Part shown: positions 1 through 64,000 of the stretch, one piece after another
How the letters are laid out: each line of letters opens with the position of its first letter
Position numbering within the stretch: position 1 is the stretch's first letter
Assembly: GCF_019720895.1 (NCBI RefSeq)
Contig: NZ_JAHKSH010000004.1
Coordinates: 372,001 to 436,000 of the forward strand
Direction: 5' to 3'
DNA from: Microbacterium salitolerans
GTDB taxonomy: Bacteria > Actinomycetota > Actinomycetes > Actinomycetales > Microbacteriaceae
DNA: 64,000 nucleotides
Notes under the pieces: generated by a model
Databases searched by the model: none
Told to the model about the DNA's origin: nothing
The model's input: only the letters and a program-made list of their open reading frames with translations
Position numbers and translations under genes: made by a program

Positions 1-129
1 GCGCCAGCTGCGCCGACATCCCGTCCTGCTCCGCGAGAACTCGGATCTGCACTCCGAGCTCGATCGCGGGAGCGATCATCATCCGGGCCAGCTGCCCGCC
101 ACCGATCACGCCGACACGCTTCGTCATGC
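1..129 (-). CDS. purK: PurK, 5-(carboxyamino)imidazole ribonucleotide synthase, N-terminal part
   Basis: Only the first 43 codons lie in the window; the gene continues beyond position 1. The product is the ATP-grasp enzyme that carboxylates aminoimidazole ribonucleotide in purine synthesis. The visible part is the N-terminal dinucleotide-type fold with the family signature VGVIGGGQLARMM at residues 5-17. The start is the ATG at 127-129; the codon before it belongs to no longer open frame of this family. It is transcribed leftward, in the same direction as the PH-domain gene next to it. The call rests on the short but very characteristic N terminus. Confidence 0.85.
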
Positions 130-172
130 GTCCATCATCTCAGGTTCCCCGACGCGCGCACGTCGGCGCCCG

Positions 173-691
173 TCAGTGGTCGAGGTACGGATCCGCCGCC
201 TGCTGCTGCGCCGCGCGATGCGCGAGGATCTGCCCAATCTCGACCTGATCCGCGAGCGCCTCGCCGACGAGCTTCGGGGTGCGGATGTTCTTCAGCTCGA
301 TCATCGTCTCCCCCGACGACAGCCGAAGCGTGCCGGTGCCGGCGAGCCGCTGCAGCGGCCCCCGCGACAGCTCCGTGCCGTACCCCGCCGTGTGCAGCAG
401 CTCGCGGCGGTGACGGATGACGAGACCCCGCGTGACGATCACCCGCCGCGTCGTCAGCACGTACTGCCGCGACGCCCACCGCCACCACGGCACGACGACC
501 AGACCGCCGACGACGACGACCGCCGCGAGGAGCAGCATCCAGTCCTCGAACGGATCCGGCAGGTTCGTGAGGAAGTACCCCGTCGCGCCCGACACGGCGA
601 TGAGCACGAGCGCCGACCAGGTGAGCCCTGCGGCGGATCCGCGGAACGTCGCGATCCGCAGCTCCTGCTGCGGCGGGGTCTCGTCGGTCAT
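173..691 (-). CDS. Bacterial PH-domain (YdbT/DUF304-type) membrane protein
   Basis: A 172-residue protein of unknown role. Two hydrophobic segments (about residues 21-43 and 52-70) are followed by a basic stretch with YVLTTRRVIVTRGL (78-90), the start of the bacterial PH-like domain, which runs to about residue 160. This membrane-anchored PH arrangement is common beside purK and birA in Actinobacteria. The ATG at 689-691 was chosen because it gives the expected N terminus; the reading frame stays open further upstream only as GC-rich shadow. The function is unknown, probably at the inner face of the membrane. Confidence 0.85.
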   Translation of the reverse strand: MTDETPPQQELRIATFRGSAAGLTWSALVLIAVSGATGYFLTNLPDPFEDWMLLLAAVVVVGGLVVVPWWRWASRQYVLTTRRVIVTRGLVIRHRRELLHTAGYGTELSRGPLQRLAGTGTLRLSSGETMIELKNIRTPKLVGEALADQVEIGQILAHRAAQQQAADPYLDH

Positions 692-806
692 GGCTCCATT
701 GTCGCGCGTGCGGAGAGGAACCGGCGCTCGACGTCCCGAGGCACCGACGATCTCGTGCCGGTCCGGCGCACCCCGACGAGTCCGCCACCCGCGCGGAGCC
801 GGCGCG

Positions 807-1535
807 TCAGGCGCGGCGGAGGTGAACGATGTCGCCCGCCGAGAGCGCGTGGCGCTCCCCCGCGTCGATGACGATCCTGCCGTGCTCGTCCAGGTCGACC
901 GCCGTGCCGACGAGCGCGTCGCCGCCCGGAAGATGCGCCGTGACCTCCTGCCCGATCGTGATGCAGTGCTCTCGCACGATGTCCCGCACGGATCCGCGCT
1001 CAAGCTGGGCGACGAGCTCACCGAGGCGCCGCAGGTAGTCGGCGAGCAGGCGGTCCTCGTCGACGTCGACACCCTTCGCGGCGAACGACGTCGCCGTCGG
1101 GACGGGCATCTGCTCCGCCGTCATGCGCGTGTTGACGCCGCTGCCGACGACGACCGTGTCGGGATCCGCGACCTCCGCGAGGATCCCGCAGATCTTCCGG
1201 CCGTCGACGAGCACGTCGTTCGGCCATTTCACGCCCGCGGCGGGCAGCTGCGCGGAGACGGCTTCCGCCATGGCCGTGCCGGAGATCAGGGGGATCCAGC
1301 CGCGACGCGCCACGGGGATCCGGCCCACCTTCAGGACCACCGAGATCGCGAGGGCGGTTCCGGGAGCCGTCTGCCACGCGCGATCGAGCCGGCCGCGACC
1401 GCCCCGCTGGTCGCGGGTGAGCAGGACGCCCAGGTGCCGCCAGGCTGGCGCCTGCGGCACGAGATCGGCGTTCGTGGATCCGGTGTGCGGAACGTCGACG
1501 ACGCGCGGCGACACGGATTCAGCAAGCGACCACAT
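807..1535 (-). CDS. birA: BirA, biotin-[acetyl-CoA-carboxylase] ligase
   Basis: Activates biotin as biotinyl-AMP and attaches it to the carrier lysine of acyl-CoA carboxylase, here presumably AccA3 encoded at 9865-11634. The 242-residue protein shows the family elements GSTN (19-22), the biotin/ATP loop GRGR (46-49) and KWPNDV (103-108), and ends in the usual small C-terminal domain. It has no N-terminal DNA-binding domain, so it is the monofunctional type. The ATG at 1533-1535 has a -10 box (TAGGCT at 1543-1548) 7 nt upstream, so translation is probably leaderless; this argues against the longer open frame reaching 1634. Confidence 0.92.
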   Translation of the reverse strand: MWSLAESVSPRVVDVPHTGSTNADLVPQAPAWRHLGVLLTRDQRGGRGRLDRAWQTAPGTALAISVVLKVGRIPVARRGWIPLISGTAMAEAVSAQLPAAGVKWPNDVLVDGRKICGILAEVADPDTVVVGSGVNTRMTAEQMPVPTATSFAAKGVDVDEDRLLADYLRRLGELVAQLERGSVRDIVREHCITIGQEVTAHLPGGDALVGTAVDLDEHGRIVIDAGERHALSAGDIVHLRRA

Positions 1536-1542
1536 GTGCTCG

Positions 1543-1548
1543 AGCCTA
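1543..1548 (-). promoter_or_regulatory. -10 box of birA, leaderless
   Basis: On the minus strand TAGGCT lies 7 nt before the birA ATG, so transcription would begin at or next to the start codon. The same hexamer and spacing recur at other genes in this window. No convincing -35 was identified. Confidence 0.55.
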
Positions 1549-1764
1549 CGGCGCGTCACCGCGGGGCAGCGTGTGCACATCCGCGGATCCGCGAGTTCTT
1601 TCCACAACGCCCCGTCCCCGCGCCGGGCGAGCACTCCGCGGAGTCGGCACGCTGGTCGGCACGCACTCTGAGCCGCTGGCTATTCGTCGAGATCCGCTCG
1701 GGACACCGATTTCGCCAGAGCCTCGGCGCATCATCAGCAGTTCGCAACGATGGAAGAGGACCGC

Positions 1765-2601
1765 ATGAAACTGAGAGCCGCGCTCGCACGCCACGGCGGG
1801 TGGCGTCATCGAGCCGACCTCCTCGACGATGGCTGGACGGCCCGAGGGATCCTCTCCGCGCAGCGTCACGAAGGGATCCTCCAGCTGCGACGGAAGTGGC
1901 TGGTCCTGCCCGATGCACGGGCCGACATCCGAGAAGCGGCTCGGGTCGGCGGAGTGGTGACGTGCACGAGCGCACTCGACCGGTACGGGCTCTGGGTTCC
2001 GCCGGAGATCGAGGGCCATGCGATACCTCACATCGGCGTGTCCCCGGTCGCGAGCGAAGCACCCGTCGATGCGATCTCTCACCGCACGAAGCCCGTGGTC
2101 GCGAGACCGGCGCGCCGACTCGTGGATCCGATCGAGAACGTGCTGGCCCACATCGCGACCTGCCTGCCGGAGGTGCCCGCGTTCGCGGTGTGGGAGTCGG
2201 CTGTCCACGAGGGCCTCGCGACGCCCGAGCACCTCGGCCGCCTCACGTGGACGTCGCTTGCCGCCCGCGACCTCGCGAGCCGTGTCGGTCCTCTCTCGGA
2301 TTCGGGCGTCGAATCGACGTTCGTCGCGAGGTGCCGACGCGCAGAGATCGCGGTCGTCCAGCAGGTGCGCCTGGCGGGCAAGCCGGTTGATGCGCTGATC
2401 GGTCGCCGCCTTGTCGTCCAGCTCGACGGCTACGCCTTCCATCGCGACACGGCGCAACGGCGCAAGGATCTCGCGCACGATCGAAAGCTGACGTCGATGG
2501 GATACACCGTGCTGCGCTTCAGCTATTACGACGTCATGCACTGCTGGGCCGTCGTCGAGCGCGACATCCGCCGCGCAATCGCCCAGGGTCTCGCGAGGTG
2601 A
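1765..2601 (+). CDS. DUF559-type nuclease-fold protein with N-terminal AbiEi-like region
   Basis: A 278-residue protein. The first ~60 residues (an ALARHGGWRHRADLL-type opening) resemble the winged-helix region of AbiEi-like proteins. The last ~100 match the DUF559/Vsr-like nuclease fold: ESTF at 183-186, PVDALIG at 207-213, VVQLDG at 217-222, then RRKD and a conserved MGYTVLRFSYYDVM stretch. The fold suggests a DNA or RNA endonuclease, but the usual Glu of the IEVDG motif is Gln here, as I recall for many actinobacterial members, so activity is uncertain. The ATG at 1765 is preferred over ATG 1750 because GGAAGAGGA sits just ahead of it. No toxin partner is adjacent. Confidence 0.8.
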   Translation: MKLRAALARHGGWRHRADLLDDGWTARGILSAQRHEGILQLRRKWLVLPDARADIREAARVGGVVTCTSALDRYGLWVPPEIEGHAIPHIGVSPVASEAPVDAISHRTKPVVARPARRLVDPIENVLAHIATCLPEVPAFAVWESAVHEGLATPEHLGRLTWTSLAARDLASRVGPLSDSGVESTFVARCRRAEIAVVQQVRLAGKPVDALIGRRLVVQLDGYAFHRDTAQRRKDLAHDRKLTSMGYTVLRFSYYDVMHCWAVVERDIRRAIAQGLAR

Positions 2602-2715
2602 TGGCGTGCGCCGATCCGCTGACGATTCGTCGAAACGGCGCGAAATCGACCGGAATCGCCAGCGGTTCGGCGCATCGTCAGCGTCTCGCGACCGGCGACG
2701 GCGACCGCAATCACG

Positions 2716-2934
2716 TCACCCGGCGAAGCGGCCCCAGGGCTGGCGGGCGTAGCGACGGAGTCGGCGAGAGCGCGACCAGCTGTCGACTCGGCGCTCCTCG
2801 GCAGTGGCCGACTGCGCCTCCTGCGCATAGTGCTCGGAGACGACGGCGACGACGGCCGCGAGCTCCTCGTCTGTCGGGTTGCCGCCCGTGATGCGCACCG
2901 CGGGCGCGCTCGCGCCGGGATCGAAGATCGTCAT
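2716..2934 (-). CDS. accE: Acyl-CoA carboxylase epsilon subunit
   Basis: A 72-residue protein of the short actinobacterial epsilon family, which stabilises the complex of biotinylated alpha and carboxyltransferase beta subunits. The N-terminal signature is ITGGNPTDEELAAVVAVV (residues 15-32); a basic, Trp-containing tail follows. It lies 9 bp downstream of accD and has a good ribosome site (AGGAG) that overlaps the accD stop region, so the two are co-transcribed. The small size and position directly behind accD make the identification strong. Confidence 0.88.
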   Translation of the reverse strand: MTIFDPGASAPAVRITGGNPTDEELAAVVAVVSEHYAQEAQSATAEERRVDSWSRSRRLRRYARQPWGRFAG

Positions 2935-2943
2935 GATGCTCTC

Positions 2944-4530
2944 CTAGAGCGGGATGTTGCCGTGCTTCTTGGGCGGCAGCTCGGCGCGCTTGTGGCGCAG
3001 CGAACGCAGCGCCTTGGCGACCATGACGCGCGTGTGGGCGGGCTCGATGACCCCGTCGAGCTCGCCGCGCTCGGCGGCGAGGAACGGACTGGCGACGTTG
3101 TAGGTGTACTCGTCGGCGAGCTTGGCGCGGACGGCGGCGACGTCTTCTCCTGCCGCCTCCGCCTTCTTGATCTCTCCGCGATAGAGGATGTTGACGGCGC
3201 CCTGGCCGCCCATGACGGCGATCTCGGCGGTCGGCCACGCGAGGTTCACATCGGCGCCGAGCTGCTTGGATCCCATGACGATGTACGCACCGCCGTATGC
3301 CTTGCGGAGGATCACCGTGACGAGAGGGACCGTCGCCTCTGCGTAGGCGTACAGCAGCTTCGCGCCACGGCGGATGACGCCGGTCCACTCCTGGTCGGTG
3401 CCCGGCAGGTAGCCGGGGACGTCGACGAGCGTGACGATCGGGATCGAGAACGCGTCGCAGAAGCGCATGAAGCGCGAGGCCTTCTCGCCCGCCTCGATGT
3501 TGAGCGTTCCGGCCATCTGCTGCGGCTGGTTCGCGATGACGCCGACGGAGCGCCCTTCGATGCGGCCGAAGCCGACGACGATGTTGGGCGCGAACAGCGG
3601 CTGCACCTCGAGGAACTCGCCGTCGTCGACGACGCGGGAGATGACCTCGTGGATGTCGTACGGCTGATTCGGCGAATCGGGGATGATGCCGTTCAGCTCG
3701 CGGTCGAGATCGGTCGTCTCGAGCTCGAAGTCGGCGGTGTAGTCGGGCAGGTCCGCCATGTTGTTGTCGGGGAGATAGCCGAGCATGGTCCGCGCGTAGT
3801 CGAGAGCGTCCTCCTCGTCGTCGGCGAGATAGTGCGCGACGCCCGAGCGGGTGTTGTGCGTGTGCGCGCCGCCGAGCTCCTCCATGCCGACGTCCTCGCC
3901 CGTGACGGTCTTGATCACGTCGGGGCCGGTGACGAACATCTGGCTCGTCTTGTCGACCATGATCACGAAGTCGGTGAGCGCGGGCGAGTACACGGCACCG
4001 CCGGCGGCGGGGCCCATGACGATCGAGATCTGCGGGATGACGCCCGAGGCCTGGGTGTTGAGGCGGAAGATCTCGGCGTACTTGCCGAGCGCCAGCACGC
4101 CCTCCTGGATGCGCGCGCCGCCTGAGTCGAGGATGCCGATGATCGGCATGCCGCCCTGCAGCGCGAACTTCATGACCTTGACGATCTTGTCGCCGGCGAC
4201 CTCGCCGAGCGACCCGCCGAACGTCGAGAAGTCCTGGGAGTACACGGCGACGGTGCGGCCGTGGATGGTGCCGATGCCCGTGACGACCGAGTCTCCGTAC
4301 GGACGCGAGCGATCCATTCCGAACGACGTGGTGCGGTGGCGGACGTACTCGTCGAGCTCGACGAAGCTGCCGGGATCCATGAGCTGCTCGATGCGCTCGC
4401 GGGCGGTCTGCTTGCCCTTCGCGTGCTGCTTCTCGTGAGCCTTCTTCTCGGGCTCGACGACGGCTTCGGCGTAGCGGGCGCGGAGATCCGCGATCTTGCC
4501 CGCGGTGGTCGACATGTCGGGTTCGGTCAC
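2944..4530 (-). CDS. accD: Acyl-CoA carboxylase carboxyltransferase (beta) subunit
   Basis: Transfers the carboxyl group from carboxybiotin to an acyl-CoA (acetyl- or propionyl-CoA), giving malonyl- or methylmalonyl-CoA. About 528 residues, the normal length for the PccB/AccD5 type. Both crotonase-like halves are visible: N-terminal [13 protein letters not shown] and [13 protein letters not shown], and C-terminal [19 protein letters not shown] and [17 protein letters not shown] at 4530 was chosen because TAGGGT (4538-4543) lies 7 nt upstream as a leaderless -10; an ATG five codons later (4515) is the alternative. It works with accE behind it and accA3 at 9865. Confidence 0.93.
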
Positions 4531-4537
4531 GCGTTCC

Positions 4538-4543
4538 ACCCTA
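4538..4543 (-). promoter_or_regulatory. -10 box of accD-accE, leaderless
   Basis: TAGGGT on the minus strand, 7 nt before the GTG at 4530. It supports the GTG as the real start, because the internal ATG has no ribosome site. Confidence 0.5.
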
Positions 4544-4665
4544 TCCGCGCGATACCCGACACCCTTGGCGGACGTGCACAACGGATCCGCGAATCCTGTG
4601 TTCTTATCCGCCACGAACTCCGATCACGCACGCGGATGCGCTGGTTTTGTCCCCCGAAAGGCCGA

Positions 4666-4694
4666 CTGACAGGCGTCGACGATGTGTCTAGCGT
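4666..4694 (+). promoter_or_regulatory. Intergenic sigma-70-type promoter reading rightward
   Basis: CTGACA at 4666-4671 and TAGCGT at 4689-4694 are separated by exactly 17 nt. Each differs little from TTGACA and TAnnnT. No gene starts to the right on this strand before a strong hairpin at 4796-4827, so the promoter appears to drive a short untranslated transcript. Confidence 0.45.
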
Positions 4695-4700
4695 GGGTGG

Positions 4701-4830
4701 TGGACGCTCAGCGTTCGCCGTCGCTTCCGCTCCAGGGTAGGCGGAGGTAGACAGGCTCCACAGCGGACGGTTTTCGGGTAACCGCTCTGCGTTCCGGTCC
4801 GGGGCGGCAGCATCGCCGCCCCGGACCTCT
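4701..4830 (+). ncRNA. Candidate small RNA between accD and a membrane-protein gene
   Basis: The 306-bp gap between accD and the next gene holds no credible protein gene. It has a well-spaced promoter (4666-4694), about 100 nt with local hairpins (CTTCCGC pairing with GCGGAGG around 4728-4750; CGGTT pairing with AACCG around 4767-4783) and a perfect 13-bp terminator stem at 4796-4827. That is the layout of a roughly 130-nt small RNA. I do not recognise it as SRP RNA, 6C RNA, tmRNA or a riboswitch. The hairpin may instead serve only the leftward operon ending at 4837. Confidence 0.35.
4796..4827. terminator. 13-bp stem terminator hairpin
   Basis: GGTCCGGGGCGGC (4796-4808) and its exact complement (4815-4827) enclose a 6-nt loop. 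It lies 9 bp beyond the stop codon of the leftward operon that ends at 4837 and at the 3' end of the candidate rightward RNA, so it can act in both directions. No long U-tract follows, which is usual for high-GC Actinobacteria. Confidence 0.7.
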
Positions 4831-4836
4831 CTCGTC

Positions 4837-5856
4837 TCAGACGTGCACGGGCCGCGCGATCTCGTGCCACAGCTCGACGTCGGCGTCTCCGCCGGATCCG
4901 CGCCCCACGACCGTGACGGCCGTCTCCGGCAGTCGCGAGGTGCGCACGATGATCCGCTCGGACGTCGCCCGCCGGAGCGTCGCGGCGAGTTCGTCCCGTA
5001 CGCGGGACAGCGCGTCGCGTTCGAGCTCGTCGAGGCCGCCCTCGTCGTAGAGCGACACGACGGATCCGGCCTGACGGCGCTCCGCGATCACCCGGCGCAC
5101 CTCGGCATCGAGGAGCTTCGCCCCCCGCAGCTCGTCGCGCAGCGTGGCCTCGGCGGTCAGTGCCTGGGCGCGCTCCGCGTCGGTCAGGCTCCCCTGCGAG
5201 TCGATCACGCGCGCGAGGATCGGGCCCGCGACGCCGATCGCGAGCTGCACGCGCTCGCGACGCTCGCGCCTGCTGGTCTCCTGTGCCGCTCGCCAGGCCG
5301 AGGACTGGTGCTGGATGAGCGCGAGCCGAGCCGTGTCGCGGTGTGCGCGGTCGGTGAATGCGACGAGCATCTGGGCGAGTATCACCCACATCACCGACCC
5401 CACCAGTCCCGCCAGGAGCGCATCGACGACGTCGCCGACGCCGAGAATCGACGTCACCGCCAGCGCGGCTGTGCCCACCCACGCGACCACCGGTCGGCGA
5501 CGCGCGCAGACGATCGTGGCGAGGATTCCGCCTGCGCCGATGTACCACGTGACATGCGGGGTGTGCACACCGTGCGCGTGATCGTGCTGAGCCGTCGAGA
5601 GGATCGGGAGGGCTCCCGCGACGACGACGCAGACGATCGCCGCCCAGAGCGGCATGCGGCTCGGACCGCCGCGGAGCTCGTTTGCCGACGCGCGGCCGGG
5701 GGCGAGAAGAGCGAGCGCCGCTGCTGCGACGAACAGCAAGACGGACGCGAAGGCGAGCGGCGGGCCCGTGAAGGGCACGTGCGTGATGAGCCCGCGAAAT
5801 GCGAAGTACAGCACGAAGGCGCCCGCGAGCAGCGACAGCGCCGCGCGCACCTTCAC
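4837..5856 (-). CDS. Six-helix membrane protein of a two-component operon
   Basis: A 339-residue protein with about six membrane segments (near 5-23, 32-52, 68-87, 102-118, 122-140, 146-166), a His-rich loop (HDHAHGVH, 91-98) and a ~170-residue soluble tail rich in Arg and Glu. The tail has no ATPase boxes, so it is not itself a kinase, although the layout recalls a sensor that lost its catalytic end. GTG at 5856 overlaps the kinase stop codon as GTGA, so it is translationally coupled third in an operon with the response regulator and kinase. The function is unknown; it may be a sensory or modulating partner. Confidence 0.8.
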   Translation of the reverse strand: MKVRAALSLLAGAFVLYFAFRGLITHVPFTGPPLAFASVLLFVAAAALALLAPGRASANELRGGPSRMPLWAAIVCVVVAGALPILSTAQHDHAHGVHTPHVTWYIGAGGILATIVCARRRPVVAWVGTAALAVTSILGVGDVVDALLAGLVGSVMWVILAQMLVAFTDRAHRDTARLALIQHQSSAWRAAQETSRRERRERVQLAIGVAGPILARVIDSQGSLTDAERAQALTAEATLRDELRGAKLLDAEVRRVIAERRQAGSVVSLYDEGGLDELERDALSRVRDELAATLRRATSERIIVRTSRLPETAVTVVGRGSGGDADVELWHEIARPVHV

Positions 5857-7145
5857 GATGGATCCTCCTCGTCGATGTAGGACAGCGTCACGACCGTGCC
5901 ATGCGCCGAGGCATCGACGTCGACGTGCCCGCCGGCGGCCGCGACGCGGGCGTAGATCGACCCGCGGATCCCCAGACGGTCGGCGGGGATGTCGTCGAGA
6001 TCGAATCCGGGCCCCCTGTCGCGCACGATCACGCGCACACCGCGGTCCGCGGCGCGCACGGTGACCTCGAGCCCCTGCGCATCGGCGTGCTGGACGGCGT
6101 TCGCCACCGCCTGCGTCGCCGCGAGGACGAGTGCACGGGCCGCGCGCGCGGGAATCCGCACCGCGTCGTCTGGCGTCGTCACGACATCGGTCGGCGCACC
6201 GAGGCGCTGGATCTCGACGCGCAGCTCCTCGGCGACCGAGGCGACCCCCACGGGCTCGTTCGTGCCGATGGGCGCGTCGTGATCGGCGTCGGCAAGGCGG
6301 TTGAGTGCCTCACGCGCCATCTTCACGGCGAGCTCGCCTGAGCGATCCCCCTCTGCGCGGGCGCTCGAGATGAGCGCCGCGAGCACGCTGTCGTGCATGA
6401 GACCGGCGACCTCGATCCGCTCGCGTTCCGCGGCCTCGACGGCTGCCGCCTCCGTGTACGAGTCGACCGCGGCGATGCGCGCGCGATCCACACTGGATCC
6501 GATCCCGCGCAGCACCCACGCGATGACGAAGAGTCCGAGACCGAGCAGGAGGGCGATCGACACGTCATAGAGCATCTGCACCCAGTACTCGGCGGCGCCG
6601 CTGGCGCGCACGAGCCGGCTCGCCGCGAACAGCAGGGGGATGCCCAGCACCGAGACGAGCTGCCATGAGAGGGGAGCCGCGATCACCGCCGCGGCCGTCG
6701 CCACCGTGAGCAGGTAGTAGTGCCAAGGCTCCTGCGCGTGAGTGTCTCGGCTCGTCGACGCGCTGAGCCCCCAGACGACGATCGCAACGGGGAAGATCCC
6801 CGCGAACACGCCGCAGAAGAGCCGCGTCCCGCGGCCGATGACGCAGGCGACGACGGCGGCCGCGTTCGCCGCGACGATCACGGCCAGCAGCGGCACGAGC
6901 GGCAGGCTGTCGGCGACGTCCCGCAGCGCGAGCGAGTACGCCTGCACACCCATGACCAGTGCGCCCGCCGCGAAGGCGAGCTGGATCGCGCGCTCGATGC
7001 GCGTGCGTGTGAACCCGAGGCGGGCTGTCGGGTCGTCGCGCTCGCGCGAGACACGGCTCCACGCGCGTTCGATCGTCTCGCTGCCGGCCACCTCGGCGGC
7101 CAGGGCGGCGACCCCCGGCGTCAGCGCGCGATCATCGTCCTGCAC
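5853..7145 (-). CDS. Membrane histidine kinase, NarL/LiaS-like group
   Basis: Autophosphorylates and passes phosphate to the regulator encoded just upstream. The 430-residue protein has six hydrophobic segments between about 52 and 215, then a dimerisation helix with the phospho-acceptor His in LMHDSV (His251). A C-terminal HATPase domain follows, with N-box ATQAVANAVQHA and G-box RDRGPGF. This short DHp type pairs with LuxR-family regulators. The start is GTG at 7143-7145, which overlaps the regulator gene by 14 bp; the longer open frame to 7445 lies wholly inside the regulator gene and is rejected. The signal is unknown. Confidence 0.88.
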   Translation of the reverse strand: MQDDDRALTPGVAALAAEVAGSETIERAWSRVSRERDDPTARLGFTRTRIERAIQLAFAAGALVMGVQAYSLALRDVADSLPLVPLLAVIVAANAAAVVACVIGRGTRLFCGVFAGIFPVAIVVWGLSASTSRDTHAQEPWHYYLLTVATAAAVIAAPLSWQLVSVLGIPLLFAASRLVRASGAAEYWVQMLYDVSIALLLGLGLFVIAWVLRGIGSSVDRARIAAVDSYTEAAAVEAAERERIEVAGLMHDSVLAALISSARAEGDRSGELAVKMAREALNRLADADHDAPIGTNEPVGVASVAEELRVEIQRLGAPTDVVTTPDDAVRIPARAARALVLAATQAVANAVQHADAQGLEVTVRAADRGVRVIVRDRGPGFDLDDIPADRLGIRGSIYARVAAAGGHVDVDASAHGTVVTLSYIDEEDPS

Positions 7146-7806
7146 GCGCCTGCTCCGACGGATCCCCGTCCAGCGAGGCGACGATGCCGTCTTCCACGGC
7201 GCGTCGCAGCAGGTCGACCTTCGTCGGCGCCGGGCGCCCGACGTCGACGTACTTGGCGCGCACTCGACTGATGTTCTCCTTCGCCGTCGAGTAGGCGACG
7301 CCGAGGCGGTCCGCGACGACCTTGAGGGGCAGGCCCGCAGCATAGAGTCGGAGCACCTCGCGCTCGCGCTTCGACAGCTGCGCGTCGGCGAAGGCCGTGT
7401 CGCCCTCGATCGCGCTGGCCCACTCGATGTTGTCGAGCGGCTCACCGCTCGCCACCGTGCGCACGGCGGAGACGACGTCCTCGAGAGGCGACGCCTTGCT
7501 GATGACCCCGACGGCGCCCGCCGCGAGTCCTTCGCGCACGGTCCCCGGACGATCGGCGACGGAGTGGATGATCACCGCCGACTCGCACGCCAGACGCATG
7601 ACGTTCTCGGTGACGGTGCTCCCGTCGCCGAGCGTGAGATCCAGCAGCACGATGTCGACGGGTGCCGCACCGGCGTCGCGGCGGAAGCGCGCGTACTCGT
7701 CGACCGTCGCTCCCGTGAACTCGACGGAGACGCCGTCGCGCGCGAGAGCGGCCTCGAGGCCGAGCCTCACGGATTCGTGGTCGTCGATCAGCGCCGCCGT
7801 CGTCAT
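7132..7806 (-). CDS. NarL/LuxR-family response regulator
   Basis: A 224-residue regulator: a receiver domain (1-~120) with acidic pocket DDH (8-10) and phospho-acceptor Asp56 in VLLDLTLGD, then a LuxR helix-turn-helix (about 143-185) beginning LSKREREVLRL. It heads the operon regulator-kinase-membrane protein. TAGCCT at 7814-7819 lies 7 nt before the ATG, so this operon is probably leaderless and expressed from here. The target genes are not evident. Confidence 0.92.
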   Translation of the reverse strand: MTTAALIDDHESVRLGLEAALARDGVSVEFTGATVDEYARFRRDAGAAPVDIVLLDLTLGDGSTVTENVMRLACESAVIIHSVADRPGTVREGLAAGAVGVISKASPLEDVVSAVRTVASGEPLDNIEWASAIEGDTAFADAQLSKREREVLRLYAAGLPLKVVADRLGVAYSTAKENISRVRAKYVDVGRPAPTKVDLLRRAVEDGIVASLDGDPSEQARAGR

Positions 7807-7813
7807 GCGACTC

Positions 7814-7819
7814 AGGCTA
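7814..7819 (-). promoter_or_regulatory. -10 box of the two-component operon, leaderless
   Basis: TAGCCT on the minus strand, 7 nt before the response-regulator ATG. Confidence 0.5.
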
Positions 7820-7844
7820 GCGCCGACCGGTGCGGAAAACCGGT

Positions 7845-9101
7845 TCAGGAGCGGCGGAGCACCGCCACGGCCTCCATGTGGTGCGACGACGGAAACAGGT
7901 CGAGCCCCCGGACGGAGTCGAGATCGTATCCCCGCTGCCGGAACGTGCCGACGTCGCGCGCCAGCGCCACGGGGTCGCAGGCGACGTAGACGACGGCCTG
8001 CGGATCGAGGTCGGCGATGCGCTGGACGACCTGCTCCCCCGCCCCGGATCGAGGCGGATCCAGGAGCGTGACGCCCCGCGAGATCCGCGCGCGCTCGTCG
8101 GCCGTGGCTTCGGCGGCGAGGACATCGGCGAACCGCTCGACGCGTGCCGTGACGGCCTCGACGTCGAGGTCGGCGAGGTTGTCGCGCGCGTGCTGCGTTG
8201 CCCGCGCCGCGGACTCGACGGTGGTGACCCGCGCCCGGTCGCCCTGATCGGCGAGAGCGGCCGCGAAGAGCCCCACGCCGCCGTAGAGGTCGAGATGATG
8301 CGCATCGCTTTCGGCGGGCAGAGTCGCGAGGACATCGCGCACCGCCGCGTCGAGGGCGGTCGCCGCCAGACGGTGGACCTGCCAGAAGCCTGCCGCATCG
8401 ACACGGAACTCGCGGCCGCCGACCTGCTCCGTGACCACTTCGGGCCGCGGGGCCCTGCCGCGCCCACGCCTCTCGGGCCTCCGCACCACGCGCACCCGAC
8501 CGTCAGCCGGCTGCACGAGTTCGATGCGCCCGGGCTGCTCGCGTCCGAGCGCGAGGGCGGCCTGCTCGATCTCGAGGGTCGCGAGCGGATGGTCGGCGAC
8601 CTCGACGACGTCATGGCTCCGCGCCGCGAACGGGCCGGCGTTCCCCTCGGCGTCGACGTGCAGCCCCACGCGTGTGCGCCAGCGGGCACCCGAGGGATCC
8701 TCGTCGGCGCCGGCGGGCTCGATCGTCACGGGCACGGATCCGCCCGCGAAGCGCGCGAACGCGTCCTCGAGGACGCCGCGCTTGAGCACACGCTGCTGGT
8801 CGAGCTGGATATGGCCGAAGTCGGCTCCGCCCGGACGTCGCTCGGGCGCCTGATCGACGTCCGCCTGGCGCCAGATGTGCGGTCGGCGGTGGGGCGAGGC
8901 GTCGACGACGTCGAGCAGCTCCGCGCGCGCGAACGACTTCTTCACCTGCGTGACGCGGGCGCGGACCCGCTCGCCGGGGAGCGTGTCGGGCACGAACACG
9001 ACGAAGCCCGGCTCGTCTCCTGTCTGCCCGTACCGTGCGACGAAGACGCCGCCGTGCGCCACGCCGGTGATGTCGAGCTCGACGATGTCCCCAGTCTGCA
9101 T
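7845..9101 (-). CDS. TrmA/RumA-family RNA (uracil-5-)-methyltransferase
   Basis: A 418-residue SAM-dependent enzyme. An N-terminal TRAM RNA-binding domain (about 1-60) precedes a middle domain, then a Rossmann methyltransferase: the catalytic-domain entry FWQVH, SAM loop LDLYGGVGLFA, LLDPPRSG, and the nucleophile Cys in YVACDPVALARD near the C terminus. It should methylate U in tRNA or 23S rRNA; which site cannot be told from sequence. It is divergent from maf, and the two promoters overlap in about 30 bp. Confidence 0.88.
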   Translation of the reverse strand: MQTGDIVELDITGVAHGGVFVARYGQTGDEPGFVVFVPDTLPGERVRARVTQVKKSFARAELLDVVDASPHRRPHIWRQADVDQAPERRPGGADFGHIQLDQQRVLKRGVLEDAFARFAGGSVPVTIEPAGADEDPSGARWRTRVGLHVDAEGNAGPFAARSHDVVEVADHPLATLEIEQAALALGREQPGRIELVQPADGRVRVVRRPERRGRGRAPRPEVVTEQVGGREFRVDAAGFWQVHRLAATALDAAVRDVLATLPAESDAHHLDLYGGVGLFAAALADQGDRARVTTVESAARATQHARDNLADLDVEAVTARVERFADVLAAEATADERARISRGVTLLDPPRSGAGEQVVQRIADLDPQAVVYVACDPVALARDVGTFRQRGYDLDSVRGLDLFPSSHHMEAVAVLRRS

Positions 9102-9120
9102 CCCGTCATCGTCTCACTCC

Positions 9121-9126
9121 TAGGCT
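9121..9126 (+). promoter_or_regulatory. -10 box of maf, leaderless
   Basis: TAGGCT, 6 nt before ATG 9133. It supports that ATG rather than the in-frame GTG at 9127. Confidence 0.5.
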
Positions 9127-9132
9127 GTGCGT

Positions 9133-9774
9133 ATGGATGTGTGCCTCGCTTCGACCTCGCCCGCCCGTCGGATGCTCCTGCGCCAGGTCGGCATCGAGCC
9201 GCGACTCGAGGCGCCGCAGGTCGACGAGGACGCGGCCGTCGCCGCCGTCGAGGAGTCCGAGGGGCGCACCTTGCCGCCGCATGAGCACGTCCTCCTCCTG
9301 GCTCAGCGCAAGGCGCGCGACGTCGGCGAGCGCCTGGCCGCCCAGGGCTTCGACGGACTCGTCATCGGCGGCGATTCGATGTTCGAACTCGACGGCGCGA
9401 TCTACGGCAAGCCCCACGAGCCCGACCGCGCCGTGCGGCGCTGGGAGCGCATGCGCGGGCGCACGGGCGTCCTGCACTCCGGCCACTGCGTGATCCGCGT
9501 CGCGGACGGATCTCTGGTCGCGGCCGACGCCGTCGCCGAGGCGGCCGTGACGTTCGCCGCCGACGTCACCGATCGCGAGATCGCCGCCTACGTCGCCACG
9601 GGGGAGCCCCTGGAGGTCGCCGGAGCGTTCACCGTCGACAGCCTCGGCGGCGCCTTCATCGAGCGCGTCGAGGGCGACCCGTCGACCGTGGTCGGCATGT
9701 CGCTGTCGACCGTCCGGCGTCTCGTGCGCGAGCTCGGCGTCGAGTGGACGTCGCTCTGGAATCGCCTCCCCTGA
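9133..9774 (+). CDS. maf: Maf-family nucleotide pyrophosphatase
   Basis: Hydrolyses non-canonical or modified nucleoside triphosphates (house-cleaning). The 213-residue protein opens with the family signature LASTSPARRMLLRQ and keeps the LIGGDSM-type motif (VIGGDSMFELDG), the YGKP motif and a late GAFTVDSLGGAFIERVEGD stretch with the conserved Asp. It is the usual neighbour of acyl-CoA carboxylase genes in Actinobacteria. The start is ATG 9133, which has the leaderless -10 box; GTG 9127 is also in frame. Confidence 0.9.
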   Translation: MDVCLASTSPARRMLLRQVGIEPRLEAPQVDEDAAVAAVEESEGRTLPPHEHVLLLAQRKARDVGERLAAQGFDGLVIGGDSMFELDGAIYGKPHEPDRAVRRWERMRGRTGVLHSGHCVIRVADGSLVAADAVAEAAVTFAADVTDREIAAYVATGEPLEVAGAFTVDSLGGAFIERVEGDPSTVVGMSLSTVRRLVRELGVEWTSLWNRLP

Positions 9775-9851
9775 CGGCGCTCGTGCGAGATCGCACACGA
9801 TCAGGCCGGTTTGTTGTAGAGGTCGATTAAATCGCGAGGGTGTCTGCTGGC

Positions 9852-9857
9852 TAGGCT
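9852..9857 (+). promoter_or_regulatory. -10 box of accA3, leaderless
   Basis: TAGGCT, 7 nt before the accA3 ATG; no ribosome site is present. A GTGCGA/TCGCAC inverted repeat lies further up, near 9783-9796, just behind maf. Confidence 0.5.
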
Positions 9858-9864
9858 CGAATCC

Positions 9865-11634
9865 ATGCCCTCTATCCGCAAGGTGCTCATCGCCAACCGT
9901 GGAGAGATCGCCGTCCGCATCATTCGTGCGGCCCGCGACTCCGGAATCTCATCCGTCGCCGTCTACGCCGATCAGGATCGCGACGCGCTGCACGCTCGTC
10001 TCGCCGACGAGGCGTACGCACTCGACGGAACCACGAGCGCTGACACGTACCTCGTCGTCGACAAGATCCTCTCCGTCGCGCGCCGCTCCGGCGCCGACGC
10101 CGTCCACCCCGGCTACGGCTTCCTCGCCGAGAACGCCGGGTTCGCTCGGGCCGTCATGAAGGCGGGCCTCATCTGGATCGGTCCGAGCCCCGAGGCCATC
10201 GAGTCACTCGGCGACAAGGTCACGGCCCGCCGCGTCGCCGAGAAGGTCGGCGCCCCGCTGGCCCCCGGAACGCCCGGCCCGGTCGAGACGGCCGACGAGG
10301 TCATCGCCTTCGCCGAGGAGCACGGCCTCCCGATCGCCATCAAGGCCGCGCACGGCGGCGGCGGACGCGGACTCAAGGTCGCGCGCGAGTACGACGAGGT
10401 CGCCGAGATGTTCGAGTCGGCGACGCGCGAGGCCGTCGCAGCCTTCGGCCGCGGCGAGTGCTTCGTCGAGAAGTACCTCGACAAGCCGCGCCACGTCGAG
10501 ACGCAGTGCCTCGCCGACAGCGCAGGGAACGTCGTCGTGATCTCGACGCGCGACTGCTCGCTGCAGCGTCGCCACCAGAAGCTCGTCGAGGAGGCCCCCG
10601 CGCCGTTCCTCTCCGAGGAGCAGAACCGGATCCTCTACGACGCCTCGAAGGCGATCCTGCAGGAGGTCGGCTACGTCGGCGCGGGGACCTGCGAGTTCCT
10701 GGTCGGCGCCGATGGCACGATCTCCTTCCTCGAGGTCAACACCCGCCTGCAGGTGGAGCACCCCGTGAGCGAAGAGGTCACGGGCATCGACCTGGTGCGC
10801 GAGCAGTTCCGCATCGCGTCGGGCGGCACGATCGACTACGACGACCCGACGCCGAAGGGTCACTCGTTCGAGTTCCGCATCAACGGCGAGGACGCCGGGC
10901 GCGGGTTCCTCCCCCAGCCGGGTCCGGTGCACGCGTTCAAGGCACCGGGCGGCCCGGGCATCCGCGTCGACTCCGGCGTCACGGCAGGAGACGAGATCGG
11001 CGGCGCGTTCGATTCGATGCTCGCCAAGCTCATCGTCACGGGCGCGGATCGCGCAGAGGCGCTCGAGCGCTCGCGTCGCGCGCTCGACGAGTTCGAGGTC
11101 GCCGGCCTGCCCACCGTGATCCCCTTCCACCGCGTCGTCGTGAGCGACCCCGCCTTCACGGCCGAGTCGGGAGTGTTCGGCGTCTACACGCGCTGGATCG
11201 AGACCGAGTTCGAGAACGACATCGCCCCGTGGGACGGCGAGGCTCAGGACCCGCGCGCCGCCGAGATGCGCCACAGCGTCGTCGTCGAGGTCGGCGGCAA
11301 GCGCATCGAGGTGAGCCTGCCCGACCACATCACGCAGCCCTCCGGATCCTCGGGTCGCCCCGCGGCCGTTCCGCCGTCGCGGCGCAGCCACCAGGCGTCG
11401 GGCGTCTCGAGCGGAGCCTCGGGCGACGCGCTGACGTCGCCGATGCAGGCCACGGTCGTCAAGGTCGCCGTCGAGGAAGGCCAGCAGGTCGTCACCGGCG
11501 ACCTCGTGCTGGTGCTCGAGGCGATGAAGATGGAGCAGCCGATCCACGCCCACAAGGACGGCGCGATCGCGGCGATCAACGCGCCCGTCGGCCAGACGGT
11601 GAGCTCCGGACACCAGCTGCTGCAGATCGTCTGA
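9865..11634 (+). CDS. accA3: Biotin carboxylase / biotin carboxyl carrier subunit of acyl-CoA carboxylase
   Basis: Carboxylates its own biotin with ATP and bicarbonate and hands the carboxyl group to AccD. The 589-residue protein has the biotin-carboxylase N domain ([18 protein letters not shown]), an ATP-grasp with HGGGGRGLK, the catalytic [18 protein letters not shown] stretch, a Ser/Pro-rich linker (about 485-515) and a biotinyl domain with EAMKM (Lys555). This fused alpha chain is the AccA3 type of Actinobacteria. Its partners accD and accE lie at 2.7-4.5 kb and the ligase birA at 0.8-1.5 kb. Transcription stops at a very strong hairpin overlapping its own stop codon. Confidence 0.95.
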
Positions 11635-11695
11635 CGCGCGAACGAGAAGGCGCCGCCCCGAGACGATCGGGGCGGCGCCTTCTCGTTCGCGTCAG
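11631..11695. terminator. Long bidirectional terminator between accA3 and lpdA
   Basis: A near-perfect 28-bp stem: 11631-11660 pairs with 11668-11695 around loop AGACGAT, with one 2-nt bulge (CG) on the left arm. The stem contains the stop codons of both convergent genes (TGA 11632-11634; complement of TGA 11692-11694), so the 57-bp gap is entirely terminator. Confidence 0.88.
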
Positions 11696-13119
11696 GCTTC
11701 GCCGCGCAGGTCGACGCCGTGCATCGCGCGGGCGGCGTCGGTGATGGAGCCGGCGAGGGACGGGTAGGCCGTGAACACGCGGGCGAGCTGATCGACCGTG
11801 AGGCGGCGGTCGACGGCGATCGCGATCGGGAAGATCAGCTCGGACGCCTTGGGGGCGACGACGACGCCGCCGATGATCGTGCCGGAGCCCTCGCGCGCGT
11901 AGAGCTTCACGAACCCGTCCTTGACGCCCATCATCTTGGCGCGCGGGTTCTCCTCGAGGTCGAGCTTCAGCTCGACCGCCTGATCGCCGTCGGTCCAGCC
12001 GACGGACGCGATCTCGGGCGATGTGAAGATGTTCGACGCGATCTTGTGCTCGGCGAACGGGATCACCGCGTCGCCCATGGCGTGGAAGACGGCCGTGCGC
12101 CCGAGCATCGAGGACACCGATGCGAGCGGGACGAGGTTCGTGCAGTCGCCGACCGCGTAGATGTTCGGGACCGACGTACGGCCGACCTTGTTCACGAGGA
12201 TGTGGCCCGATTCCGCGAGCTGCACGCCCGCCCCCTCGAGCCCGAGTCCCCGGGTGTTCGGCACGGATCCCACGGCCATGAGGCAGTGCGACCCTTCGAC
12301 CGTGGATCCGTCGGAGAGCGTGACCGTCACGCCGTTCCCGGTGTTCTCGACGCGGTCGGCGCGCGACTTCGCGAGCAGCGTCATGCCGCCGCGGGTGAAG
12401 ACCTTCTCGAGCACCTTCGCGGCGTCGGGGTCCTCACCGGGGAGCACCTGCTCCCGGCTCGACACGAGCGTCACCTTCGATCCGAGGTTCATGTAGGCCG
12501 AGGCGAACTCGGCGCCCGTCACACCGGATCCGACCACGATGAGGTGCTTCGGGACGGCAGAGGTGTTGTACATCTGCTTCCACGTGAGGATGCGGTCGCC
12601 ATCGGGCTTCGCACTCGGCAGCTCGCGCGGGGAACCGCCCACCGACACGATGATCGTGTCGGCCTCGATGCGGTCGAAGTCGGTTCCGCCCGGTCCGGTC
12701 GAGACGACGATCGCGTCCTCGTCCTCGAGGCGGCCGTGGCCGGGGATGATGCGCACACCGGCCTCGATGAGTCGCTCGCGCATGTCCTCCGACTGCTGCC
12801 CCGCGAGCGCCAGGATCCGCTTGTTGACCGCGAGGAGGTTGATCGCGACCTCGGGCTTGAGAGGCTTTCCCGTCTCGCCCTTGGCATAGAACTGCACGCC
12901 GAGGCTCGATGCGTCGTCGATCGCGCTGGCCGCGTCGGCCGTCGCGATCAGGGTCTTCGACGGGACGACGTCGGTGAGGACCGCGGATCCGCCGACTCCC
13001 GTGCTCTCGACGAGCGTGACGTCGGCGCCGAGCTGGGCGGCGGCGAGCGCCGCCTCGTATCCGCCGGGCCCGCCGCCGATGATCGCGATCCGCTGCTTGC
13101 GCTCGAAGTCGAAGGTCAT
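11692..13119 (-). CDS. lpdA: LpdA-type NAD(P)H:quinone dehydrogenase (flavoprotein disulfide-reductase fold)
   Basis: A 475-residue FAD/NAD(P) flavoprotein. It has the N-terminal FAD loop IIGGGPGGYEAALAA, a second NAD(P) loop VVGSGVTGAEFASAY, the FAD-binding YAVGDC segment and a C-terminal dimerisation domain. Where lipoamide dehydrogenases have the redox pair CLNxGC, this protein reads GVGGSAVLTDVVPSK, so it has no disulfide and cannot be a lipoamide dehydrogenase. That is the situation in M. tuberculosis LpdA (Rv3303c), a quinone reductase, and neighbouring genes also match that locus. ATG 13119 is chosen; ATG 13137 is in frame and possible. Confidence 0.87.
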   Translation of the reverse strand: MTFDFERKQRIAIIGGGPGGYEAALAAAQLGADVTLVESTGVGGSAVLTDVVPSKTLIATADAASAIDDASSLGVQFYAKGETGKPLKPEVAINLLAVNKRILALAGQQSEDMRERLIEAGVRIIPGHGRLEDEDAIVVSTGPGGTDFDRIEADTIIVSVGGSPRELPSAKPDGDRILTWKQMYNTSAVPKHLIVVGSGVTGAEFASAYMNLGSKVTLVSSREQVLPGEDPDAAKVLEKVFTRGGMTLLAKSRADRVENTGNGVTVTLSDGSTVEGSHCLMAVGSVPNTRGLGLEGAGVQLAESGHILVNKVGRTSVPNIYAVGDCTNLVPLASVSSMLGRTAVFHAMGDAVIPFAEHKIASNIFTSPEIASVGWTDGDQAVELKLDLEENPRAKMMGVKDGFVKLYAREGSGTIIGGVVVAPKASELIFPIAIAVDRRLTVDQLARVFTAYPSLAGSITDAARAMHGVDLRGEA

Positions 13120-13184
13120 GCGTCCATTGTTCCCCATCCCCTCCCGGGGATTCGACGTGCGGTGTCATCTCGGGCGGGCGTCGT

Positions 13185-13190
13185 TATCGT
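13185..13190 (+). promoter_or_regulatory. -10 box of the purine nucleoside phosphorylase operon, leaderless
   Basis: TATCGT, 6 nt before ATG 13197. No ribosome site is seen. Confidence 0.45.
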
Positions 13191-13196
13191 GTGTTC

Positions 13197-14027
13197 ATGA
13201 CGCATGAGCCGCACCCGCTCGACTTCCCCGCCGATCCCTTCGAGGTCGCGCAGAACGCCGCCGCCGACATCGCCCGCCTGACGGGCGTCGATCGGCACGA
13301 TCTCGCCGTGACGCTCGGCAGCGGCTGGGGCCGCGCCGCGGAGCTGGTCGGCGAGACGGTCGCGACGATCCCCGCGACCGAGGTCACGGGCTTCTCGAAG
13401 CCCGCACTCGAGGGCCATGTCGGCACGCTGCGCAGTGTGCGCACGCCCGACGGGCGCCACGTCCTCGTGATCGGGGCGCGGACCCACTACTACGAGGGCC
13501 ACGGCGTGCGCCGAGTCGTCCACAGCGTGCGCACGGCCGCCGCGGCGGGCGCGAAGACGATGGTCCTGACGAACGGCGCAGGCGGCATCAAGGGCGCGTG
13601 GTCGCCCGGCCAGCCGGTGCTCATCAGCGATCATCTGAACCTCACGAGCGACTCTCCTCTCGAGGGCGCCACGTTCATCGATCTGACCGACCTGTACTCC
13701 TCTCGCCTGCGCGACGTCGCGCGCGAGGTGGATCCGTCGCTCGACGAGGGCGTCTACTGCCAGTTCCGCGGCCCGCAGTACGAGACCCCCGCCGAGGTGC
13801 AGATGGCGAAGACCCTCGGCGGCCACATCGTCGGCATGTCGACGGCGCTCGAGGCGATCGCGGCGCGGCAGGCGGGCATGGAGGTGCTCGGGTTCTCCCT
13901 CATCACGAACCTCGCGGCCGGCATCTCGCCGACGCCCCTGAGCCACCAGGAGGTCATCGAGGCGGGGCAGGCCGCCGAGTCGCGCATCTCGCAGCTCCTC
14001 GCCGATGTGATCGGGCGGATCCGGTGA
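13197..14027 (+). CDS. Purine nucleoside phosphorylase
   Basis: Phosphorolyses (deoxy)inosine and (deoxy)guanosine to base and ribose-1-phosphate for purine salvage. The 276-residue protein is of the trimeric PNP class: LGSGWG phosphate loop, RTHYYEGHG, VLTNGAGGI, QFRGPQYETPAE, and VGMSTALEAIAARQAG with the substrate-contacting Met/Ser. It is co-transcribed with the downstream phosphohexomutase (GTGA overlap), which could convert the sugar phosphates released. The pair and lpdA match the order in mycobacteria (Rv3303-Rv3308). Confidence 0.92.
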   Translation: MTHEPHPLDFPADPFEVAQNAAADIARLTGVDRHDLAVTLGSGWGRAAELVGETVATIPATEVTGFSKPALEGHVGTLRSVRTPDGRHVLVIGARTHYYEGHGVRRVVHSVRTAAAAGAKTMVLTNGAGGIKGAWSPGQPVLISDHLNLTSDSPLEGATFIDLTDLYSSRLRDVAREVDPSLDEGVYCQFRGPQYETPAEVQMAKTLGGHIVGMSTALEAIAARQAGMEVLGFSLITNLAAGISPTPLSHQEVIEAGQAAESRISQLLADVIGRIR

Positions 14028-15670
14028 GCACGGTCGACGAGGCGCGCGCCTGGCTCGCACAGGATCCGGACCCCGAGACCCGCGCCGAGCTCGAGGAGCT
14101 CCTCGCGCGGGTGGAGGCGGGCGACGAGGCGGCGGCCTCGGATCTCGCCTCGCGCTTCGCCGGACGCCTGCAATTCGGCACGGCGGGGCTCCGCGGCGCG
14201 ATCGGCGCGGGACCCCTCCGCATGAACCGCGTGCTCGTCGCGCAGGCGGCCGCCGGCTTCGCCCGCTATCTGACGGCCCAGGGCGACGGTTCCGCACCCA
14301 CGGTGGTCATCGGATACGACGGCCGGAAGAACTCCGACGTGTTCGCCCAGGACTCCGCGGAGCTCTTCCAGGGCGCCGGGCTGAACGCCGTCCTCCTCCC
14401 CCGGCGGCTGCCGACGCCCGTGCTCGCCTTCGCGGTCCGCCACCTGCGCGCCGATGCGGGCGTCATGGTGACGGCGAGCCACAATCCGCCGGAGGACAAC
14501 GGCTACAAGGTGTACCTGGGCGGGGCGGACGGCGGCGCCCAGATCGTCGCACCGGCCGACGCCGCGATCGCGGCGCAGATCCAGGCCGTGGCCGACGAGG
14601 GCTCGGTCGCCGATCTCCCGCGCGCGAGCGACTACCGCATCGCGGACGAGGACGTCGTCGAGGCGTACATCGCGTCGACGGCGGCCGTCGCGCCCGCCCC
14701 CGCGAGCGCCGACGGCATGCGCTGGACCTACACGGCGATGCACGGCGTGGGATGGGAGACGATGCGCGCCGTGCTCGAGCGCGCCGGCTACCCGCTCCCC
14801 GACCTCGTCGAGCGGCAGATCGCCCCCGACGCGTCGTTCCCCACGGTCTCGTTCCCGAACCCGGAGGAGCCGGGAGCGATGGACCTCTCCTACGAGATCG
14901 CCGGGCGGACGGACGCCGACTTCATCATCGCGAACGACCCCGACGCCGATCGCGTCGCGGTCGCGATCCCGACATCGGACGGGTGGCGCCGACTGACCGG
15001 CAACGATCTCGGCCTCCTGCTCGGTCTGCGCGCGGCCCGCGCCGCGCAGGGCACCCCCGGCGCCTCGCTCGCGTGCTCGCTCGTCTCATCGCCGGGACTC
15101 GGCGCGATCGCCCATCGATTCGGCCTCGACTGGCACGAGACGCTCACCGGGTTCAAGTGGATCTCGCGGGCACCGGGGATGGTATTCGGCTTCGAGGAGG
15201 CTCTCGGGTACCTCGTGAATCCCGAGACGGTGCGCGACAAGGACGGCATCTCGGCCGCCGTCGCCGTGCTCGGCCTCGCCGCCGAGGCGCGCGGTCGGGG
15301 CGCGACGATCGCCGAGCTGCTCGACGAGCTCGCCGCCGAGATCGGACACGTCGCGAGCGGCCAGGTGTCGATCCGCGTCGAGGACGTGTCGATCATCGCG
15401 CGCACCATGGAGGAGCTTCGAGCGGACCCGCCGACGGCCTTCGGCGACGCCGACGTCGAGCGCGCCGACGACCTGCTGCACCCGGCAGATGGCGCGCCGG
15501 GCGGCGACATCCTGCGCTATCTGCTGGCGGACGGCTCGCGCGTGATCTTCCGGCCGAGCGGCACGGAGCCGAAGCTCAAGGCGTACCTCGATGTCCGAGG
15601 CTCGAGCGCGGCGGACGCGCAGACGCGTCTGACGGCTCTGGAGGCATCGGTCCGCGCCTACCTCGCGTGA
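14024..15670 (+). CDS. Phosphohexomutase (phosphomannomutase/phosphoglucomutase family)
   Basis: Moves phosphate between the 1 and 6 (or 5) positions of sugars. 548 residues, typical of the long PmmB/Pgm2 type. It shows the active-site serine loop VMVTASHNPPEDNGYKVY, metal loop NDPDADR, sugar loop FEEALGY and C-terminal phosphate loop FRPSGTEPKLK. The start is GTG 14024, overlapping the PNP stop; the open frame that extends upstream to 13598 lies inside PNP. With PNP it may act as a phosphopentomutase-like step in nucleoside use, but phosphoglucomutase activity is equally possible. Confidence 0.88.
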   Translation: MSTVDEARAWLAQDPDPETRAELEELLARVEAGDEAAASDLASRFAGRLQFGTAGLRGAIGAGPLRMNRVLVAQAAAGFARYLTAQGDGSAPTVVIGYDGRKNSDVFAQDSAELFQGAGLNAVLLPRRLPTPVLAFAVRHLRADAGVMVTASHNPPEDNGYKVYLGGADGGAQIVAPADAAIAAQIQAVADEGSVADLPRASDYRIADEDVVEAYIASTAAVAPAPASADGMRWTYTAMHGVGWETMRAVLERAGYPLPDLVERQIAPDASFPTVSFPNPEEPGAMDLSYEIAGRTDADFIIANDPDADRVAVAIPTSDGWRRLTGNDLGLLLGLRAARAAQGTPGASLACSLVSSPGLGAIAHRFGLDWHETLTGFKWISRAPGMVFGFEEALGYLVNPETVRDKDGISAAVAVLGLAAEARGRGATIAELLDELAAEIGHVASGQVSIRVEDVSIIARTMEELRADPPTAFGDADVERADDLLHPADGAPGGDILRYLLADGSRVIFRPSGTEPKLKAYLDVRGSSAADAQTRLTALEASVRAYLA

Positions 15671-15701
15671 CGCGAAGGCGGCTCTACCGCGTCACCCGCG
15701 G

Positions 15702-17624
15702 TCACCCGCGCGCGGGCTCGTCGATCAGCGCCGCGAGCTCGGCGAGGAAGCTCGGCAGGTCGACGCCGCGGCGTGCGATGCGGCGCGCGTTGTCGGGATC
15801 CGCGAACACGTCGACGAACTGCTCGAAGACGGTCTGGAAGGCCGCGCGGTCGGACTCGCTGAACGCCGCGAGTGCGACGACCCGCACGCGGTCGACACCC
15901 CATTCGATCGCCTGCTCGTTCACCGCGACGGCGATCGCCGTGCGCGCCGCCGACATCGTCAGGGCATGCGGGACGGCGAGGTGCTCGGTGAACGCCGTCG
16001 ATGAGAGACGCTCGCGCTCGATGGTGCTCTCGATGTAGGCGTCATCGATGATGCCCTCCCGCCGGAGCGCCGCTCCCAGCTGGCGGATGACGTCGTCGGG
16101 GCTCGCGGCATCGATGTCGCGGACGAATGCCGTGGGCACGAACCAGCGCGCCATCTCGGCGCGCAGTCCGCTGAGGCGCCGCTGTCGGCGGACGCGGTTC
16201 GCGGCGTCGGCGACGCGGTCGATGTCGCGGCCCGAGAGGAACGGCGTGATCCGCACGACCCGCTCGGCGTCACCGGGATGCCGCGTGGGCGGGTCGACGG
16301 TCGAGAGGACCAGATCGGTGGTCGCCTCTCCGCCGGCGAGGTGTCGGCTCACGACGTCCGTGACCTCGATCTCGTGTCCCAGGGCGCGCACGACGCTCTG
16401 GCTCAGGCGCTGTCGCATCTCCTCGAGCCCGGGGCTGACGATCGTCGCCGTGAGCTTGTCGGCCGGTGACCGGTCGACCTCGAGCGTCGTGCCGAGATGC
16501 ATCGCGATGTCGGTGATCTCATCGTCGGGGATCGCGACGCCGAGCGCGTCGGACAGATCTCCTGAGATCGAGACGGCCATCTCGAACACCATCGGCGACG
16601 CCGACTTGAGCGACCGGGTCATGGGGTTCCGCGACCGCAGCTGCTCGGCCGCTCGCTCCACCAGGTTCTGCACGTGCAGCGCGAGGCGCGTCGCGAACCG
16701 CTCGTCCGACAGCTCGACGCCGTACGTGCGCGCCGCCCGCGACAGCGCGTCGGCGACGGCCGTCGCCACGGACGGATCCACGTCGGCCACGTCGGCCGGG
16801 CGCAGCTCCACGACGGAGAGCAGCGTCAGCGCGGCGAGGTGGGCGAGGTCGCCCGCGCCCAAACGCACGCCGAGACGCTCGCGGGCGATGCCGTCGATGA
16901 TGCCGGCCACGCGCGCTCGCTGCTCCCCGGCGTCCGTCCGCGGGTCGAGCGCGTGCCCGCGCGCCGTCCGGTCCGCCGCGATGACGATGTGGAGCGCGAC
17001 GTCGTCGGCCGCGAGCTCGTTGACGGCGAAGCCGCTGTCGCGCAGCCCCGTGAGGAGATCTCCCCCGACCGAGGCGAACGACGACGTGTCGAAGCCCACC
17101 TGCTCGGCCGCACGCCGGATCGCGTCGTCCCCGTGGGCCCCCTCGTCGCGGACGTCGTCGACCACGCGGCTCAGGAACCGGCGCCGCGCGAGCTCGGGCC
17201 CCTCGAGGGTGATGACGGCGGCCTCCCGCGAGAAGGACAGGTCGGTGCCGGCCAGCATGCCGCGGATGCGTCGCAGATCGCCCTCGACCGTGCCGCTGCT
17301 CACGTGCAGCTCGAGCGCGGTCTCGTAGACGTCCACGCCGTCCTGCGCATCGAGCAGGCGCCGGATCAGGGCATGGATCCGCTCCCGGGGGCTGCCCCGC
17401 TCGGCCTCGGGCTCGGCGATCTCCGCGGCCACCGGCGTCGCCCGGTATCCCCGCGGTCCCGACTCGATCGCATCGCCTCCGGGCGTGCGCTCGTTGATGC
17501 TCGTCACGTACGAGCGGATGCTGCGCTGCGTCACGCCGAGGTGGTCGGCGAGGGACCCTGCCGTGACCCAGTCGGAGCGACGCAGCAGGACGCGGAGCAT
17601 GCGCGCCTGTCTTGTCCTCGTCAC
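15702..17624 (-). CDS. mtlR: MtlR-type PTS-controlled transcriptional activator (BglG/LevR class)
   Basis: A 640-residue regulator divergent from the PTS genes it probably activates. Its order is an HTH_11 domain (about 1-55), Mga-like HTH (about 85-160), two PRD domains (about 175-400; the second with EITDIAMHLG), an EIIB-Gat-like region and a C-terminal EIIA-type domain with the phosphorylatable His in LAVPHAL. Phosphorylation by HPr and EIIs would signal mannitol supply. In the EIIB-like part the usual Cys is replaced (IVSPGLEEM), so that site cannot be phosphorylated in the normal way. GTG 17624 is the best start; no ATG precedes the HTH in a credible place. Confidence 0.88.
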   Translation of the reverse strand: MTRTRQARMLRVLLRRSDWVTAGSLADHLGVTQRSIRSYVTSINERTPGGDAIESGPRGYRATPVAAEIAEPEAERGSPRERIHALIRRLLDAQDGVDVYETALELHVSSGTVEGDLRRIRGMLAGTDLSFSREAAVITLEGPELARRRFLSRVVDDVRDEGAHGDDAIRRAAEQVGFDTSSFASVGGDLLTGLRDSGFAVNELAADDVALHIVIAADRTARGHALDPRTDAGEQRARVAGIIDGIARERLGVRLGAGDLAHLAALTLLSVVELRPADVADVDPSVATAVADALSRAARTYGVELSDERFATRLALHVQNLVERAAEQLRSRNPMTRSLKSASPMVFEMAVSISGDLSDALGVAIPDDEITDIAMHLGTTLEVDRSPADKLTATIVSPGLEEMRQRLSQSVVRALGHEIEVTDVVSRHLAGGEATTDLVLSTVDPPTRHPGDAERVVRITPFLSGRDIDRVADAANRVRRQRRLSGLRAEMARWFVPTAFVRDIDAASPDDVIRQLGAALRREGIIDDAYIESTIERERLSSTAFTEHLAVPHALTMSAARTAIAVAVNEQAIEWGVDRVRVVALAAFSESDRAAFQTVFEQFVDVFADPDNARRIARRGVDLPSFLAELAALIDEPARG

Positions 17625-17654
17625 CGCACCAGTCAAGCACCCGCTCGCCGCAGA

Positions 17655-17673
17655 TTTCCGGAGGGGGCGGAAA
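17655..17673. promoter_or_regulatory. Inverted repeat between mtlR and the PTS operon
   Basis: TTTCCG and CGGAAA flank a 7-nt G-rich spacer in the 106-bp divergent gap. Downstream, TTGCCA, a 17-nt spacer and CAGGAT could form the promoter of the PTS operon. It is a reasonable place for an MtlR or catabolite-control site, but this is inference from position and symmetry only. Confidence 0.35.
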
Positions 17674-17730
17674 CTGCCTGCCATTGCCAGAACCCTTGCC
17701 GAGGAACAGGATGAGTGGGAAGAAGGAGAC

Positions 17731-18039
17731 ATGAGATCGATGAAGATCCTGGTGGTGTGCGGAGCAGGCGCATCGAGCACGTTCGTGGCGGCGCGCCTCG
17801 AGCGTGCCGCGCGTGCGTCCGGGCTCGCTCTCGCCGCGTCCGCGCAGCCTCTCGCATCGTTCGCCGACACGATCCGCGGCGCCGATGCGGTGCTGCTCGG
17901 CTCCCACCTCCCTGACGGCGCGGACACCGTGCGCGCCGTGGCGGGGGGCCATGGCGTGCCCGTCGCCGTCCTCCCCTCCGACATCGCACGCGACCGCGAC
18001 GGCTCGCGTGCCCTCGCGCTCGTCCAGGACATGCTCTGA
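17731..18039 (+). CDS. Stand-alone PTS EIIB protein, lactose/cellobiose type
   Basis: A 102-residue protein with the P-loop KILVVCGAGASSTFVAARL; the Cys (residue 10) is the phosphorylation site of EIIB-Lac/Cel domains. It opens the PTS operon with a strong ribosome site (AAGGAG, 4-5 nt before the ATG). No matching EIIC or EIIA of this class lies nearby, and MtlA downstream carries its own EIIB. It may complement a distant permease or act as a phosphorylation-dependent signal to MtlR, whose own EIIB-like cysteine is missing. Confidence 0.82.
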   Translation: MRSMKILVVCGAGASSTFVAARLERAARASGLALAASAQPLASFADTIRGADAVLLGSHLPDGADTVRAVAGGHGVPVAVLPSDIARDRDGSRALALVQDML

Positions 18040-18082
18040 CGGATCCGCACACCGCGGATCCCCACCACGAAAGGAAGCCATC

Positions 18083-18352
18083 ATGGCCACTCGCACCGTC
18101 ACCATCGCCTCGTCCCACGGTCTGCACGCGCGCCCCGCGAAGCTGTTCGCGGAGGCGGCCAAGAACTCGGGGCAGACCGTGACGATCGGCAAGGGCGAGG
18201 GCGCACCCGTCAACGCCGCGAGCATCCTGGGCGTCATCTCGCTGGGCGCCAACACGGGCGACGTGGTCACGCTGAACGTCGAGGGCGAGAACGCCGACGC
18301 GGTTCTCGACCAGCTCTCGACCATGCTCGAGACCGACACGGACGCGGAGTGA
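18083..18352 (+). CDS. ptsH: HPr phosphocarrier protein
   Basis: The 89-residue general PTS phosphocarrier: accepts phosphate from enzyme I at His15 (SSHGLHARPA) and passes it to EIIA domains. A Ser at 47 in NAASILG matches the regulatory serine region of Gram-positive HPr. AAGGAAG lies ahead of the ATG. It stands between the EIIB gene and ptsI, so this operon supplies the general PTS proteins together with mannitol-specific ones. Confidence 0.95.
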   Translation: MATRTVTIASSHGLHARPAKLFAEAAKNSGQTVTIGKGEGAPVNAASILGVISLGANTGDVVTLNVEGENADAVLDQLSTMLETDTDAE

Positions 18353-18357
18353 TCCCG

Positions 18358-20004
18358 ATGCCCGAGATCCACGGCACCGGAATCGGGCAGGGCGTCGCGC
18401 AGGGCCCCGTCGCGCGCATGGCGGCCGGACTGGCGCCGCCCTCGGAGGCGCCGTCGACACGCACCCCCGACGAGGAGAAGGCGAGCGTCGCGGAGGCCGT
18501 CGCCGCCGTCGCCGCCGAGCTCAACGCACGAGGCGAGCGCGCCGGCGGATCCGCGCGCGACGTGCTCGAGGCACAGGCCATGATGGCCGAGGATCCGACG
18601 CTCGAAGAGACCGTGCACGCCAGGATCGACCAGGGGGCGACGGGCGAGCACGCGGTGCACACGGCGTTCGCCGAGTTCGCCGAGCAGCTGGTCGCTCTGG
18701 GCGGGTACCTCGGCGAGCGCGCGGCCGACCTCGCGGACGTCGCGCAGCGCGTCATCGCGCACCTGCGCGGCGTCGCGGCCCCCGGCGTGCCGGAGCCCGG
18801 GCACCCGTTCGTCCTCGTCGCCACCGACCTCGCGCCGGCCGACACGGCCCTACTCGACCTCGACCAGGTGCTCGCCGTCGTCACGACGGAGGGCGGCCCC
18901 ACCTCGCACACGGCGATCCTCGCGCGCGAGAAGGGCATCGTCGCCGTCGTGGGCACGGGCCAGGCGGATCTCGCCGATGGCCAGGCCGTGATCGTCGACG
19001 CCGAGAACGGCCTCGTCATCGCGGACCCGACGGACGCGCAGCTCGCCGACGCCGCCGCGCGGGCGGCCGACCGCGCGGCCGTGGCGAACGCGCCGATCAC
19101 TCCCGGGGCTCTCGCCGACGGCACGGCGGTGCCCCTGCTCGCGAACCTCGGCTCGCCCGAAGGCGCCGCCGAGGCGATCGCTCTCGGGGCCGAGGGCGTC
19201 GGCCTCTTCCGCACGGAGTTCCTCTTCCTGTCGAGCGAGGAGGCGCCCAGCGTCGAGAGCCAGAAGAGCAGCTATCGGCAGATGCTCGAGGCGTTCGCCG
19301 GCAGGAAGGTCGTCGTGCGCGCGCTCGATGCGGGCGCCGATAAGCCCCTCCCCTTCCTCACCGACGCCGACGAGGAGAACCCGGCGCTCGGTCGTCGCGG
19401 GATCCGCGCCCTCCAGCACCGTGAGAACGTCCTGCGCGACCAGCTCACGGCGCTCGCACAGGCCGACGCCGAGACCGACGCCGACCTCTGGGTCATGGCG
19501 CCCATGGTCGCGACCGTCGACGAGACGGAGTACTTCACGGCGCTCGCGAAGGAGCTCGGGCTGAAGACCGTCGGCGTCATGGTCGAGGTCCCGTCGAGCG
19601 CCGTGCTCGCCGAGGAGATCCTCCGGACCGCCGACTTCGCCTCGATCGGCACCAACGACCTCGTGCAGTACACGATGGCCGCCGACCGCCTGCTCGGATC
19701 CGTCGCGCACCTGCAGAGCCCGTGGCACCCCGCGGCGCTCCGCCTCATCAAGATGGTCGCCGACGGCGGCGCCGCGAACGGCAAGCCCGTGGGCGTGTGC
19801 GGGGAAGCCGCAGCGGATCCGCTGCTCGCCGTCGTGCTCGTCGGGCTCGGCGTGCAGTCGCTCTCGATGTCTCCCTCCGCCCTCGCCGACGTGCGCGCGG
19901 AGCTCCTCACACGCACGCTCGACGACGCGAAGCGCATCGCCGAGGCCGCGCTGCGCACCGCGAACGCCGACGCCGCCAAGACGGCGGCGCGCGGCGCGGC
20001 GTGA
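18358..20004 (+). CDS. ptsI: PTS enzyme I (PEP-protein phosphotransferase)
   Basis: Takes phosphate from PEP and gives it to HPr. The 548-residue protein has the phospho-histidine in GGPTSHTAIL (His184) and the PEP-binding TIM barrel with FRTEFLF, the SIGTNDLVQYTMA signature and the active-site Cys in VGVCGEAA. ATG 18358 is preferred because GGAG lies at suitable distance; an in-frame GTG at 18349 overlaps the ptsH stop and is the alternative. Confidence 0.94.
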   Translation: MPEIHGTGIGQGVAQGPVARMAAGLAPPSEAPSTRTPDEEKASVAEAVAAVAAELNARGERAGGSARDVLEAQAMMAEDPTLEETVHARIDQGATGEHAVHTAFAEFAEQLVALGGYLGERAADLADVAQRVIAHLRGVAAPGVPEPGHPFVLVATDLAPADTALLDLDQVLAVVTTEGGPTSHTAILAREKGIVAVVGTGQADLADGQAVIVDAENGLVIADPTDAQLADAAARAADRAAVANAPITPGALADGTAVPLLANLGSPEGAAEAIALGAEGVGLFRTEFLFLSSEEAPSVESQKSSYRQMLEAFAGRKVVVRALDAGADKPLPFLTDADEENPALGRRGIRALQHRENVLRDQLTALAQADAETDADLWVMAPMVATVDETEYFTALAKELGLKTVGVMVEVPSSAVLAEEILRTADFASIGTNDLVQYTMAADRLLGSVAHLQSPWHPAALRLIKMVADGGAANGKPVGVCGEAAADPLLAVVLVGLGVQSLSMSPSALADVRAELLTRTLDDAKRIAEAALRTANADAAKTAARGAA

Positions 20005-20036
20005 CGCACATCCCCCACCAGAGAGAAGACGAGATC

Positions 20037-22019
20037 ATGTCATCGCAGACAGAGCAGTCGAAGCCTCCCGGAGGCTTCCGCGTCGTCGTCCAGAAGGCCG
20101 GCTCCTTCATGTCGGGCATGATCATGCCCAACATCCCCGCGCTCGTCGCGTGGGGGCTGTTCACGGCCTTCTTCATCGAGAAGGGCTGGACGCCCGTCCC
20201 CGCGCTCGAGACGATCGTCGGCCCGATGATCCACTACCTCCTGCCGCTGGTCATCGCCTACACCGGCGGATTCATGGTCTTCGACAAGCGCGGCGGCGTC
20301 GTCGGCGTCATCGCCACGATGGGCGCGATCGCGGGAAGCGACTGGCTCATCCAGCTGCGCATCGACGGCGGCGAGGAGGGGCTCGGCCAGATCCACATGT
20401 TCCTCGGCGCCATGATCATGGGTCCGCTGGCGGCCTGGATCATGAAGAAGCTCGACGCCCTGTGGGAGGGGAAGGTCCGCGCAGGGTTCGAGATGCTCGT
20501 CTCGATGTTCTCGGCCGGCATCTTCGGTTTCATCGCCGGGATCTTCGCGTTCTATGTTCTCGCGCCGATCGTCAACTGGCTCACGAGCATCCTTTCGATC
20601 GCCGTCGAGTTCCTCGTCGAGAACGGGCTCCTCCCCCTCACGAGCGTCATCATCGAGCCGGCGAAGATCTTCTTCCTGAACAACGCGATCAATCACGGCG
20701 TGCTCACGCCGCTCGGCATCGCCGAGGTGCAGGAGTCCGGCAAGTCGATCCTCTTCCTGCTCGAGGCGAACCCCGGTGTCGGCCTCGGTCTGCTGCTCGC
20801 GTTCTCGATCTTCGGCGTGGGAGCCGCCAAGGGATCCGCGCCCGGCGCCGCGATCATCCAATTCTTCGGCGGCATCCACGAGGTCTACTTCCCTTACGTG
20901 CTCATGAAGCCGCTGCTCCTCATCGCCGTCATCGCCGGCGGCATGTCGGGCGTCTTCGTGAACGTGCTGTTCTCGACGGGACTGCGCGCGCCCGCGGCAC
21001 CCGGCTCGATCTTCGCGGTGATGCTGCAGACGGCCAGCGGCGACTACCTCGGCGTGATCCTCGCCGTCGCCGTCTCCGCAGCCGTCACGTTCCTCATCGC
21101 CGCGGTCATCCTGCGCGCGAGCCGGAGGCGCGACCTCGCCAACGCCGACGACAGCTTCGCATCGGCGGTCCAGCAGACGCAGGCGAACAAGGGCAAGGAC
21201 TCGGCCGTGCTGTCGGGCCTCGTCGGGGCGCAGACCGCGACCCGCACGGCGATCGAGAAGGTCGTGTTCGCGTGCGACGCGGGCATGGGGTCGTCGGCCA
21301 TGGGCGCGAGCGTCCTGCGCAAGAAGATCAAGGAGGCCGGGATCGACGGTGTGACGGTCACCAACAAGTCCATCGCGGCGCTCGACGGGTCCCACGATCT
21401 GGTCGTCACGCAGGCGCAGCTCACGGATCGCGCGAAGCAGAACGAGCCGGAGGCGCTGCACGTGTCGGTCGGCACCTTCATGAACGCGCCGGAGTACGAC
21501 GAGGTCGTGCAGATGCTCCTCGCGCAGCAGAACGGCTCCGCGGCCGCGGAGCCGGACGAGACGCCGCAGGAGGCCTCGCAGAGCGCCGAGGTGCTGCGGC
21601 CCGAGTACGTGCGGATCCACGCGGGCTCCGTCACGCGCGACGAGGCGCTGCAGGAGGCGACGAGCATCCTGCAGGGCGCCGGAGCCGTCACGGCCGACTA
21701 CTACGAGGCCATGCGCGACCGCGAGGCGACGGTGTCGACGTTCATGGGCAACGGGCTCGCGATCCCCCACGGCACGGATCAGGCGAAGGACGCGGTTCTC
21801 GGATCTGCGCTCTCCGTCGTCCGCTACGACGGCGGCGTCGACTGGGGCGACGGCGACACCGCCACCTTCGTCGTGGGCATCGCCGGCAAGGGCGGCGCCC
21901 ACCTCGAGATCCTCGCGAGCGTCGCGCAGCAGTTCAGCGACGACGACACCGTCGCGAAGCTCGCCGCCGCCGAGACGCCGGAGGCGCTCTACGCGCTGCT
22001 CGCCGGCTCGCTGAACTGA
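20037..22019 (+). CDS. mtlA: Mannitol PTS permease EIICBA
   Basis: Imports mannitol while phosphorylating it to mannitol-1-phosphate. The 660-residue protein has all three domains fused: membrane EIIC (about 13-360, with the GGIHEVYFPY stretch at 278-287), EIIB (about 405-495, Cys413 in VVFACDAGMGSS) and EIIA (about 520-658, His578 in GLAIPHGTD). Full fusion matches E. coli MtlA. GAGAGAAGACGAG precedes the ATG, 32 bp behind ptsI. The large open frame that extends upstream is only ptsI in another register. Confidence 0.95.
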   Translation: MSSQTEQSKPPGGFRVVVQKAGSFMSGMIMPNIPALVAWGLFTAFFIEKGWTPVPALETIVGPMIHYLLPLVIAYTGGFMVFDKRGGVVGVIATMGAIAGSDWLIQLRIDGGEEGLGQIHMFLGAMIMGPLAAWIMKKLDALWEGKVRAGFEMLVSMFSAGIFGFIAGIFAFYVLAPIVNWLTSILSIAVEFLVENGLLPLTSVIIEPAKIFFLNNAINHGVLTPLGIAEVQESGKSILFLLEANPGVGLGLLLAFSIFGVGAAKGSAPGAAIIQFFGGIHEVYFPYVLMKPLLLIAVIAGGMSGVFVNVLFSTGLRAPAAPGSIFAVMLQTASGDYLGVILAVAVSAAVTFLIAAVILRASRRRDLANADDSFASAVQQTQANKGKDSAVLSGLVGAQTATRTAIEKVVFACDAGMGSSAMGASVLRKKIKEAGIDGVTVTNKSIAALDGSHDLVVTQAQLTDRAKQNEPEALHVSVGTFMNAPEYDEVVQMLLAQQNGSAAAEPDETPQEASQSAEVLRPEYVRIHAGSVTRDEALQEATSILQGAGAVTADYYEAMRDREATVSTFMGNGLAIPHGTDQAKDAVLGSALSVVRYDGGVDWGDGDTATFVVGIAGKGGAHLEILASVAQQFSDDDTVAKLAAAETPEALYALLAGSLN

Positions 22020-22029
22020 GGGGCCCCGG

Positions 22030-23172
22030 ATGAAGAAGGCAGTCCACTTCGGCGCCGGCAACATCGGACGCGGCTTCGTCGGCGTGCTGCTGGCGGAGGG
22101 CGGCTACGAGATCGTGTTCTCGGACGTCGCGGCTCCCCTCGTCGACGCCATCGCGGCGGCCGACCGCTACACGGTCCACGAAGTGGGCGACGGCGGTCAC
22201 GACCGCGTCGTGACAGGGTTCTCGGCGATCAACAGCGCCGAGGACCCCGCCGGCGTGGCCGCGCAGGTCGCGACCGCCGACGTCCTCACGTGCGCCGTCG
22301 GGCCGACGGTGCTGAAGTTCATCGCCCCCCACGTGCTCGCCGGCCTGCGACTGCGGCGCAGCGACGCCGCTCCCCTGCAGGTCATGGCCTGCGAGAACGC
22401 GATCGGCGCCACCGACCAGCTCCGAGCGCACGTCGAGGAGCTCGCGGGGTCCGAGTGGGCCGCGCTCTCCGGACGCGCCGTGTTCGCGAACACGGCCGTG
22501 GACCGCATCGTGCCCGGTCAGCCGGAGGGCGCGGGGATCGACGTCACGGTCGAGCCGTTCTTCGAATGGGCGATCGAAAGGGGGCCGTTCGGCGCCGACC
22601 TCCCGTCGATCCCCGGAGCGCACTTCGTCGACGACCTCGGTCCGTACATCGAGCGCAAGCTGTTCACGGTCAACACCGGTCATGCCGCGACCGCGTATCA
22701 CGGGGCTCAGGCCGGGATCCGCACGATCTCCGAGGCACTCGCCGACGCGGACGTCGCGGCCTCCGTCGAGCGCGCCCTCGAGGAGACGAGCGCACTGCTC
22801 GAGGCGAAGCACGGGTTCGACGCGGACGACCTCGCCGACTACCGCGCGACGATCCTGCGCCGCTTCCGCAACCCAGCTCTCCCCGACACGGTGGAGCGCG
22901 TCGGCCGGCAGCCGCTGCGCAAGCTGTCGCGTCACGAGCGCTTCGTCGGCCCCGCCGCGGAGGCCGCCGAGCGCGGCCTCCCCACCGCCGGGCTCGTCGG
23001 CGCGATCGACGCCGCGCTCGCGTTCACGTCCGACGACGCGCAGGTCGCCGAGATGCACGAGAAGCTCGGCGCGCTCGATGCCGAGGCCTTCACCGCGGAG
23101 GTGACCGGACTCGATCCGGCGCACCCGCTGTTCGCCGCGGTCCGCGCGGTGGTGGCGCGGCACGTCAGCTGA
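22030..23172 (+). CDS. mtlD: Mannitol-1-phosphate 5-dehydrogenase
   Basis: Oxidises mannitol-1-phosphate to fructose-6-phosphate with NAD. The 380-residue protein has the Rossmann loop HFGAGNIGRGF (6-16), the polyol-dehydrogenase signature region with ERKLFTVNTGHA and the C-terminal helical domain. It follows mtlA by 10 bp and closes the operon before the hairpin at 23175-23207. Confidence 0.95.
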   Translation: MKKAVHFGAGNIGRGFVGVLLAEGGYEIVFSDVAAPLVDAIAAADRYTVHEVGDGGHDRVVTGFSAINSAEDPAGVAAQVATADVLTCAVGPTVLKFIAPHVLAGLRLRRSDAAPLQVMACENAIGATDQLRAHVEELAGSEWAALSGRAVFANTAVDRIVPGQPEGAGIDVTVEPFFEWAIERGPFGADLPSIPGAHFVDDLGPYIERKLFTVNTGHAATAYHGAQAGIRTISEALADADVAASVERALEETSALLEAKHGFDADDLADYRATILRRFRNPALPDTVERVGRQPLRKLSRHERFVGPAAEAAERGLPTAGLVGAIDAALAFTSDDAQVAEMHEKLGALDAEAFTAEVTGLDPAHPLFAAVRAVVARHVS

Positions 23173-23174
23173 CG

Positions 23175-23207
23175 CTGTGGGGAGGATCCTTCGGGTTCTC
23201 CCCACAG
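23175..23207. terminator. Hairpin after mtlD
   Basis: CTGTGGGGAG (23175-23184) pairs exactly with 23198-23207 around a 13-nt loop, 2 bp behind the mtlD stop codon. It ends the PTS operon. Confidence 0.72.
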
Positions 23208-23256
23208 TTCGCCCGGATTCCTCGCGGATCCGGCGCCGGCGCGGGACAATCGAGCT

Positions 23257-24033
23257 ATGAGCTACCCGCAGCAGCCGCAGCAGCCGAACACTCCGCCCAC
23301 CCCACCGATGCCCGGTCAGCCCCAGACGGAGTACGGCGCCCCCGCGACCCCGCCGGCGCCCGGTGCGCCGCAGGGTCCGCCGAAGCCGCGGCCCGGCAAG
23401 ATCTTTGCGATCCTCGCGCTGATCGCCGCCATCGTGGGCACCGTCCTCGTCTGTCTCGGATTCTTCGCATTCGCCGGCGACGCGGGACGCGTGCTCGGCT
23501 ATGTCTCGTTCTCGGGCTGGGCGTTCCTCATCGCCGGACTCGTGCTCTCGATCATCGCCCTCGCGCGCAAGGCCGAGGGCAAGGGCATGAGCATCGCGGC
23601 GCTCATCGTCTCGATCGTCGGCGGCGTCATCGGCATCATCGCGGCGATCATCGTCGTGGTGGCCGGGTTCATCGGCTTCGCCGGCACGATGTACGACGAG
23701 TACGGCGACCTCGTCCCCGACGACGACTCCGACTACTCCGTGCCCGAGGGCATGGACGACGACGCGGCGGTGCAGGCCGACTGCGACATGCTGCTCGAGA
23801 TCGACCCGGCCGACCTCGAACCCGGCCAGCCGTTCGACCGGCTGTTCGACGACCTGTCCGACCAGATGCAGACCGAGACCGTGCGCGAGCCGCTCGACGA
23901 CCTCGCCGACGCGTACGAAGACCTGCTCGGCGTGGAGGACGCGTCCGACATGCAGGAGGCCTCCGTCGAGATGCAGCGCGCCAGCACCCAGCTTGCGGAG
24001 GTGTGCGGCGTCGACCTCGGCGATCTCCAGTGA
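23257..24033 (+). CDS. DUF4190-like membrane protein with Pro-rich N terminus
   Basis: 258 residues: a Pro/Gln-rich cytoplasmic head (1-46), three membrane segments (about 48-70, 78-100, 108-142) of the DUF4190 kind with the small-residue repeat AALIVSIVGGVIGIIAAII, then an acidic soluble tail (145-258) with two cysteines. The tail is probably outside the cell. The function is unknown. The gene stands alone between the mtlD terminator and a TetR gene. Confidence 0.75.
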   Translation: MSYPQQPQQPNTPPTPPMPGQPQTEYGAPATPPAPGAPQGPPKPRPGKIFAILALIAAIVGTVLVCLGFFAFAGDAGRVLGYVSFSGWAFLIAGLVLSIIALARKAEGKGMSIAALIVSIVGGVIGIIAAIIVVVAGFIGFAGTMYDEYGDLVPDDDSDYSVPEGMDDDAAVQADCDMLLEIDPADLEPGQPFDRLFDDLSDQMQTETVREPLDDLADAYEDLLGVEDASDMQEASVEMQRASTQLAEVCGVDLGDLQ

Positions 24034-24058
24034 CGCCGGCCGGCACGCTGCGGTAGGG

Positions 24059-24064
24059 CAGAAT
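24059..24064 (+). promoter_or_regulatory. -10 box of the TetR gene, leaderless
   Basis: CAGAAT, 7 nt before GTG 24072. It is a weaker hexamer than the others, but the spacing is the same. Confidence 0.35.
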
Positions 24065-24071
24065 CGGACAC

Positions 24072-24710
24072 GTGCCGAAGATCGTCGACCGTGAAGCCCG
24101 CCGCCAGGAGATCATCGCGACCTACCTGAAGCTGGTGGGCCGTGAGGGCGTCGAGACGGTGACGACGAGGCGGCTCGCGGAAGCGCTCGGGGTCTCGACG
24201 GGCGCGCTGTGGCACTACTTCCACGGGTTCGACGAGGTGCTGCAGCGGTCGTTCGAGCGCATCTTCGCGGCGACGAACGAGCGCATCGCGGCGTCCCTCT
24301 CCGGCCGCGAAGGCCTCGACGCGGTCTGCGCGATGGTCGAGCAGATCCACCCGCTCGACAAGACGACGCAGGATGAGGCGAGCGTGGTGGTCAGCTTCTG
24401 GGGCCGCATCCCGTTCAAGCACGAGATGGCGTCGCTGCAGGCCACGGTCGAGAAGCAGTGGCATGAGGACTACGCGCGCCACCTCGGCCGCGCCGTCGAG
24501 CGCGGCGAACTGACGGCGCACGCGCCGGTCGAGCGCGTCTCCGACCTGCTCATGACGCTCGTCACCGGCACGCAGGTCGAGCACGTGTTCGGCACGCCCA
24601 TCGCCGAGCCGGCCCGGCAGTGGCAGCTGATCGAGACCGTGCTGACGGCCTGGCTCACGCCGAAGGGCCGCGCCGCGGCGCGCTTCGAGGAGCGCACCGC
24701 GAGCGCGTAG
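24072..24710 (+). CDS. TetR-family regulator (BetI-like)
   Basis: A 212-residue repressor type: N-terminal HTH (about 10-55, with RLAEALGVSTGALWHYF), then an all-helical ligand domain of the BetI/TetR_C_6 kind (KTTQDEASVVVSFWGR). It ends 7 bp from the end of the convergent class-III aminotransferase gene. It may control the amine-catabolism genes to its right, but no operator was identified. Confidence 0.85.
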   Translation: MPKIVDREARRQEIIATYLKLVGREGVETVTTRRLAEALGVSTGALWHYFHGFDEVLQRSFERIFAATNERIAASLSGREGLDAVCAMVEQIHPLDKTTQDEASVVVSFWGRIPFKHEMASLQATVEKQWHEDYARHLGRAVERGELTAHAPVERVSDLLMTLVTGTQVEHVFGTPIAEPARQWQLIETVLTAWLTPKGRAAARFEERTASA

Positions 24711-24717
24711 CCAGGCG

Positions 24718-25995
24718 TCACAGCTGTGCGGCGAGGCTCTCGGCGATCCTGTCGAGGAGCAGCTCGGCGTGCGAGCGCTCGGTGACCATCGGCGGGCGGA
24801 TCTTGAAGACCGAGTCGTGGCGTCCGATGCGGCTGAGCAGAACGCCGCGCTCGCGCATGTCCTCGACGATGGCGCGGGTCGTGTCGGGATCCGGGGTCGT
24901 GCGCCCGTCGTCGGCGAAGATCTCGAACCCGAAGAACAGCCCGACCCCGCGCACCGGTCCGAGGCGCGCGTAGGGCGCCGTGATCTCCTCCATCCGCTCG
25001 CGGAGGAGGGCACCGGTCTCGCCTGCGCGCTCGCGGAGCCGCTCGTCGACGAGGACGTCGAGCACCGCCTCGGCGGCCGCCGCGGAGACGGGGTTCCCGG
25101 CGAACGTGTTGAAGAACATGTTCGCGGCGCCGAACTCGCCCTGCAGCGCGCTCGTCGTGACCACGCCCGCCACGGGATGGCCGTTGCCCATCGACTTGCC
25201 CATGGTGACGAAGTCAGGCGAGATGCCCCACCGCTGGTACCCCCACCAGTGCGAGCCCGTGCGGCCGAATCCCGGCTGCACCTCGTCGGCGATCACGAGC
25301 CCGCCCGCGCGGCGCACCCGGTCGACGAGGCCCTGCACGTATGCGGCCGGCGGTTCGACGAGCCCCTCTGTCGTGAAGAGGGTGTCGAACAGGGTCGCGC
25401 ACACGCCGTGGCCCTCGGCCTGCAGCTCCTCGATCGCGCGATCGACCTCCGCGAGCGACCGCTCGACGAGCTCCGCCTCGCCCGGGGCGTCCTCGGCGAG
25501 GAGATCGGGGACGCGCACCGCCCGGACGTGCGGGGCGAGCGCCTCCTGCGCGGTGAGTCCCGTCGTGAGCTCGGCGAGGGCGATCGTGTTGCCGTGGTAG
25601 CTCCAGTCGCTCACGATCATGCCCGTGCGGCCCGTGTGCTGTCGCGCGATGCGGATCGCGAGCTCGTTGGCCTCGGATCCGCTGTTCGTCAGGAAGACGC
25701 GGTCGAGGGGATCGTCGAACAGCGCGAGAAGCTTCTCGGCGTACGTGACGACGTGCTCGTTGAGGTAGCGCGTGTTGAGGTTGAGCGTCGCAGCCTGCTT
25801 CGCGATCGCGGCGACCACGCGCGGGTGGCAGTGGCCGACATGAGGCACATTGTTGTAGGCGTCGAGATAGCGGCGCCCCTCGGCGTCGTCGAGCCAGACG
25901 CCGTCTCCGCGCACGATCTCGAGCGGTGTGGAGTAGAACAGCGGCGAATGCGAGCCCAGGGTCGCGTGGCGCCGGTCGATCAGGGTCGATGTCAT
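24718..25995 (-). CDS. Class-III PLP enzyme, aminotransferase / phospho-lyase (AGXT2L-like)
   Basis: A 425-residue PLP enzyme with the cofactor lysine in TMGKSMGNGHPV, the aldehyde-site IADEVQPGFGR and FLTNSGSEANELA. The YNNVPHVGHCHP opening and overall pattern resemble AGXT2L1/2, the ammonia-phospho-lyases of phosphoethanolamine or 5-phosphohydroxylysine. An APH-type kinase and an amino-acid permease precede it in the same operon, which supports a phosphorylate-then-eliminate route. An ordinary transaminase role cannot be excluded by sequence alone. Confidence 0.8.
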   Translation of the reverse strand: MTSTLIDRRHATLGSHSPLFYSTPLEIVRGDGVWLDDAEGRRYLDAYNNVPHVGHCHPRVVAAIAKQAATLNLNTRYLNEHVVTYAEKLLALFDDPLDRVFLTNSGSEANELAIRIARQHTGRTGMIVSDWSYHGNTIALAELTTGLTAQEALAPHVRAVRVPDLLAEDAPGEAELVERSLAEVDRAIEELQAEGHGVCATLFDTLFTTEGLVEPPAAYVQGLVDRVRRAGGLVIADEVQPGFGRTGSHWWGYQRWGISPDFVTMGKSMGNGHPVAGVVTTSALQGEFGAANMFFNTFAGNPVSAAAAEAVLDVLVDERLRERAGETGALLRERMEEITAPYARLGPVRGVGLFFGFEIFADDGRTTPDPDTTRAIVEDMRERGVLLSRIGRHDSVFKIRPPMVTERSHAELLLDRIAESLAAQL

Positions 25996-26028
25996 CGTGA
26001 GGGTGTCTCTCCGGTCGGGGTGTCGGTG

Positions 26029-27054
26029 TCAGTGCCAGGGCTGGGGGCGCACATCGAGATGAGCCTCGCAGACGGTGCGCGCCCAGGGCGCCACGGTCTG
26101 CGAGATCCACTCGCTCGCCGGGTCTCCGGGGCGGTCGGCCGCCCACCCGAGGTAGCTCAGCGCGCGCGCCACGACGAGCGGCTCCAGTGCGGCGCGATCC
26201 TGCGCGTCGAGCGGGCGACGTGCGGTGTAGCCGTCGAGGAGCGCACGGGTCAGCTCCCGGCAGTCCGGCCGGTGCGACAGCCACCACACGATCGTCGCGA
26301 GATCGAAGGCGAACCAGCCCGCGCCGAAGTCGTCGAAGTCGATCACGACGTGGTCGTCGCCGCGGGCGAGCACGTTCTCCGGCGTGATGTCGGCGTGGAT
26401 GATCCCGTATCTCCGCGGGTCGCGCGGGAGCGCCGTCAGCTCGGCGCGGACCCTCGCGCGTGTCACCGCGAAGAGCCGCCGATCGTCATCCGACAGCGTC
26501 GTCAGTCGTTCGGGGCGGCCCCACGCGGGGGCCTCGCCCGCGAGACCGTCCGCGTCCCATGCAGCGCGGCGGAACCAGGCGGGCGTTCCGACCCCCTCGG
26601 CGACGAGATGAAGATCCGCGGCGAGCCCGCCCATCGTGTGCAGCAGAGCGGAGCCGGGATCGGCGGTCCCGTCCCACCATTCGACGACGTCGCCGACGGC
26701 GCGCGCGTCGGCGAGCCACTCCTGCGCGGACACCCGCTGCTCGATCTCGCCGAGGCGGAGGACCGCGAAGGGTGTGTCGTCGGCTGACAGGCGCATCGAT
26801 GGCACGGAGACCCCGCGCTCGGAGAGCAGACGGATCCATCGCATCTCGCTGGAGATCTCTGCGTCGCCGCGGTACCCGCGCCGGTGCAGGCGGAGAGCCG
26901 CCTCGCCGCGTTCGGGGCAGGTGACCTTGTACGTGTGGTTCTCGCGGTGCTTCACGAACTCGACGCGCGCGTCGGACGAGAAGCCGAACTCGGGAAGAGC
27001 GGCCCGGGCGAGCTGATCCGCCTGGTCGCGCGTGAGCGAAGACGCGCCCGTCAT
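26029..27054 (-). CDS. APH-family small-molecule kinase (hydroxylysine/ethanolamine-kinase-like)
   Basis: 341 residues of the aminoglycoside-phosphotransferase fold. The nucleotide-side ENHTYKV stretch, catalytic loop GIIHADITPENV and metal site VIDFDDFGAGWFAFDLA are intact. The last motif is typical of the AGPHD1/homoserine-kinase-like branch rather than of resistance enzymes. ATG 27054 overlaps the permease stop (ATGA), so kinase and permease are coupled; the longer open frame upstream lies in the permease. It is likely to phosphorylate the amine imported by the permease before the PLP enzyme removes ammonia and phosphate. Confidence 0.8.
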   Translation of the reverse strand: MTGASSLTRDQADQLARAALPEFGFSSDARVEFVKHRENHTYKVTCPERGEAALRLHRRGYRGDAEISSEMRWIRLLSERGVSVPSMRLSADDTPFAVLRLGEIEQRVSAQEWLADARAVGDVVEWWDGTADPGSALLHTMGGLAADLHLVAEGVGTPAWFRRAAWDADGLAGEAPAWGRPERLTTLSDDDRRLFAVTRARVRAELTALPRDPRRYGIIHADITPENVLARGDDHVVIDFDDFGAGWFAFDLATIVWWLSHRPDCRELTRALLDGYTARRPLDAQDRAALEPLVVARALSYLGWAADRPGDPASEWISQTVAPWARTVCEAHLDVRPQPWH

Positions 27055-28508
27055 GACCTCTCCGGCTCGCTGAGGCCGACGCGATCCAGGTCCTGCCCCA
27101 GCTCCTCCCAGACCGGGCTGCGCCGCGACTTGAGCACGATCGCGATGAGGAGCCCGACGATCGCCGCGAGCGGAAAGACCCAGGGCAGCATCGTGATGAC
27201 GGGGGCATCCGATCCCGCGACCGCGTCGAAGTTCGCGAACGCCAGGATGGTCACGGCCCAGAGTCCGAGCGCTCCGATGAGCGGCAGCGCGAACGTCGTC
27301 ATCCACCGACGATCCCGCTGCCGGCGGAAGGCGACGATGATCGCGACGGACGCGATGGCCTGCATCACGACGATGCCCAGCGTCCCGAGCCCGGTGAAGG
27401 CGGGCACGAGCGTGAGCATGGGTTCGAGGCCGGCGACGGCGAAGCACATCGCCACGACGACCGAGAACACGATCTGCACGGTCGAGGCGACGACGGGGGC
27501 GCCCGTCTTCTCCCGTGTCGTGGCGAGGATTCGGGGGAACACGCCGATCCGCCCCATCGCGTACAGGTACCGGGTGGCGGCGTTGTGCAGGGCGAGGAGC
27601 GCGGCGAACAGACTCACGATCAGCAGGATCTGCATGAGCCCCGTGAGGAACGAGCCGATGTGCTCTTCTGCCACGACGAACACCAGGTCGCCGGCGCTGA
27701 GGTGCTCGAGCGCGACGTCGCGCGCCTGCGCGACGCCGATCGCCGAGACGAGCGCCCACGTCGTGACGACGGCGATGAGGCCGATCGCCGCGATCGCGAC
27801 GTAGGTGGCCTTCGGGATCGTGCGCTTCGGATCACGCGCCTCCTCGCCGAACAGGCCCGTCGCCTCGAAGCCGATGAACGTCGTTCCCGCGAACAGCAGG
27901 CCGAGACCGAGCGTCGGTCCGATCCACGCGGACGGCGCCCACGCCTCCATCGCGAATCCGGTCTGGAAGAGGATCGCGCCGTCGAGGATGACGAGGATGA
28001 CGACTTCGAGGATGAGGGCGACGGCCAGGATCTTCGCCGAGAAGTCGATCCCCGTGCGGGTGAAGACCCACACGAGCGCCGCCCACAGGAGCGACCACGC
28101 CCACCAGGGCGTCTCGAGACCGGTGAAGTCGGCGACGACGAGTGCCGTGAAGAACCCCGACGTGCCGACGGCGCCGGCGACGAAGGCGTTGTAGCCGACG
28201 ACGGCGATCATCGCGGCGACGAGCCCTGCCGTCTTGCCGAGACCGCGCACGACGAAGACATAGAACCCTCCGGCGTTCGTGAGCTGCTTCGCCATCTGGG
28301 CGTAGCCGACGGAGAACAGCAGCAGGATGACCGTCATCACGAAGAACACGGCGGGAGTCCCCCCGCCTGCTCCGAGGGCGATCGCGATGCCCGCGACCAC
28401 GATCATGCCGGTGAGCGGTGCGACGGCCGCGAGGACGAGGAACACGATCCCGGGAACCCCGAGGTTCCCCTTGAGCGCTGTCGAGCGAGTGTCGGTGATG
28501 TCGGTCAT
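27051..28508 (-). CDS. APC-family amino-acid/amine permease
   Basis: A 485-residue integral membrane transporter with about 12-14 helices. The N-terminal GIVFLVLAAVAPLTGM and the GFEATGLFGEEARDPKRTIP stretch are the APC consensus in helices 1 and 6. It probably imports an amino acid or amine by proton symport. It is first of the three leftward catabolic genes (permease, kinase, PLP enzyme) and is itself overlapped by a 39-codon leader ORF. Confidence 0.87.
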   Translation of the reverse strand: MTDITDTRSTALKGNLGVPGIVFLVLAAVAPLTGMIVVAGIAIALGAGGGTPAVFFVMTVILLLFSVGYAQMAKQLTNAGGFYVFVVRGLGKTAGLVAAMIAVVGYNAFVAGAVGTSGFFTALVVADFTGLETPWWAWSLLWAALVWVFTRTGIDFSAKILAVALILEVVILVILDGAILFQTGFAMEAWAPSAWIGPTLGLGLLFAGTTFIGFEATGLFGEEARDPKRTIPKATYVAIAAIGLIAVVTTWALVSAIGVAQARDVALEHLSAGDLVFVVAEEHIGSFLTGLMQILLIVSLFAALLALHNAATRYLYAMGRIGVFPRILATTREKTGAPVVASTVQIVFSVVVAMCFAVAGLEPMLTLVPAFTGLGTLGIVVMQAIASVAIIVAFRRQRDRRWMTTFALPLIGALGLWAVTILAFANFDAVAGSDAPVITMLPWVFPLAAIVGLLIAIVLKSRRSPVWEELGQDLDRVGLSEPERS

Positions 28509-28624
28509 GCGCGGACTCCGTCGTCGTCGCGGGTGTTCGGTCGGGCGGAGGCCGCGGCGAGGGCGCCGGCGGGGTCCGTCGTGGGGGCAGTCATCCGCGT
28601 CGTCGCGGATTCGGTCGCGGCCAT
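28505..28624 (-). CDS. 39-residue leader-like ORF coupled to the APC permease
   Basis: ATG at 28622-28624 with GAAAGGA 8-9 nt upstream; the TGA overlaps the permease ATG as ATGA. The predicted peptide is Ala/Thr/Asp-rich with no membrane segment or recognisable motif. The ribosome site and exact overlap favour translation, either as a coupling leader or as a small protein. It could also be chance in GC-rich sequence. Confidence 0.4.
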   Translation of the reverse strand: MAATESATTRMTAPTTDPAGALAAASARPNTRDDDGVRA

Positions 28625-28667
28625 GAGGCCAGTCCTTTCGGAGGAGGGGTGCGCGGGTCGCGCGGGC

Positions 28668-29153
28668 TCAGCCCGCGACCCACATTCCGAGGAGCATCGC
28701 GGCGAACATCGCGGCCATCGCGATCAGCTCGATGCGATGCGCTCGGGTGCGCCGATGAGCGGGTCTCACCAGCAGGGAGGTCGTCCACAGGAGGTAGACA
28801 GACGACGCGACCGCGAGGAGGGCGTGCGCGGGCACGCCGTGGACATGCGCCCCCGAGGTCGCGGTGACGGCGTGGTCGCCGAGGAGCACCATCGCTCCCA
28901 TCAGCGCCCCGCCGAGAGCGCGATGAAGATCCATGAGCCGCTCGCGAGGCTCGCGTCGGCGTGCTCCGATGGCGAGCGCCATCGACGCGACGAGCAGTGC
29001 CAGGCCCGTGCCGAGTCGCCACTCGAGGAGAGCGATCGGCAGACAGGCGAGCGCCATGACGACCGCCGCGAGCCGCGCGCGCCGACGTGCCGGGGACAGG
29101 CAGCAGGATCCTGCCGCCACGGCCCCGGCGCCGGCCATCGCGAACTCGAGCAT
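28668..29153 (-). CDS. Small multi-helix membrane protein (DUF5134-like)
   Basis: 161 residues with four to five hydrophobic segments (about 3-17, 25-40, 44-58, 80-95, 105-120, 138-157). A histidine-containing loop (DLHRAL, then DHAVTATSGAHVHGVPAH) and a CC pair near the N terminus could bind metal. I do not recognise a firm family; the pattern recalls DUF5134 proteins. It starts 4 bp behind the amidohydrolase stop codon, so it is probably in the same transcript. Confidence 0.6.
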   Translation of the reverse strand: MLEFAMAGAGAVAAGSCCLSPARRRARLAAVVMALACLPIALLEWRLGTGLALLVASMALAIGARRREPRERLMDLHRALGGALMGAMVLLGDHAVTATSGAHVHGVPAHALLAVASSVYLLWTTSLLVRPAHRRTRAHRIELIAMAAMFAAMLLGMWVAG

Positions 29154-29157
29154 CGTC

Positions 29158-30819
29158 TCAGCGCTCGAACACGAGTCGGCCGGATGCGTAGGTGCGGACG
29201 ACCTGCGTGTCGTGGATCTCACGGGGGTCGATCGCGAAGAGGTCCCGGTCCAGCACCACGAAGTCCGCGGCGTAGCCGGGCTGCAGGCGGCCGACGTCGG
29301 CGATGCCCATCGCGACCGCGGGGTTCACGGTGAACGCCGCGAGCGCCTCCTCGAGCGTGAGCTCCTGGCCGTCGCCGAGCGTTCCCGGGTACTGGCCAGA
29401 GGGATCCCGCCGCGTGATCATGGTCTCGAGTCCGATCCACGGATCGGGCGTCGGCAGCGCACACGGCCAGTCGGAACCCGCCGAGACGAGCGCGCCGCCG
29501 TCGACCAGATCCCGCAGCGGGAAGAAGCGATTCGCGCGCTCGTCTCCGATCTGCGCCCGGATCGACTCGACCATGACGCTCGGATACCAGAGGGCGGGCG
29601 ACACGTCGGCGATGACGTCGTGCTGTGCGAAGCGCGGGATGTCGTCCGCGTCGATGACGGAGGCGTGCGCGATCTGCACCGTCTGGCGCGGCTCGTCGGG
29701 GTGCGCCGTGCGGAGGTTCTCCGCCGCGTCGAGGATGACGCGGAGCGAGGCATCGCCGGTCGCATGGCACTTGGCGCCGATGCCCCGGGCATGCTGCTTC
29801 TCGAGCTCCTGCGTCAGATCGTCCACCGACCAGTACGGCTCTCCGGCGAAGCTCTCGTCCTCACCCTCGTGATGGCAGACGTACGGCCGGAGCATGGCGG
29901 ACGTGCGCGTCATCGGCACCCCGTCGGCCACGACCTTGACGAAGTCGGCGCGCAGGAGGTCGCTGCGGTAGCGGCCGAGATCCGCCATCAGCTCGTCGCC
30001 GACGACGCCGTGCTCCAGGAACTGGCGCGTGGGCCCGGATCCGACGACGCGGAGCGTCCACTCGCCGGCGCGGTCCAGATCGGAGAGCGCCTCCCACGCG
30101 GCGGACATCGTCGCCGCCTCGTGGGCGCTCGTGATGCCGTAGCCGTGCAGGATGCGCTGGGCGGCGAGCATCGCCTCGCGCTTGTGGGCGGCAGGATCCG
30201 CGATGCTCTCGGCGCACAGGTCCTCGGCGGGGGCGCACGCGAGCTCGTAGAGCACGCCGGTGAGCGCCCCGGAGCGATCGCGCACGTACTCGCCGCCCTC
30301 GGGATCCGCGGTGTCGGCTCCGACGCCCATCCGTGCGAGAGCGAGCGAGCTGACCCAGCGGTTGTGCATCGTGTCGTCGCGCAGCATCACAGGGTGGCCG
30401 AGCGACGCGTCGTCGAGAGCGCGGAGGAAGCCCGCGTCTGCCGCCACGGTGTCGGTGACGCCGGACCCGATGATCCCACCGACGACCCACGCTCCCGCCG
30501 GCAGCGTCGACGCCCAGTCGCGCACCTTGGCGAGCACGTCGTCGACGGAGTCGTTCGGCAGCACCGGCAGCTCGTGCGCTGCCTGCGTCCCGCCGAGGCC
30601 GAGGTGCACGTGACCGTCCGCCAGGGCCGGCATGACGAATCGTCCGCCGGCGTCCTCGACCGCGTACTCGCCGTCCAGCGCGCGGACGACGTCCGATTCG
30701 TCGCCCACGGAGACGATCGTGCCGTCCACGACCGCGAGCGCGCTCGCCCACGGCAGCGCCGGATCCTGGGTCCAGATCTTCGCTCCGGTCACGAGGAGCG
30801 AGGAGGGGGTGGTGCTCAT
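29158..30819 (-). CDS. YtcJ-like metal-dependent amidohydrolase
   Basis: A 553-residue enzyme of the amidohydrolase_3 group with HxH metal motif (ADGHVHLGL), central His residues (AKCHATGD, IAHASVI) and the late Asp in SAGSDWPCALP. The substrates of this group are varied amides and the real one is unknown. ATG 30819 (MSTTPSSLL) is chosen. It lies 32 bp behind the copper amine oxidase gene and is probably co-transcribed with it. Confidence 0.85.
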   Translation of the reverse strand: MSTTPSSLLVTGAKIWTQDPALPWASALAVVDGTIVSVGDESDVVRALDGEYAVEDAGGRFVMPALADGHVHLGLGGTQAAHELPVLPNDSVDDVLAKVRDWASTLPAGAWVVGGIIGSGVTDTVAADAGFLRALDDASLGHPVMLRDDTMHNRWVSSLALARMGVGADTADPEGGEYVRDRSGALTGVLYELACAPAEDLCAESIADPAAHKREAMLAAQRILHGYGITSAHEAATMSAAWEALSDLDRAGEWTLRVVGSGPTRQFLEHGVVGDELMADLGRYRSDLLRADFVKVVADGVPMTRTSAMLRPYVCHHEGEDESFAGEPYWSVDDLTQELEKQHARGIGAKCHATGDASLRVILDAAENLRTAHPDEPRQTVQIAHASVIDADDIPRFAQHDVIADVSPALWYPSVMVESIRAQIGDERANRFFPLRDLVDGGALVSAGSDWPCALPTPDPWIGLETMITRRDPSGQYPGTLGDGQELTLEEALAAFTVNPAVAMGIADVGRLQPGYAADFVVLDRDLFAIDPREIHDTQVVRTYASGRLVFER

Positions 30820-30851
30820 GCGTCGTGCCTTTCGGATCGTGGACGGTCGCG

Positions 30852-32798
30852 TCAGTGCCGGCAGCGGCACTCATCCCCGGAGCAGCACGCTCCGCCGTGC
30901 GCTCCGGCGAGGTCGGGGACGTCGATCGCCGGGTTCCTGTCGAAGAAGCCGTGCGGCAGGAGGCGGAAGCCCGCGTAGTCGACGGGCATGATCGGCCAGT
31001 CCTCCGTGCGCGGGAAGTGCGTGAGACCGAACGTGTGCCACAGCACGATGTCCTCGCCGTCGACCGAGCGATCGGCGCGCACGTACTCCGGCAGCCCGGA
31101 TCCGCCGGGGTTCTGATTCGTCGTGCGGCCCGCGGCCCACAGCTCGTCCCGGTCGTACTGCGTGACCCAGAGATGGTGCGACGCGAACTCGGCGCGGGGC
31201 GTGACGTACGCCTCCGGATCCGCGAGCAGCGTCGGCTTCCCCTCGGGATACAGCACGTACGAGGTCGGCTTCCCGAGACGGTTCGTCTGCTCGGCGCTCT
31301 CGATCTGCCACACGCGGTCGACCGAGCTGTCGGCATCGCGCACGGCGTCGGACTCGCGCCGCAGCCGCGTCGAGGTGCGGCTGAACGCATTGCCGTAGGG
31401 GTTCTGGTCGCTCTTCGGCACGCGCGCGACGTCGAGCTCGTTGACGGCGTTCGCGGATCCGTCGACCGCCATGTCGAGGCGCGCCGAGAACAGGTGCTGG
31501 TGGATGGGAGCGCCGAGGCCGGGAGCGACCTCGGTCGCGAACGCGTAGTCGCCTCCCGGGTGCGCGTTCGTGAAGACGACGCCCGTCGCCTTGGCCTCCA
31601 GCTCGATCTTGCCGTCGAGGTACAGGTACCAGTAGAAGCCGTAGTCGTAGTTGCCGACCGTCACGAAGAACGAGACGACGAGGCGGCGCTGCCGACGCGT
31701 CTCGTTCGTGCCCGCGAAGACGTCGCTGTGCTTCCACAGCACGCCGAAGTCCTCCTCGTGGATGCAGATGGCGTTCGAAATCGTGCGGGGCGTGCCGTCG
31801 TCGTTCGCGACCACGGCGTCGACGTAGGTGATCTCGCCGAGGCAGTCGCAGCCGAGCTCGAGCGAGTTCGCGAGGCGGCCGAACTGGTACTCGCTCACGT
31901 CGTAGTAGTTCTGCCACGAGTTCGTCGGGCTCACGTCGCCGTAGTTCACGACCATCTCGCTGATGGATCCGCGGTACATGACCGGGCGGGTCCGGCCGTG
32001 GTCGTCGAACGCGAGCTCGTGCAGCGTGAGGCCCTCGCGGCCGTTGAAGCCGAGGCGGACGCTCCAGTTCTGCCAGGAGAGGACGCCGTCCTCGAGCGAG
32101 AAGCTCACGCCCTCGGGCTGCGTGATCGAGATCGGCTTGAGGCCGGTGCGCTCCTCCCCGCGCACGGCGGGGTCGAGGTAGTCGCCCGACTCCTCGGGCG
32201 TGTGCGTGACGTCGGTCTCGACGATGCGCAGCACCTTCTTCTGATCGAGGTCGATGTGCACGACGAGCCCGCCGACGGGGTGCGCCCAGCAGGAGTCCTT
32301 CGGGTGCTCCTGGATGAACGACAGGCCGCGGATCATGCGCGCACCCACCTCGTCCTCGTACCCGAACACGCCCGCCGACAGCGGGCAGACGCGTACGGTG
32401 TCGAGGTCGGTGATGCCGCGCTTCGCGAGAGCGGCGACGTAGCCGGCGTCGGCCTTCGCGATGACCTCGGCGGCCTCGAAGTCCTCGTCCAGGACGGGGC
32501 CGAACCCCTCGACCGTCGGGTCGAGCTGACGGCTCTCGACGACGCGGCGATTCGTGAGGTCGACGACCACGTCGGTGACCGTGCGCGCCTCGAGGTCGCT
32601 CAGCAGGACTCCCGCTTCGCGCGGCAGCGCCGCGCCGGGCGTCCAGCGTCGGACATCGCTCTTCGCCGGCTCGCGCAGGGCGACGTACGAGAAGCGAGTC
32701 GCCTCGGTCACCTGCCCCTCGGCGTCGAGGACCTCGCGCATCGCGACGATCTCCTCGACGCTCAGCGGCGCGAGCGGGTGGCGCACATCCTCGGTCAT
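30852..32798 (-). CDS. Copper-containing primary-amine oxidase
   Basis: Oxidises primary amines to aldehyde, ammonia and H2O2 with a topaquinone made from its own Tyr. The 648-residue protein shows the cofactor motif NYDY (Tyr384), the catalytic-base region WQNYYD (Asp300), the copper ligands in HQHLF (433 and 435) and a third His in LTHFPRTEDWP. Length and motifs match phenethylamine/tyramine oxidases. The C terminus ends in an unusual Cys-rich tail (GACCSGDECRCRH). A strong ribosome site GAAGGAG precedes the ATG. The divergent IclR and a palindrome in its promoter suggest induction by substrate. Confidence 0.93.
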   Translation of the reverse strand: MTEDVRHPLAPLSVEEIVAMREVLDAEGQVTEATRFSYVALREPAKSDVRRWTPGAALPREAGVLLSDLEARTVTDVVVDLTNRRVVESRQLDPTVEGFGPVLDEDFEAAEVIAKADAGYVAALAKRGITDLDTVRVCPLSAGVFGYEDEVGARMIRGLSFIQEHPKDSCWAHPVGGLVVHIDLDQKKVLRIVETDVTHTPEESGDYLDPAVRGEERTGLKPISITQPEGVSFSLEDGVLSWQNWSVRLGFNGREGLTLHELAFDDHGRTRPVMYRGSISEMVVNYGDVSPTNSWQNYYDVSEYQFGRLANSLELGCDCLGEITYVDAVVANDDGTPRTISNAICIHEEDFGVLWKHSDVFAGTNETRRQRRLVVSFFVTVGNYDYGFYWYLYLDGKIELEAKATGVVFTNAHPGGDYAFATEVAPGLGAPIHQHLFSARLDMAVDGSANAVNELDVARVPKSDQNPYGNAFSRTSTRLRRESDAVRDADSSVDRVWQIESAEQTNRLGKPTSYVLYPEGKPTLLADPEAYVTPRAEFASHHLWVTQYDRDELWAAGRTTNQNPGGSGLPEYVRADRSVDGEDIVLWHTFGLTHFPRTEDWPIMPVDYAGFRLLPHGFFDRNPAIDVPDLAGAHGGACCSGDECRCRH

Positions 32799-32830
32799 GT
32801 CACTCCTTCGTTCCCACCGGCAGCTCTTTA

Positions 32831-32874
32831 TTGAGCAGTTGCTCAAAGTTAACGGCCTGCGAGTTTCCTGACAA
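32831..32874 (-). promoter_or_regulatory. Amine-oxidase promoter with IclR-type operator
   Basis: On the minus strand TTGTCA (32874-32869) and TAACTT (32851-32846) are 17 nt apart. Directly downstream, where RNA polymerase would begin, lies the perfect inverted repeat TTGAGCA-GT-TGCTCAA (32831-32846). The arrangement is that of a repressor-controlled promoter, and the divergent IclR gene is the natural candidate. Confidence 0.6.
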
Positions 32875-32954
32875 GGGTCATTTCTGTTTCGCTCTCGTGA
32901 CAGTGCTCTGCGCCGCGCCCCTGACGACCCGCCGAGCCGTGGCAGGATCGACGA

Positions 32955-33659
32955 ATGGCACAGGCAGGGACGAGCGGGTCGCAGACCCTCGACAGAGGCG
33001 TCAGGATCCTCGAGACGATCGCCGCGGCGTCGCACCCGATGTCGATCGACGAACTCGCGGGAGCCCTCGAGGTGCATCGTTCGGTCGCCTACCGCCTGCT
33101 GCGCACCCTCGAGGATCACGACCTCGTCTCGCGCGACGGATCCGGCCTCGTGCGGCTCGGAGCGGGACTCGCCGCGCTCGCCTACGGCGCCTCGCGCGAC
33201 CTCAACCAGGCCGCCTATCCCGAGCTCGTGGCAGTCGCCGACGACCTCGGCATGACCTGCCTCATCGCCGTCCTCCTCGACGGCGACGACGCCGTGACGC
33301 TCATGAGCGCATCGCCCCGCAGCGGCATCGGGGTGTCGTACCGCCCCGGCCACCGCCACCCGATCACGCGCGGCGGGCCCGGCAAGGCGATCCTCATGGG
33401 GCTCCCCCGCGTCTCCTGGCCCGCCGACCTCGACGACGACCTGCGGCGCGAACTCGACGAGAGCCTCGCGCGCGGATACGCGACGAGCGCCCACGAGGTC
33501 GTCCCGTCACTGCACGCCGTGTCGGTGCCGCTCCCCCTGCCCGGCCAGCCGCCCGCGTCGCTCGCGGTCGTGCACGTGAGCCTGCCGCGCGCCGCCGACG
33601 AGATCGCGGCGCGACTCACGCGCGCGGCACGGATCATCGCGGCGTCGTTCGGCGGCTGA
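32955..33659 (+). CDS. IclR-family regulator next to the amine oxidase
   Basis: 234 residues: an N-terminal winged helix (about 10-65, MSIDELAGALEVHRSVAYRLLRTL) and a C-terminal IclR effector domain (about 75-230), shorter and less regular than usual. It is divergent from the amine-oxidase gene across 156 bp containing the TTGAGCA palindrome. It is likely to regulate the amine oxidase and the amidohydrolase; the effector is unknown. Confidence 0.87.
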   Translation: MAQAGTSGSQTLDRGVRILETIAAASHPMSIDELAGALEVHRSVAYRLLRTLEDHDLVSRDGSGLVRLGAGLAALAYGASRDLNQAAYPELVAVADDLGMTCLIAVLLDGDDAVTLMSASPRSGIGVSYRPGHRHPITRGGPGKAILMGLPRVSWPADLDDDLRRELDESLARGYATSAHEVVPSLHAVSVPLPLPGQPPASLAVVHVSLPRAADEIAARLTRAARIIAASFGG

Positions 33660-33763
33660 CGCGGCCCGCGGCGCCGACGACGAGCGGGCGCGCTCGCGCG
33701 GCGCTCCTCGCGTCCGATAGCTTCGTGCGTGACGGTGGCACGACGCACGATCGGCGGGGTCAG

Positions 33764-35131
33764 ATGGCGCACAGCGACGACTGGATCGATGGATTCGCGG
33801 AGGGGCGGACCGTCGGCGAGCGGTTCCGCGCCGTGAACGGCACGGTGGTCGGCCCGGGTGCCGGATCGGCTCGCGATGCCCTCGTGCGCACGCTCACGAG
33901 CGCGACGCTCGATGCGGCAGCTCGACGGCGGCCGCGACGGAAGGACCGCGCGGAGCTGCGACGACGCGCCCTGCGCCTGCGCGAACGAGACTTCGACGGC
34001 GTCGCGCTCGGCCTGATGGCGCTGCTCGCGGACCGGTGGCGCGACCCGGCCGCGAAGGCGTGGCTCGCGCCGATGCTCGCAGGGTCGGGGCGGTTCCGCG
34101 AGGCCGCGCGGCGCCGCGTGCGCCACGTCGCCGACGGCCCCTCCCCGTCGGACCTCGTCGTCACGGTCTCCGCGCTCTCCCTCCTCGGCCGCACGTCACA
34201 CGCGCGGAAGCGCTTCGCGCGGCTGCGCGAGCAGTCCGCGGGCGTGCGCTCCGACGTCGTGTCGGTGTGGGACGACACCGCGCTCGGCCGCGAGTACCGC
34301 GCCCTCGTCGACGCCGCGCCGCGCCGCGCGCTTCCGGTGTTCTATCACCTGCCGTTCTGCGGCGGGACGAGCGTCATCACATCGATCAAGCAGGTCACGC
34401 CGTGGTCGACGATCGTGCCGATCAACCGCCGGCACGGGCTCTTCCAGATCGAGGCCGCGCTGCAGCTCGATGAGAAGGAGGCGAGAACGAAGGTCCTCGT
34501 CCACCAGCACCATCCGTACGCCCTCGAGATCCCCGGGCGCGAGCTGTCCTTCTTCACGGTGCTGCGGGATCCCGTCTCGCAGCTCTCGTCCGGCTTCCAC
34601 AAGCGCCTGTCGACGCGCGGCGTCCTGGAGATGCGCGACGGATCCGAGACGTTCGCCGACCACGCCGAGTACACGATGCGCAGCGGGCTGACGAACATGC
34701 TCGCACGCCAGATCGCGGTCACCCACCCGGAGCTGCGCTCGGCGTACCGCGCGCACTTCGCCGGTCGGGGCAACTTCCGGTCGGTCGGGACTGAGGAGGA
34801 CCTGTTCTTCCTCGATGCCACGGCGGACCTGTCCGACCAGCGGCTCCTCGACCTCTGCCGAGAGGCGCTCGACACGCGATTCCACTCCGTCGGCACCATC
34901 GCGCACCTCGGCGCCAGCCACCTCGCCGGCGCCGCCCTGCTGCGACTCCCCGTGGCGAGACGCGTCGTTCACACCGGGAAGTCGGGGCAGCCGACGGCGC
35001 AGCTTCCCGATGCGCTCGACGCCGAGCTGCGCGCCGCCAATGCCGTCGATCAGACGCTGTACGACGAGTACACGGAGCGGTTCCGCGCGCGGCACGCGGG
35101 CCTCATCGCGGCGACCGAGGCGGGCGCCTGA
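33764..35131 (+). CDS. Sulfotransferase-like protein with long N-terminal region
   Basis: A 455-residue protein. The C-terminal ~270 residues carry the sulfotransferase-2 pattern: FYHLPFCGGTSV (5'-phosphosulfate loop, HIPKTGGTS-like) and FTVLRDPVSQLSSGFH (3'-phosphate motif). The first ~190 residues are Arg-rich and helical with no domain I recognise. In the phosphosulfate loop the usual Lys is Phe, so activity is uncertain. ATG 33764 with GGGG upstream is preferred to the far longer open frame. It may modify a surface glycan or act as a glycan-binding relative. Confidence 0.7.
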   Translation: MAHSDDWIDGFAEGRTVGERFRAVNGTVVGPGAGSARDALVRTLTSATLDAAARRRPRRKDRAELRRRALRLRERDFDGVALGLMALLADRWRDPAAKAWLAPMLAGSGRFREAARRRVRHVADGPSPSDLVVTVSALSLLGRTSHARKRFARLREQSAGVRSDVVSVWDDTALGREYRALVDAAPRRALPVFYHLPFCGGTSVITSIKQVTPWSTIVPINRRHGLFQIEAALQLDEKEARTKVLVHQHHPYALEIPGRELSFFTVLRDPVSQLSSGFHKRLSTRGVLEMRDGSETFADHAEYTMRSGLTNMLARQIAVTHPELRSAYRAHFAGRGNFRSVGTEEDLFFLDATADLSDQRLLDLCREALDTRFHSVGTIAHLGASHLAGAALLRLPVARRVVHTGKSGQPTAQLPDALDAELRAANAVDQTLYDEYTERFRARHAGLIAATEAGA

Positions 35132-35163
35132 CTGCCTCTGAGAGGCCTGCGGCGCGCGGGCGG

Positions 35164-35193
35164 TTCGCCGAGATCCGCGCGGATCTCGGCGAA
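35164..35193. terminator. Perfect 30-bp palindrome between convergent genes
   Basis: TTCGCCGAGATCCG and its exact complement are separated only by CG. It lies in the 73-bp gap between the ends of the sulfotransferase and aldehyde-dehydrogenase genes, which converge here, and fits a bidirectional terminator; it has no T-tract. Confidence 0.7.
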
Positions 35194-35204
35194 GCGCTGG
35201 CACG

Positions 35205-36611
35205 TCAGCCCGAGATGACGCGGGGCTCGGCGACAGCCTTCAGGCCGGCGACGCTGAACTCCTGGCCGTAGCCCGACTGCTTGACGCCGCCGAACGGCAC
35301 CTTCGGGTGCAGGGTGCCGTGGGAGTTGATCCAGGTCGTCCCGGCGCGCAGGCGCTTCGCGACCTCGATGGCGCGCCCGCGGTCGCTGGACCACACGGAG
35401 GCGCCGAGACCGACGTCGAGGCGGTTCGCGCTCGCGATCGCGTCCTCGACGTCCGAGTACCGGATGATCGGCAGGGCGGGACCGAACTGCTCTTCGTCGA
35501 CGAGCGGATCCCCGTCCTGGAGGTCGGCGATGATCGTGGTCTGGAAGAAGTTCGCCCCCAGGTCGGACGCCGGCTCTCCGCCCAGGACGACGCGGCCGCG
35601 CGTCTTCGCATCGTCGACGAGGCGCTTGACGATATCGAACTGCTTCGCGTTCTGCAGCGGGCCGAGCACGTTGCCGTCTTCGAGGCCGTTGCCCATGGGC
35701 ATCTGCGCGGCGACGTCGGCCAGCGCCTCGATGACGTCGTCGTAGACGTCGTCGTGCACGTAGAGCCGCTTGAGCGCCGCGCACGTCTGGCCCGTGTTGA
35801 TGAAGGCGCCCCAGAAGAGCCCCTCGGCGATGGCCGCCGGGTCGACGTCCGGCAGCACGATGCCGGCGTCGTTGCCGCCGAGCTCGAGGGTGAGACGCGC
35901 GAGGTTGCCGCCGGTCGCCTCGATGATCTTGCGCCCGGTGGCGGTGGATCCCGTGAACATCAGCTTCGCGACGTCGGGGTGCGAGGCGAGACGCGCGCCG
36001 ACCTCGCGGTCGCCCGAGACGACGGGGATCAGCACGTCGGCCGGCAGGTGCGCGTTCATGATGTCGAGGAGCGCGAGGACGCTGAGCGGCGTGTACTCGC
36101 TGGGCTTGACGACGACCGTGTTGCCCATGCGCAGGGACGGCGCGATCTGCCAGATGCCGATCATGAGCGGCCAGTTCCACGGGCCGATCGCCCCGACGAC
36201 GCCGAGCGCGCCGTAGTGCTGCTCGGCGTACGCCTCGCCGTCGTCGATGATGACCTCGGGCTCGAGCGCCGTCGTCGCGGCGTCGCGCAGCCACATCCCG
36301 CAGGCGCCGACCTCGAAGCGGGCGTTCGGGCCGTCGAGCGGCTTGCCCTGCTCGCGTGACAGCAGGCGGGCCAGCTCCTCGGCGTGCGCGTCGATCGCGT
36401 CGGCTGCGGCGAGGAGCGCCTCGCGACGGCCCTCGTGTCCGAGCGTCTCCCACGCGGGCTGCGCGGTTCGTGCGCGCGCGACGGCGTCGTCGACGTCGGC
36501 GGGGGTCTGCTCGGGGGCGAAGCCGATCGTCTCGCCGGTGGCGGCATCGGGGATCGCTCGCCCCGTCAGGGCGTCGGCTTGGATGCGGTCGAGAAGTGCG
36601 CTTTCGGACAT
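35205..36611 (-). CDS. Aldehyde dehydrogenase (FeaB/semialdehyde-dehydrogenase-like)
   Basis: A 468-residue NAD(P)-dependent enzyme that oxidises aldehydes to acids. Cofactor motif VVKPSEYTPLS, general-base Glu in LELGGNDAG and catalytic Cys in NTGQTCAALKR are present, as is the C-terminal PFGGVKQSGYG. It would naturally consume the aldehyde made by the nearby amine oxidase. It is transcribed leftward behind the AraC gene with a 132-bp gap. Confidence 0.88.
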   Translation of the reverse strand: MSESALLDRIQADALTGRAIPDAATGETIGFAPEQTPADVDDAVARARTAQPAWETLGHEGRREALLAAADAIDAHAEELARLLSREQGKPLDGPNARFEVGACGMWLRDAATTALEPEVIIDDGEAYAEQHYGALGVVGAIGPWNWPLMIGIWQIAPSLRMGNTVVVKPSEYTPLSVLALLDIMNAHLPADVLIPVVSGDREVGARLASHPDVAKLMFTGSTATGRKIIEATGGNLARLTLELGGNDAGIVLPDVDPAAIAEGLFWGAFINTGQTCAALKRLYVHDDVYDDVIEALADVAAQMPMGNGLEDGNVLGPLQNAKQFDIVKRLVDDAKTRGRVVLGGEPASDLGANFFQTTIIADLQDGDPLVDEEQFGPALPIIRYSDVEDAIASANRLDVGLGASVWSSDRGRAIEVAKRLRAGTTWINSHGTLHPKVPFGGVKQSGYGQEFSVAGLKAVAEPRVISG

Positions 36612-36743
36612 CGTCGTCTCCTTCGGGTCGGGTGCACGTCGAGCGTGCCGTGCGGGTGCACGTTCTGACCTCAGGGTCCGTCAGGCGCTCCCCGTTGTCA
36701 TGGGACGCGCGCGCATCCGCGTGGGAGAGGCGCGCACAATCCG

Positions 36744-37706
36744 TCAGAGCTGTGTCGCCCGCCATGCCCCCGGACTCGCGCCGTGCGCTCGACGGAAGAC
36801 GCGTCCGAAGTAGGCGTGATCGGCGAAGCCGCACGCGTGAGCGATGTCGGCGACCCTGGTCTCCCGTCGGGCCGGGTCGCTCAGGGCGCGCGCCGCCTCC
36901 TCGAGGCGCCGCCGGCGGATCCGCGCCGCGACCGACTCTCCTGTCCCTTCGAAGAGCTTGTGGAGCTGACGCACCGACACGTGCAGGTCGTCGGCGATGG
37001 TGCGCGGCTCGAGCGAGGAGTCGGCGAACCTCTGCTCGATGAGCTGCACGGCGCGCGTGCGCAGGATCGCGTGCTCGTCCCCGGCCGTCCGCACCTCGCC
37101 GTCGAGCTGCTCGCTGACGAACGCGCCGAGCAGGTCGAAGAACGCCCGGGACATCCCGGGCCCGGCCGAGGACGCGAGCAGGCTCATATCGCCGAAGAGC
37201 GCACGCGTGTACTGGGAGAAGACGGGCGCCACGCCCTCGTCTCCTCCGAGGGCGAGGCCGGCGAGGGAGCCGGCGGCGCCGGCCCGCACCGGGACGGCGC
37301 TGTGCGCGAACGACGCGACGAGGAACCGATAGTCGCCGTCGAACTCGAGGAGGTACGGACGCGTGGCGTCGTAGAGGGCGATGTCGCCCGGACGCAGCAC
37401 GGTCTCGCGACCGTCCTGGACGAGGATCCCCGTGCCGGAGAGCTGGACGCTCAGCTTGTAGTACTCGTCGGCGAAGGTGCGCACGGCCCCCGGGCGTCGC
37501 ACGACGCGCTGCGCCGTGCTGTCGATGTCGGTGAGCTGGAGGCCCGCGTTCCGAGCGACCCGCAGCCGCCCCCAGAATCCGTCGCCCGTGGCGTCCACGC
37601 TCAGCGTCGGAAACAGGCCGTCGAGGCCTGCTCTCCACTTCGCGATGCCCTCGTCCGCCGTCGGCGCGCACTCCCAGGATCCCGTGCGCAGCGCGAGAGC
37701 CCCCAT
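36744..37706 (-). CDS. AraC-family regulator (FeaR-like)
   Basis: A 320-residue activator: an N-terminal AraC-binding-like domain of the FeaR kind (with LSVQLSGTGILVQDGRE and the GDIALYDATRPY strand) and two C-terminal HTH motifs (about 215-315, RTIADDLHVSVRQLHKLF and VADIAHACGFADHAYFGRVF). Start ATG 37706 is fixed by GAAGGAGGT 5 nt upstream; the frame opening at 37745 lacks this. It sits between the hydroxylase and the aldehyde dehydrogenase and may control either; in E. coli a homologue controls phenethylamine use. Confidence 0.85.
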   Translation of the reverse strand: MGALALRTGSWECAPTADEGIAKWRAGLDGLFPTLSVDATGDGFWGRLRVARNAGLQLTDIDSTAQRVVRRPGAVRTFADEYYKLSVQLSGTGILVQDGRETVLRPGDIALYDATRPYLLEFDGDYRFLVASFAHSAVPVRAGAAGSLAGLALGGDEGVAPVFSQYTRALFGDMSLLASSAGPGMSRAFFDLLGAFVSEQLDGEVRTAGDEHAILRTRAVQLIEQRFADSSLEPRTIADDLHVSVRQLHKLFEGTGESVAARIRRRRLEEAARALSDPARRETRVADIAHACGFADHAYFGRVFRRAHGASPGAWRATQL

Positions 37707-37741
37707 GCCGACCTCCTTCGCTCGACTGCCACGATCATAGG

Positions 37742-39625
37742 TCACATCTCGGCGCCCATGGCCCCGTCGAAGAACGCCGCGAGCTCGCCGGTCGCGTCGA
37801 GGGGCAGGATGTGCGAGACGTAGTGATCGGGTCGGACGACGACGACCGCCCCGTCACGCGAGATGCCGCGCTCGTCGAAGAAGTCGGTCTCACCCTCGAT
37901 GGCCGAGTAGACCTTCTCGTAGTCGCGCACCTGGAACTCTCCGACGCGTGGCCAGAAGACGTCGGCGGACCTCGTGATGTCGATCTCGTCGTGCGGCTGC
38001 TGGTACACGATCTTGGCGTCGATGCGCGCGTCGAGGTCGGCGCCCGCGGGACGGTGCTTCACGAAGGGCGACGCCGGATCGTGCTCGAGCCACTGCGCGA
38101 GCGCCGTCGCCTTCGACTCCTCGCCGATCCCGGGACGGTCGGCGAAGACGTACAGGCGCCAGCGTCCATCAGCCGTCGCGTGGTGGCCGAGGTGGAGGGG
38201 GTTCGCGTCGCACACGCGGGTCGTCATGGCCGACTTGAAGCGCTTGCCCCGGGGAAAGCCCGTCGCGAGATCCTGCTGCGCCGCCTCGGCGGTGATGAGC
38301 GACGGCTGGTACTCGGTCATGAAGCCGGCGGGGAACTCGGCGGTGCGCACGTAGAAGTCGGCGAGCTCGCCCGGGGACATGTCCTCGGGACGCGTCGCCA
38401 TCATCGTCGACCATGTCCGGTCGAACTCGATGAGGTCGACGGCGATCTGCTGACGCTCGCCCGAGTAGGTATCGAGCAGCGACTGGGGAGCGCGACCATC
38501 GAGCACGTGGCCGAGCTTCCAGGACAGGTTCCAGCCGTCCTGCATCGAGACGTTCATGCCCTGCCCGGCCTTGGCCGAGTGCGTGTGGCAGGCGTCGCCG
38601 AGGATGAAGACCCGGGGGCAGCGCGTGCCGACCTCGTCGACATCGTCGAACCGGTCGGTCACCCGGTGACCGACCTCGTACACGGATCGCCACGCGACGT
38701 CGCGCACGTCGAGGCGGTAAGGGCGCAGGATCTCGTTGGCGCGCCGTTCGACCTGCTCCTGGGTCGTCGCGCGCACCGCCCCCGCGTCGCTTTCGTCGAC
38801 CTCGCCGAGATCGACGTACATGCGGAACAGGTGGTTGCCCTCGCGCGGGATGAGGAGGATGGATCCGCCGTCGTGCGACTGGATCGCCGCCTTCGTCCGG
38901 ATGTCGGGGAAGTCCGTGTCGGCGATGACGTCCATGACGCCCCACGCGTGGTTCGCCGCCTTGCCCTCGAGTCGGCGCCCCATCGAGCGCCGCACCTCGC
39001 TGCGCGCCCCGTCGGCGCCCACGAGGTACTTCGTGCGGACGACGCGCACCGCGCCCTCATCGTCGCCGGCACTGCGGCGGAGCGTCACCTCGACGGGGTG
39101 CTCGCCCTCCGTCACCCTCTGATCGACGAACTCCCACCCGTAGTCGGGGACGAGACGCGTCGGCGCGTTGCGAGCCGCCTCGAGGAAGTAGTCGAGGATG
39201 CGGGCCTGGTTCACGATGAGATGCGGGAACTCGCTGACGCCGTGGGGGTCGTCCTTCGCACGAGAGGAGCGGATGATGCTCTTCGGGTTCTCGGGGTCGG
39301 GCGTCCAGAAGGTCATCTCGGTAAGCCAGAACGCCTCCTCGATCACGCGGTTCGCGAACCCGAAGGCCTGGAACGTCTCCACGCTGCGGGCCTGGATGCC
39401 GTCGGCCTGGCCCACCTCGAGCCGCCCCGGACGCCGGTCGATGATGCGGGTGCGGACGTTCTCGAACTGCGCGAGCTGCGCTGCCGAGATCGCGCCGGCG
39501 GGGCCCGTTCCGACGATGAGCACATCCATCTCGCCGGGAAGCTCCGACGGGCGGTTCAGCCCGGTTCCCGCGGCCGGCTTCACACGCGGGTCTCCGGACA
39601 CGTATCCGTGATGGTGGAACTGCAT
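37742..39625 (-). CDS. FAD aromatic hydroxylase, 3-hydroxybenzoate 4-monooxygenase type
   Basis: A 627-residue class-A flavoprotein: FAD loop VLIVGTGPAGAISAAQL, the middle DG-type motif VGADGARSEVRR, the C-terminal FAD site GDACHTHSAKAGQGMN and a thioredoxin-like tail (about 450-627) as in phenol hydroxylase and MobA. The length and the MQFHHHGYVSGDPR opening fit 3-hydroxybenzoate 4-monooxygenase, which would give protocatechuate. No ring-cleavage gene is in the window. ATG 39625 has AGGAG about 11 nt upstream. Confidence 0.8.
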   Translation of the reverse strand: MQFHHHGYVSGDPRVKPAAGTGLNRPSELPGEMDVLIVGTGPAGAISAAQLAQFENVRTRIIDRRPGRLEVGQADGIQARSVETFQAFGFANRVIEEAFWLTEMTFWTPDPENPKSIIRSSRAKDDPHGVSEFPHLIVNQARILDYFLEAARNAPTRLVPDYGWEFVDQRVTEGEHPVEVTLRRSAGDDEGAVRVVRTKYLVGADGARSEVRRSMGRRLEGKAANHAWGVMDVIADTDFPDIRTKAAIQSHDGGSILLIPREGNHLFRMYVDLGEVDESDAGAVRATTQEQVERRANEILRPYRLDVRDVAWRSVYEVGHRVTDRFDDVDEVGTRCPRVFILGDACHTHSAKAGQGMNVSMQDGWNLSWKLGHVLDGRAPQSLLDTYSGERQQIAVDLIEFDRTWSTMMATRPEDMSPGELADFYVRTAEFPAGFMTEYQPSLITAEAAQQDLATGFPRGKRFKSAMTTRVCDANPLHLGHHATADGRWRLYVFADRPGIGEESKATALAQWLEHDPASPFVKHRPAGADLDARIDAKIVYQQPHDEIDITRSADVFWPRVGEFQVRDYEKVYSAIEGETDFFDERGISRDGAVVVVRPDHYVSHILPLDATGELAAFFDGAMGAEM

Positions 39626-39717
39626 GCGGTGGGTGCTCCTCACGTCTTCGTGGGGCGGGCGAGATCATTCTGCGCCCGCGACGCTCGCCCACACAAGGAG
39701 AGGCGAGCCGATCAGAT

Positions 39718-39730
39718 TTCGATAATCGAA
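39718..39730. promoter_or_regulatory. Palindrome upstream of the aromatic hydroxylase
   Basis: TTCGAT-A-ATCGAA, with a second ATCGAT half about 24 bp further on. It lies 93 bp before the hydroxylase start codon, in a locally AT-rich stretch, and is a probable operator. The binding protein is not known. Confidence 0.4.
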
Positions 39731-39780
39731 CAGACAGTTCTCATATCGATTCCCCGATGATAGGCGGCGCGCACACACGA

Positions 39781-39814
39781 CACAACCGCACCCGCCTCGG
39801 CGGGTGCGGTTGTG
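39781..39814. terminator. Hairpin ending the ABC-importer operon
   Basis: 16-bp perfect stem (39781-39796 with 39799-39814) with minimal loop, 10 bp beyond the stop codon of the last ATPase gene. It closes the long leftward run of catabolic genes. Confidence 0.8.
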
Positions 39815-39824
39815 CGCAGATGGA

Positions 39825-40877
39825 TCAGGCGGCGCGCGTCTCGCGCACCGGACCGAGCGTCGCGGCCGCCTCACCGTCCGCGAGCGGGAAGTGGCAGGCG
39901 ACCTGGTGACCGGCCGCACCCGCGTCCTCGAGGCGCGGCTCGACCTCGGCGCACACGTCCTCGGCCCGAGGGCATCGTGTGCGGAAGCGGCACCCGCTCG
40001 GCGGATGGAGCGGCGACGGCGGCTCGCCCGACATCGGCACGGGTCGGCGCGCGATGCCCGTCGCGGGGTCGAGATCGGGGATCGAACGCAGGAGCGCATG
40101 CGTATACGGATGCTTCGGCACCCGATAGACCTCGCTCGCGGGGCCGACCTCGGCGAGCTGGCCGAGATGCATGACGGCGACCTTGTCGCTCACCTGCTTC
40201 ACGGTCGCGAGATCATGCGCGATGAAGATGCACGAGATCCCGAGCTCGCTGCGCAGCTTCTCGAAGAGATTCAGCACCTGCGCCTGGATGAGCACGTCGA
40301 GGGACGAGACCGCCTCATCGCAGATGATGAGCGCGGGATCCACGGCGATCGCCCGCGCGATCGCGACGCGCTGCGCCTGCCCGCCCGAGAGATCCATCGG
40401 GCGCCGGCGCGCGTACTGGTCGGGTTCGAGGCCGACGAAGTCCAGCAGCTCCCGCGCCTTCTCCCTGCTCGCGGCGCGCGACATCCCCTTGTGCCCCACG
40501 AGCGGCTCCGCGACGACGTCCTCCACCCGCCACCGCGGGTTCAGCGAGCCGAACGGATCCTGGTAGACCATCTGCATGTCGGCGCGCACGGCCTTCAGCG
40601 CTCGCCCCCTCAGCCCCACGACGTCGCGGCCGAGGAAGACGACCTGGCCCGACTTCGGCCGCTCCGCCTGGATGATGGCGCGAGCGAGGGTCGACTTGCC
40701 GGATCCCGTCTCGCCGACGATGCCGAGCGTCTCTCCCCGCCCGAGCTCGAACGAGACGTTCGAGACGGCATGGACGACGCCGGCCTTGATGCCGCCGGGC
40801 CCGCGCGTGACGTACTCCTGCACGACCTCGCGGACCTCGAGGAGCGGCTCCGACTCCTGCGCCTGCTCGAGCGTCAT
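39825..40877 (-). CDS. Peptide-type ABC importer ATPase (DppF/OppF-like)
   Basis: A 350-residue nucleotide-binding subunit: Walker A GETGSGKST, Q-loop YQDPFGSLNP, signature LSGGQAQRVAIARA, Walker B IICDEAVSSLD, H-switch FIAHDLATV. The C-terminal oligopeptide extension has the CRFRTRCPRAEDVC cysteine pattern. The ATG overlaps the previous gene by ATGA. It forms the heterodimeric motor with the next ATPase. Confidence 0.92.
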   Translation of the reverse strand: MTLEQAQESEPLLEVREVVQEYVTRGPGGIKAGVVHAVSNVSFELGRGETLGIVGETGSGKSTLARAIIQAERPKSGQVVFLGRDVVGLRGRALKAVRADMQMVYQDPFGSLNPRWRVEDVVAEPLVGHKGMSRAASREKARELLDFVGLEPDQYARRRPMDLSGGQAQRVAIARAIAVDPALIICDEAVSSLDVLIQAQVLNLFEKLRSELGISCIFIAHDLATVKQVSDKVAVMHLGQLAEVGPASEVYRVPKHPYTHALLRSIPDLDPATGIARRPVPMSGEPPSPLHPPSGCRFRTRCPRAEDVCAEVEPRLEDAGAAGHQVACHFPLADGEAAATLGPVRETRAA

Positions 40878-41917
40878 GCGCGCTCCCCTCCCTCGTCGTC
40901 GGTATGCGGATGCCAGCACGCGTAGGCGTGCCCCGGCTCGTGCTCGACGAGCGCGGGCGCCTCGCCGCACGCGTCGTCGGCGCGCGGGCAGCGCGGCCGG
41001 AACGGACAGCCCGACGGCAGGGCGCTCAGGTCGGGCGGGTTGCCCTCGATGACCGTGAGCTTCGCGTGCGAGGGCGTCGACAGCTGCGGGATCGCCCCGA
41101 GCAGGGCTTTCGTGTAGGGCATGCGCACGCGCCGGAAGAGCTCTTCTGTCGCGGCCTGCTCGACGACCCTGCCCGCGTACATCACGACGACGTCATCGGC
41201 GTAGCAGGCGGCCAGGCCGAGATCATGGCTGATCATGATGACTGCCGTCCCGAGCCGCTCCCTCAGGTCGACGAGGAGCTCCATGATCTGCGCCTGGGTC
41301 GTCACGTCGAGCGCCGTGGTCGCCTCGTCGGCGATGAGGACCTTCGGATCGCTGGCGAGGGCGATCGCGATCATGACGCGCTGTCGCATACCGCCCGAGA
41401 GTTGATGCGGATACTCGTGGAACCGCCGTTCGGGGGCGGGCAGGCGCACGAGCTTCAGCAGCTCGAGGCCGCGGTCCGCTGCCTGCGCGCGCGACATCCG
41501 CGCGTGCGCCCTCACGGCCTCCGAGATCTGCTGGCCGACGCTCATGGTCGGATTCAGCGATCGGGCCGGATCCTGGAAGACCATCGCGATGTCGTCTCCG
41601 CGCAGTCGCCGCATGTCGCTCTCGCGCATGCCCACGAGCTCTGTGCCCTGCAGCCTCGCGGATCCCGTGATGTAGGCGCTCGGCGGAAGGAGACCCATGA
41701 GCGCGCGCACGCTGACCGATTTGCCGGATCCGGACTCGCCGATGATCGCGAGCATCCGCCCCGCGCGGAGCCGGTACGACAGCCCATTCACGGCGTGCAC
41801 GATCCGGCCGGCCCGCGAGAACGTGATCGTGAGGTCCTCGACCTCGAGGAGCGCATCGTCGCCGTCGTCCGTGGCAGTCATCTGCGGGGTCTCCGTAGTG
41901 GTCTCGATGACGGTCAT
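40874..41917 (-). CDS. Peptide-type ABC importer ATPase (DppD/OppD-like)
   Basis: 347 residues with Walker A GESGSGKS, Q-loop FQDPARSLNP, signature LSGGMRQRVMIAIA, Walker B LIADEATTALD, the H-switch MISHDLGL and the CPFRPRCPRADDAC tail typical of the Opp/Dpp family. It overlaps both neighbours by ATGA. It pairs with the DppF-like ATPase to energise import. Confidence 0.92.
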   Translation of the reverse strand: MTVIETTTETPQMTATDDGDDALLEVEDLTITFSRAGRIVHAVNGLSYRLRAGRMLAIIGESGSGKSVSVRALMGLLPPSAYITGSARLQGTELVGMRESDMRRLRGDDIAMVFQDPARSLNPTMSVGQQISEAVRAHARMSRAQAADRGLELLKLVRLPAPERRFHEYPHQLSGGMRQRVMIAIALASDPKVLIADEATTALDVTTQAQIMELLVDLRERLGTAVIMISHDLGLAACYADDVVVMYAGRVVEQAATEELFRRVRMPYTKALLGAIPQLSTPSHAKLTVIEGNPPDLSALPSGCPFRPRCPRADDACGEAPALVEHEPGHAYACWHPHTDDEGGERA

Positions 41918-42807
41918 CGTGAGCTCATCTCATCTCGTGCGTTCTCGCCGAGCAGGTTGAACAGGAGCACCGTCACCAGCAGCGCGAGGCTCGGCCACAG
42001 CACGAGGAGCGGCGTGGCCGACAGCGACTGCTGACCGTCGTAGATCATGTTCCCCCAGCTCGGAGCGGGCGCGGGGACGCCCATTCCCAGGAAGCTCAGC
42101 GCGCCCTCCGTGACGATCACGATGCCCATGCCGAGCATCCCGAAGCTGATCAGCTGCGGCAGGATGTTCGGCGCGATGTGGCGCAGGAGGATCCGCCCCG
42201 TCCCGCTGCCGGAGATCTCGGCCGCCTGCACGTAGGGCATGCTCACGACGCGCAGCGTCGCGGACCGGGCGACCCTGGCGACGGCCGGGATGCTGAAGGC
42301 CGTCAGCGCGAGGATCGTGTTCGGAAGACTGGGCCCGAGGGCCTGCGCGATCGCGATCGTGAGGACGAGCGACGGGAACGCGATGACGACGTCGAGGATC
42401 CTCATGATCACGGTGTCGGTCCTGCTCCCGAAGAAGCCGGAGATCGCGCCGATGGTCCCGCCGAGCACGAGGCCGATGACGTTGACCGAGATCGCCACGG
42501 TGAGCGAGGCCCGGCCGCCGTAGATGAGTCGCGACAGCACGTCGTTGCCGTTGATGTCGGTCCCGAGCGGATGGCCGGGCGACCCCGGCGGCAGGCCGCT
42601 CTCGAGGATGTTCCCCGCGATCGGCGACGGCAGCGGCAGCACGAACGGCCCCAGATAGCAGGTCGCGAGCAGCAGCGCGACGAGCGCCCCGGGGAGGACG
42701 ACGACCACGCGCCGTCGCACCGCGGCTCTGCGCATGCTGCGCTGCTGCGCGGCGGGGTCGAACGGCGCCGGCCGGCGCGCGGCGTGTGCGGTCTCAGCGA
42801 CTGCCAT
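41914..42807 (-). CDS. Peptide-type ABC permease (DppC-like)
   Basis: A 297-residue membrane subunit: an N-terminal helix after a basic head, the large periplasmic loop with HPLGTDINGNDVLSRLIYGGR, and the EAA contact loop (VRAAE-type segment, here YVQAAEISGSGTGRILLRHI). It is the second permease of the importer. It overlaps the DppB-like gene by 14 bp. Confidence 0.9.
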   Translation of the reverse strand: MAVAETAHAARRPAPFDPAAQQRSMRRAAVRRRVVVVLPGALVALLLATCYLGPFVLPLPSPIAGNILESGLPPGSPGHPLGTDINGNDVLSRLIYGGRASLTVAISVNVIGLVLGGTIGAISGFFGSRTDTVIMRILDVVIAFPSLVLTIAIAQALGPSLPNTILALTAFSIPAVARVARSATLRVVSMPYVQAAEISGSGTGRILLRHIAPNILPQLISFGMLGMGIVIVTEGALSFLGMGVPAPAPSWGNMIYDGQQSLSATPLLVLWPSLALLVTVLLFNLLGENARDEMSSR

Positions 42808-43828
42808 AGCGGATCCTCGGGTCGAGAACGGCGTACATCACGTCGACGAGCAGGTTCGCTCCGACGGCGACGGCGGCGAAGATGAGCACGCACACCTGCA
42901 CGACGGCGGTGTCCCGCGACGTCGCGCCCTGCAGGAGCATCATCCCCATGCCCGGCATCGCGAAGATCTGCTCGATGATGATCGTCCCGCCCACCAGAGT
43001 GCCGATGTTGAGTCCGACGACCGTGAGCAGACCGAAGGAGGAGTTGCGGAACGCGTGCAGCCACAGGATCCGCCACGGTCCGACGCCCTTGGCGCGGGCG
43101 GTGTCGACGTAGTCGGCCGACTTCAGCTGCTCGACGAGATCGCCGCGCAGGAACCGCGTGTAGAAGCCGGCCAGCGGCACGCCGAGCGCGAGCACGGGGA
43201 GGAGGACGGACTGCAGGTTGAGGAGCAGACCCTCCTGGATCGGCACGTAGCCGATGGCGGGCAGGAGCTGCAGCACGACCGCGAACGCGAGGACGAGAAG
43301 CAGCGCGAGCACGTAGTTGGGAACGGCGAGCAGCGTCATCGAGACGACCATCACGGCGCGGTCGAAGATGCCGCCGGGTCGACGCGAAGCCATCAGGGCG
43401 ACCGGGATCGCGATGACGACCGAGACGACGAACGCCAGGCCCACGAGCTCGATCGTGACGGGCCACCGGTCGGCGAGCAGCGTCGTGACCGGCTGGCCGC
43501 TCACCGACGATCGTCCGAGGTCGCCCGTCACGAAGGACCCGAGCCACGTCAGATACCGCACGACGGCCGGCTGGTCGAGACCCATCGCGTGGCGAACGGC
43601 CTCGACCTCCTGTTCCGAGGCATCCATCCCCGCCTGCTGCCGCGCGGGGTCGCCCGGCATCGCCTCGATGAGCGCGAAGACGAGGATGCTGATCGCGATG
43701 AGCATCGGGATCGCCATGAGGACGCGTCGGACGATGAGACGTGCCAGGGGCGCGCGCGTGATGCGGAGGACGAGACTCGTCGACTCGGCGGTGCGGACCG
43801 ATGTCGTCTCGACGGCCGTGTCAGTCAT
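42794..43828 (-). CDS. Peptide-type ABC permease (DppB-like)
   Basis: A 344-residue membrane subunit with about six helices. The first helix is followed by the periplasmic FALIEAMPGDPA motif of DppB, and the EAA loop is DYVDTARAKGVGPWRILWLHAFRN. It overlaps the substrate-binding-protein gene by 8 bp and forms the channel with the DppC-like protein. Confidence 0.9.
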   Translation of the reverse strand: MTDTAVETTSVRTAESTSLVLRITRAPLARLIVRRVLMAIPMLIAISILVFALIEAMPGDPARQQAGMDASEQEVEAVRHAMGLDQPAVVRYLTWLGSFVTGDLGRSSVSGQPVTTLLADRWPVTIELVGLAFVVSVVIAIPVALMASRRPGGIFDRAVMVVSMTLLAVPNYVLALLLVLAFAVVLQLLPAIGYVPIQEGLLLNLQSVLLPVLALGVPLAGFYTRFLRGDLVEQLKSADYVDTARAKGVGPWRILWLHAFRNSSFGLLTVVGLNIGTLVGGTIIIEQIFAMPGMGMMLLQGATSRDTAVVQVCVLIFAAVAVGANLLVDVMYAVLDPRIRYGSR

Positions 43829-45590
43829 TCTCGACCCAGACGCGGTCGTAGAGCACGCCCGTGTTCACCGCGAGGGCCGGGATCGGCGTGGTGAGGCCGG
43901 GGCCGTGGACGCCGGGGCGCACGACCTGCGCGGGAGTGAACGCGGGACCGAAGGGGGCGTACGCCTCGTCGGAGATGTACTTCGCGATGTCGGCGTAGTG
44001 CTGCGCCCGCTCCTCGGGATCCGTCGTGGCGACGGCCGCGTCGAGCATCTCGTCGATCTCGGAGTTGAGCTGACGTTCGAGCGCGTCGGTCGCCGATTCC
44101 GCCCCCTCGGGAAGCGGCGTGCCGCTGTACGGCGACGTGGATCCGAACCGCACGCCGACGCCGATGCCGACGGCGGGATCCCACGCCCCCGCGGTCTGCA
44201 GCATGGCCTGCCAGTCGCCCGCCGTGAAGTCCGTGATGACGTCGCCGAGGGGCTGCGACTCGATCTCGACGTCGATGCCCGCCTCCGCCCACTGCTGCTG
44301 CAGCGCCGTCGTGACGGAGCGCGCCGTGACGATGTCGGTCGTGCCGAGCGTCACGGTGAGGCCGCCGATCTCCTCAACGAGCTCCGCCGCCTTCTCGGGA
44401 TCGTATTCGCGGTATCCCTCGACCTCCGGCTCGTAGAACAGCCCGCCCGACGCGGTGAAGGACTGCGTCATCTCCGCCGCACCGCCGAAGAGACCCTCGT
44501 TGATCGCGGCGAAGTCGGTCGCGTAGTAGATCGCCTCGCGCGCCTTCTTGTCGTCGAAGGGGGCCGTGCGGCTGTTGAGCTGCACGACGTACGGCGAGGT
44601 GGGGACGCCCTGGTAGACCTCGACGGCCGCGTTCTGCTGCGCCTGCTCGATGAGCGTGACGGCGCTGAGCCCTTCGACGACGTCGCCCTGGCCGGCGAGA
44701 AGCGTCTGGTAGAGCACCTGGTCGCCGGCGACGGACTGGAACGACAGCGAGTCGAGGTACGGCAGGCCGTCCTTGAAGTAGTCGGGGTTGCGCTCGACCT
44801 CCAGGCGCTCGCTGAGCTGATTGCCCGTCACGACGAACGGACCGGCGCCGACGGGCGTCGAGCGGAACTCCTCGGCGCCGAGCTCGGCGTACGCCGACGG
44901 CGACGCGATGAGGTTGAAGCTCGACAGCGGGAAGCCGTTGATGAGGGAGCCGTCCGGCACCGTGAGGTGCAGCTCGACGGTGCGCTCGTCGACCGCCTGG
45001 ATCGCCCCGAGGCGCCACATGACGGCGTCGCGATCGACATCCTCGGGAAGCGCGGCCCACAGGCTGTCGAGGAACTCGTCGGACAGGTCGGGGGCCTCGC
45101 GCTCGCGATCGAGGTTCAGCTGCGGCGCGCCCGTGCTGCCCGAGCTGAGGGCGCGGATCCAGTTCCAGACGACCGCCTCCGCGTCGAGCGGGGTGCCGTC
45201 GCTGAAGGTGATTCCCTCCCGGAGCGCGACGGTGAGCGTGAGCCCGTCCTCGCTCCACTCGTAGCTCTCGGCCTGATTCGGCTCGATGCGGGCGTCCGAT
45301 CCGTCGTCCTCGGCCTCGAGCGTGAAGAGCCCGCCGAAGATCGCCGAGTTCTGCGGCAGGTTCGCCCCGACGGAGTTGCTCGTCGCGGGATCGAGTCCGG
45401 TCGGCCAGCCGCCCGCGAAGCCCGCGTCGAGCAGCACCGTGAGGTCGCCGCCCGACTGGGGCTCGCCGACGTCGCTCGGCGTCTGCTGGTCGGAGGTCGT
45501 CGGCCCGCATCCCACGGCTGCGGCCGCGAGCCCGATCGTCGCGGCGACGACTCCGGCGAGTCGCGCCGTCCTGCTTCGGATGATGGTCAT
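43821..45590 (-). CDS. Family-5 extracellular solute-binding lipoprotein
   Basis: Captures the substrate for the importer. The 589-residue protein has a signal peptide with basic head, hydrophobic core and lipobox AAVGC (Cys28). The mature part shows family-5 features: LREGITFSDGTPLDAEAVVWNW and the substrate-cleft NSRTAPFDDKKAREAIYYATD region. Members bind peptides but also nickel, sugars, amines and aromatic compounds, so the ligand is open. ATG 45590 is chosen over the longer frame because the signal peptide starts there. It is preceded by a 144-bp gap with two palindromes. Confidence 0.92.
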   Translation of the reverse strand: MTIIRSRTARLAGVVAATIGLAAAAVGCGPTTSDQQTPSDVGEPQSGGDLTVLLDAGFAGGWPTGLDPATSNSVGANLPQNSAIFGGLFTLEAEDDGSDARIEPNQAESYEWSEDGLTLTVALREGITFSDGTPLDAEAVVWNWIRALSSGSTGAPQLNLDREREAPDLSDEFLDSLWAALPEDVDRDAVMWRLGAIQAVDERTVELHLTVPDGSLINGFPLSSFNLIASPSAYAELGAEEFRSTPVGAGPFVVTGNQLSERLEVERNPDYFKDGLPYLDSLSFQSVAGDQVLYQTLLAGQGDVVEGLSAVTLIEQAQQNAAVEVYQGVPTSPYVVQLNSRTAPFDDKKAREAIYYATDFAAINEGLFGGAAEMTQSFTASGGLFYEPEVEGYREYDPEKAAELVEEIGGLTVTLGTTDIVTARSVTTALQQQWAEAGIDVEIESQPLGDVITDFTAGDWQAMLQTAGAWDPAVGIGVGVRFGSTSPYSGTPLPEGAESATDALERQLNSEIDEMLDAAVATTDPEERAQHYADIAKYISDEAYAPFGPAFTPAQVVRPGVHGPGLTTPIPALAVNTGVLYDRVWVEND

Positions 45591-45710
45591 GTCGGTCTCT
45601 CCCGTCGACGGCTGCGTCGTCATCGACCAGCTCGTGCCCCCGCTCGTCGCTGAGTCGGGGATGGAATGTGTGGGAAGTCTCGCGGACGCCTCATGCGCCC
45701 TCTATGCCGT

Positions 45711-45725
45711 TTCCGCGGGACGAAA
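45711..45725. promoter_or_regulatory. TTCCG-N5-CGAAA site before the importer operon
   Basis: TTCCG at 45711-45715 and CGAAA at 45721-45725 match the repeat TTCCG-N5-CGGAA found at other control regions of this locus, with one mismatch. It lies 121 bp upstream of the binding-protein start. A CAC-TCG-GTG box follows at 45733-45747, partly inside the end of the amidohydrolase gene. Confidence 0.4.
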
Positions 45726-45734
45726 GCGAAGGCG

Positions 45735-46736
45735 TCACTCGGTGTCACGTCCGAGCCAGCGGAGCGCATTGCGACTCGAGATCTGCTCCCAGTCGGCCGG
45801 ATCCAGATCCATCTCACGCAGCGTCCGGGCCGCCGGCTCCTCGCGATTCATCGCGGGGAAGTCGCTTCCCACGAGCAGTCGGTCCGCGCCCAGCAGATCG
45901 ATGAGATATCGGATCGTGCGACGGTCGAACACCATCGAGTCGTAGTAGAAGCGCCGCGCGTAGTCGAGCGGCGACGGGCCGTCGTCCGGCATGACCGCGC
46001 GTTCGAGGTCGCGCGGCTCCTCGTTCCAGGATCCGCCCCAGAAGTAGTTCGCGCGCGGCAGCATCATCGCGAAGCCGCCCGCCGCGTGGCTGAACGACAG
46101 GCGCAGGTCGGGGCACGCCGCGGCCGTCCCGCCGAGGATCATCGACGCCGCCGCGAACATGCCCTCGATGCCGACGACGTAGGTGCCCATCGCCGACATC
46201 GGCAGCCGGTCCATGGGCGACGGCATCGCGTGCACGAACACCGACAGCCCGAGTCGCTCGGCCTCCTGGAAGAACGGCAGAAATCGCTCGTCGCCGATCG
46301 ACGAGCCCCCGATGTTGGACGCGATCTCCACGCCCGCGAGTCCACGGTCGCGGATCCTCGCGAGCTCGCCCGTCGCTCGGTCCGGATCCTGCATCGGCAC
46401 CATGCCGAGGCCGATGAGCCGATCGGGATCGTGACGTGACAGCTCGGCCGTGACGTCGTTGACGTGCTGCGCGAGCGCGAGGCCGTCGACGGGCGGCAGG
46501 TCGTAGCGCAGCAGCGGCGGCATCGGGCTGATGACCTCGGCGTCGACGCCGGAGGCGTCCATGGCCTCGATGCGCCGCTCAGCCTCGAAGAACACCTCGC
46601 GTGCGCGGAACCGCATCTCGTCGAAGACGAGCAGCCGGTCGGCGGACCCGTCGATCCGCTCCATGTGCGGAAAGCACTCGGGAGCGTCGTCCGGATAGTC
46701 GCGGGGCAGCAGGTGAGCGTGGGCGTCGATGATCAT
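45735..46736 (-). CDS. ACMSD-type metal-dependent amidohydrolase
   Basis: A 333-residue TIM-barrel enzyme of the amidohydrolase_2 group (hydrolases and decarboxylases). The metal site is visible as DAHAHL (His6, His8), a central His region (SVFVHAMP), SHAAGG and the late Asp in LVGSDFP. The MIIDAHAHLLP start and ~330 length are typical. It may release the substrate of the downstream dehydrogenases or act on the ring or carboxyl group of the imported compound. It lies 19 bp behind the zinc alcohol dehydrogenase. Confidence 0.85.
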   Translation of the reverse strand: MIIDAHAHLLPRDYPDDAPECFPHMERIDGSADRLLVFDEMRFRAREVFFEAERRIEAMDASGVDAEVISPMPPLLRYDLPPVDGLALAQHVNDVTAELSRHDPDRLIGLGMVPMQDPDRATGELARIRDRGLAGVEIASNIGGSSIGDERFLPFFQEAERLGLSVFVHAMPSPMDRLPMSAMGTYVVGIEGMFAAASMILGGTAAACPDLRLSFSHAAGGFAMMLPRANYFWGGSWNEEPRDLERAVMPDDGPSPLDYARRFYYDSMVFDRRTIRYLIDLLGADRLLVGSDFPAMNREEPAARTLREMDLDPADWEQISSRNALRWLGRDTE

Positions 46737-46755
46737 GGGCGTCTCCTCGGGCGGG

Positions 46756-47862
46756 TCAGGCGTGCGCAGGATGAACGGACACGTGGATCGCCGACGCGTC
46801 GTCGCTCTCTCCCGCGAGCGTCTCGATCGCGAGCCCGACGTCGTCGAGCCCGAAGGTGTGGGTGTGCATCTTCTCGAGGGCGAAGGCCCCGGACTCGAGG
46901 AGCGCGATCGCGCGCTCGTTCGCGCTCGCGTCCACCCCGAAGGCGCCCTTCACGGTGAGCGCGCGGTTGATGATGTGGTCGGTGGGCAGCGAGATCTCGC
47001 GTCCGCCCTTCAAACCCGCGAGCACGACGCGACCGCCGTGTCGCACGACGTGCAGCGCATCGATCACGGGCGACGCCGCCATCGGCGTGAGCTCGACGGC
47101 GACGTCGGCCATACGCCCGTCGGTCACCTCGCGCACGACCTCGACGATGTCCTCCGCGCCGTCGCCGTCGACGACGACCGTGCGGTCGGCGCCGAACTCC
47201 ATCGCGAGCTGCAGCTTGTGCCGGTCCTTCTCGAGGCCCGTCACGATGATCGTGCCCGCACCCGCCGCCTTGGCGGCGATCACCGCGGAGAGGCCGCGCT
47301 GCCCCGCGCCGAGCACGACGAGAGTGTCACCGAGACCGACCTCGCCGAGGTCGACGGCCCAGCGCACGCCCGCGCCGAGCGGGTTGTACATGGCGGCGAC
47401 CTCGGCGGGCAGCGTCCTATCGATCTTGTGGAGGATCGAGTTCGGCGAGATGTAGAGATGCTCCGCGAATCCGCCCCACAGGCTCGGGGCGACGTCGATG
47501 CCGGTCACGCCGTGCCCGTACCGGCGGAACGGACAGGCCTGATAGCGGCCCTTCAGGCAGTCGCCGCACGCGCGGCACGGAACGATGACCTCGAGTGCGA
47601 CGCGGTCGCCGACCTCGACTCCCCACTTCTCGGCCGCTTCGTCGCCGAGCTCCTCGATGATGCCCATCGGCTCGTGGCCCGGGATGAAGGGATCGCGGTT
47701 CATCCCCATGTGGCCGCGGTAGATCTCGACGTCGCTCCCGCAGATGCCGTTCGCCTCCACGCGCAGCAGGCCGTCGTTCGCGCCTGTCACGGGTCGGGAG
47801 AACTCCCGCATCTCAATCGCCCGCGGCCCCGTCTGGACCGCCGCTCGCACCATCTGTGCCAT
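46756..47862 (-). CDS. Zinc-dependent medium-chain alcohol dehydrogenase
   Basis: A 368-residue MDR enzyme. Catalytic zinc ligands are in NGICGSD and GHEPMG, the structural zinc cluster is CRACGDCLKGRYQAC, and the Rossmann loop is VVLGAGQRGLSAVIAA. It belongs to the sorbitol/threonine-dehydrogenase-like branch, not the NDMA type of the two paralogues upstream, so it probably uses free NAD(P). The substrate is unknown. It is placed between the UGSC partner and an amidohydrolase in one operon. Confidence 0.85.
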   Translation of the reverse strand: MAQMVRAAVQTGPRAIEMREFSRPVTGANDGLLRVEANGICGSDVEIYRGHMGMNRDPFIPGHEPMGIIEELGDEAAEKWGVEVGDRVALEVIVPCRACGDCLKGRYQACPFRRYGHGVTGIDVAPSLWGGFAEHLYISPNSILHKIDRTLPAEVAAMYNPLGAGVRWAVDLGEVGLGDTLVVLGAGQRGLSAVIAAKAAGAGTIIVTGLEKDRHKLQLAMEFGADRTVVVDGDGAEDIVEVVREVTDGRMADVAVELTPMAASPVIDALHVVRHGGRVVLAGLKGGREISLPTDHIINRALTVKGAFGVDASANERAIALLESGAFALEKMHTHTFGLDDVGLAIETLAGESDDASAIHVSVHPAHA

Positions 47863-47897
47863 GTTGTCGCCCTTCTCTCTCCCCCGAGGGGGTGCCG

Positions 47898-48947
47898 TCA
47901 GTTCCGGTGCGCGATCGGCGTCGACGTGCCCGACCAGTCCGCGAAGTACCGCGTGACCATCGAGATGCCCGCAGTGCGGGACCCGGCCACGGCGATGAGC
48001 ATCGACGAGGGGTCCGCGGGCGGCGCCGTGCGCTGGAACTCCTCGGGTGCGAGATCGCCGCCGGGGTGTCGCACGCCGCGATCCGTCAGACCGTCCTTGC
48101 CCGCCCGGGCGAGCTGCGCCGTCGTGCGCCCCGCGCGCTCCATGAGCTGCGCGGCGACGTCACGGCGCGACCACCCCGCGCCGGCGAGGAGGTGCGCGTG
48201 CTCCGGACACAGCACGACTCCCGCCATCGCGTGCGCGAAGATCCAGGACCCCGACCGGCCGATCGTGTCGGCGAGGTCGCCGAGCAGGTGCTCGGGATCG
48301 GTCGAATGCCGATTGTCGACGAACTCGCTCGTGCGCAGGAGCGTCGTCGTGACGGCATCGCCGCCCACGCCGTTCGCCGCGGCGAGCGGCTCCCACGGAC
48401 TGTCTTCCTCGTTCTCGCCGATGAGGATCGACCAGCGCCCCGGGATCCCCTGCGTCGCCTGCTCGAGTTCGTGCGGCCGGACGCCGAATCCGTTGCGCAC
48501 GATGAGGCCGATGGCGCGCGCGATGGTCGCGTTGGCCCGGAAACCGGGTCCGAAGACGCCACCGGCGCTGTTGATGCCGAGGCGCTCGCGCACGGCCCCG
48601 TTGACGACGATGAGCGGAGCCGGCCCGCTGGTCGACTGCCAGCCGCCGCCGCGCGCCGCGCGCTCCTTCATCAGGGAGGCGAACGTCGCCAGGACGACCG
48701 GGAAGAACTCGGGCAGGCATCCGGCCATCGCCGCGTTCATGGCCGCCGTGCGCACGGTGACGGTGCGGCCCGTCTGCGGCATGTCGCCGATGATCTCGTC
48801 GCCGTCTCTCCCGCCCGCGGCGAGAAAGCGATCGAGCAGCGGCTGCGTGACGGGGACGAGGGGAAGGCCGTCGGACCAGCCCTGCTCGTAGCAGTGCTCG
48901 ATCGCGAGCTGAGCGGCATCGGCGTCGAGCGCGGTGTCCGCGCTCAT
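47898..48947 (-). CDS. Large partner protein of the UGSC family
   Basis: A 349-residue protein of unknown biochemistry. The N terminus IEHCYEQGWSDGLPLVPVT (16-34) and a later VFGPGFRANATIARAI stretch are, as I recall, characteristic of a conserved protein encoded beside UGSC-family (seleno)proteins. It overlaps that gene by ATGA here. It has no signal peptide or membrane segment. Conserved Cys19 and several His residues could take part in thiol chemistry with the partner. The function should be regarded as unknown. Confidence 0.65.
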   Translation of the reverse strand: MSADTALDADAAQLAIEHCYEQGWSDGLPLVPVTQPLLDRFLAAGGRDGDEIIGDMPQTGRTVTVRTAAMNAAMAGCLPEFFPVVLATFASLMKERAARGGGWQSTSGPAPLIVVNGAVRERLGINSAGGVFGPGFRANATIARAIGLIVRNGFGVRPHELEQATQGIPGRWSILIGENEEDSPWEPLAAANGVGGDAVTTTLLRTSEFVDNRHSTDPEHLLGDLADTIGRSGSWIFAHAMAGVVLCPEHAHLLAGAGWSRRDVAAQLMERAGRTTAQLARAGKDGLTDRGVRHPGGDLAPEEFQRTAPPADPSSMLIAVAGSRTAGISMVTRYFADWSGTSTPIAHRN

Positions 48948-49492
48948 CGGCCGGCTCCCCCGGTCACGGCCGCGACGATCTCGGGGAGCAGCCGCCGCGC
49001 GCGCTCACGCACCTCGTCGCCGGTGAGCGACGCCATGGGGTGCTCCGTCGTGATCCACTCGTAGCCGGGCACCCCCTGCACCCCCGCCATCGTGCGGCCG
49101 GTCATCTCGAACGCATCCGTCAGCACGACGGCGGCCGGCAGGCCCGCCCGCTCGAACGCGATGCCGTCCGCGACGGCGGCGGCGCTGCACGATCCGCAGT
49201 CCCCGATGCCCGTCACGACGACGTCGCTCGCCGACGCGTAGCGGCCGACGATCTCGCCGTCGACGGGCACGGAGAAGTTCGCCTTCGTCTCGACGATGCC
49301 GACCGACGCCGCCCCGTGCTCCGCGCGCAGCAGCTCCCCCACTGTCTCGAGGAAGAGCAGCGCGTTGTGCTTCGTGTTGTCCAGCAGGCCGATGCGCAGG
49401 CCCTCGAGGGCCGCCGGGCGATCCGCGAGGACATCGTCCTCGGGCGACGGCCCCGGGGCTCCGCCCGTCGGATCCAGGATCGGATTCGTCAT
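48944..49492 (-). CDS. UGSC-family protein, cysteine (CGSC) form
   Basis: A 182-residue protein with the motif GDCGSCS, Cys99-Gly-Ser-Cys102. This matches the UGSC family, in which the first Cys is selenocysteine in some members; here the codon is an ordinary Cys codon. The surrounding order (IGLLDNTKHNALLFL, then VVTGIGDCGSC, then GLPAAVVLTDAFEM) is the family layout. The CxxC suggests a redox or thiol-nucleophile role, but none is established that I know of. It is coupled to its large partner (ATGA) and lies 11 bp behind an NDMA-type alcohol dehydrogenase gene. Confidence 0.75.
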   Translation of the reverse strand: MTNPILDPTGGAPGPSPEDDVLADRPAALEGLRIGLLDNTKHNALLFLETVGELLRAEHGAASVGIVETKANFSVPVDGEIVGRYASASDVVVTGIGDCGSCSAAAVADGIAFERAGLPAAVVLTDAFEMTGRTMAGVQGVPGYEWITTEHPMASLTGDEVRERARRLLPEIVAAVTGGAGR

Positions 49493-49503
49493 CGCGGGCC
49501 TCC

Positions 49504-50625
49504 TCAGGCGTCGTGCACGAGCACGCCGCGGATGTTCTTCCCGGCGCGCAGGTCGTCGTAGGCGTCGTTGACCTCGTCGAGGCCGTATCTGCGCGTGATG
49601 AGCTCATCGATCTTGAGATCACCCGCGCGATACAGCCCGAGGAGCTTCGGGATGTCGTACAGCGGATTGCAGTCGCCGAAGAGCGCCCCGCGGATCTGCC
49701 GCTGATAGCCGATGAGGAACCCCGCGGGCACGTGGACCGCCCGCTCCGTCAGGTGCCCCACACCCGTGATCGTCACCTTGCCGCCCTTGCCGGTCATGAG
49801 GACCGCGGAGTTCACCATGGGCTCCGTCACGACATCGGGCGTGAGGATCGCGTGATCGGCGAGCTGCCCCCACGTCTTCTCCGCGACGTACTCATGGGCC
49901 TCCTCGGCGGTCGCGAAGGCGGCGGTCGCGCCGAACTCCTTCGCGTTCTCGCGCTTGAAGTCGACCGGGTCCACGACGACGACGTCGCGGGCCCCGGCGT
50001 ACCTGGCCCCCTGCACGGCGTTCGTCCCGACGCCGCCGGAGCCGAACACGACCACCGTGTCGCCCGCGCGGACGCCCGCCGCATAGACGGCCGAGCCCCA
50101 TCCCGTCGGGACGCCGCATCCGATCAGGCTGCCGACCTCGAAGGGAATGTCGTCGGGGAGGGGCACGACGGCCCACTCCGAGACGACCGCGAACTGCGAG
50201 AACGTACCGAGGGAGCAGAAGCCGCCGAGGTCCTCGCCGTCCTTGTGGAAGCGATAGGTGCCGTCGAGGAACATGCCCGTTCCCGCGTTGAGCCCCTTGA
50301 CGCACATGTTCTGATGGCCCGTCGAGCATGGCCGACACGCGCCGCACGCGGGGATGTACGAGCAGACGACGCGGTCGCCCGGCTTCACGCGGGAGACGTG
50401 AGGTCCGACGGACTCGACGACGCCGGCTCCCTCGTGCCCGCCCACGATCGGGAAGCGCACCGGCGCATCGCCCGCCGTGATGTGGTCGTCCGAGTGGCAG
50501 AGTCCGGAGGCCGCGAACCGGATCCGCACCTCGTGCTCTCGGGGGTCGTCGAGCTGCACATCCGTGAGCTCCCACCCCGTGTGCGGTTCGCGGGCGATCG
50601 CCGCGTGGGTCGTGATCGTCGCCAT
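49504..50625 (-). CDS. NDMA-dependent (mycofactocin-linked) alcohol dehydrogenase 1
   Basis: A 373-residue zinc alcohol dehydrogenase of the nicotinoprotein type, in which NAD(H) stays bound and an external carrier, thought to be mycofactocin, re-oxidises it. Catalytic zinc: Cys43 (GLCHSDDH), His64-Glu65 (GGHEGAG). Structural zinc: Cys94, 97, 100, 108. The NAD loop is VVFGSGGVGTNAVQGA. The FRFHKDGEDLGGFCSLGTFSQ-like segment and the CNPLYDIPKLLGLY end are typical of this family. A complete mycofactocin cluster 8 kb away makes the assignment coherent. ATG 50625 is chosen over the longer frame, which enters the upstream gene. Confidence 0.88.
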   Translation of the reverse strand: MATITTHAAIAREPHTGWELTDVQLDDPREHEVRIRFAASGLCHSDDHITAGDAPVRFPIVGGHEGAGVVESVGPHVSRVKPGDRVVCSYIPACGACRPCSTGHQNMCVKGLNAGTGMFLDGTYRFHKDGEDLGGFCSLGTFSQFAVVSEWAVVPLPDDIPFEVGSLIGCGVPTGWGSAVYAAGVRAGDTVVVFGSGGVGTNAVQGARYAGARDVVVVDPVDFKRENAKEFGATAAFATAEEAHEYVAEKTWGQLADHAILTPDVVTEPMVNSAVLMTGKGGKVTITGVGHLTERAVHVPAGFLIGYQRQIRGALFGDCNPLYDIPKLLGLYRAGDLKIDELITRRYGLDEVNDAYDDLRAGKNIRGVLVHDA

Positions 50626-50645
50626 CGACGTTCTCCTGTCGTTTC

Positions 50646-52136
50646 TCAGCGACCCACGGCCACGGCGTCGCGCATCGACACCGTCTTGACCTGGGTCCAG
50701 TCGAGCACCGAGTCGGCACCCATCGTCCGGCCGAAGCCGCTGTTCTTGTATCCGCCGAACGGACCGCCGATGACGCCGGCGCCGAGCGGGCTGTTGATGC
50801 CCACCTGGCCGGCCTCGAGACGGCGGCTCATGCGCACGGCCGTGCCGACGTCGCGCGTCCACACCGAGGCGACGAGACCGTAGTCGGTGCCGTTCGCGAC
50901 GCGCACCGCCTCCTCCTCGTCATCGACGGGGATCACCGACAGCACGGGGCCGAAGATCTCCTCGCGCGCGATCCGCATGTCGGGGTCGACCTTGTCGAAG
51001 AGCGTCGGCTGGACGAAGAAGCCGTCCTCGAGGCCCGCTCCGGTCGGCACCGCGCCGCCCGTGACGAGATCGGCTCCCGCATCACGGCCGACGCCGATGT
51101 AGTCGAGGACCCGCCGGTGCTGCTTCTCGTTGATGAGCGGCCCCATGTTCACCTGCTGATGCCACGGGCCGTAGGTGATCGTCTCCATCTGCGCGGCGAG
51201 ACGGTCGACGAGTTCGTCGTGGATGCTCCGCAGCACGACGACGCGCGAGCCTGCGGCGCAGATCTGCCCCGTGTTGAGAGTGATCCCCATCGCCATCGCG
51301 GGCACCGCGGCGTCCAGGTCGGCGTCGCCGAACACGACCTGCGGCGACTTGCCACCGAGCTCGAGATGCAGCGGGGTGAGGTTCTTCGCGCAGGCCTCCA
51401 TGATGAGCGACCCCGTCTGCGGCGACCCCGTGAAGCCCATGCGCCGGATCCGCGGATGCGCCGGGATGGCGGCGCCCGCCTCGTGGCCGTAGCCGGTCAC
51501 GACGTTGATGACGCCTGCCGGGATCCCCGCCTCGAGGGCGAGCTTCGCGAGAGCGAGCGGTGTGAGCGGCGCATCCTCGGCGGGCTTCATGACCATCGTG
51601 TTCCCCGCCGCGATCGCGGCCCCGACCTCGACGGCGAACATCGGTCCGGGCGCGTTCCACGGGATGATGCCGCCGACGACGCCGTACGGCTCACGGAGCG
51701 TGAAGCCGAGGTGCTCCGGCGAGTAGGTCGGCAGCGAGACGCCCTGCACCTTGTCCGCCTGGCCGGCGATGAAGCGGATCTGCCCGGGCACGCCGAGCGG
51801 CCCCCAGCTCGGGCGACCGACCTCGCGGCGCTCGATCTCGTCGATCTCGTCAGCGCGCTGCTCGATGAGATCGGCCCAGCGGAACAGCAGCCGCCCGCGG
51901 CTCGTGGCATCGAGGTCTCGCCACGCCGGGAGCGCCTCCTCGGCGGCCTGGACCGCGTGCTCGACGTCGTCTGACCCGCTGCGTGGGATCCGTGCCAGCA
52001 CGTCGCGGGTCGCGGGGTTGATGACGTCGATCGTCTCGCCGGATGCGGCGGGGACCCAGTCTCCGCCGATCAGCTGAGCGCCGTCGACGACGAGGTCGCT
52101 GTCGAGCGCGCGGGGTGCGTCGTGTGTCATGGTCAT
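50646..52136 (-). CDS. NAD(P)-dependent aldehyde dehydrogenase
   Basis: A 496-residue aldehyde dehydrogenase: IIPWNAPGPM, cofactor MKPAEDAPLTP, base Glu in LELGGKSPQ, catalytic Cys in NTGQICAAGSR and the PFGGYKNSGFG end. It lies between the two NDMA-type alcohol dehydrogenases with gaps of 20 and 36 bp. It would oxidise the aldehyde they make to a carboxylic acid, which the divergent CoA transferase could then activate. Confidence 0.9.
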   Translation of the reverse strand: MTMTHDAPRALDSDLVVDGAQLIGGDWVPAASGETIDVINPATRDVLARIPRSGSDDVEHAVQAAEEALPAWRDLDATSRGRLLFRWADLIEQRADEIDEIERREVGRPSWGPLGVPGQIRFIAGQADKVQGVSLPTYSPEHLGFTLREPYGVVGGIIPWNAPGPMFAVEVGAAIAAGNTMVMKPAEDAPLTPLALAKLALEAGIPAGVINVVTGYGHEAGAAIPAHPRIRRMGFTGSPQTGSLIMEACAKNLTPLHLELGGKSPQVVFGDADLDAAVPAMAMGITLNTGQICAAGSRVVVLRSIHDELVDRLAAQMETITYGPWHQQVNMGPLINEKQHRRVLDYIGVGRDAGADLVTGGAVPTGAGLEDGFFVQPTLFDKVDPDMRIAREEIFGPVLSVIPVDDEEEAVRVANGTDYGLVASVWTRDVGTAVRMSRRLEAGQVGINSPLGAGVIGGPFGGYKNSGFGRTMGADSVLDWTQVKTVSMRDAVAVGR

Positions 52137-52172
52137 GATGCGTGTCCTCAGAGGTCTGGCGGCGCGCCGAGC

Positions 52173-53282
52173 TCAGTGCTCGATCCGGATGACGCCGCGG
52201 ATGTTCTTGCCGTCCAACATGTCCTGATAGCCCCGGTTGACGTCCTCGAGCGCGTAGGTGCGCGTGACGAGCTCGTCGAGCTTGAGGTGACCCGTCTTGT
52301 AGAGGCTGAGCAGCCGCGGCACGTCGTACAGCGGGTTGCAGCCGCCGAAGATCGCGCCCTGGATGCGGCGCTGGAAGCCGATGAAGGCGCCGGGGTGCTC
52401 GTCGACCATGCCGCCGCCGACCGCCGTGACGGTCACCTGACCCGTCTTGCCGACGACGCTGATCGCGTCCCGGATGACCTGGTCGTCCAGCACGCCGACC
52501 GTGATGATCGCGTGGTCGGCGAGCTCGCCCCACGTGGCGTCGACGACGAAGTCGGCCGCCTCCGCGGCGGTCGCGAACGTATGCGTCGCGCCGAACACCT
52601 TCGCCATGTCGCGCTTGAACTCGACGGGGTCGACGACGACGACGCGCTGCGCGCCGGCGTACGCCGCACCCTGCACCGCGTTGCTGCCGACGCCGCCCGC
52701 GCCGTAGATGACGACGGTCTCGCCCGCGCGGACGCCCGCGGCGTGGACCGCTGTTCCCCAGCCGGTCGGCACGGCGCACCCGACGAGCGACGCGACCTCG
52801 AACGGGATGTCGTCAGGGATCGGGATGACCGAGTACTCCGACACCACCGAGTACTGCGAGAAGGTGCCGAGCACGCAGAGCCCGCCGAAGTCGACGCCGT
52901 CCTGGTGGAAGCGGAAGGTTCCGTCGGGAAACTCCCCCGTCGACGCGTTCTTGCCGGCGTCGCAGAGGTTCTGGCGTCCGGTCGAGCAGTAGCGGCAGGA
53001 CCCGCAGGCGGGGATGAAGGAGCACACGACGTGGTCGCCGGCGCGCACCCGCGTCACGCCCTCGCCGACGGCATCGATGACGCCCGCCCCCTCGTGCCCG
53101 CCGACCACGGGCATCCGCATGGGGGCGTCGCCCTTCTGGATGTGATCATCCGAATGGCACATCCCCGCCGCGTGGAACTTGATCCGCACCTCGTTGGCGC
53201 GGGGCTCATCCAGTTCGAGCTCCGTGATCTCCCACGGAGTGCCGGGGGCGCGGCACACGGCTGCGCGTGTCGTCAGGCTCAT
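52173..53282 (-). CDS. NDMA-dependent (mycofactocin-linked) alcohol dehydrogenase 2
   Basis: A 369-residue paralogue of the enzyme at 49504-50625, with the same layout: Cys42 (MCHSDDH), His63-Glu64 (GGHEGAG), structural Cys93, 96, 99, 107, loop VIYGAGGVGSNAVQGA and the CNPLYDVPRLLSLY end. Having two in one operon suggests two successive alcohol steps or different substrate ranges. It is the first gene of the leftward run; its promoter lies in the 294-bp divergent gap shared with the CoA-transferase operon. GAGAGG precedes ATG 53282. Confidence 0.88.
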   Translation of the reverse strand: MSLTTRAAVCRAPGTPWEITELELDEPRANEVRIKFHAAGMCHSDDHIQKGDAPMRMPVVGGHEGAGVIDAVGEGVTRVRAGDHVVCSFIPACGSCRYCSTGRQNLCDAGKNASTGEFPDGTFRFHQDGVDFGGLCVLGTFSQYSVVSEYSVIPIPDDIPFEVASLVGCAVPTGWGTAVHAAGVRAGETVVIYGAGGVGSNAVQGAAYAGAQRVVVVDPVEFKRDMAKVFGATHTFATAAEAADFVVDATWGELADHAIITVGVLDDQVIRDAISVVGKTGQVTVTAVGGGMVDEHPGAFIGFQRRIQGAIFGGCNPLYDVPRLLSLYKTGHLKLDELVTRTYALEDVNRGYQDMLDGKNIRGVIRIEH

Positions 53283-53576
53283 GGAACCTCTCTTCGTCGA
53301 GTGGTCTCGGGACGGGCCCGCCTGCTGCTCCCGGTGCGGGAGGCGGATCCTCTGCGCGGATCCGCGGACGTCCTCGTCGTGAATGCCTCTACGCTGTGGC
53401 CGATCCGCCGGGCCCACCAGCAGGTTTTCGCCTCCCGGAAGCCGAAGTCACCCGGTGCCATTCCGCGCGGCGGCGCGCGAGGGGCCGACCTTCTGCGACG
53501 CGGAAACGGCCGCTCGCCTCCGGCCCGCATGCCGGTTTACTGACTCGAACCGCAGGCCAGGGCGAAGGAGAGGCAC
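53283..53576. promoter_or_regulatory. Divergent control region: NDMA-ADH operon / CoA-transferase operon
   Basis: A 294-bp gap with no protein gene. It contains TTTCG-N5-CGGAA (53426-53440), a TCAC-CCG-GTGCCA box (53446-53460) and TTCTG-N5-CGGAA (53491-53505). These resemble elements at the importer and mft promoters. Ribosome sites are GAGAGG (leftward) and GAAGGAGAGG (rightward). Two GGATCC sites lie near 53343-53363. Confidence 0.5.
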
Positions 53577-54317
53577 GTGATCGACAAGTACCGGGAGGAC
53601 CTCGCGCAGGCCCTCGACATCGTGTGGTCCGGCGCGACCATCGCGATCGGCGGGTTCGGCAGCTCCGGGCGCCCCGATGCGCTCCTCAACGCGCTGAGCG
53701 ACCTCGACAAGCGGGACCTGCATCTCTACGTCAACAACGTCGGACACGACTTCACGGGCGTCGGGCGTCTCGTCGTCGAGGGGCGCGTGCGCCGCGTGAC
53801 GGCGTCGTTCCCGATTCTGCAGGAGTTCTACCGGATGTACTTCGACGGCAGGGTCGAGCTCGAGCTCATCCCGCAGGGCACCCTCGCCGAGCGCATGCGC
53901 GCCGGCGGCGCCGGGATCCCCGCGTTCTTCACGCCGTCCGGTGCCGGCACGATGCTGTCCGACGGATCCTTTCCCCTCGCCTACGACGAGGGCGAGGCGG
54001 CGCGGCACGTCCCCCGCAAGGAGAGCCGCGATTTCGACGGCCGCCCCCACGTGCTCGAGCACGGCATCCGCGCCGACTTCAGCCTCGTCAAGGCGCAGAA
54101 GGGCGACCGAAAGGGCAACCTGCGATTCCATCGCTCCGCGCGCAACTTCAATCCGCTCGCCGCGATGTGCGGGCGCACGTCGTTCGCCGAGATCGAGCAG
54201 CTCGTCGATGTCGACGCCCTCGATCCGGACGACATCCATGTTCCCGGCGTGCTCATCGACCACGTCGCCATGACCGCTGCGCCCGTCCCCGCCGCGGTGC
54301 AGGAGGGAGTCTCATGA
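53577..54317 (+). CDS. CoA-transferase subunit A (family I)
   Basis: 246 residues of the 3-oxoacid/glutaconate CoA-transferase alpha type: opening with GATIAIGGFGSSGRPDALLNAL, the GxGG-type oxyanion loop, and the GTLAERMRAGGAGIPAFFTP stretch conserved in family-I A subunits. It works as a complex with subunit B, moving CoA between a donor such as succinyl-CoA and an acid. The start is GTG 53577 with GAAGGAGAGG ahead. First gene of a four-gene rightward operon. Confidence 0.87.
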   Translation: MIDKYREDLAQALDIVWSGATIAIGGFGSSGRPDALLNALSDLDKRDLHLYVNNVGHDFTGVGRLVVEGRVRRVTASFPILQEFYRMYFDGRVELELIPQGTLAERMRAGGAGIPAFFTPSGAGTMLSDGSFPLAYDEGEAARHVPRKESRDFDGRPHVLEHGIRADFSLVKAQKGDRKGNLRFHRSARNFNPLAAMCGRTSFAEIEQLVDVDALDPDDIHVPGVLIDHVAMTAAPVPAAVQEGVS

Positions 54318-54979
54318 CGATCGCTGAATCCACCCCGCCGCGTCTCGCCGGGCGCACACGGGAGGAGATCGCCGCGCGCGTCGCGCGCGATCTGCCCGAC
54401 GGCGTGACGGTGAACCTCGGCGTGGGGATCCCGCTCCTCGTGCCGCAGGCCATCCCCGAGGGCGTCGAGGTCTTCCTGCAGTCGGAGAACGGCGTGCTCG
54501 GCATGGGTCCCGCGCCCGACGACGGCGGGGATCCGGATCTCACGGACGCCGGCAAGCAGCCGATCACCCTCATCCCGGGCGCCGCCATCGTCGATTCGGC
54601 GACGTCGTTCGCGATCATCCGCGGCGGTCACCTCGACGTCACGATCCTCGGCGCGCTGCAGGTCTCCGAGAGCGCCGATCTCGCGAACTGGTACGTGCCG
54701 GGCCGCCATCCGGCGGTCGGCGGCGCGATGGATCTCGTCGCGGGCACGCCGGAGGTGTGGGTGTGCATGGAGCACGTCGACCGGGAAGGCCGCCCCAAGA
54801 TCGTCGACGCGTGCACGTTCCCCCTGACGGGCCACGGCGTCGTGACGCGCGTCTACACCGACCTCGCCGTCTTCCACGTCGAGGACGGCGCGCTCGTGCT
54901 CGTCGAGTGCGCCCCCGGCGCCACGGCGAGGGACGTCCGCGAGCGCACGACGGCCGCGTACAGCGAGAGACTCCGATGA
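54314..54979 (+). CDS. CoA-transferase subunit B (family I)
   Basis: A 221-residue beta subunit with the catalytic Glu in QSENGVLGMGP (family-I SENG motif), then GAAIVDSATSFAIIRGGHLD, and the GGAMDLV segment. ATG 54314 overlaps the subunit A stop (ATGA). With subunit A it would convert the carboxylic acid produced by the alcohol/aldehyde dehydrogenases to its CoA ester. The substrate specificity (3-oxoadipate, acetoacetate or other) cannot be read from sequence. Confidence 0.88.
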   Translation: MTIAESTPPRLAGRTREEIAARVARDLPDGVTVNLGVGIPLLVPQAIPEGVEVFLQSENGVLGMGPAPDDGGDPDLTDAGKQPITLIPGAAIVDSATSFAIIRGGHLDVTILGALQVSESADLANWYVPGRHPAVGGAMDLVAGTPEVWVCMEHVDREGRPKIVDACTFPLTGHGVVTRVYTDLAVFHVEDGALVLVECAPGATARDVRERTTAAYSERLR

Positions 54980-55869
54980 CGTCGACGTCGATCGACGTCG
55001 ACGCCCTCACGGCGATCGACGTCCACACGCACGCGCACCGCTCGATCCACGCACCCGCGCCCGATGGCGGCGACGAGGCGATGGGCGAGTACTTCGGCAT
55101 CGGATCGATGGCGCAGCTGACCGTGCCGGAGCTGGCCGACTACTATCGCGAACGCCGCATGGCGGCCGTCGTCTTCACGGTCGACAGCATCTCCCAGACG
55201 GGCGAGGAGCCCGAACCGCGGAACGAGGAGATCGCCGAGCTCGCGGCCGCGCACGCCGACGTGCTCATCCCGTTCGCGAGCGTCGATCCCGCCCGCGGTC
55301 GCGCGGGCGTCGCCCAGGCGAGGCGGCTCATCGAGGAGCACGGCGTGCGCGGGTTCAAGTTCCACCCGAGCGTGCAGGCGTTCCACCCGAACGATCGCTC
55401 AGCGTATCCCCTGTACGAACTCATCGAGGAGCACCGCCTCGTCGCGCTGTTCCATACGGGCCAGACGGGCGTCGGAGCCGGTCGGCCGGGCGGAGGGGGA
55501 ATCCGCCTGAAGTACGCGAACCCTCTCGCCATCGACGACGTCGCGTGCGACTTTCCTGACCTGGACATCATCATGGCGCACCCGTCGTTCCCATGGCAGG
55601 ACGAAGCCCTGTCCATCGCGACGCACAAGCCGCGCGTGCACATCGATCTGTCGGGCTGGTCGCCGAAGTACTTCCCGCCGCAGCTCGTGAAGTACGCGGG
55701 GTCCCTTCTGAAGCACAAGGTGCTGTTCGGCTCCGACTTCCCCGCGATCACCCCCGACCGCTGGCTGGCCGACTTCGAGAAGCTCGACATCGCGGCCGAC
55801 GTGCGGCCGCTTATTCTGCGGGAGAACGCGGCGAGGCTGTTCGGCCTGAAGAGAGAGGAGACGACATGA
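54976..55869 (+). CDS. Second ACMSD-type amidohydrolase
   Basis: A 297-residue TIM-barrel metal hydrolase: DVHTHAH near the N terminus, FKFHPSVQAF, IMAHPSFPWQDEAL and the late Asp in LFGSDFPAITPDRW. It belongs to the amidohydrolase_2 group, like the enzyme at 45735-46736, but is diverged from it. It overlaps the CoA-transferase B gene by ATGA. It may hydrolyse or decarboxylate an intermediate; the real reaction is unknown. Confidence 0.84.
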   Translation: MTSTSIDVDALTAIDVHTHAHRSIHAPAPDGGDEAMGEYFGIGSMAQLTVPELADYYRERRMAAVVFTVDSISQTGEEPEPRNEEIAELAAAHADVLIPFASVDPARGRAGVAQARRLIEEHGVRGFKFHPSVQAFHPNDRSAYPLYELIEEHRLVALFHTGQTGVGAGRPGGGGIRLKYANPLAIDDVACDFPDLDIIMAHPSFPWQDEALSIATHKPRVHIDLSGWSPKYFPPQLVKYAGSLLKHKVLFGSDFPAITPDRWLADFEKLDIAADVRPLILRENAARLFGLKREETT

Positions 55870-56783
55870 GGGATGTATCCGGAAAGGTCGCCGTCGTCAC
55901 GGGCGGATCCAGCGGAATCGGCAAGGGCATCGCGCTCGCGTTCGCCCGCGCCGGCATGCGGGTCGTCATCACCGCCCGCCACGAGGATCGCCTCGCAGAG
56001 GCACGGCGAGAGTTCGAGAGCCGCGGACTGACGATCGACACGCGCGCCGTCGACGTCACCGACCGCGTCGGGATGGAGGCCGCGGCGGCCGACATCGAGC
56101 AGACGCACGGCCGCATCGACGTGCTCGTGAACAATGCGGGTATCGGCCTCACGGGGCCCGTCGCGCAGGCGACGCCCGCCGACTGGGACTGGGTCGTCGA
56201 CGTCAACATCCGGGGCGTGGGCAACGGGATCCAGGCGTTCCTGCCGCGGATCCGCGCGCACGGAGGCGGCGGCGCGATCATCAATACGTCCTCCATGGGC
56301 GGGCTCATGCCCGTCGTCGCGGGCCTGTACTCGATGACGAAGGCCGCCGTGATCGCGCTGTCCGAGGCGATGCACATCGAGCTGCAGGATGAGGGGATCC
56401 AGGTCGCCGCCTTCTGCCCCGGCCCCGTGCACTCCCACATCGCGACGGCCGTGGCCGACCGGCCCGCGGAGTACGGCGAGTCCGGCTACACGCCTCCTGG
56501 GGAGGACTTCGCGGCGTTCGCGCGGTCGCAGCCGTACATGTCCGCGGAGGAATGCGGCGAGCGCGTGCTCGACGGGCTGCGACGCGGCGACATGTTCATC
56601 CTCACGCACGCGGAGTTCGCCGACGGCGTCGCGGAGCGGCACCGCGCGATCGAGCAGGCATTCCCCGACGAGGAGATCGACGAGGCGCGGAGGGCCGCGA
56701 TCCCGTTCCTCCTGGGCTCCCCCGTCTACACGGAGGAGAACAGGAGCCCCGCGCCGCGGTTCACACGTCCGTCGGGTAGCTGA
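55866..56783 (+). CDS. Classical short-chain dehydrogenase/reductase
   Basis: A 305-residue NAD(P)-dependent oxidoreductase: cofactor loop TGGSSGIGKG, NNAG (about 93-96), catalytic Ser in NTSSMGG and YSMTK, and CPGPV after it. It lacks the extra N-terminal insertion of mycofactocin-dependent SDRs, so free NAD(P) use is expected. The ATG overlaps the amidohydrolase stop. Its 3' end overlaps the convergent small CxxC gene by 23 bp. Confidence 0.87.
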   Translation: MRDVSGKVAVVTGGSSGIGKGIALAFARAGMRVVITARHEDRLAEARREFESRGLTIDTRAVDVTDRVGMEAAAADIEQTHGRIDVLVNNAGIGLTGPVAQATPADWDWVVDVNIRGVGNGIQAFLPRIRAHGGGGAIINTSSMGGLMPVVAGLYSMTKAAVIALSEAMHIELQDEGIQVAAFCPGPVHSHIATAVADRPAEYGESGYTPPGEDFAAFARSQPYMSAEECGERVLDGLRRGDMFILTHAEFADGVAERHRAIEQAFPDEEIDEARRAAIPFLLGSPVYTEENRSPAPRFTRPSGS

Positions 56784-56985
56784 GATCGATGTCGTCGGCG
56801 CCGATTCCGAGCATGGGCGCGAGCATCGTCTTCATGAGCGGCTTCGGCACGAGGCACTCGTCGCAGGCGGCAGGGCCCGCGATGATCGTGACGTGCGCGC
56901 GTCCCTCGCTCGGCTCATAGTCGAGGTGATAGTCGTCCGCTGCGAGCGTCTTCTTCAGGTCGTCGAGCTGTGCGAGATCGGCCAT
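56761..56985 (-). CDS. Small CxxC protein, NifU C-domain-like
   Basis: A 74-residue protein: a helical start, strand GRAHVTIIAG, then CDEC (CxxC) followed by a helix with KPLMKTMLAPMLG. The strand-CxxC-helix order resembles the C-terminal domain of NifU, which binds Fe-S clusters, but similarity is weak and I do not assign it. It is divergent from the IclR gene and shares its control region with three inverted repeats. GAGGAGGGATC precedes the ATG. The small size and placement suggest an accessory electron- or metal-handling role in this locus (inference). Confidence 0.65.
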   Translation of the reverse strand: MADLAQLDDLKKTLAADDYHLDYEPSEGRAHVTIIAGPAACDECLVPKPLMKTMLAPMLGIGADDIDLSYPTDV

Positions 56986-57046
56986 GATCCCTCCTCTTCG
57001 TCGGGCGCCACTCGATCGGCGGCATCCTCGCCATCGTGGCACCGGA

Positions 57047-57137
57047 GCCGTCCCGTCATGGGACGGCTTCCGCCTGACGGAAAGGATGCACGCAATATTG
57101 GCGACGATTTCGGTGATCGTCTTCCGGAGGGCGGAAG
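57047..57137. promoter_or_regulatory. Three inverted repeats upstream of the second IclR gene
   Basis: Within the 223-bp divergent gap: GCCGTCCC-N5-GGGACGGC (57047-57067), directly abutting TTCCG-N5-CGGAA (57068-57082), and CTTCCG-N5-CGGAAG (57121-57137). All have 5-nt spacers. The last two give the clearest examples of the motif repeated at other control regions of this locus. Autoregulation by the IclR protein is the simplest reading. Confidence 0.55.
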
Positions 57138-57208
57138 CGGCGGGTAGCTTGAGCGCCGGACAGCGAGGTCCGCAGCTCAACCCCACCCCCGATGGAGGCC
57201 GGTCGACG

Positions 57209-58009
57209 ATGACCATCAGCGAGATTCACCACCCACGAACCGAGCGCATGACGGCGGCCCAGCGCGTGCTGGCGATCCTGGAGGTGTTCGACCAGGACCA
57301 CCTCGTCCTCAGCCTCAGCGAGATCAGCCGCCGCGCCGATCTGAGCCTCAGCACGACGCACCGGCTCGTCGGCGAGCTCAAGCGGTGGGGCGCTCTCGAG
57401 CGCTCGAAGGACGGAAACTATGCGATCGGCATGCGGATCCTCGAACTCGGGGGCCTCGAGCCGCAGGGCCTGCGACTGCGCGACGTCGCGCGGCCCTACC
57501 TCGGCGATCTGCAGCAGGCGACGAACGCCAACGTGCATCTCGCGGTGCGCGACGGGCACGATGTCGTGTACGTCGAGTCGATGCGGGCGCGGCAGGGCGC
57601 GCGGGTCCTGAGCCGTCTGGGCGGGCGCTGGCCGCTGCACGCGACGGGCACGGGGCTCGTGCTGCTCGCGTTCGCGTCGCCGCAGTTCCGCGAGGAGGTG
57701 CTGCGATCCCCCCTCAAGCGCTTCACTCCGAAGACGATCGCGACCGCCGACGAGCTGAACCGACGTCTCGCGGAGGTCCGGCGCACGAGCATGGCGGTCG
57801 TGGAGGACTCGATCACGCCCGACGCGAGCGCGGTCGCGGTGCCGGTGCGCGGCCCGCGCGATCGACTCATCGCGGCGCTCGGCATCACGGTGCCGTCGCA
57901 CACGGCCTCGCCGCACTCGCTGCTCCCGGCGCTCACGTCGACGGCGCGCGCGATCTCCCGCACGCTCGGCGCGCCGTCCGCGCAGGGGCGCCCCTCGACG
58001 GCGGCGTGA
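57209..58009 (+). CDS. IclR-family regulator of the mycofactocin-linked locus
   Basis: A 266-residue regulator: an N-terminal winged helix (about 14-75, LSLSEISRRADLSLSTTHRLVGEL) and a full IclR effector domain (about 85-255, with HATGTGLVLLAF and SMAVVEDSI). It lies centrally between the catabolic operons and the mft genes. GGAGG precedes ATG 57209. It is the leading candidate to bind the TTCCG-N5-CGGAA repeats; its effector is unknown, perhaps the substrate or an acid intermediate. Confidence 0.9.
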   Translation: MTISEIHHPRTERMTAAQRVLAILEVFDQDHLVLSLSEISRRADLSLSTTHRLVGELKRWGALERSKDGNYAIGMRILELGGLEPQGLRLRDVARPYLGDLQQATNANVHLAVRDGHDVVYVESMRARQGARVLSRLGGRWPLHATGTGLVLLAFASPQFREEVLRSPLKRFTPKTIATADELNRRLAEVRRTSMAVVEDSITPDASAVAVPVRGPRDRLIAALGITVPSHTASPHSLLPALTSTARAISRTLGAPSAQGRPSTAA

Positions 58010-58014
58010 GGCCC

Positions 58015-58064
58015 TCCCGCCAGGCGAAAGACCGGCTGATCGTGACACTCGGTGCCAATAGGCT
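58015..58064 (+). promoter_or_regulatory. mftD promoter with two control boxes
   Basis: A degenerate repeat site TCCCG-N5-CGAAA (58015-58029), a 13-nt gap, the box TGACAC-TCG-GTGCCA (58043-58057) and a -10 TAGGCT (58059-58064). The mftA promoter has the same elements with the same 13-nt gap. The predicted leader to the mftD ATG is about 65 nt. Confidence 0.55.
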
Positions 58065-58136
58065 CGCCCCGCGGCGACGGTGCCGCAGATCCGGAGGTCC
58101 ACCCATCATGGGTTGCACACATGAAGGCGCCGCGCG

Positions 58137-59360
58137 ATGAGCGGCGGATGGTTCGAGACGGTCGCCGAAGCGCAGCGACGGGCCCAGCGCAGGCTTCCGC
58201 GCTCGGTGTACGGCGCGCTCCTCGCGGGGTCCGAGCGCGGCCTCACGTATCAGGACAATCTCGACGCGTTCGCGGAGCTCGGCCTCGCGCCGCATATCGC
58301 GGATCTGTCCGCGGAGCGCCGGCTCGGCACGCGCGTGATGGGCATCGACATCGACCTGCCCGTGATCATCTCGCCGACGGGCGTGCAGGCGGTGCATCCG
58401 GAAGGCGAGACGGCGGTGGCCCGCGCGGCCGCTGCCCGCGGGACGATCATGGGACTCAGCTCGTTCGCGAGCCGGCCCGTCGAGGAGGTCGCCGCCGCGA
58501 ACGCGCACACGTTCTACCAGACCTACTGGATGGGGACGCGCGAGCGCATGGTGAAGCGCCTCGAGCGCGCGCGCGCCGCGGGGGCCGTCGGGGTCATCGC
58601 GACCGTCGACTGGACGTTCTCGAACGGACGCGACTGGGGCAGCCCGTGGATCCCCGAGAAGCTCACGCCGCGCGCCGCGCTGCGCTTCGCCCCGCAGGCC
58701 CTCCGACGCCCGCAGTGGCTGTGGGACTTCGTGCGGTCAGGGGGCGTTCCCGACCTCACGACACCGAACCTCGCGACAGACGGCGAGGAGCCGCCGACGT
58801 TCTTCGGGGCGTACGGCGAGTGGATGCAGACGCCTCCCCCGACGTGGGAGGACATCGCCTGGCTCCGCGATCAGTGGGACGGCCCGTTCCTCCTCAAGGG
58901 CATCTCGCGCCTCGACGACGCGCGCCGCGCCGTCGACGCGGGCGTGTCGGCGATCTCGGTGTCGAACCACGGCGGCAACAACATCGACGGGATCCCCGCC
59001 GCAGTCCGCATGCTCCCCGCGATCGCCGATGCCGTCGGCGACGAGGTCGACGTGCTGCTCGACGGCGGCGTGCGTCGCGGCGGCGACGTCGCGAAGGCGC
59101 TCGCGCTCGGCGCGAAGGCCGTCCTCATCGGTCGCGCCTCGCTCTGGGGGCTCGCGGCGAACGGCCAGGCCGGCGTCGAGAACGTGCTCGACATCCTGCG
59201 CGCGGGGCTCGACTCCGCGCTCTACGGGCTCGGCCACGACGCCGTCGCCCAGCTCGGCCGCGGCGACCTGTGGATCCCCGACGGCTTCACCCGCGAGTTC
59301 GGCTCGCCCCACGCGACCCGAGTCGACGAGGCCGATCGGGTGCTCGCCGGGATCGCATGA
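58137..59360 (+). CDS. mftD: MftD, FMN-dependent pre-mycofactocin synthase
   Basis: A 407-residue FMN enzyme of the lactate/glycolate-oxidase fold. In mycofactocin maturation MftD deaminates the peptide-derived ring compound AHDP to pre-mycofactocin, creating the redox-active carbonyl. Visible: VIISPTGVQAVHPEGE, YQTYWMG, the active-site SNHGGNNIDG (the MftD variant of SNHGGRQLD) and the phosphate-binding LDGGVRRGGDV. It is followed by mftF with an ATGA overlap. It stands apart from mftABCE, unlike the single operon of mycobacteria. Confidence 0.93.
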   Translation: MSGGWFETVAEAQRRAQRRLPRSVYGALLAGSERGLTYQDNLDAFAELGLAPHIADLSAERRLGTRVMGIDIDLPVIISPTGVQAVHPEGETAVARAAAARGTIMGLSSFASRPVEEVAAANAHTFYQTYWMGTRERMVKRLERARAAGAVGVIATVDWTFSNGRDWGSPWIPEKLTPRAALRFAPQALRRPQWLWDFVRSGGVPDLTTPNLATDGEEPPTFFGAYGEWMQTPPPTWEDIAWLRDQWDGPFLLKGISRLDDARRAVDAGVSAISVSNHGGNNIDGIPAAVRMLPAIADAVGDEVDVLLDGGVRRGGDVAKALALGAKAVLIGRASLWGLAANGQAGVENVLDILRAGLDSALYGLGHDAVAQLGRGDLWIPDGFTREFGSPHATRVDEADRVLAGIA

Positions 59361-60757
59361 CGGGGACGCGCCTGCCCGATGGGTTCGTCGTGCGGCTCGC
59401 GTCGCGCACGCGCGTGCGCGAGAGCGGACGCGTGCTCGTGGGCGGGGCGCCGACACGCGTTACGCGCCTGACGCCCGCGGCCGCGCGGCTGATCACCTCG
59501 GGTGAGCTCGTCGTCCGCGACGCCCGCACGCGGCGCCTCGCGGAGCTGCTGGTCGCGTCGGGCCTCGCGGATCCCATCGCCGCGAGGCTTCCCCCGGTGG
59601 ATCTCGGCGAGCTGACCGTCGTCGTCCCCGTGCACGACCGCGCGCGGCAGCTCACGCGACTGCTCGCGAGCATCCCGGGAGGCGTCGCCGAGACGATCGT
59701 CGTCGATGACGCCTCCCGCGACGGGCTCGGCATCGCCGACGCCGCGCGCCGCCATCGCGCGACGCTCGTGCGACGGGAGACGAACGGCGGGCCTGCGGCG
59801 GCGCGCAACCTCGGGCTCTCCCGGGTGGCGACGCGCTTCGTCGCGTTCGTCGATTCGGACGTGACGCTCGAGGAGGGCGCCCTCGCGACCCTGCTGCGAC
59901 ACACGGCGGATCCGCGCGTCGCGCTCGTCGCGCCGCGCGTCGTCGGCGCGCCGACGGAGGCGCCCAACGCCCTCACCCGCTACGAGGACGCGCGCAGCTC
60001 GCTCGACCTCGGCGACGACGCCGCGCTCGTGCGCCCCGGGACGCCCGTCAGCTGGGTGTCGAGCACGTGCCTCGTGGGTCGCGTCGACCTCCTCGGCGAG
60101 GGATTCGACGCCGCGCTGCGCGTCGGCGAGGACGTCGATCTCGTGTGGCGGCTCGTGGAGCACGGGCTGCGCATCCGATTCGAGCCGTCCGCGGCCGTGC
60201 GCCACGACCACCGCACGCGCATCGCCGCCTGGGCCGCGCGCAAGCGCTTCTACGGAACGGGCGCCCACCTCCTCGCCGTCCGCCATCCCGGACACGTCGC
60301 GCCCGCGATCCTCCCCCTCTGGGGCGTCGCCCTGCTCGCACTCGTCGCGCTCCAGCGGCCGTGGGCGACCGTCGGCGCCGCGGGGATCCTCGCCGTGACC
60401 GTCGTCCGCAACGCCAGGCGGATCGCGCACATCGCGCGTCCGTGGTCGCTCGCTCTCGACCTCACGGCCCGCAGCGCCGCCGCGACGCTGACGCAGGGAT
60501 CCGCGCTGGTGCTGCGCCACTGGTGGCCCGTCGCGGCCGTGGCCGCGCTGCTCTCGCGCCGCGCGCGGCGCATCGTCGTCGTCGCAGGCGTCGCCGACGC
60601 CGCCGTCGAATACGCCCGACTGCGCCCGCGCCTCGACCCCGTGCGCTTCGCCCTCGCCCGTCGTCTCGACGACGTCGCCTACGGGACGGGGGTCTGGACG
60701 AGCGTCGTCCGCGGCCGCAGCCTGCGCGCTCTGCTCCCCCGCATCGTCCGGGGCTGA
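59357..60757 (+). CDS. mftF: MftF, mycofactocin glycosyltransferase
   Basis: A 466-residue family-2 glycosyltransferase that adds a beta-1,4-glucose chain to (pre)mycofactocin in mycobacteria. A ~85-residue MftF-specific N-terminal region precedes the GT2 core, with LTVVVPVHDR, the first Asp in IVVDDAS and the metal site in VAFVDSDVTLE. ED-type base GEDVDLVWRL follows, then hydrophobic segments towards the C terminus (about 310-350). ATG 59357 overlaps the mftD stop. It ends 6 bp before the convergent mftE. Confidence 0.92.
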   Translation: MTGTRLPDGFVVRLASRTRVRESGRVLVGGAPTRVTRLTPAAARLITSGELVVRDARTRRLAELLVASGLADPIAARLPPVDLGELTVVVPVHDRARQLTRLLASIPGGVAETIVVDDASRDGLGIADAARRHRATLVRRETNGGPAAARNLGLSRVATRFVAFVDSDVTLEEGALATLLRHTADPRVALVAPRVVGAPTEAPNALTRYEDARSSLDLGDDAALVRPGTPVSWVSSTCLVGRVDLLGEGFDAALRVGEDVDLVWRLVEHGLRIRFEPSAAVRHDHRTRIAAWAARKRFYGTGAHLLAVRHPGHVAPAILPLWGVALLALVALQRPWATVGAAGILAVTVVRNARRIAHIARPWSLALDLTARSAAATLTQGSALVLRHWWPVAAVAALLSRRARRIVVVAGVADAAVEYARLRPRLDPVRFALARRLDDVAYGTGVWTSVVRGRSLRALLPRIVRG

Positions 60758-60763
60758 CGACGC

Positions 60764-61483
60764 TCACTCGCCGGTCGGCGCGCACATGCCATCGGAGCGG
60801 ACGAGGCCCGAGCGCACGCGCTCCCATGCGCGATCGCGCATGGACCGCAGCAGCTCCGCACCCTCCGCGGCCGATGCGCCCGTGGGATCTCCCAGCACGC
60901 CGTTCGGAGAGGCCGCGCGCACCCCGCCGGCCCGCAGCTCGGGCAGGAGGCGGGCGATCGGCTCCGTCCGCCCCGGCGCCGCCCGCTCCGTCCGAACGCG
61001 CGCGGGATCGAGATGCAGCAGGATCGAGGTCTCGAGGCGGCCCGCGTGCGCGTCCGCGACACCGAGACGCGGATCCGGCGCGCACGGCACCCACGACACG
61101 TCGCGCTCCTCGTCCGCCCGCAGCTCGGGGATCGCCCCGGCCAGCGCGGGTGCATTGCCGCCGTGCCCGCTGACGAACACGATGCGGCCGGCCCAGGCGC
61201 TCGCCGAGCGCGCGACCTCGCGCACGACGGCGGCGAGCACCTCCGAGCCGATCGAGACCGTGCCGGGGAACCCCTGATGCTCGCCGCTCGCCCCGAGCGC
61301 TATCGCGGGCGCGCACACGGATCCCTCCCACCGGGCGGAGAGATCGCGCGCGACGGCCGTCGCGATCACCGTGTCGACGTCGAGCGGCAGGTGCGGCCCG
61401 TGCTGCTCGAGGGATCCGACAGGGATGACGAGGGGCGGTCCGTCCACCTCCGGCCAGGCGCGATCGGCGAGCAGCGGGCTCAT
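60764..61483 (-). CDS. mftE: MftE, creatininase-family peptidase of mycofactocin maturation
   Basis: A 239-residue metal peptidase that releases the terminal Val-Tyr-derived unit from the modified MftA peptide. Creatininase-family signatures are intact: PVGSLEQHGPHLPLDVDT (metal ligands Glu and His), GASGEHQGFPGT, SGHGGN and DAHAGRLETS. ATG 61483 overlaps the mftC stop as ATGA, so the longer open frame is just mftC in another register. Last gene of the mftABCE operon. Confidence 0.92.
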   Translation of the reverse strand: MSPLLADRAWPEVDGPPLVIPVGSLEQHGPHLPLDVDTVIATAVARDLSARWEGSVCAPAIALGASGEHQGFPGTVSIGSEVLAAVVREVARSASAWAGRIVFVSGHGGNAPALAGAIPELRADEERDVSWVPCAPDPRLGVADAHAGRLETSILLHLDPARVRTERAAPGRTEPIARLLPELRAGGVRAASPNGVLGDPTGASAAEGAELLRSMRDRAWERVRSGLVRSDGMCAPTGE

Positions 61484-62727
61484 CCGACGGGCGGGCGGAA
61501 TCCCGCGAGCGGATCCTCCTCGCACGCGCTGACGGGCGGGCGCGGAGCGTCGGGCCGGCGCCCGATCGTCACCTGCACGGGCCCCATGCCGTCGCGCGGA
61601 CGCGGCGGACTCGTGCGATGCGAGTGGTCGCCCATCGGCTTCGGGGCGTCGGACATCTGCTTGTCCTTGAGCGCCTGCTCGCCGAATCCTCGCACGCACT
61701 CGGGGTCGGGGCCGTCGAGCGGCAGGCCCGTGAAGAACTTCGCCGCCATGCAGCCGCCCTTGCACGCGTCGAAGAACTGGCACGACGTGCATGCCCCGCC
61801 CGACTGCGGCTGACGCAGTCGCTGGAACAGCTCGGAGGTGCGCCAGACATCGGTGAAGCCGCCGTCGTCCCGGACGCTGCCGGCCAGGAACTCGTCGTGG
61901 ATCGCGAACGGGCACGCGTACACGTCGCCGATCGGGTCGATGAGGCACACGACGCGCCCCGCACCGCACAGATTGAGACCCGGAAGCGACTCGCCGTACG
62001 CGGAGAGATGGAAGAACGAGTCGCCCGTCAGCACGTCCTCGCCGTGCGCGACCAGCCAGTCGTAGAGCTCGCGCTGCTGGTCCGCCGTCGGGTGCAGGTC
62101 GTCCCACACGTCGGTCGCGCGCCCCGCGGGGCGCAGGCGCGTGAGCCGCAGCTGGGCCCCGTACCGATCGGCGAGCGCCTTGAACTCGTCGAGCTGCGAG
62201 ATGTTCGTGCGCGTGCACACGACCGACAGCTTGAAGTTCTCCATTCCGGCCGCGCGGAGATTCTCCATCGCGCGGATCGCGATGTCGTACGAGCGCCCGC
62301 CGCGGATGGCGTCGTTGACCTCCGCCGTCGCGCCGTCGAGCGAGATCTGCACGTCGACGTAGTCGTTGGCGGCGAGGCGCTCCGCCACCTCCGGGGTGAT
62401 CTTGACGCCGTTCGTCGAGAACTTCACCCCCACGCTGTGGCTCGTGGCGTAGTCGAGCAGCTCCCAGAAGTCGCTCCTCACGGTGGGCTCGCCGCCGCCG
62501 ATGTTGACGTAGAAGACCTGCATCCGCTCGAGTTCGTCGATGATCTCCTTGCACTCCGCAGTCGTCAGCTCGCGCGGATCCCTTCTGCCGGAGGCCGACA
62601 GGCAGTGGATGCACGAGAGGTTGCACGCGTACGTGAGCTCCCACGTGAGGCAGATCGGCGCGTCGAGGCCGTGCTCGAAGTGGTCGACGAGGCGCTGCGG
62701 CTTCGCCTCGGGGGGTGCGATGGTCAT
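61480..62727 (-). CDS. mftC: MftC, radical SAM/SPASM maturase
   Basis: A 415-residue radical SAM enzyme that oxidatively decarboxylates the C-terminal Tyr of MftA and then joins it to the preceding Val. The SAM cluster is CxxxCxxC at Cys35-39-42 (CNLSCIHC), with VNIGGGEPT after it. The C-terminal SPASM cysteines are in LNLCGAGRVVC, YACPF and CTSCQFFDACKGGC. A Pro-rich tail of about 50 residues extends past the usual end. The start overlaps mftB. Confidence 0.95.
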   Translation of the reverse strand: MTIAPPEAKPQRLVDHFEHGLDAPICLTWELTYACNLSCIHCLSASGRRDPRELTTAECKEIIDELERMQVFYVNIGGGEPTVRSDFWELLDYATSHSVGVKFSTNGVKITPEVAERLAANDYVDVQISLDGATAEVNDAIRGGRSYDIAIRAMENLRAAGMENFKLSVVCTRTNISQLDEFKALADRYGAQLRLTRLRPAGRATDVWDDLHPTADQQRELYDWLVAHGEDVLTGDSFFHLSAYGESLPGLNLCGAGRVVCLIDPIGDVYACPFAIHDEFLAGSVRDDGGFTDVWRTSELFQRLRQPQSGGACTSCQFFDACKGGCMAAKFFTGLPLDGPDPECVRGFGEQALKDKQMSDAPKPMGDHSHRTSPPRPRDGMGPVQVTIGRRPDAPRPPVSACEEDPLAGFRPPVG

Positions 62728-62990
62728 GACGTCCTCTCCTGCAGCATGTGCGATCGGCGCAGGGTCTCGAGAGCGCTGAGGTAGGCGCGTTCGCGCTCGG
62801 GGGCGACCCCGACGGCGGCGAGCGCGGCGCGGGCCGACGGCGCGTCGGCGAGGCGCTCGACGATGTCGAGCAGTGTGCGGTCCTTGAGGAACGAGAGCTT
62901 GCGTGTGCCGAAGTGGTACAGCAGCGCGCCGAACGGCTCAGGCCGCACCGACACCTGCGGGTCGAGGCGCCAGGCGCGATCGGGGTCCAT
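62724..62990 (-). CDS. mftB: MftB, peptide chaperone (RRE) of mycofactocin
   Basis: An 88-residue winged-helix-like RiPP recognition protein that binds MftA and presents it to MftC. The conserved LDPQVSVRPEPFGALLYHFGTRKLSFL segment lies at 9-35. The ATG shares one base with the mftA stop codon, and its own stop overlaps mftC, so expression of the three is tightly coupled. Confidence 0.93.
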   Translation of the reverse strand: MDPDRAWRLDPQVSVRPEPFGALLYHFGTRKLSFLKDRTLLDIVERLADAPSARAALAAVGVAPERERAYLSALETLRRSHMLQERTS

Positions 62991-63088
62991 CAGTAGACAC
63001 CGCACATTCCGTCGATCGAGACCTCCTCGACGAGGGCGTCGTCGGCGATGAGGTCGTCGTTCGGCTCCTGCGTGACGTCGTTGTCCAT
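62990..63088 (-). CDS. mftA: MftA, mycofactocin precursor peptide
   Basis: A 32-residue ribosomal peptide that is the source of the redox cofactor mycofactocin. The acidic leader carries the EEVSIDGMCGVY C terminus, with the invariant IDGMCGVY end whose last two residues (Val31-Tyr32) become the cofactor. It is too short for normal gene calls. ATG 63086-63088 has the ribosome site GGAGGAG about 8 nt upstream. First gene of the leftward mftABCE operon. Confidence 0.96.
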   Translation of the reverse strand: MDNDVTQEPNDDLIADDALVEEVSIDGMCGVY

Positions 63089-63138
63089 GTCGTTCTCCTC
63101 CGGTATCGACTGCGTCGGCGGTCACCTGACTGGTCGCG

Positions 63139-63188
63139 AGCGTATTGACACCGAGTGCCGGATGGAAGATCCCTTCCGCTGGCAGGAA
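63139..63188 (-). promoter_or_regulatory. mftA promoter with two control boxes
   Basis: Read leftward: TTCCT-N5-CGGAA (63188-63174), a 13-nt gap, CGGCAC-TCG-GTGTCA (63160-63146) and -10 TACGCT (63144-63139). 14 of 15 bases of CACTCGGTGTCAATA are shared with the mftD promoter. The leader to the mftA ATG is about 44 nt. The region also lies ahead of the divergent mftR. Confidence 0.6.
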
Positions 63189-63200
63189 GCATCCGACACG

Positions 63201-63827
63201 ATGGCCTCCATGCATCAGGTCATGCCGGGCGGATCACCGCCGAGATCGCGGGGACGCGCCCGCCGCGTCTCGCACGGCGAGCTCGGCACGGTCGCGCTCG
63301 AGCTGTTCGTCGAACGGGGCTTCGAGGAGACGACGATGGACGACATCGCCGACGCCGCCGGCGTCTCGCGCCGCACGCTGTTCCGCTACTTCCCGTCGAA
63401 GAACGACCTTCCGTGGGGTGACTTCGACGGGATGCTCGACCGCCTGAGATCGCACCTCGCGCGCGTGCCCGTCGACGTGCCCGTGCGCGAGGCCCTGCGC
63501 GCCGCCGTCATCGAGTTCAATTCGTTCCCGCCCGAGACGGCGCACATCCATCGCGAGCGCATGCGCCTGCTCCTGCACGTCCCGGCGCTCCGCGCGCATT
63601 CGGCACTGCGATACGCCGCATGGCAGCAGGTGGTCGCCGACTTCGTCGCGACCCGAACGCCCTACGACGCGCGGGCCCTCGTCCCGCAGGCGGTCGCCGG
63701 CGCGTGCCTCGGGGTGTGCATCGCGGCCTACGAGAGCTGGCTCGACGGCGGATCCGCATCGCTCGGCGCCGTGCTCGGCGAGGCGTTCGACGCCTTCGAC
63801 GACGTGCTCGTCGAGGCCGCGCCGTGA
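63201..63827 (+). CDS. mftR: MftR, TetR-family regulator of mycofactocin biosynthesis
   Basis: About 208 residues. The N-terminal HTH has the MftR pattern RARRVSHGELGTVALELF then RGFEETTMDDIADAAGVSRRTLFRYF and the PSKNDLPWGDFD element; a TetR ligand domain follows. In mycobacteria MftR represses mft genes and, as I recall, is released by long-chain acyl-CoA. The start is uncertain: ATG 63201, 63210 or 63222 fit; ATG 63162 would overlap the predicted mftA promoter. It is divergent from mftA and overlaps mftG. Confidence 0.85.
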   Translation: MASMHQVMPGGSPPRSRGRARRVSHGELGTVALELFVERGFEETTMDDIADAAGVSRRTLFRYFPSKNDLPWGDFDGMLDRLRSHLARVPVDVPVREALRAAVIEFNSFPPETAHIHRERMRLLLHVPALRAHSALRYAAWQQVVADFVATRTPYDARALVPQAVAGACLGVCIAAYESWLDGGSASLGAVLGEAFDAFDDVLVEAAP

Positions 63828-64000
63828 TCCGCACGGTCGTCGTGGGGGCGGGCGCGGCGGGCATCCCCCTCGCCGTCCGGCTCAGCGACGACCCGCGCCG
63901 CTCGGTCGTCCTGCTCGAGGCCGGAGCAGACGGCGCGTCCGACGATGCCGGCCTGCGCGACGGATCCGCGCTGCGCGGCGCCGATCCCGCTCACGCCGCC
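63824..64000 (+). CDS. mftG: MftG, GMC-family oxidoreductase, N-terminal part
   Basis: The first 59 codons; the gene runs off the window. It begins with the FAD loop VVVGAGAAGIPLAVRL and VVLLEAG, typical of GMC flavoproteins. In its place beside mftR it is MftG, proposed to re-oxidise reduced mycofactocin and pass electrons towards the respiratory chain. GTG 63824 overlaps the mftR stop codon (GTGA). Confidence 0.85.
   Translation, partial: MIRTVVVGAGAAGIPLAVRLSDDPRRSVVLLEAGADGASDDAGLRDGSALRGADPAHAA

Follow-up and report, generated by a model that had tools for sequence, protein, structure and literature searches.

A candidate IclR operator at the uptake, oxidation and regulator promoters of a mycofactocin locus in Microbacterium salitolerans

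The dyad TTCCG-N5-CGGAA, which recurs in the control regions of a mycofactocin locus of Microbacterium salitolerans, is most likely where the neighbouring IclR-type regulator binds. Genes for uptake, for oxidation and for the regulator itself very probably form one predicted IclR regulon, and footprinting in loci related to this one gives good support to autoregulation and to control of uptake and oxidation by the local IclR. The regulator may also be wired to the mycofactocin-making genes in this genome. Below, the window is the whole stretch of DNA analyzed, 64,000 nucleotides in length.

Dyad sites in the window and the genes around them

On the minus strand, the gene for an importer solute-binding protein (SBP_bac_5; 43821..45623) is accompanied by those for an amidohydrolase 2 family protein (45735..46736), a zinc-type alcohol/threonine dehydrogenase-like protein (46756..47862; under the curated cut-offs among the matches listed), a conserved protein with no Pfam or NCBIfam match (47898..48947), a UGSC family protein (48944..49492), an aldehyde dehydrogenase (50646..52136; under the cut-offs among the matches listed, 25 of 42 families) and two copies of an NDMA-dependent alcohol dehydrogenase (ADH). 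The first copy (52173..53282) scores 516.7 bits and the second (49504..50625) 503.7 bits, against a cut-off of 440, with both starts taken from the gene call. The plus strand holds CoA-transferase subunits A (53577-54317; family search) and B (54314-54979; assigned from position and gene call only), a further amidohydrolase 2 family protein (54976..55869) and a short-chain dehydrogenase (55866..56783). A small conserved CxxC protein of 74 aa without a Pfam or NCBIfam match (56761..56985, minus strand) is divergent from the gene for the 266-aa IclR-family regulator (57209..58009, plus strand), the proposed binder of the dyad.

All seven sites with a 5-nt spacer named in the sequence-only reading were found in place, and its tally of mismatches also holds. 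Two perfect dyads lie in the CxxC/IclR divergon, at 57068..57082 and 57122..57136, the latter having been given in its 17-bp form, 57121-57137. Four sites have one mismatch: 53426..53440 and 53491..53505 in the ADH/CoA-transferase divergon, 45711..45725 upstream of the solute-binding protein and 63174..63188 at mftA/mftR. The seventh, upstream of mftD (58015..58029), has two; no strand is assigned to any of the dyads. A matrix from the other loci places six of the seven at ranks 1–6 among 63,986 window positions (57068, 53491, 45711, 57122, 53426 and 58015, in that order), while the site at 63174 is weak, at rank 14; region edges and matrix sites were chosen once the consensus was known.

The description of the sites as all intergenic stands for six of the seven by gene calls, whereas an mftR start at 63162 would put the one at 63174 inside that gene and a start at 63201 would leave it just upstream. 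Placement next to an operon start is likewise true of 45711 only in the sense that the site occupies the 111-bp gap preceding the solute-binding protein gene, which itself lies amid a same-strand gene string.

With at most one mismatch allowed, the window holds seven sites, six of them in 45711-63188 and the seventh at 1478. The chance expectation for 45711-63188 is 0.49 sites (Poisson P(≥6) = 1.2e-5), and for the five control regions (868 bp), where six are seen, it is 0.02, or 0.10 if a fourfold intergenic enrichment is assumed. In these five regions TTCCG-N5-CGGAA ranks first among 13,312 5-base dyads with spacers of 0–12 (six sites), and other spacers from 0 to 12 yield four or fewer sites each with at most one mismatch in the window.

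Conservation and specificity of the motif

Orthologous intergenic DNA, whose comparison the sequence-only reading had put forward, was examined in corresponding control regions of other loci that hold a close IclR relative (15 regions; 4,315 bp). Of the 15, 9 contain the dyad with no more than one mismatch and 14 with no more than two, whereas the best of 389 permuted controls reaches three and eight regions, respectively. When up to two mismatches are allowed, one GC-rich dyad equals TTCCG-N5-CGGAA at 14 of 15 regions, and in total two-mismatch sites the dyad has 18 vs 17 for one permuted control. Taken separately, these 15 regions again place the dyad first of 13,312 (12 sites, three of which make up one 18-bp tandem repeat). 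The site is found at the importer promoter of all four other loci that have the importer (two with one mismatch, two with two), at the ADH divergon of 4/4 other loci (three with one, one with two) and at the IclR promoter of six of seven (four with at most one, two with two); no site was found at the IclR promoter of G234. In G1178 (MB78b), a perfect site lies upstream of an IclR gene that is grouped with pathway genes, away from mft.

The presumed recognition-helix stretch of the HTH is nearly invariant in these loci. None of seven IclR relatives at 47–52% carries a copy with one mismatch or fewer in the 900 bp upstream, and one carries a copy with two, even though they share much of the HTH stretch. 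In the 20-kb stretches around these relatives, a perfect copy lies ~670 bp past the IclR 3′ end in L023, while L022 contains a single one-mismatch copy and L024 two. The predicted operator motif is a property of the regulator subfamily and not of mycofactocin, because related UGSC/amidohydrolase clusters with IclR paralogs (43–45% identity) bear the same motif, with no mft genes in the stretches read.

A general UGSC-promoter element was considered and rejected. With the gene strand checked by tblastn, 6 of 23 UGSC upstream stretches carry the dyad with one mismatch or none, a count that becomes 4 of 20 when three G1356 loci are dropped as probable duplicates of the Phytoactinopolyspora genome already analysed; these counts are not above controls, since permuted patterns reach 7 and 5. 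Even so, perfect copies are present in three of the other UGSC loci (L119, L132 and L134), in two cases at −90 and −91.

The genome-wide scan for the motif inside and outside genes gave a divided answer. The genome (3,457,863 bases) contains 102 sites with at most one mismatch, compared with 39 for the reversed pattern, and among 40 classified sites beyond the window (8 further listed ones and those unlisted being left out) 28 scored inside genes, 8 outside and 4 ambiguous at 5′ ends, by a coding measure that overcalls, scoring 44–48% of the window's intergenic positions as coding at lower thresholds. By the same measure, the six cluster sites with at most one mismatch fall three outside, three ambiguous and none inside. 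Given these counts, the bare pattern lacks genome-wide specificity, and what is specific is its dense occurrence in these control regions. The genomic totals and the 28 of 40 sites scored inside genes are what one would point to in favour of a GC-rich dyad arising from chance or codon bias, an explanation that is scarcely credible: the dyad comes first in two separate control-region sets, six sites are seen in 868 bp where a tenth of a site or less is expected, and the permuted controls across related loci, together with the dyad ranking, lead us to reject a chance dyad.

The candidate regulator and its operator type

The product of 57209-58009 belongs to the IclR family, with scores of 45.9 bits for HTH_IclR (cut-off 22) and 120.7 bits for IclR_C (cut-off 24), both Pfam; its score for the PcaR/PcaU/PobR subfamily (TIGR02431), 135.9 bits, is under the curated cut-off of 284.75. 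A promoter and terminator scan of 56900-58200 found nothing. The group-1 IclR motif is given as TTYCRYW3RYGRAA in the text available of PMC8222616, which also describes a subgroup with WTTYCRYW3RYGRAAW. The dyad shares the geometry and the core TTYCR-Y-N3-R-YGRAA with this subgroup: when 17 selected sites are pooled in both orientations (34 in all), position 6 is Y and position 10 is R in 31 of 34, which matches the core of subgroup iii, TTYCRY-N3-RYGRAA. Tandem sites at a distance of 18 nt, like those of PHY1, are a further shared feature. The dyad differs in its flank, which is C/T instead of A/T (C 22, T 11, G 1 of the same 34), and in its centre, which is mixed rather than A/T-rich. The word mycofactocin is absent from the main text of PMC8222616. 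NdgR of Streptomyces coelicolor, as portrayed in the available text of PMC4340878, is also of the IclR family and binds a 15-bp imperfect palindrome with 5-base arms and a 5-base centre, but its arms are near GTCCA/TGGAC and it controls amino-acid synthesis.

The dyad could be a true IclR-type operator bound by another, or several, of the genome's IclR proteins, because the genome encodes nine IclR_C genes and the paralog clusters at 43–45% identity share the motif; one such gene (C5:143690) lies ~4.3 kb from two sites, C5:139299 and 139365. We consider this unlikely, as the sites flank the IclR gene at 57209, precede six of seven close relatives and include the perfect copy in front of the pathway-linked IclR gene of G1178.

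Control of cofactor synthesis and a model for the locus

The mycofactocin cluster comprises mftD (58137..59360) and mftF (59357..60757) on the plus strand, mftE (60764..61483), mftC (61480..62727), mftB (62724..62990) and the precursor peptide gene mftA (62990..63088) on the minus strand, and mftR (63201..63827, plus strand; its start is uncertain, with ATG at 63162, 63201, 63210 or 63222). MftB, C, D, E and F score above curated cut-offs, the MftA peptide ends in GMCGVY, and MftR scores 253 bits against a cut-off of 224.9. MftABCDEF, MftR and NDMA-type alcohol dehydrogenases are common to the window and the first-described mycofactocin system (available text of PMC3023750, in whose main text the word IclR is absent). 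In the open-licence literature found, control of mycofactocin synthesis is by MftR and long-chain acyl-CoA in mycobacteria, with the operator T-N2-GGCA-N5-TGCC-N2-A (available text of PMC8728441).

This operator is recognizable, with at most two mismatches, at the mftA promoters of all six loci, the window included. In the window it lies at 63144..63162 (two mismatches of 10 fixed bases), and a second operator-like site precedes mftD at 58041..58059 (three of 10; core GGCACCGAGTGTC on the minus strand); neither strand is assigned to the two sites as such. The two agree in 14 of 17 core letters. A site with as many mismatches as that at mftD occurs at 53444 in the ADH divergon, and no MftR operator was found at the mftD regions of three other loci. 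The sequence-only reading had not mentioned MftR-type operators. In G1178, a perfect MftR-operator consensus stands in an IclR/short-chain-dehydrogenase divergon.

Two features set the window apart from Mycobacterium: the operator-like site at mftD, and the IclR-like sites that precede both operators by 28 bp, measured from centre to centre. The chance of the weaker score of this pair at one given position is 1.5e-4 in random sequence of the same composition, and the likeness between the mftA and mftD promoters is limited to the IclR-like site, the operator and the stretch following the operator. Elsewhere, none of five other mftA promoters has a positive score in the −27 to −29 interval relative to the operator; the mftA promoter of PHY2 has a weak score of 6.0 at −30, and Phytoactinopolyspora has a one-mismatch site between mftD and mftE (PHY2 13673).

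The proposal of a regulon joining uptake, oxidation and cofactor synthesis survives in its first two parts, with autoregulation added, whereas the cofactor link is not conserved: no IclR-type site was found at eight mftA/mftD regions of other loci. Because of this, and because mftA promoters carry the MftR operator, the cofactor-synthesis arm is weaker than uptake, oxidation and autoregulation. The IclR protein might then control only uptake, oxidation and itself, with mft answering to MftR alone; the match at 58015 would be a chance one, and that at 63174 would belong either to the mftR ribosome-binding site, as it shares letters with AGGAAG at 63184, 11 nt before an ATG at 63201, or to mftR codons. 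The rank of 63174 and the MftR operators fit such accidental sites, and we hold this reading to be quite possible, if a little short of an even chance. It must contend with the rank of 58015 by a matrix from other loci, the exact −28 spacing at both promoters and the position of the IclR gene, which adjoins mft genes in the window and in four of seven other loci. This adjacency, the rank and the spacing point to a reading that we hold just as tentatively, that the pathway IclR captured cofactor synthesis here through a −28 composite switch at both mft promoters, which would tie mycofactocin production to the presence of the pathway substrate. Cross-links between the IclR and MftR circuits may have arisen repeatedly, since G1178 shows the reverse wiring.

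The model that we favour, with good though not complete confidence, is that the IclR protein encoded at 57209-58009 operates the dyad at its own, importer and ADH promoters, and that mft is chiefly under MftR, with gained IclR sites. YTTCYG-N5-CRGAAR would be the operator of this regulator, whose dimers would bind its own promoter, the importer promoter and the ADH/CoA-transferase divergon. Uptake, alcohol/aldehyde oxidation and the regulator would respond jointly to a pathway intermediate, the presumed ligand of IclR_C. The mft genes would be controlled mainly by MftR via the operator at mftA, and IclR seems to have gained its sites upstream of the MftR-type operators at mftA and mftD in this genome. 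Such paired sites would place cofactor synthesis under the combined control of the pathway signal and MftR; that IclR activates mft is a guess from the site position upstream of the presumed −35.

The locus provides a regulator, a candidate operator and a candidate regulon for a type of pathway with a UGSC protein, amidohydrolases and NDMA-type dehydrogenases. It also offers a possible second, substrate-specific input to mycofactocin synthesis at two promoters.

The TTCCG-N5-CGGAA dyad in the window

The locus carries mftA-F and mftR, two NDMA-dependent alcohol dehydrogenases (ADHs) over the curated cut-off, an aldehyde dehydrogenase, a short-chain dehydrogenase, an importer, a UGSC protein, two amidohydrolases, a CoA-transferase and an IclR gene (57209–58009, plus strand). 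Two conserved proteins had no Pfam or NCBIfam match: a small CxxC protein of 74 aa (56761–56985), which has counterparts of 53–58% identity close to IclR in three other loci, and a 349-aa protein (47898–48947), adjacent to UGSC in the loci that were read. The gene at 63824–65275, which overlaps the mftR end and extends past the window edge, is probably mftG (GMC oxidoreductase), as we judge from its place and first residues.

Reading the sequence back confirmed the seven dyad sites of the sequence-only reading at 45711 (importer), 53426 and 53491 (ADH/CoA-transferase divergon), 57068 and 57122 (CxxC/IclR divergon), 58015 (mftD) and 63174 (mftA/mftR); two match perfectly, four carry a single mismatch and one carries two. 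At one mismatch or fewer, the window holds seven sites, six of them inside 45711–63188, and the whole genome 102, compared to 39 for the reversed pattern. Both divergons have two sites, and the nearest site lies 79–95 bp upstream of the CoA-transferase, IclR, CxxC and importer starts by our own gene calls. Directly adjoining the 57068 site is a perfect inverted repeat, GCCGTCCC-N5-GGGACGGC (57047–57067); the two centers are 18 bp apart, as in tandem IclR sites.

Scoring covered 13,312 dyads, every combination of the 1,024 possible five-base arms with a spacer of 0–12. TTCCG with spacer 5 ranked first in the five control regions of the window, which were chosen by the sites of the sequence-only reading, with 6 sites at one mismatch or fewer; the runners-up were TCCGC with spacer 3 (5 sites), which is the same dyad shifted inward, and then dyads with 3. 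It again ranked first, with 12 sites, in 15 regions of other loci, chosen by gene position with edges set by us, followed by its own outward shift (9 sites) and then by dyads with 8. Counting regions at up to two mismatches, the dyad reached 14 of 15, tied by the GC-rich CGGCG with spacer 8. Compared to 389 permuted versions it was ahead on all four counts, most narrowly for total two-mismatch sites (18 versus 17).

Conservation with the IclR subfamily

Close relatives of the IclR protein (59–73% identity) occur in Phytoactinopolyspora endophytica, Microbacterium album and further genomes. The family sample (397 other genomes, E 1e-70) yielded relatives in 2, the order sample (395 others, stricter E 1e-75) in none and the phylum sample (395 others) in 7, these at 47–52% identity. 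Among the genomes searched, G1178 has two copies and the Phytoactinopolyspora genome a second. Site recurrence was scored in seven other loci with IclR at 59–73% identity, allowing two mismatches. A site is present at the importer promoter in 4/4 of the loci that have this promoter and at the ADH divergon in 4/4, and 6/7 loci have one upstream of IclR, with none upstream of the G234 IclR gene. At one mismatch or fewer, 9 of the 15 regions retain a site. Phytoactinopolyspora has a tandem array of three sites at 18 bp, inside the 18–22 nt given for IclR tandem sites in PMC8222616.

In the window and in G243, G234, PHY2 and MB78a, four of the seven other loci, the IclR gene adjoins mft genes; in PHY1, M. 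album and MB78b it stands apart. Strong dyad copies also occur in clusters of M. album, Phytoactinopolyspora and G234 with IclR paralogs at 43–45% identity. Besides UGSC, these clusters include proteins related to that of 47898, and the 17–19 kb read gave no mft match. Copies lie upstream of UGSC in 3/3, IclR in 2/3 and an importer in 2/3 of these clusters, and 14 of the 15 scoring at least 12 are intergenic by our gene calls. The dyad thus seems to mark a subfamily of IclR regulators linked to this kind of pathway, and not mycofactocin itself. A dyad general to UGSC genes was rejected (6/23, or 4/20 without repeats, not above permuted controls).

A second cluster in the window's own genome has an amidohydrolase homolog, an IclR gene (C5:143690) and two copies (C5:139299 and 139365; L057, 800–814 and 866–880). 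The copies are identical, 66 bp apart and upstream of an acyl-CoA-ligase-like gene. In G1178 (locus MB78b), a short-chain dehydrogenase gene diverges from IclR with a perfect dyad site between them, and a match to this dehydrogenase on another contig of the window's genome has a one-mismatch site 93 bp upstream, which makes it a candidate distant target. Three other orthologs, from seven genomes searched, have no site with one mismatch or fewer in ~500 bp, and one of them shows a match with two mismatches. The G1178 divergon also carries a perfect MftR-operator consensus (L047, 12346–12364), and the mft genes of that genome are on a different contig.

Sites at the mft promoters

The sequence-only reading had the IclR regulon join uptake, oxidation and cofactor synthesis. 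Orthologous regions support the importer, ADH and IclR parts but not the mft part: none of eight mftA and mftD regions elsewhere (1,839 bases) has a site with up to two mismatches. At the window's density about one would be expected, so all that follows is that no site is conserved there. MB57 has a two-mismatch match starting one base outside the chosen region edge. The five other mft clusters, as read, contain a single site with one mismatch, which lies between mftD and mftE in PHY2.

A matrix was derived from 14 sites in other loci, with one identical repeat copy dropped and three two-mismatch sites included. Its first six ranks in the window were 57068, 53491, 45711, 57122, 53426 and 58015; 63174 was 14th in the printed list. 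Because training sites were picked for likeness to the consensus, the ranks of one-mismatch sites are partly built in; the informative rank is that of 58015, which has two mismatches.

The MftR operator, described for mycobacteria in PMC8728441, can be recognized at mftA in 6/6 loci with up to two mismatches. At mftD the window has an operator-like site with three mismatches (58041–58059), and 0/3 other mftD regions have an operator. Both mft sites of the window are centered exactly 28 bp upstream of the operator center, relative to the mft gene. Other mftA promoters gave no positive matrix score at this position, with a weak 6.0 at −30 in PHY2. The two window promoters agree in the site (9/15), the operator (14/17) and the stretch just after it (8/11), and differ elsewhere, with 2/13 identity between site and operator and 11/35 and 13/50 outside. 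Identity is thus confined to these elements, which rules out recent duplication. The chances are about even that the mft-promoter sites represent lineage-specific wiring. A further operator-like sequence (53444–53462), with three mismatches as at mftD, belongs to the ADH/CoA-transferase divergon, where its center is 20 bp from that of the 53426 site; through this candidate site MftR may reach pathway genes too.

A predicted IclR regulon

The IclR regulator would be expected to exert ligand-dependent control of uptake and oxidation, plus autoregulation. The mft sites would lie near −49, a typical place for activators, provided that the −10 region is the stretch following the MftR operator. No earlier description of the predicted regulon was found in the literature searched on IclR, its motif and mycofactocin. 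As predicted from sequence, it is an ordinary kind of regulon, with one unusual twist at the mft promoters.
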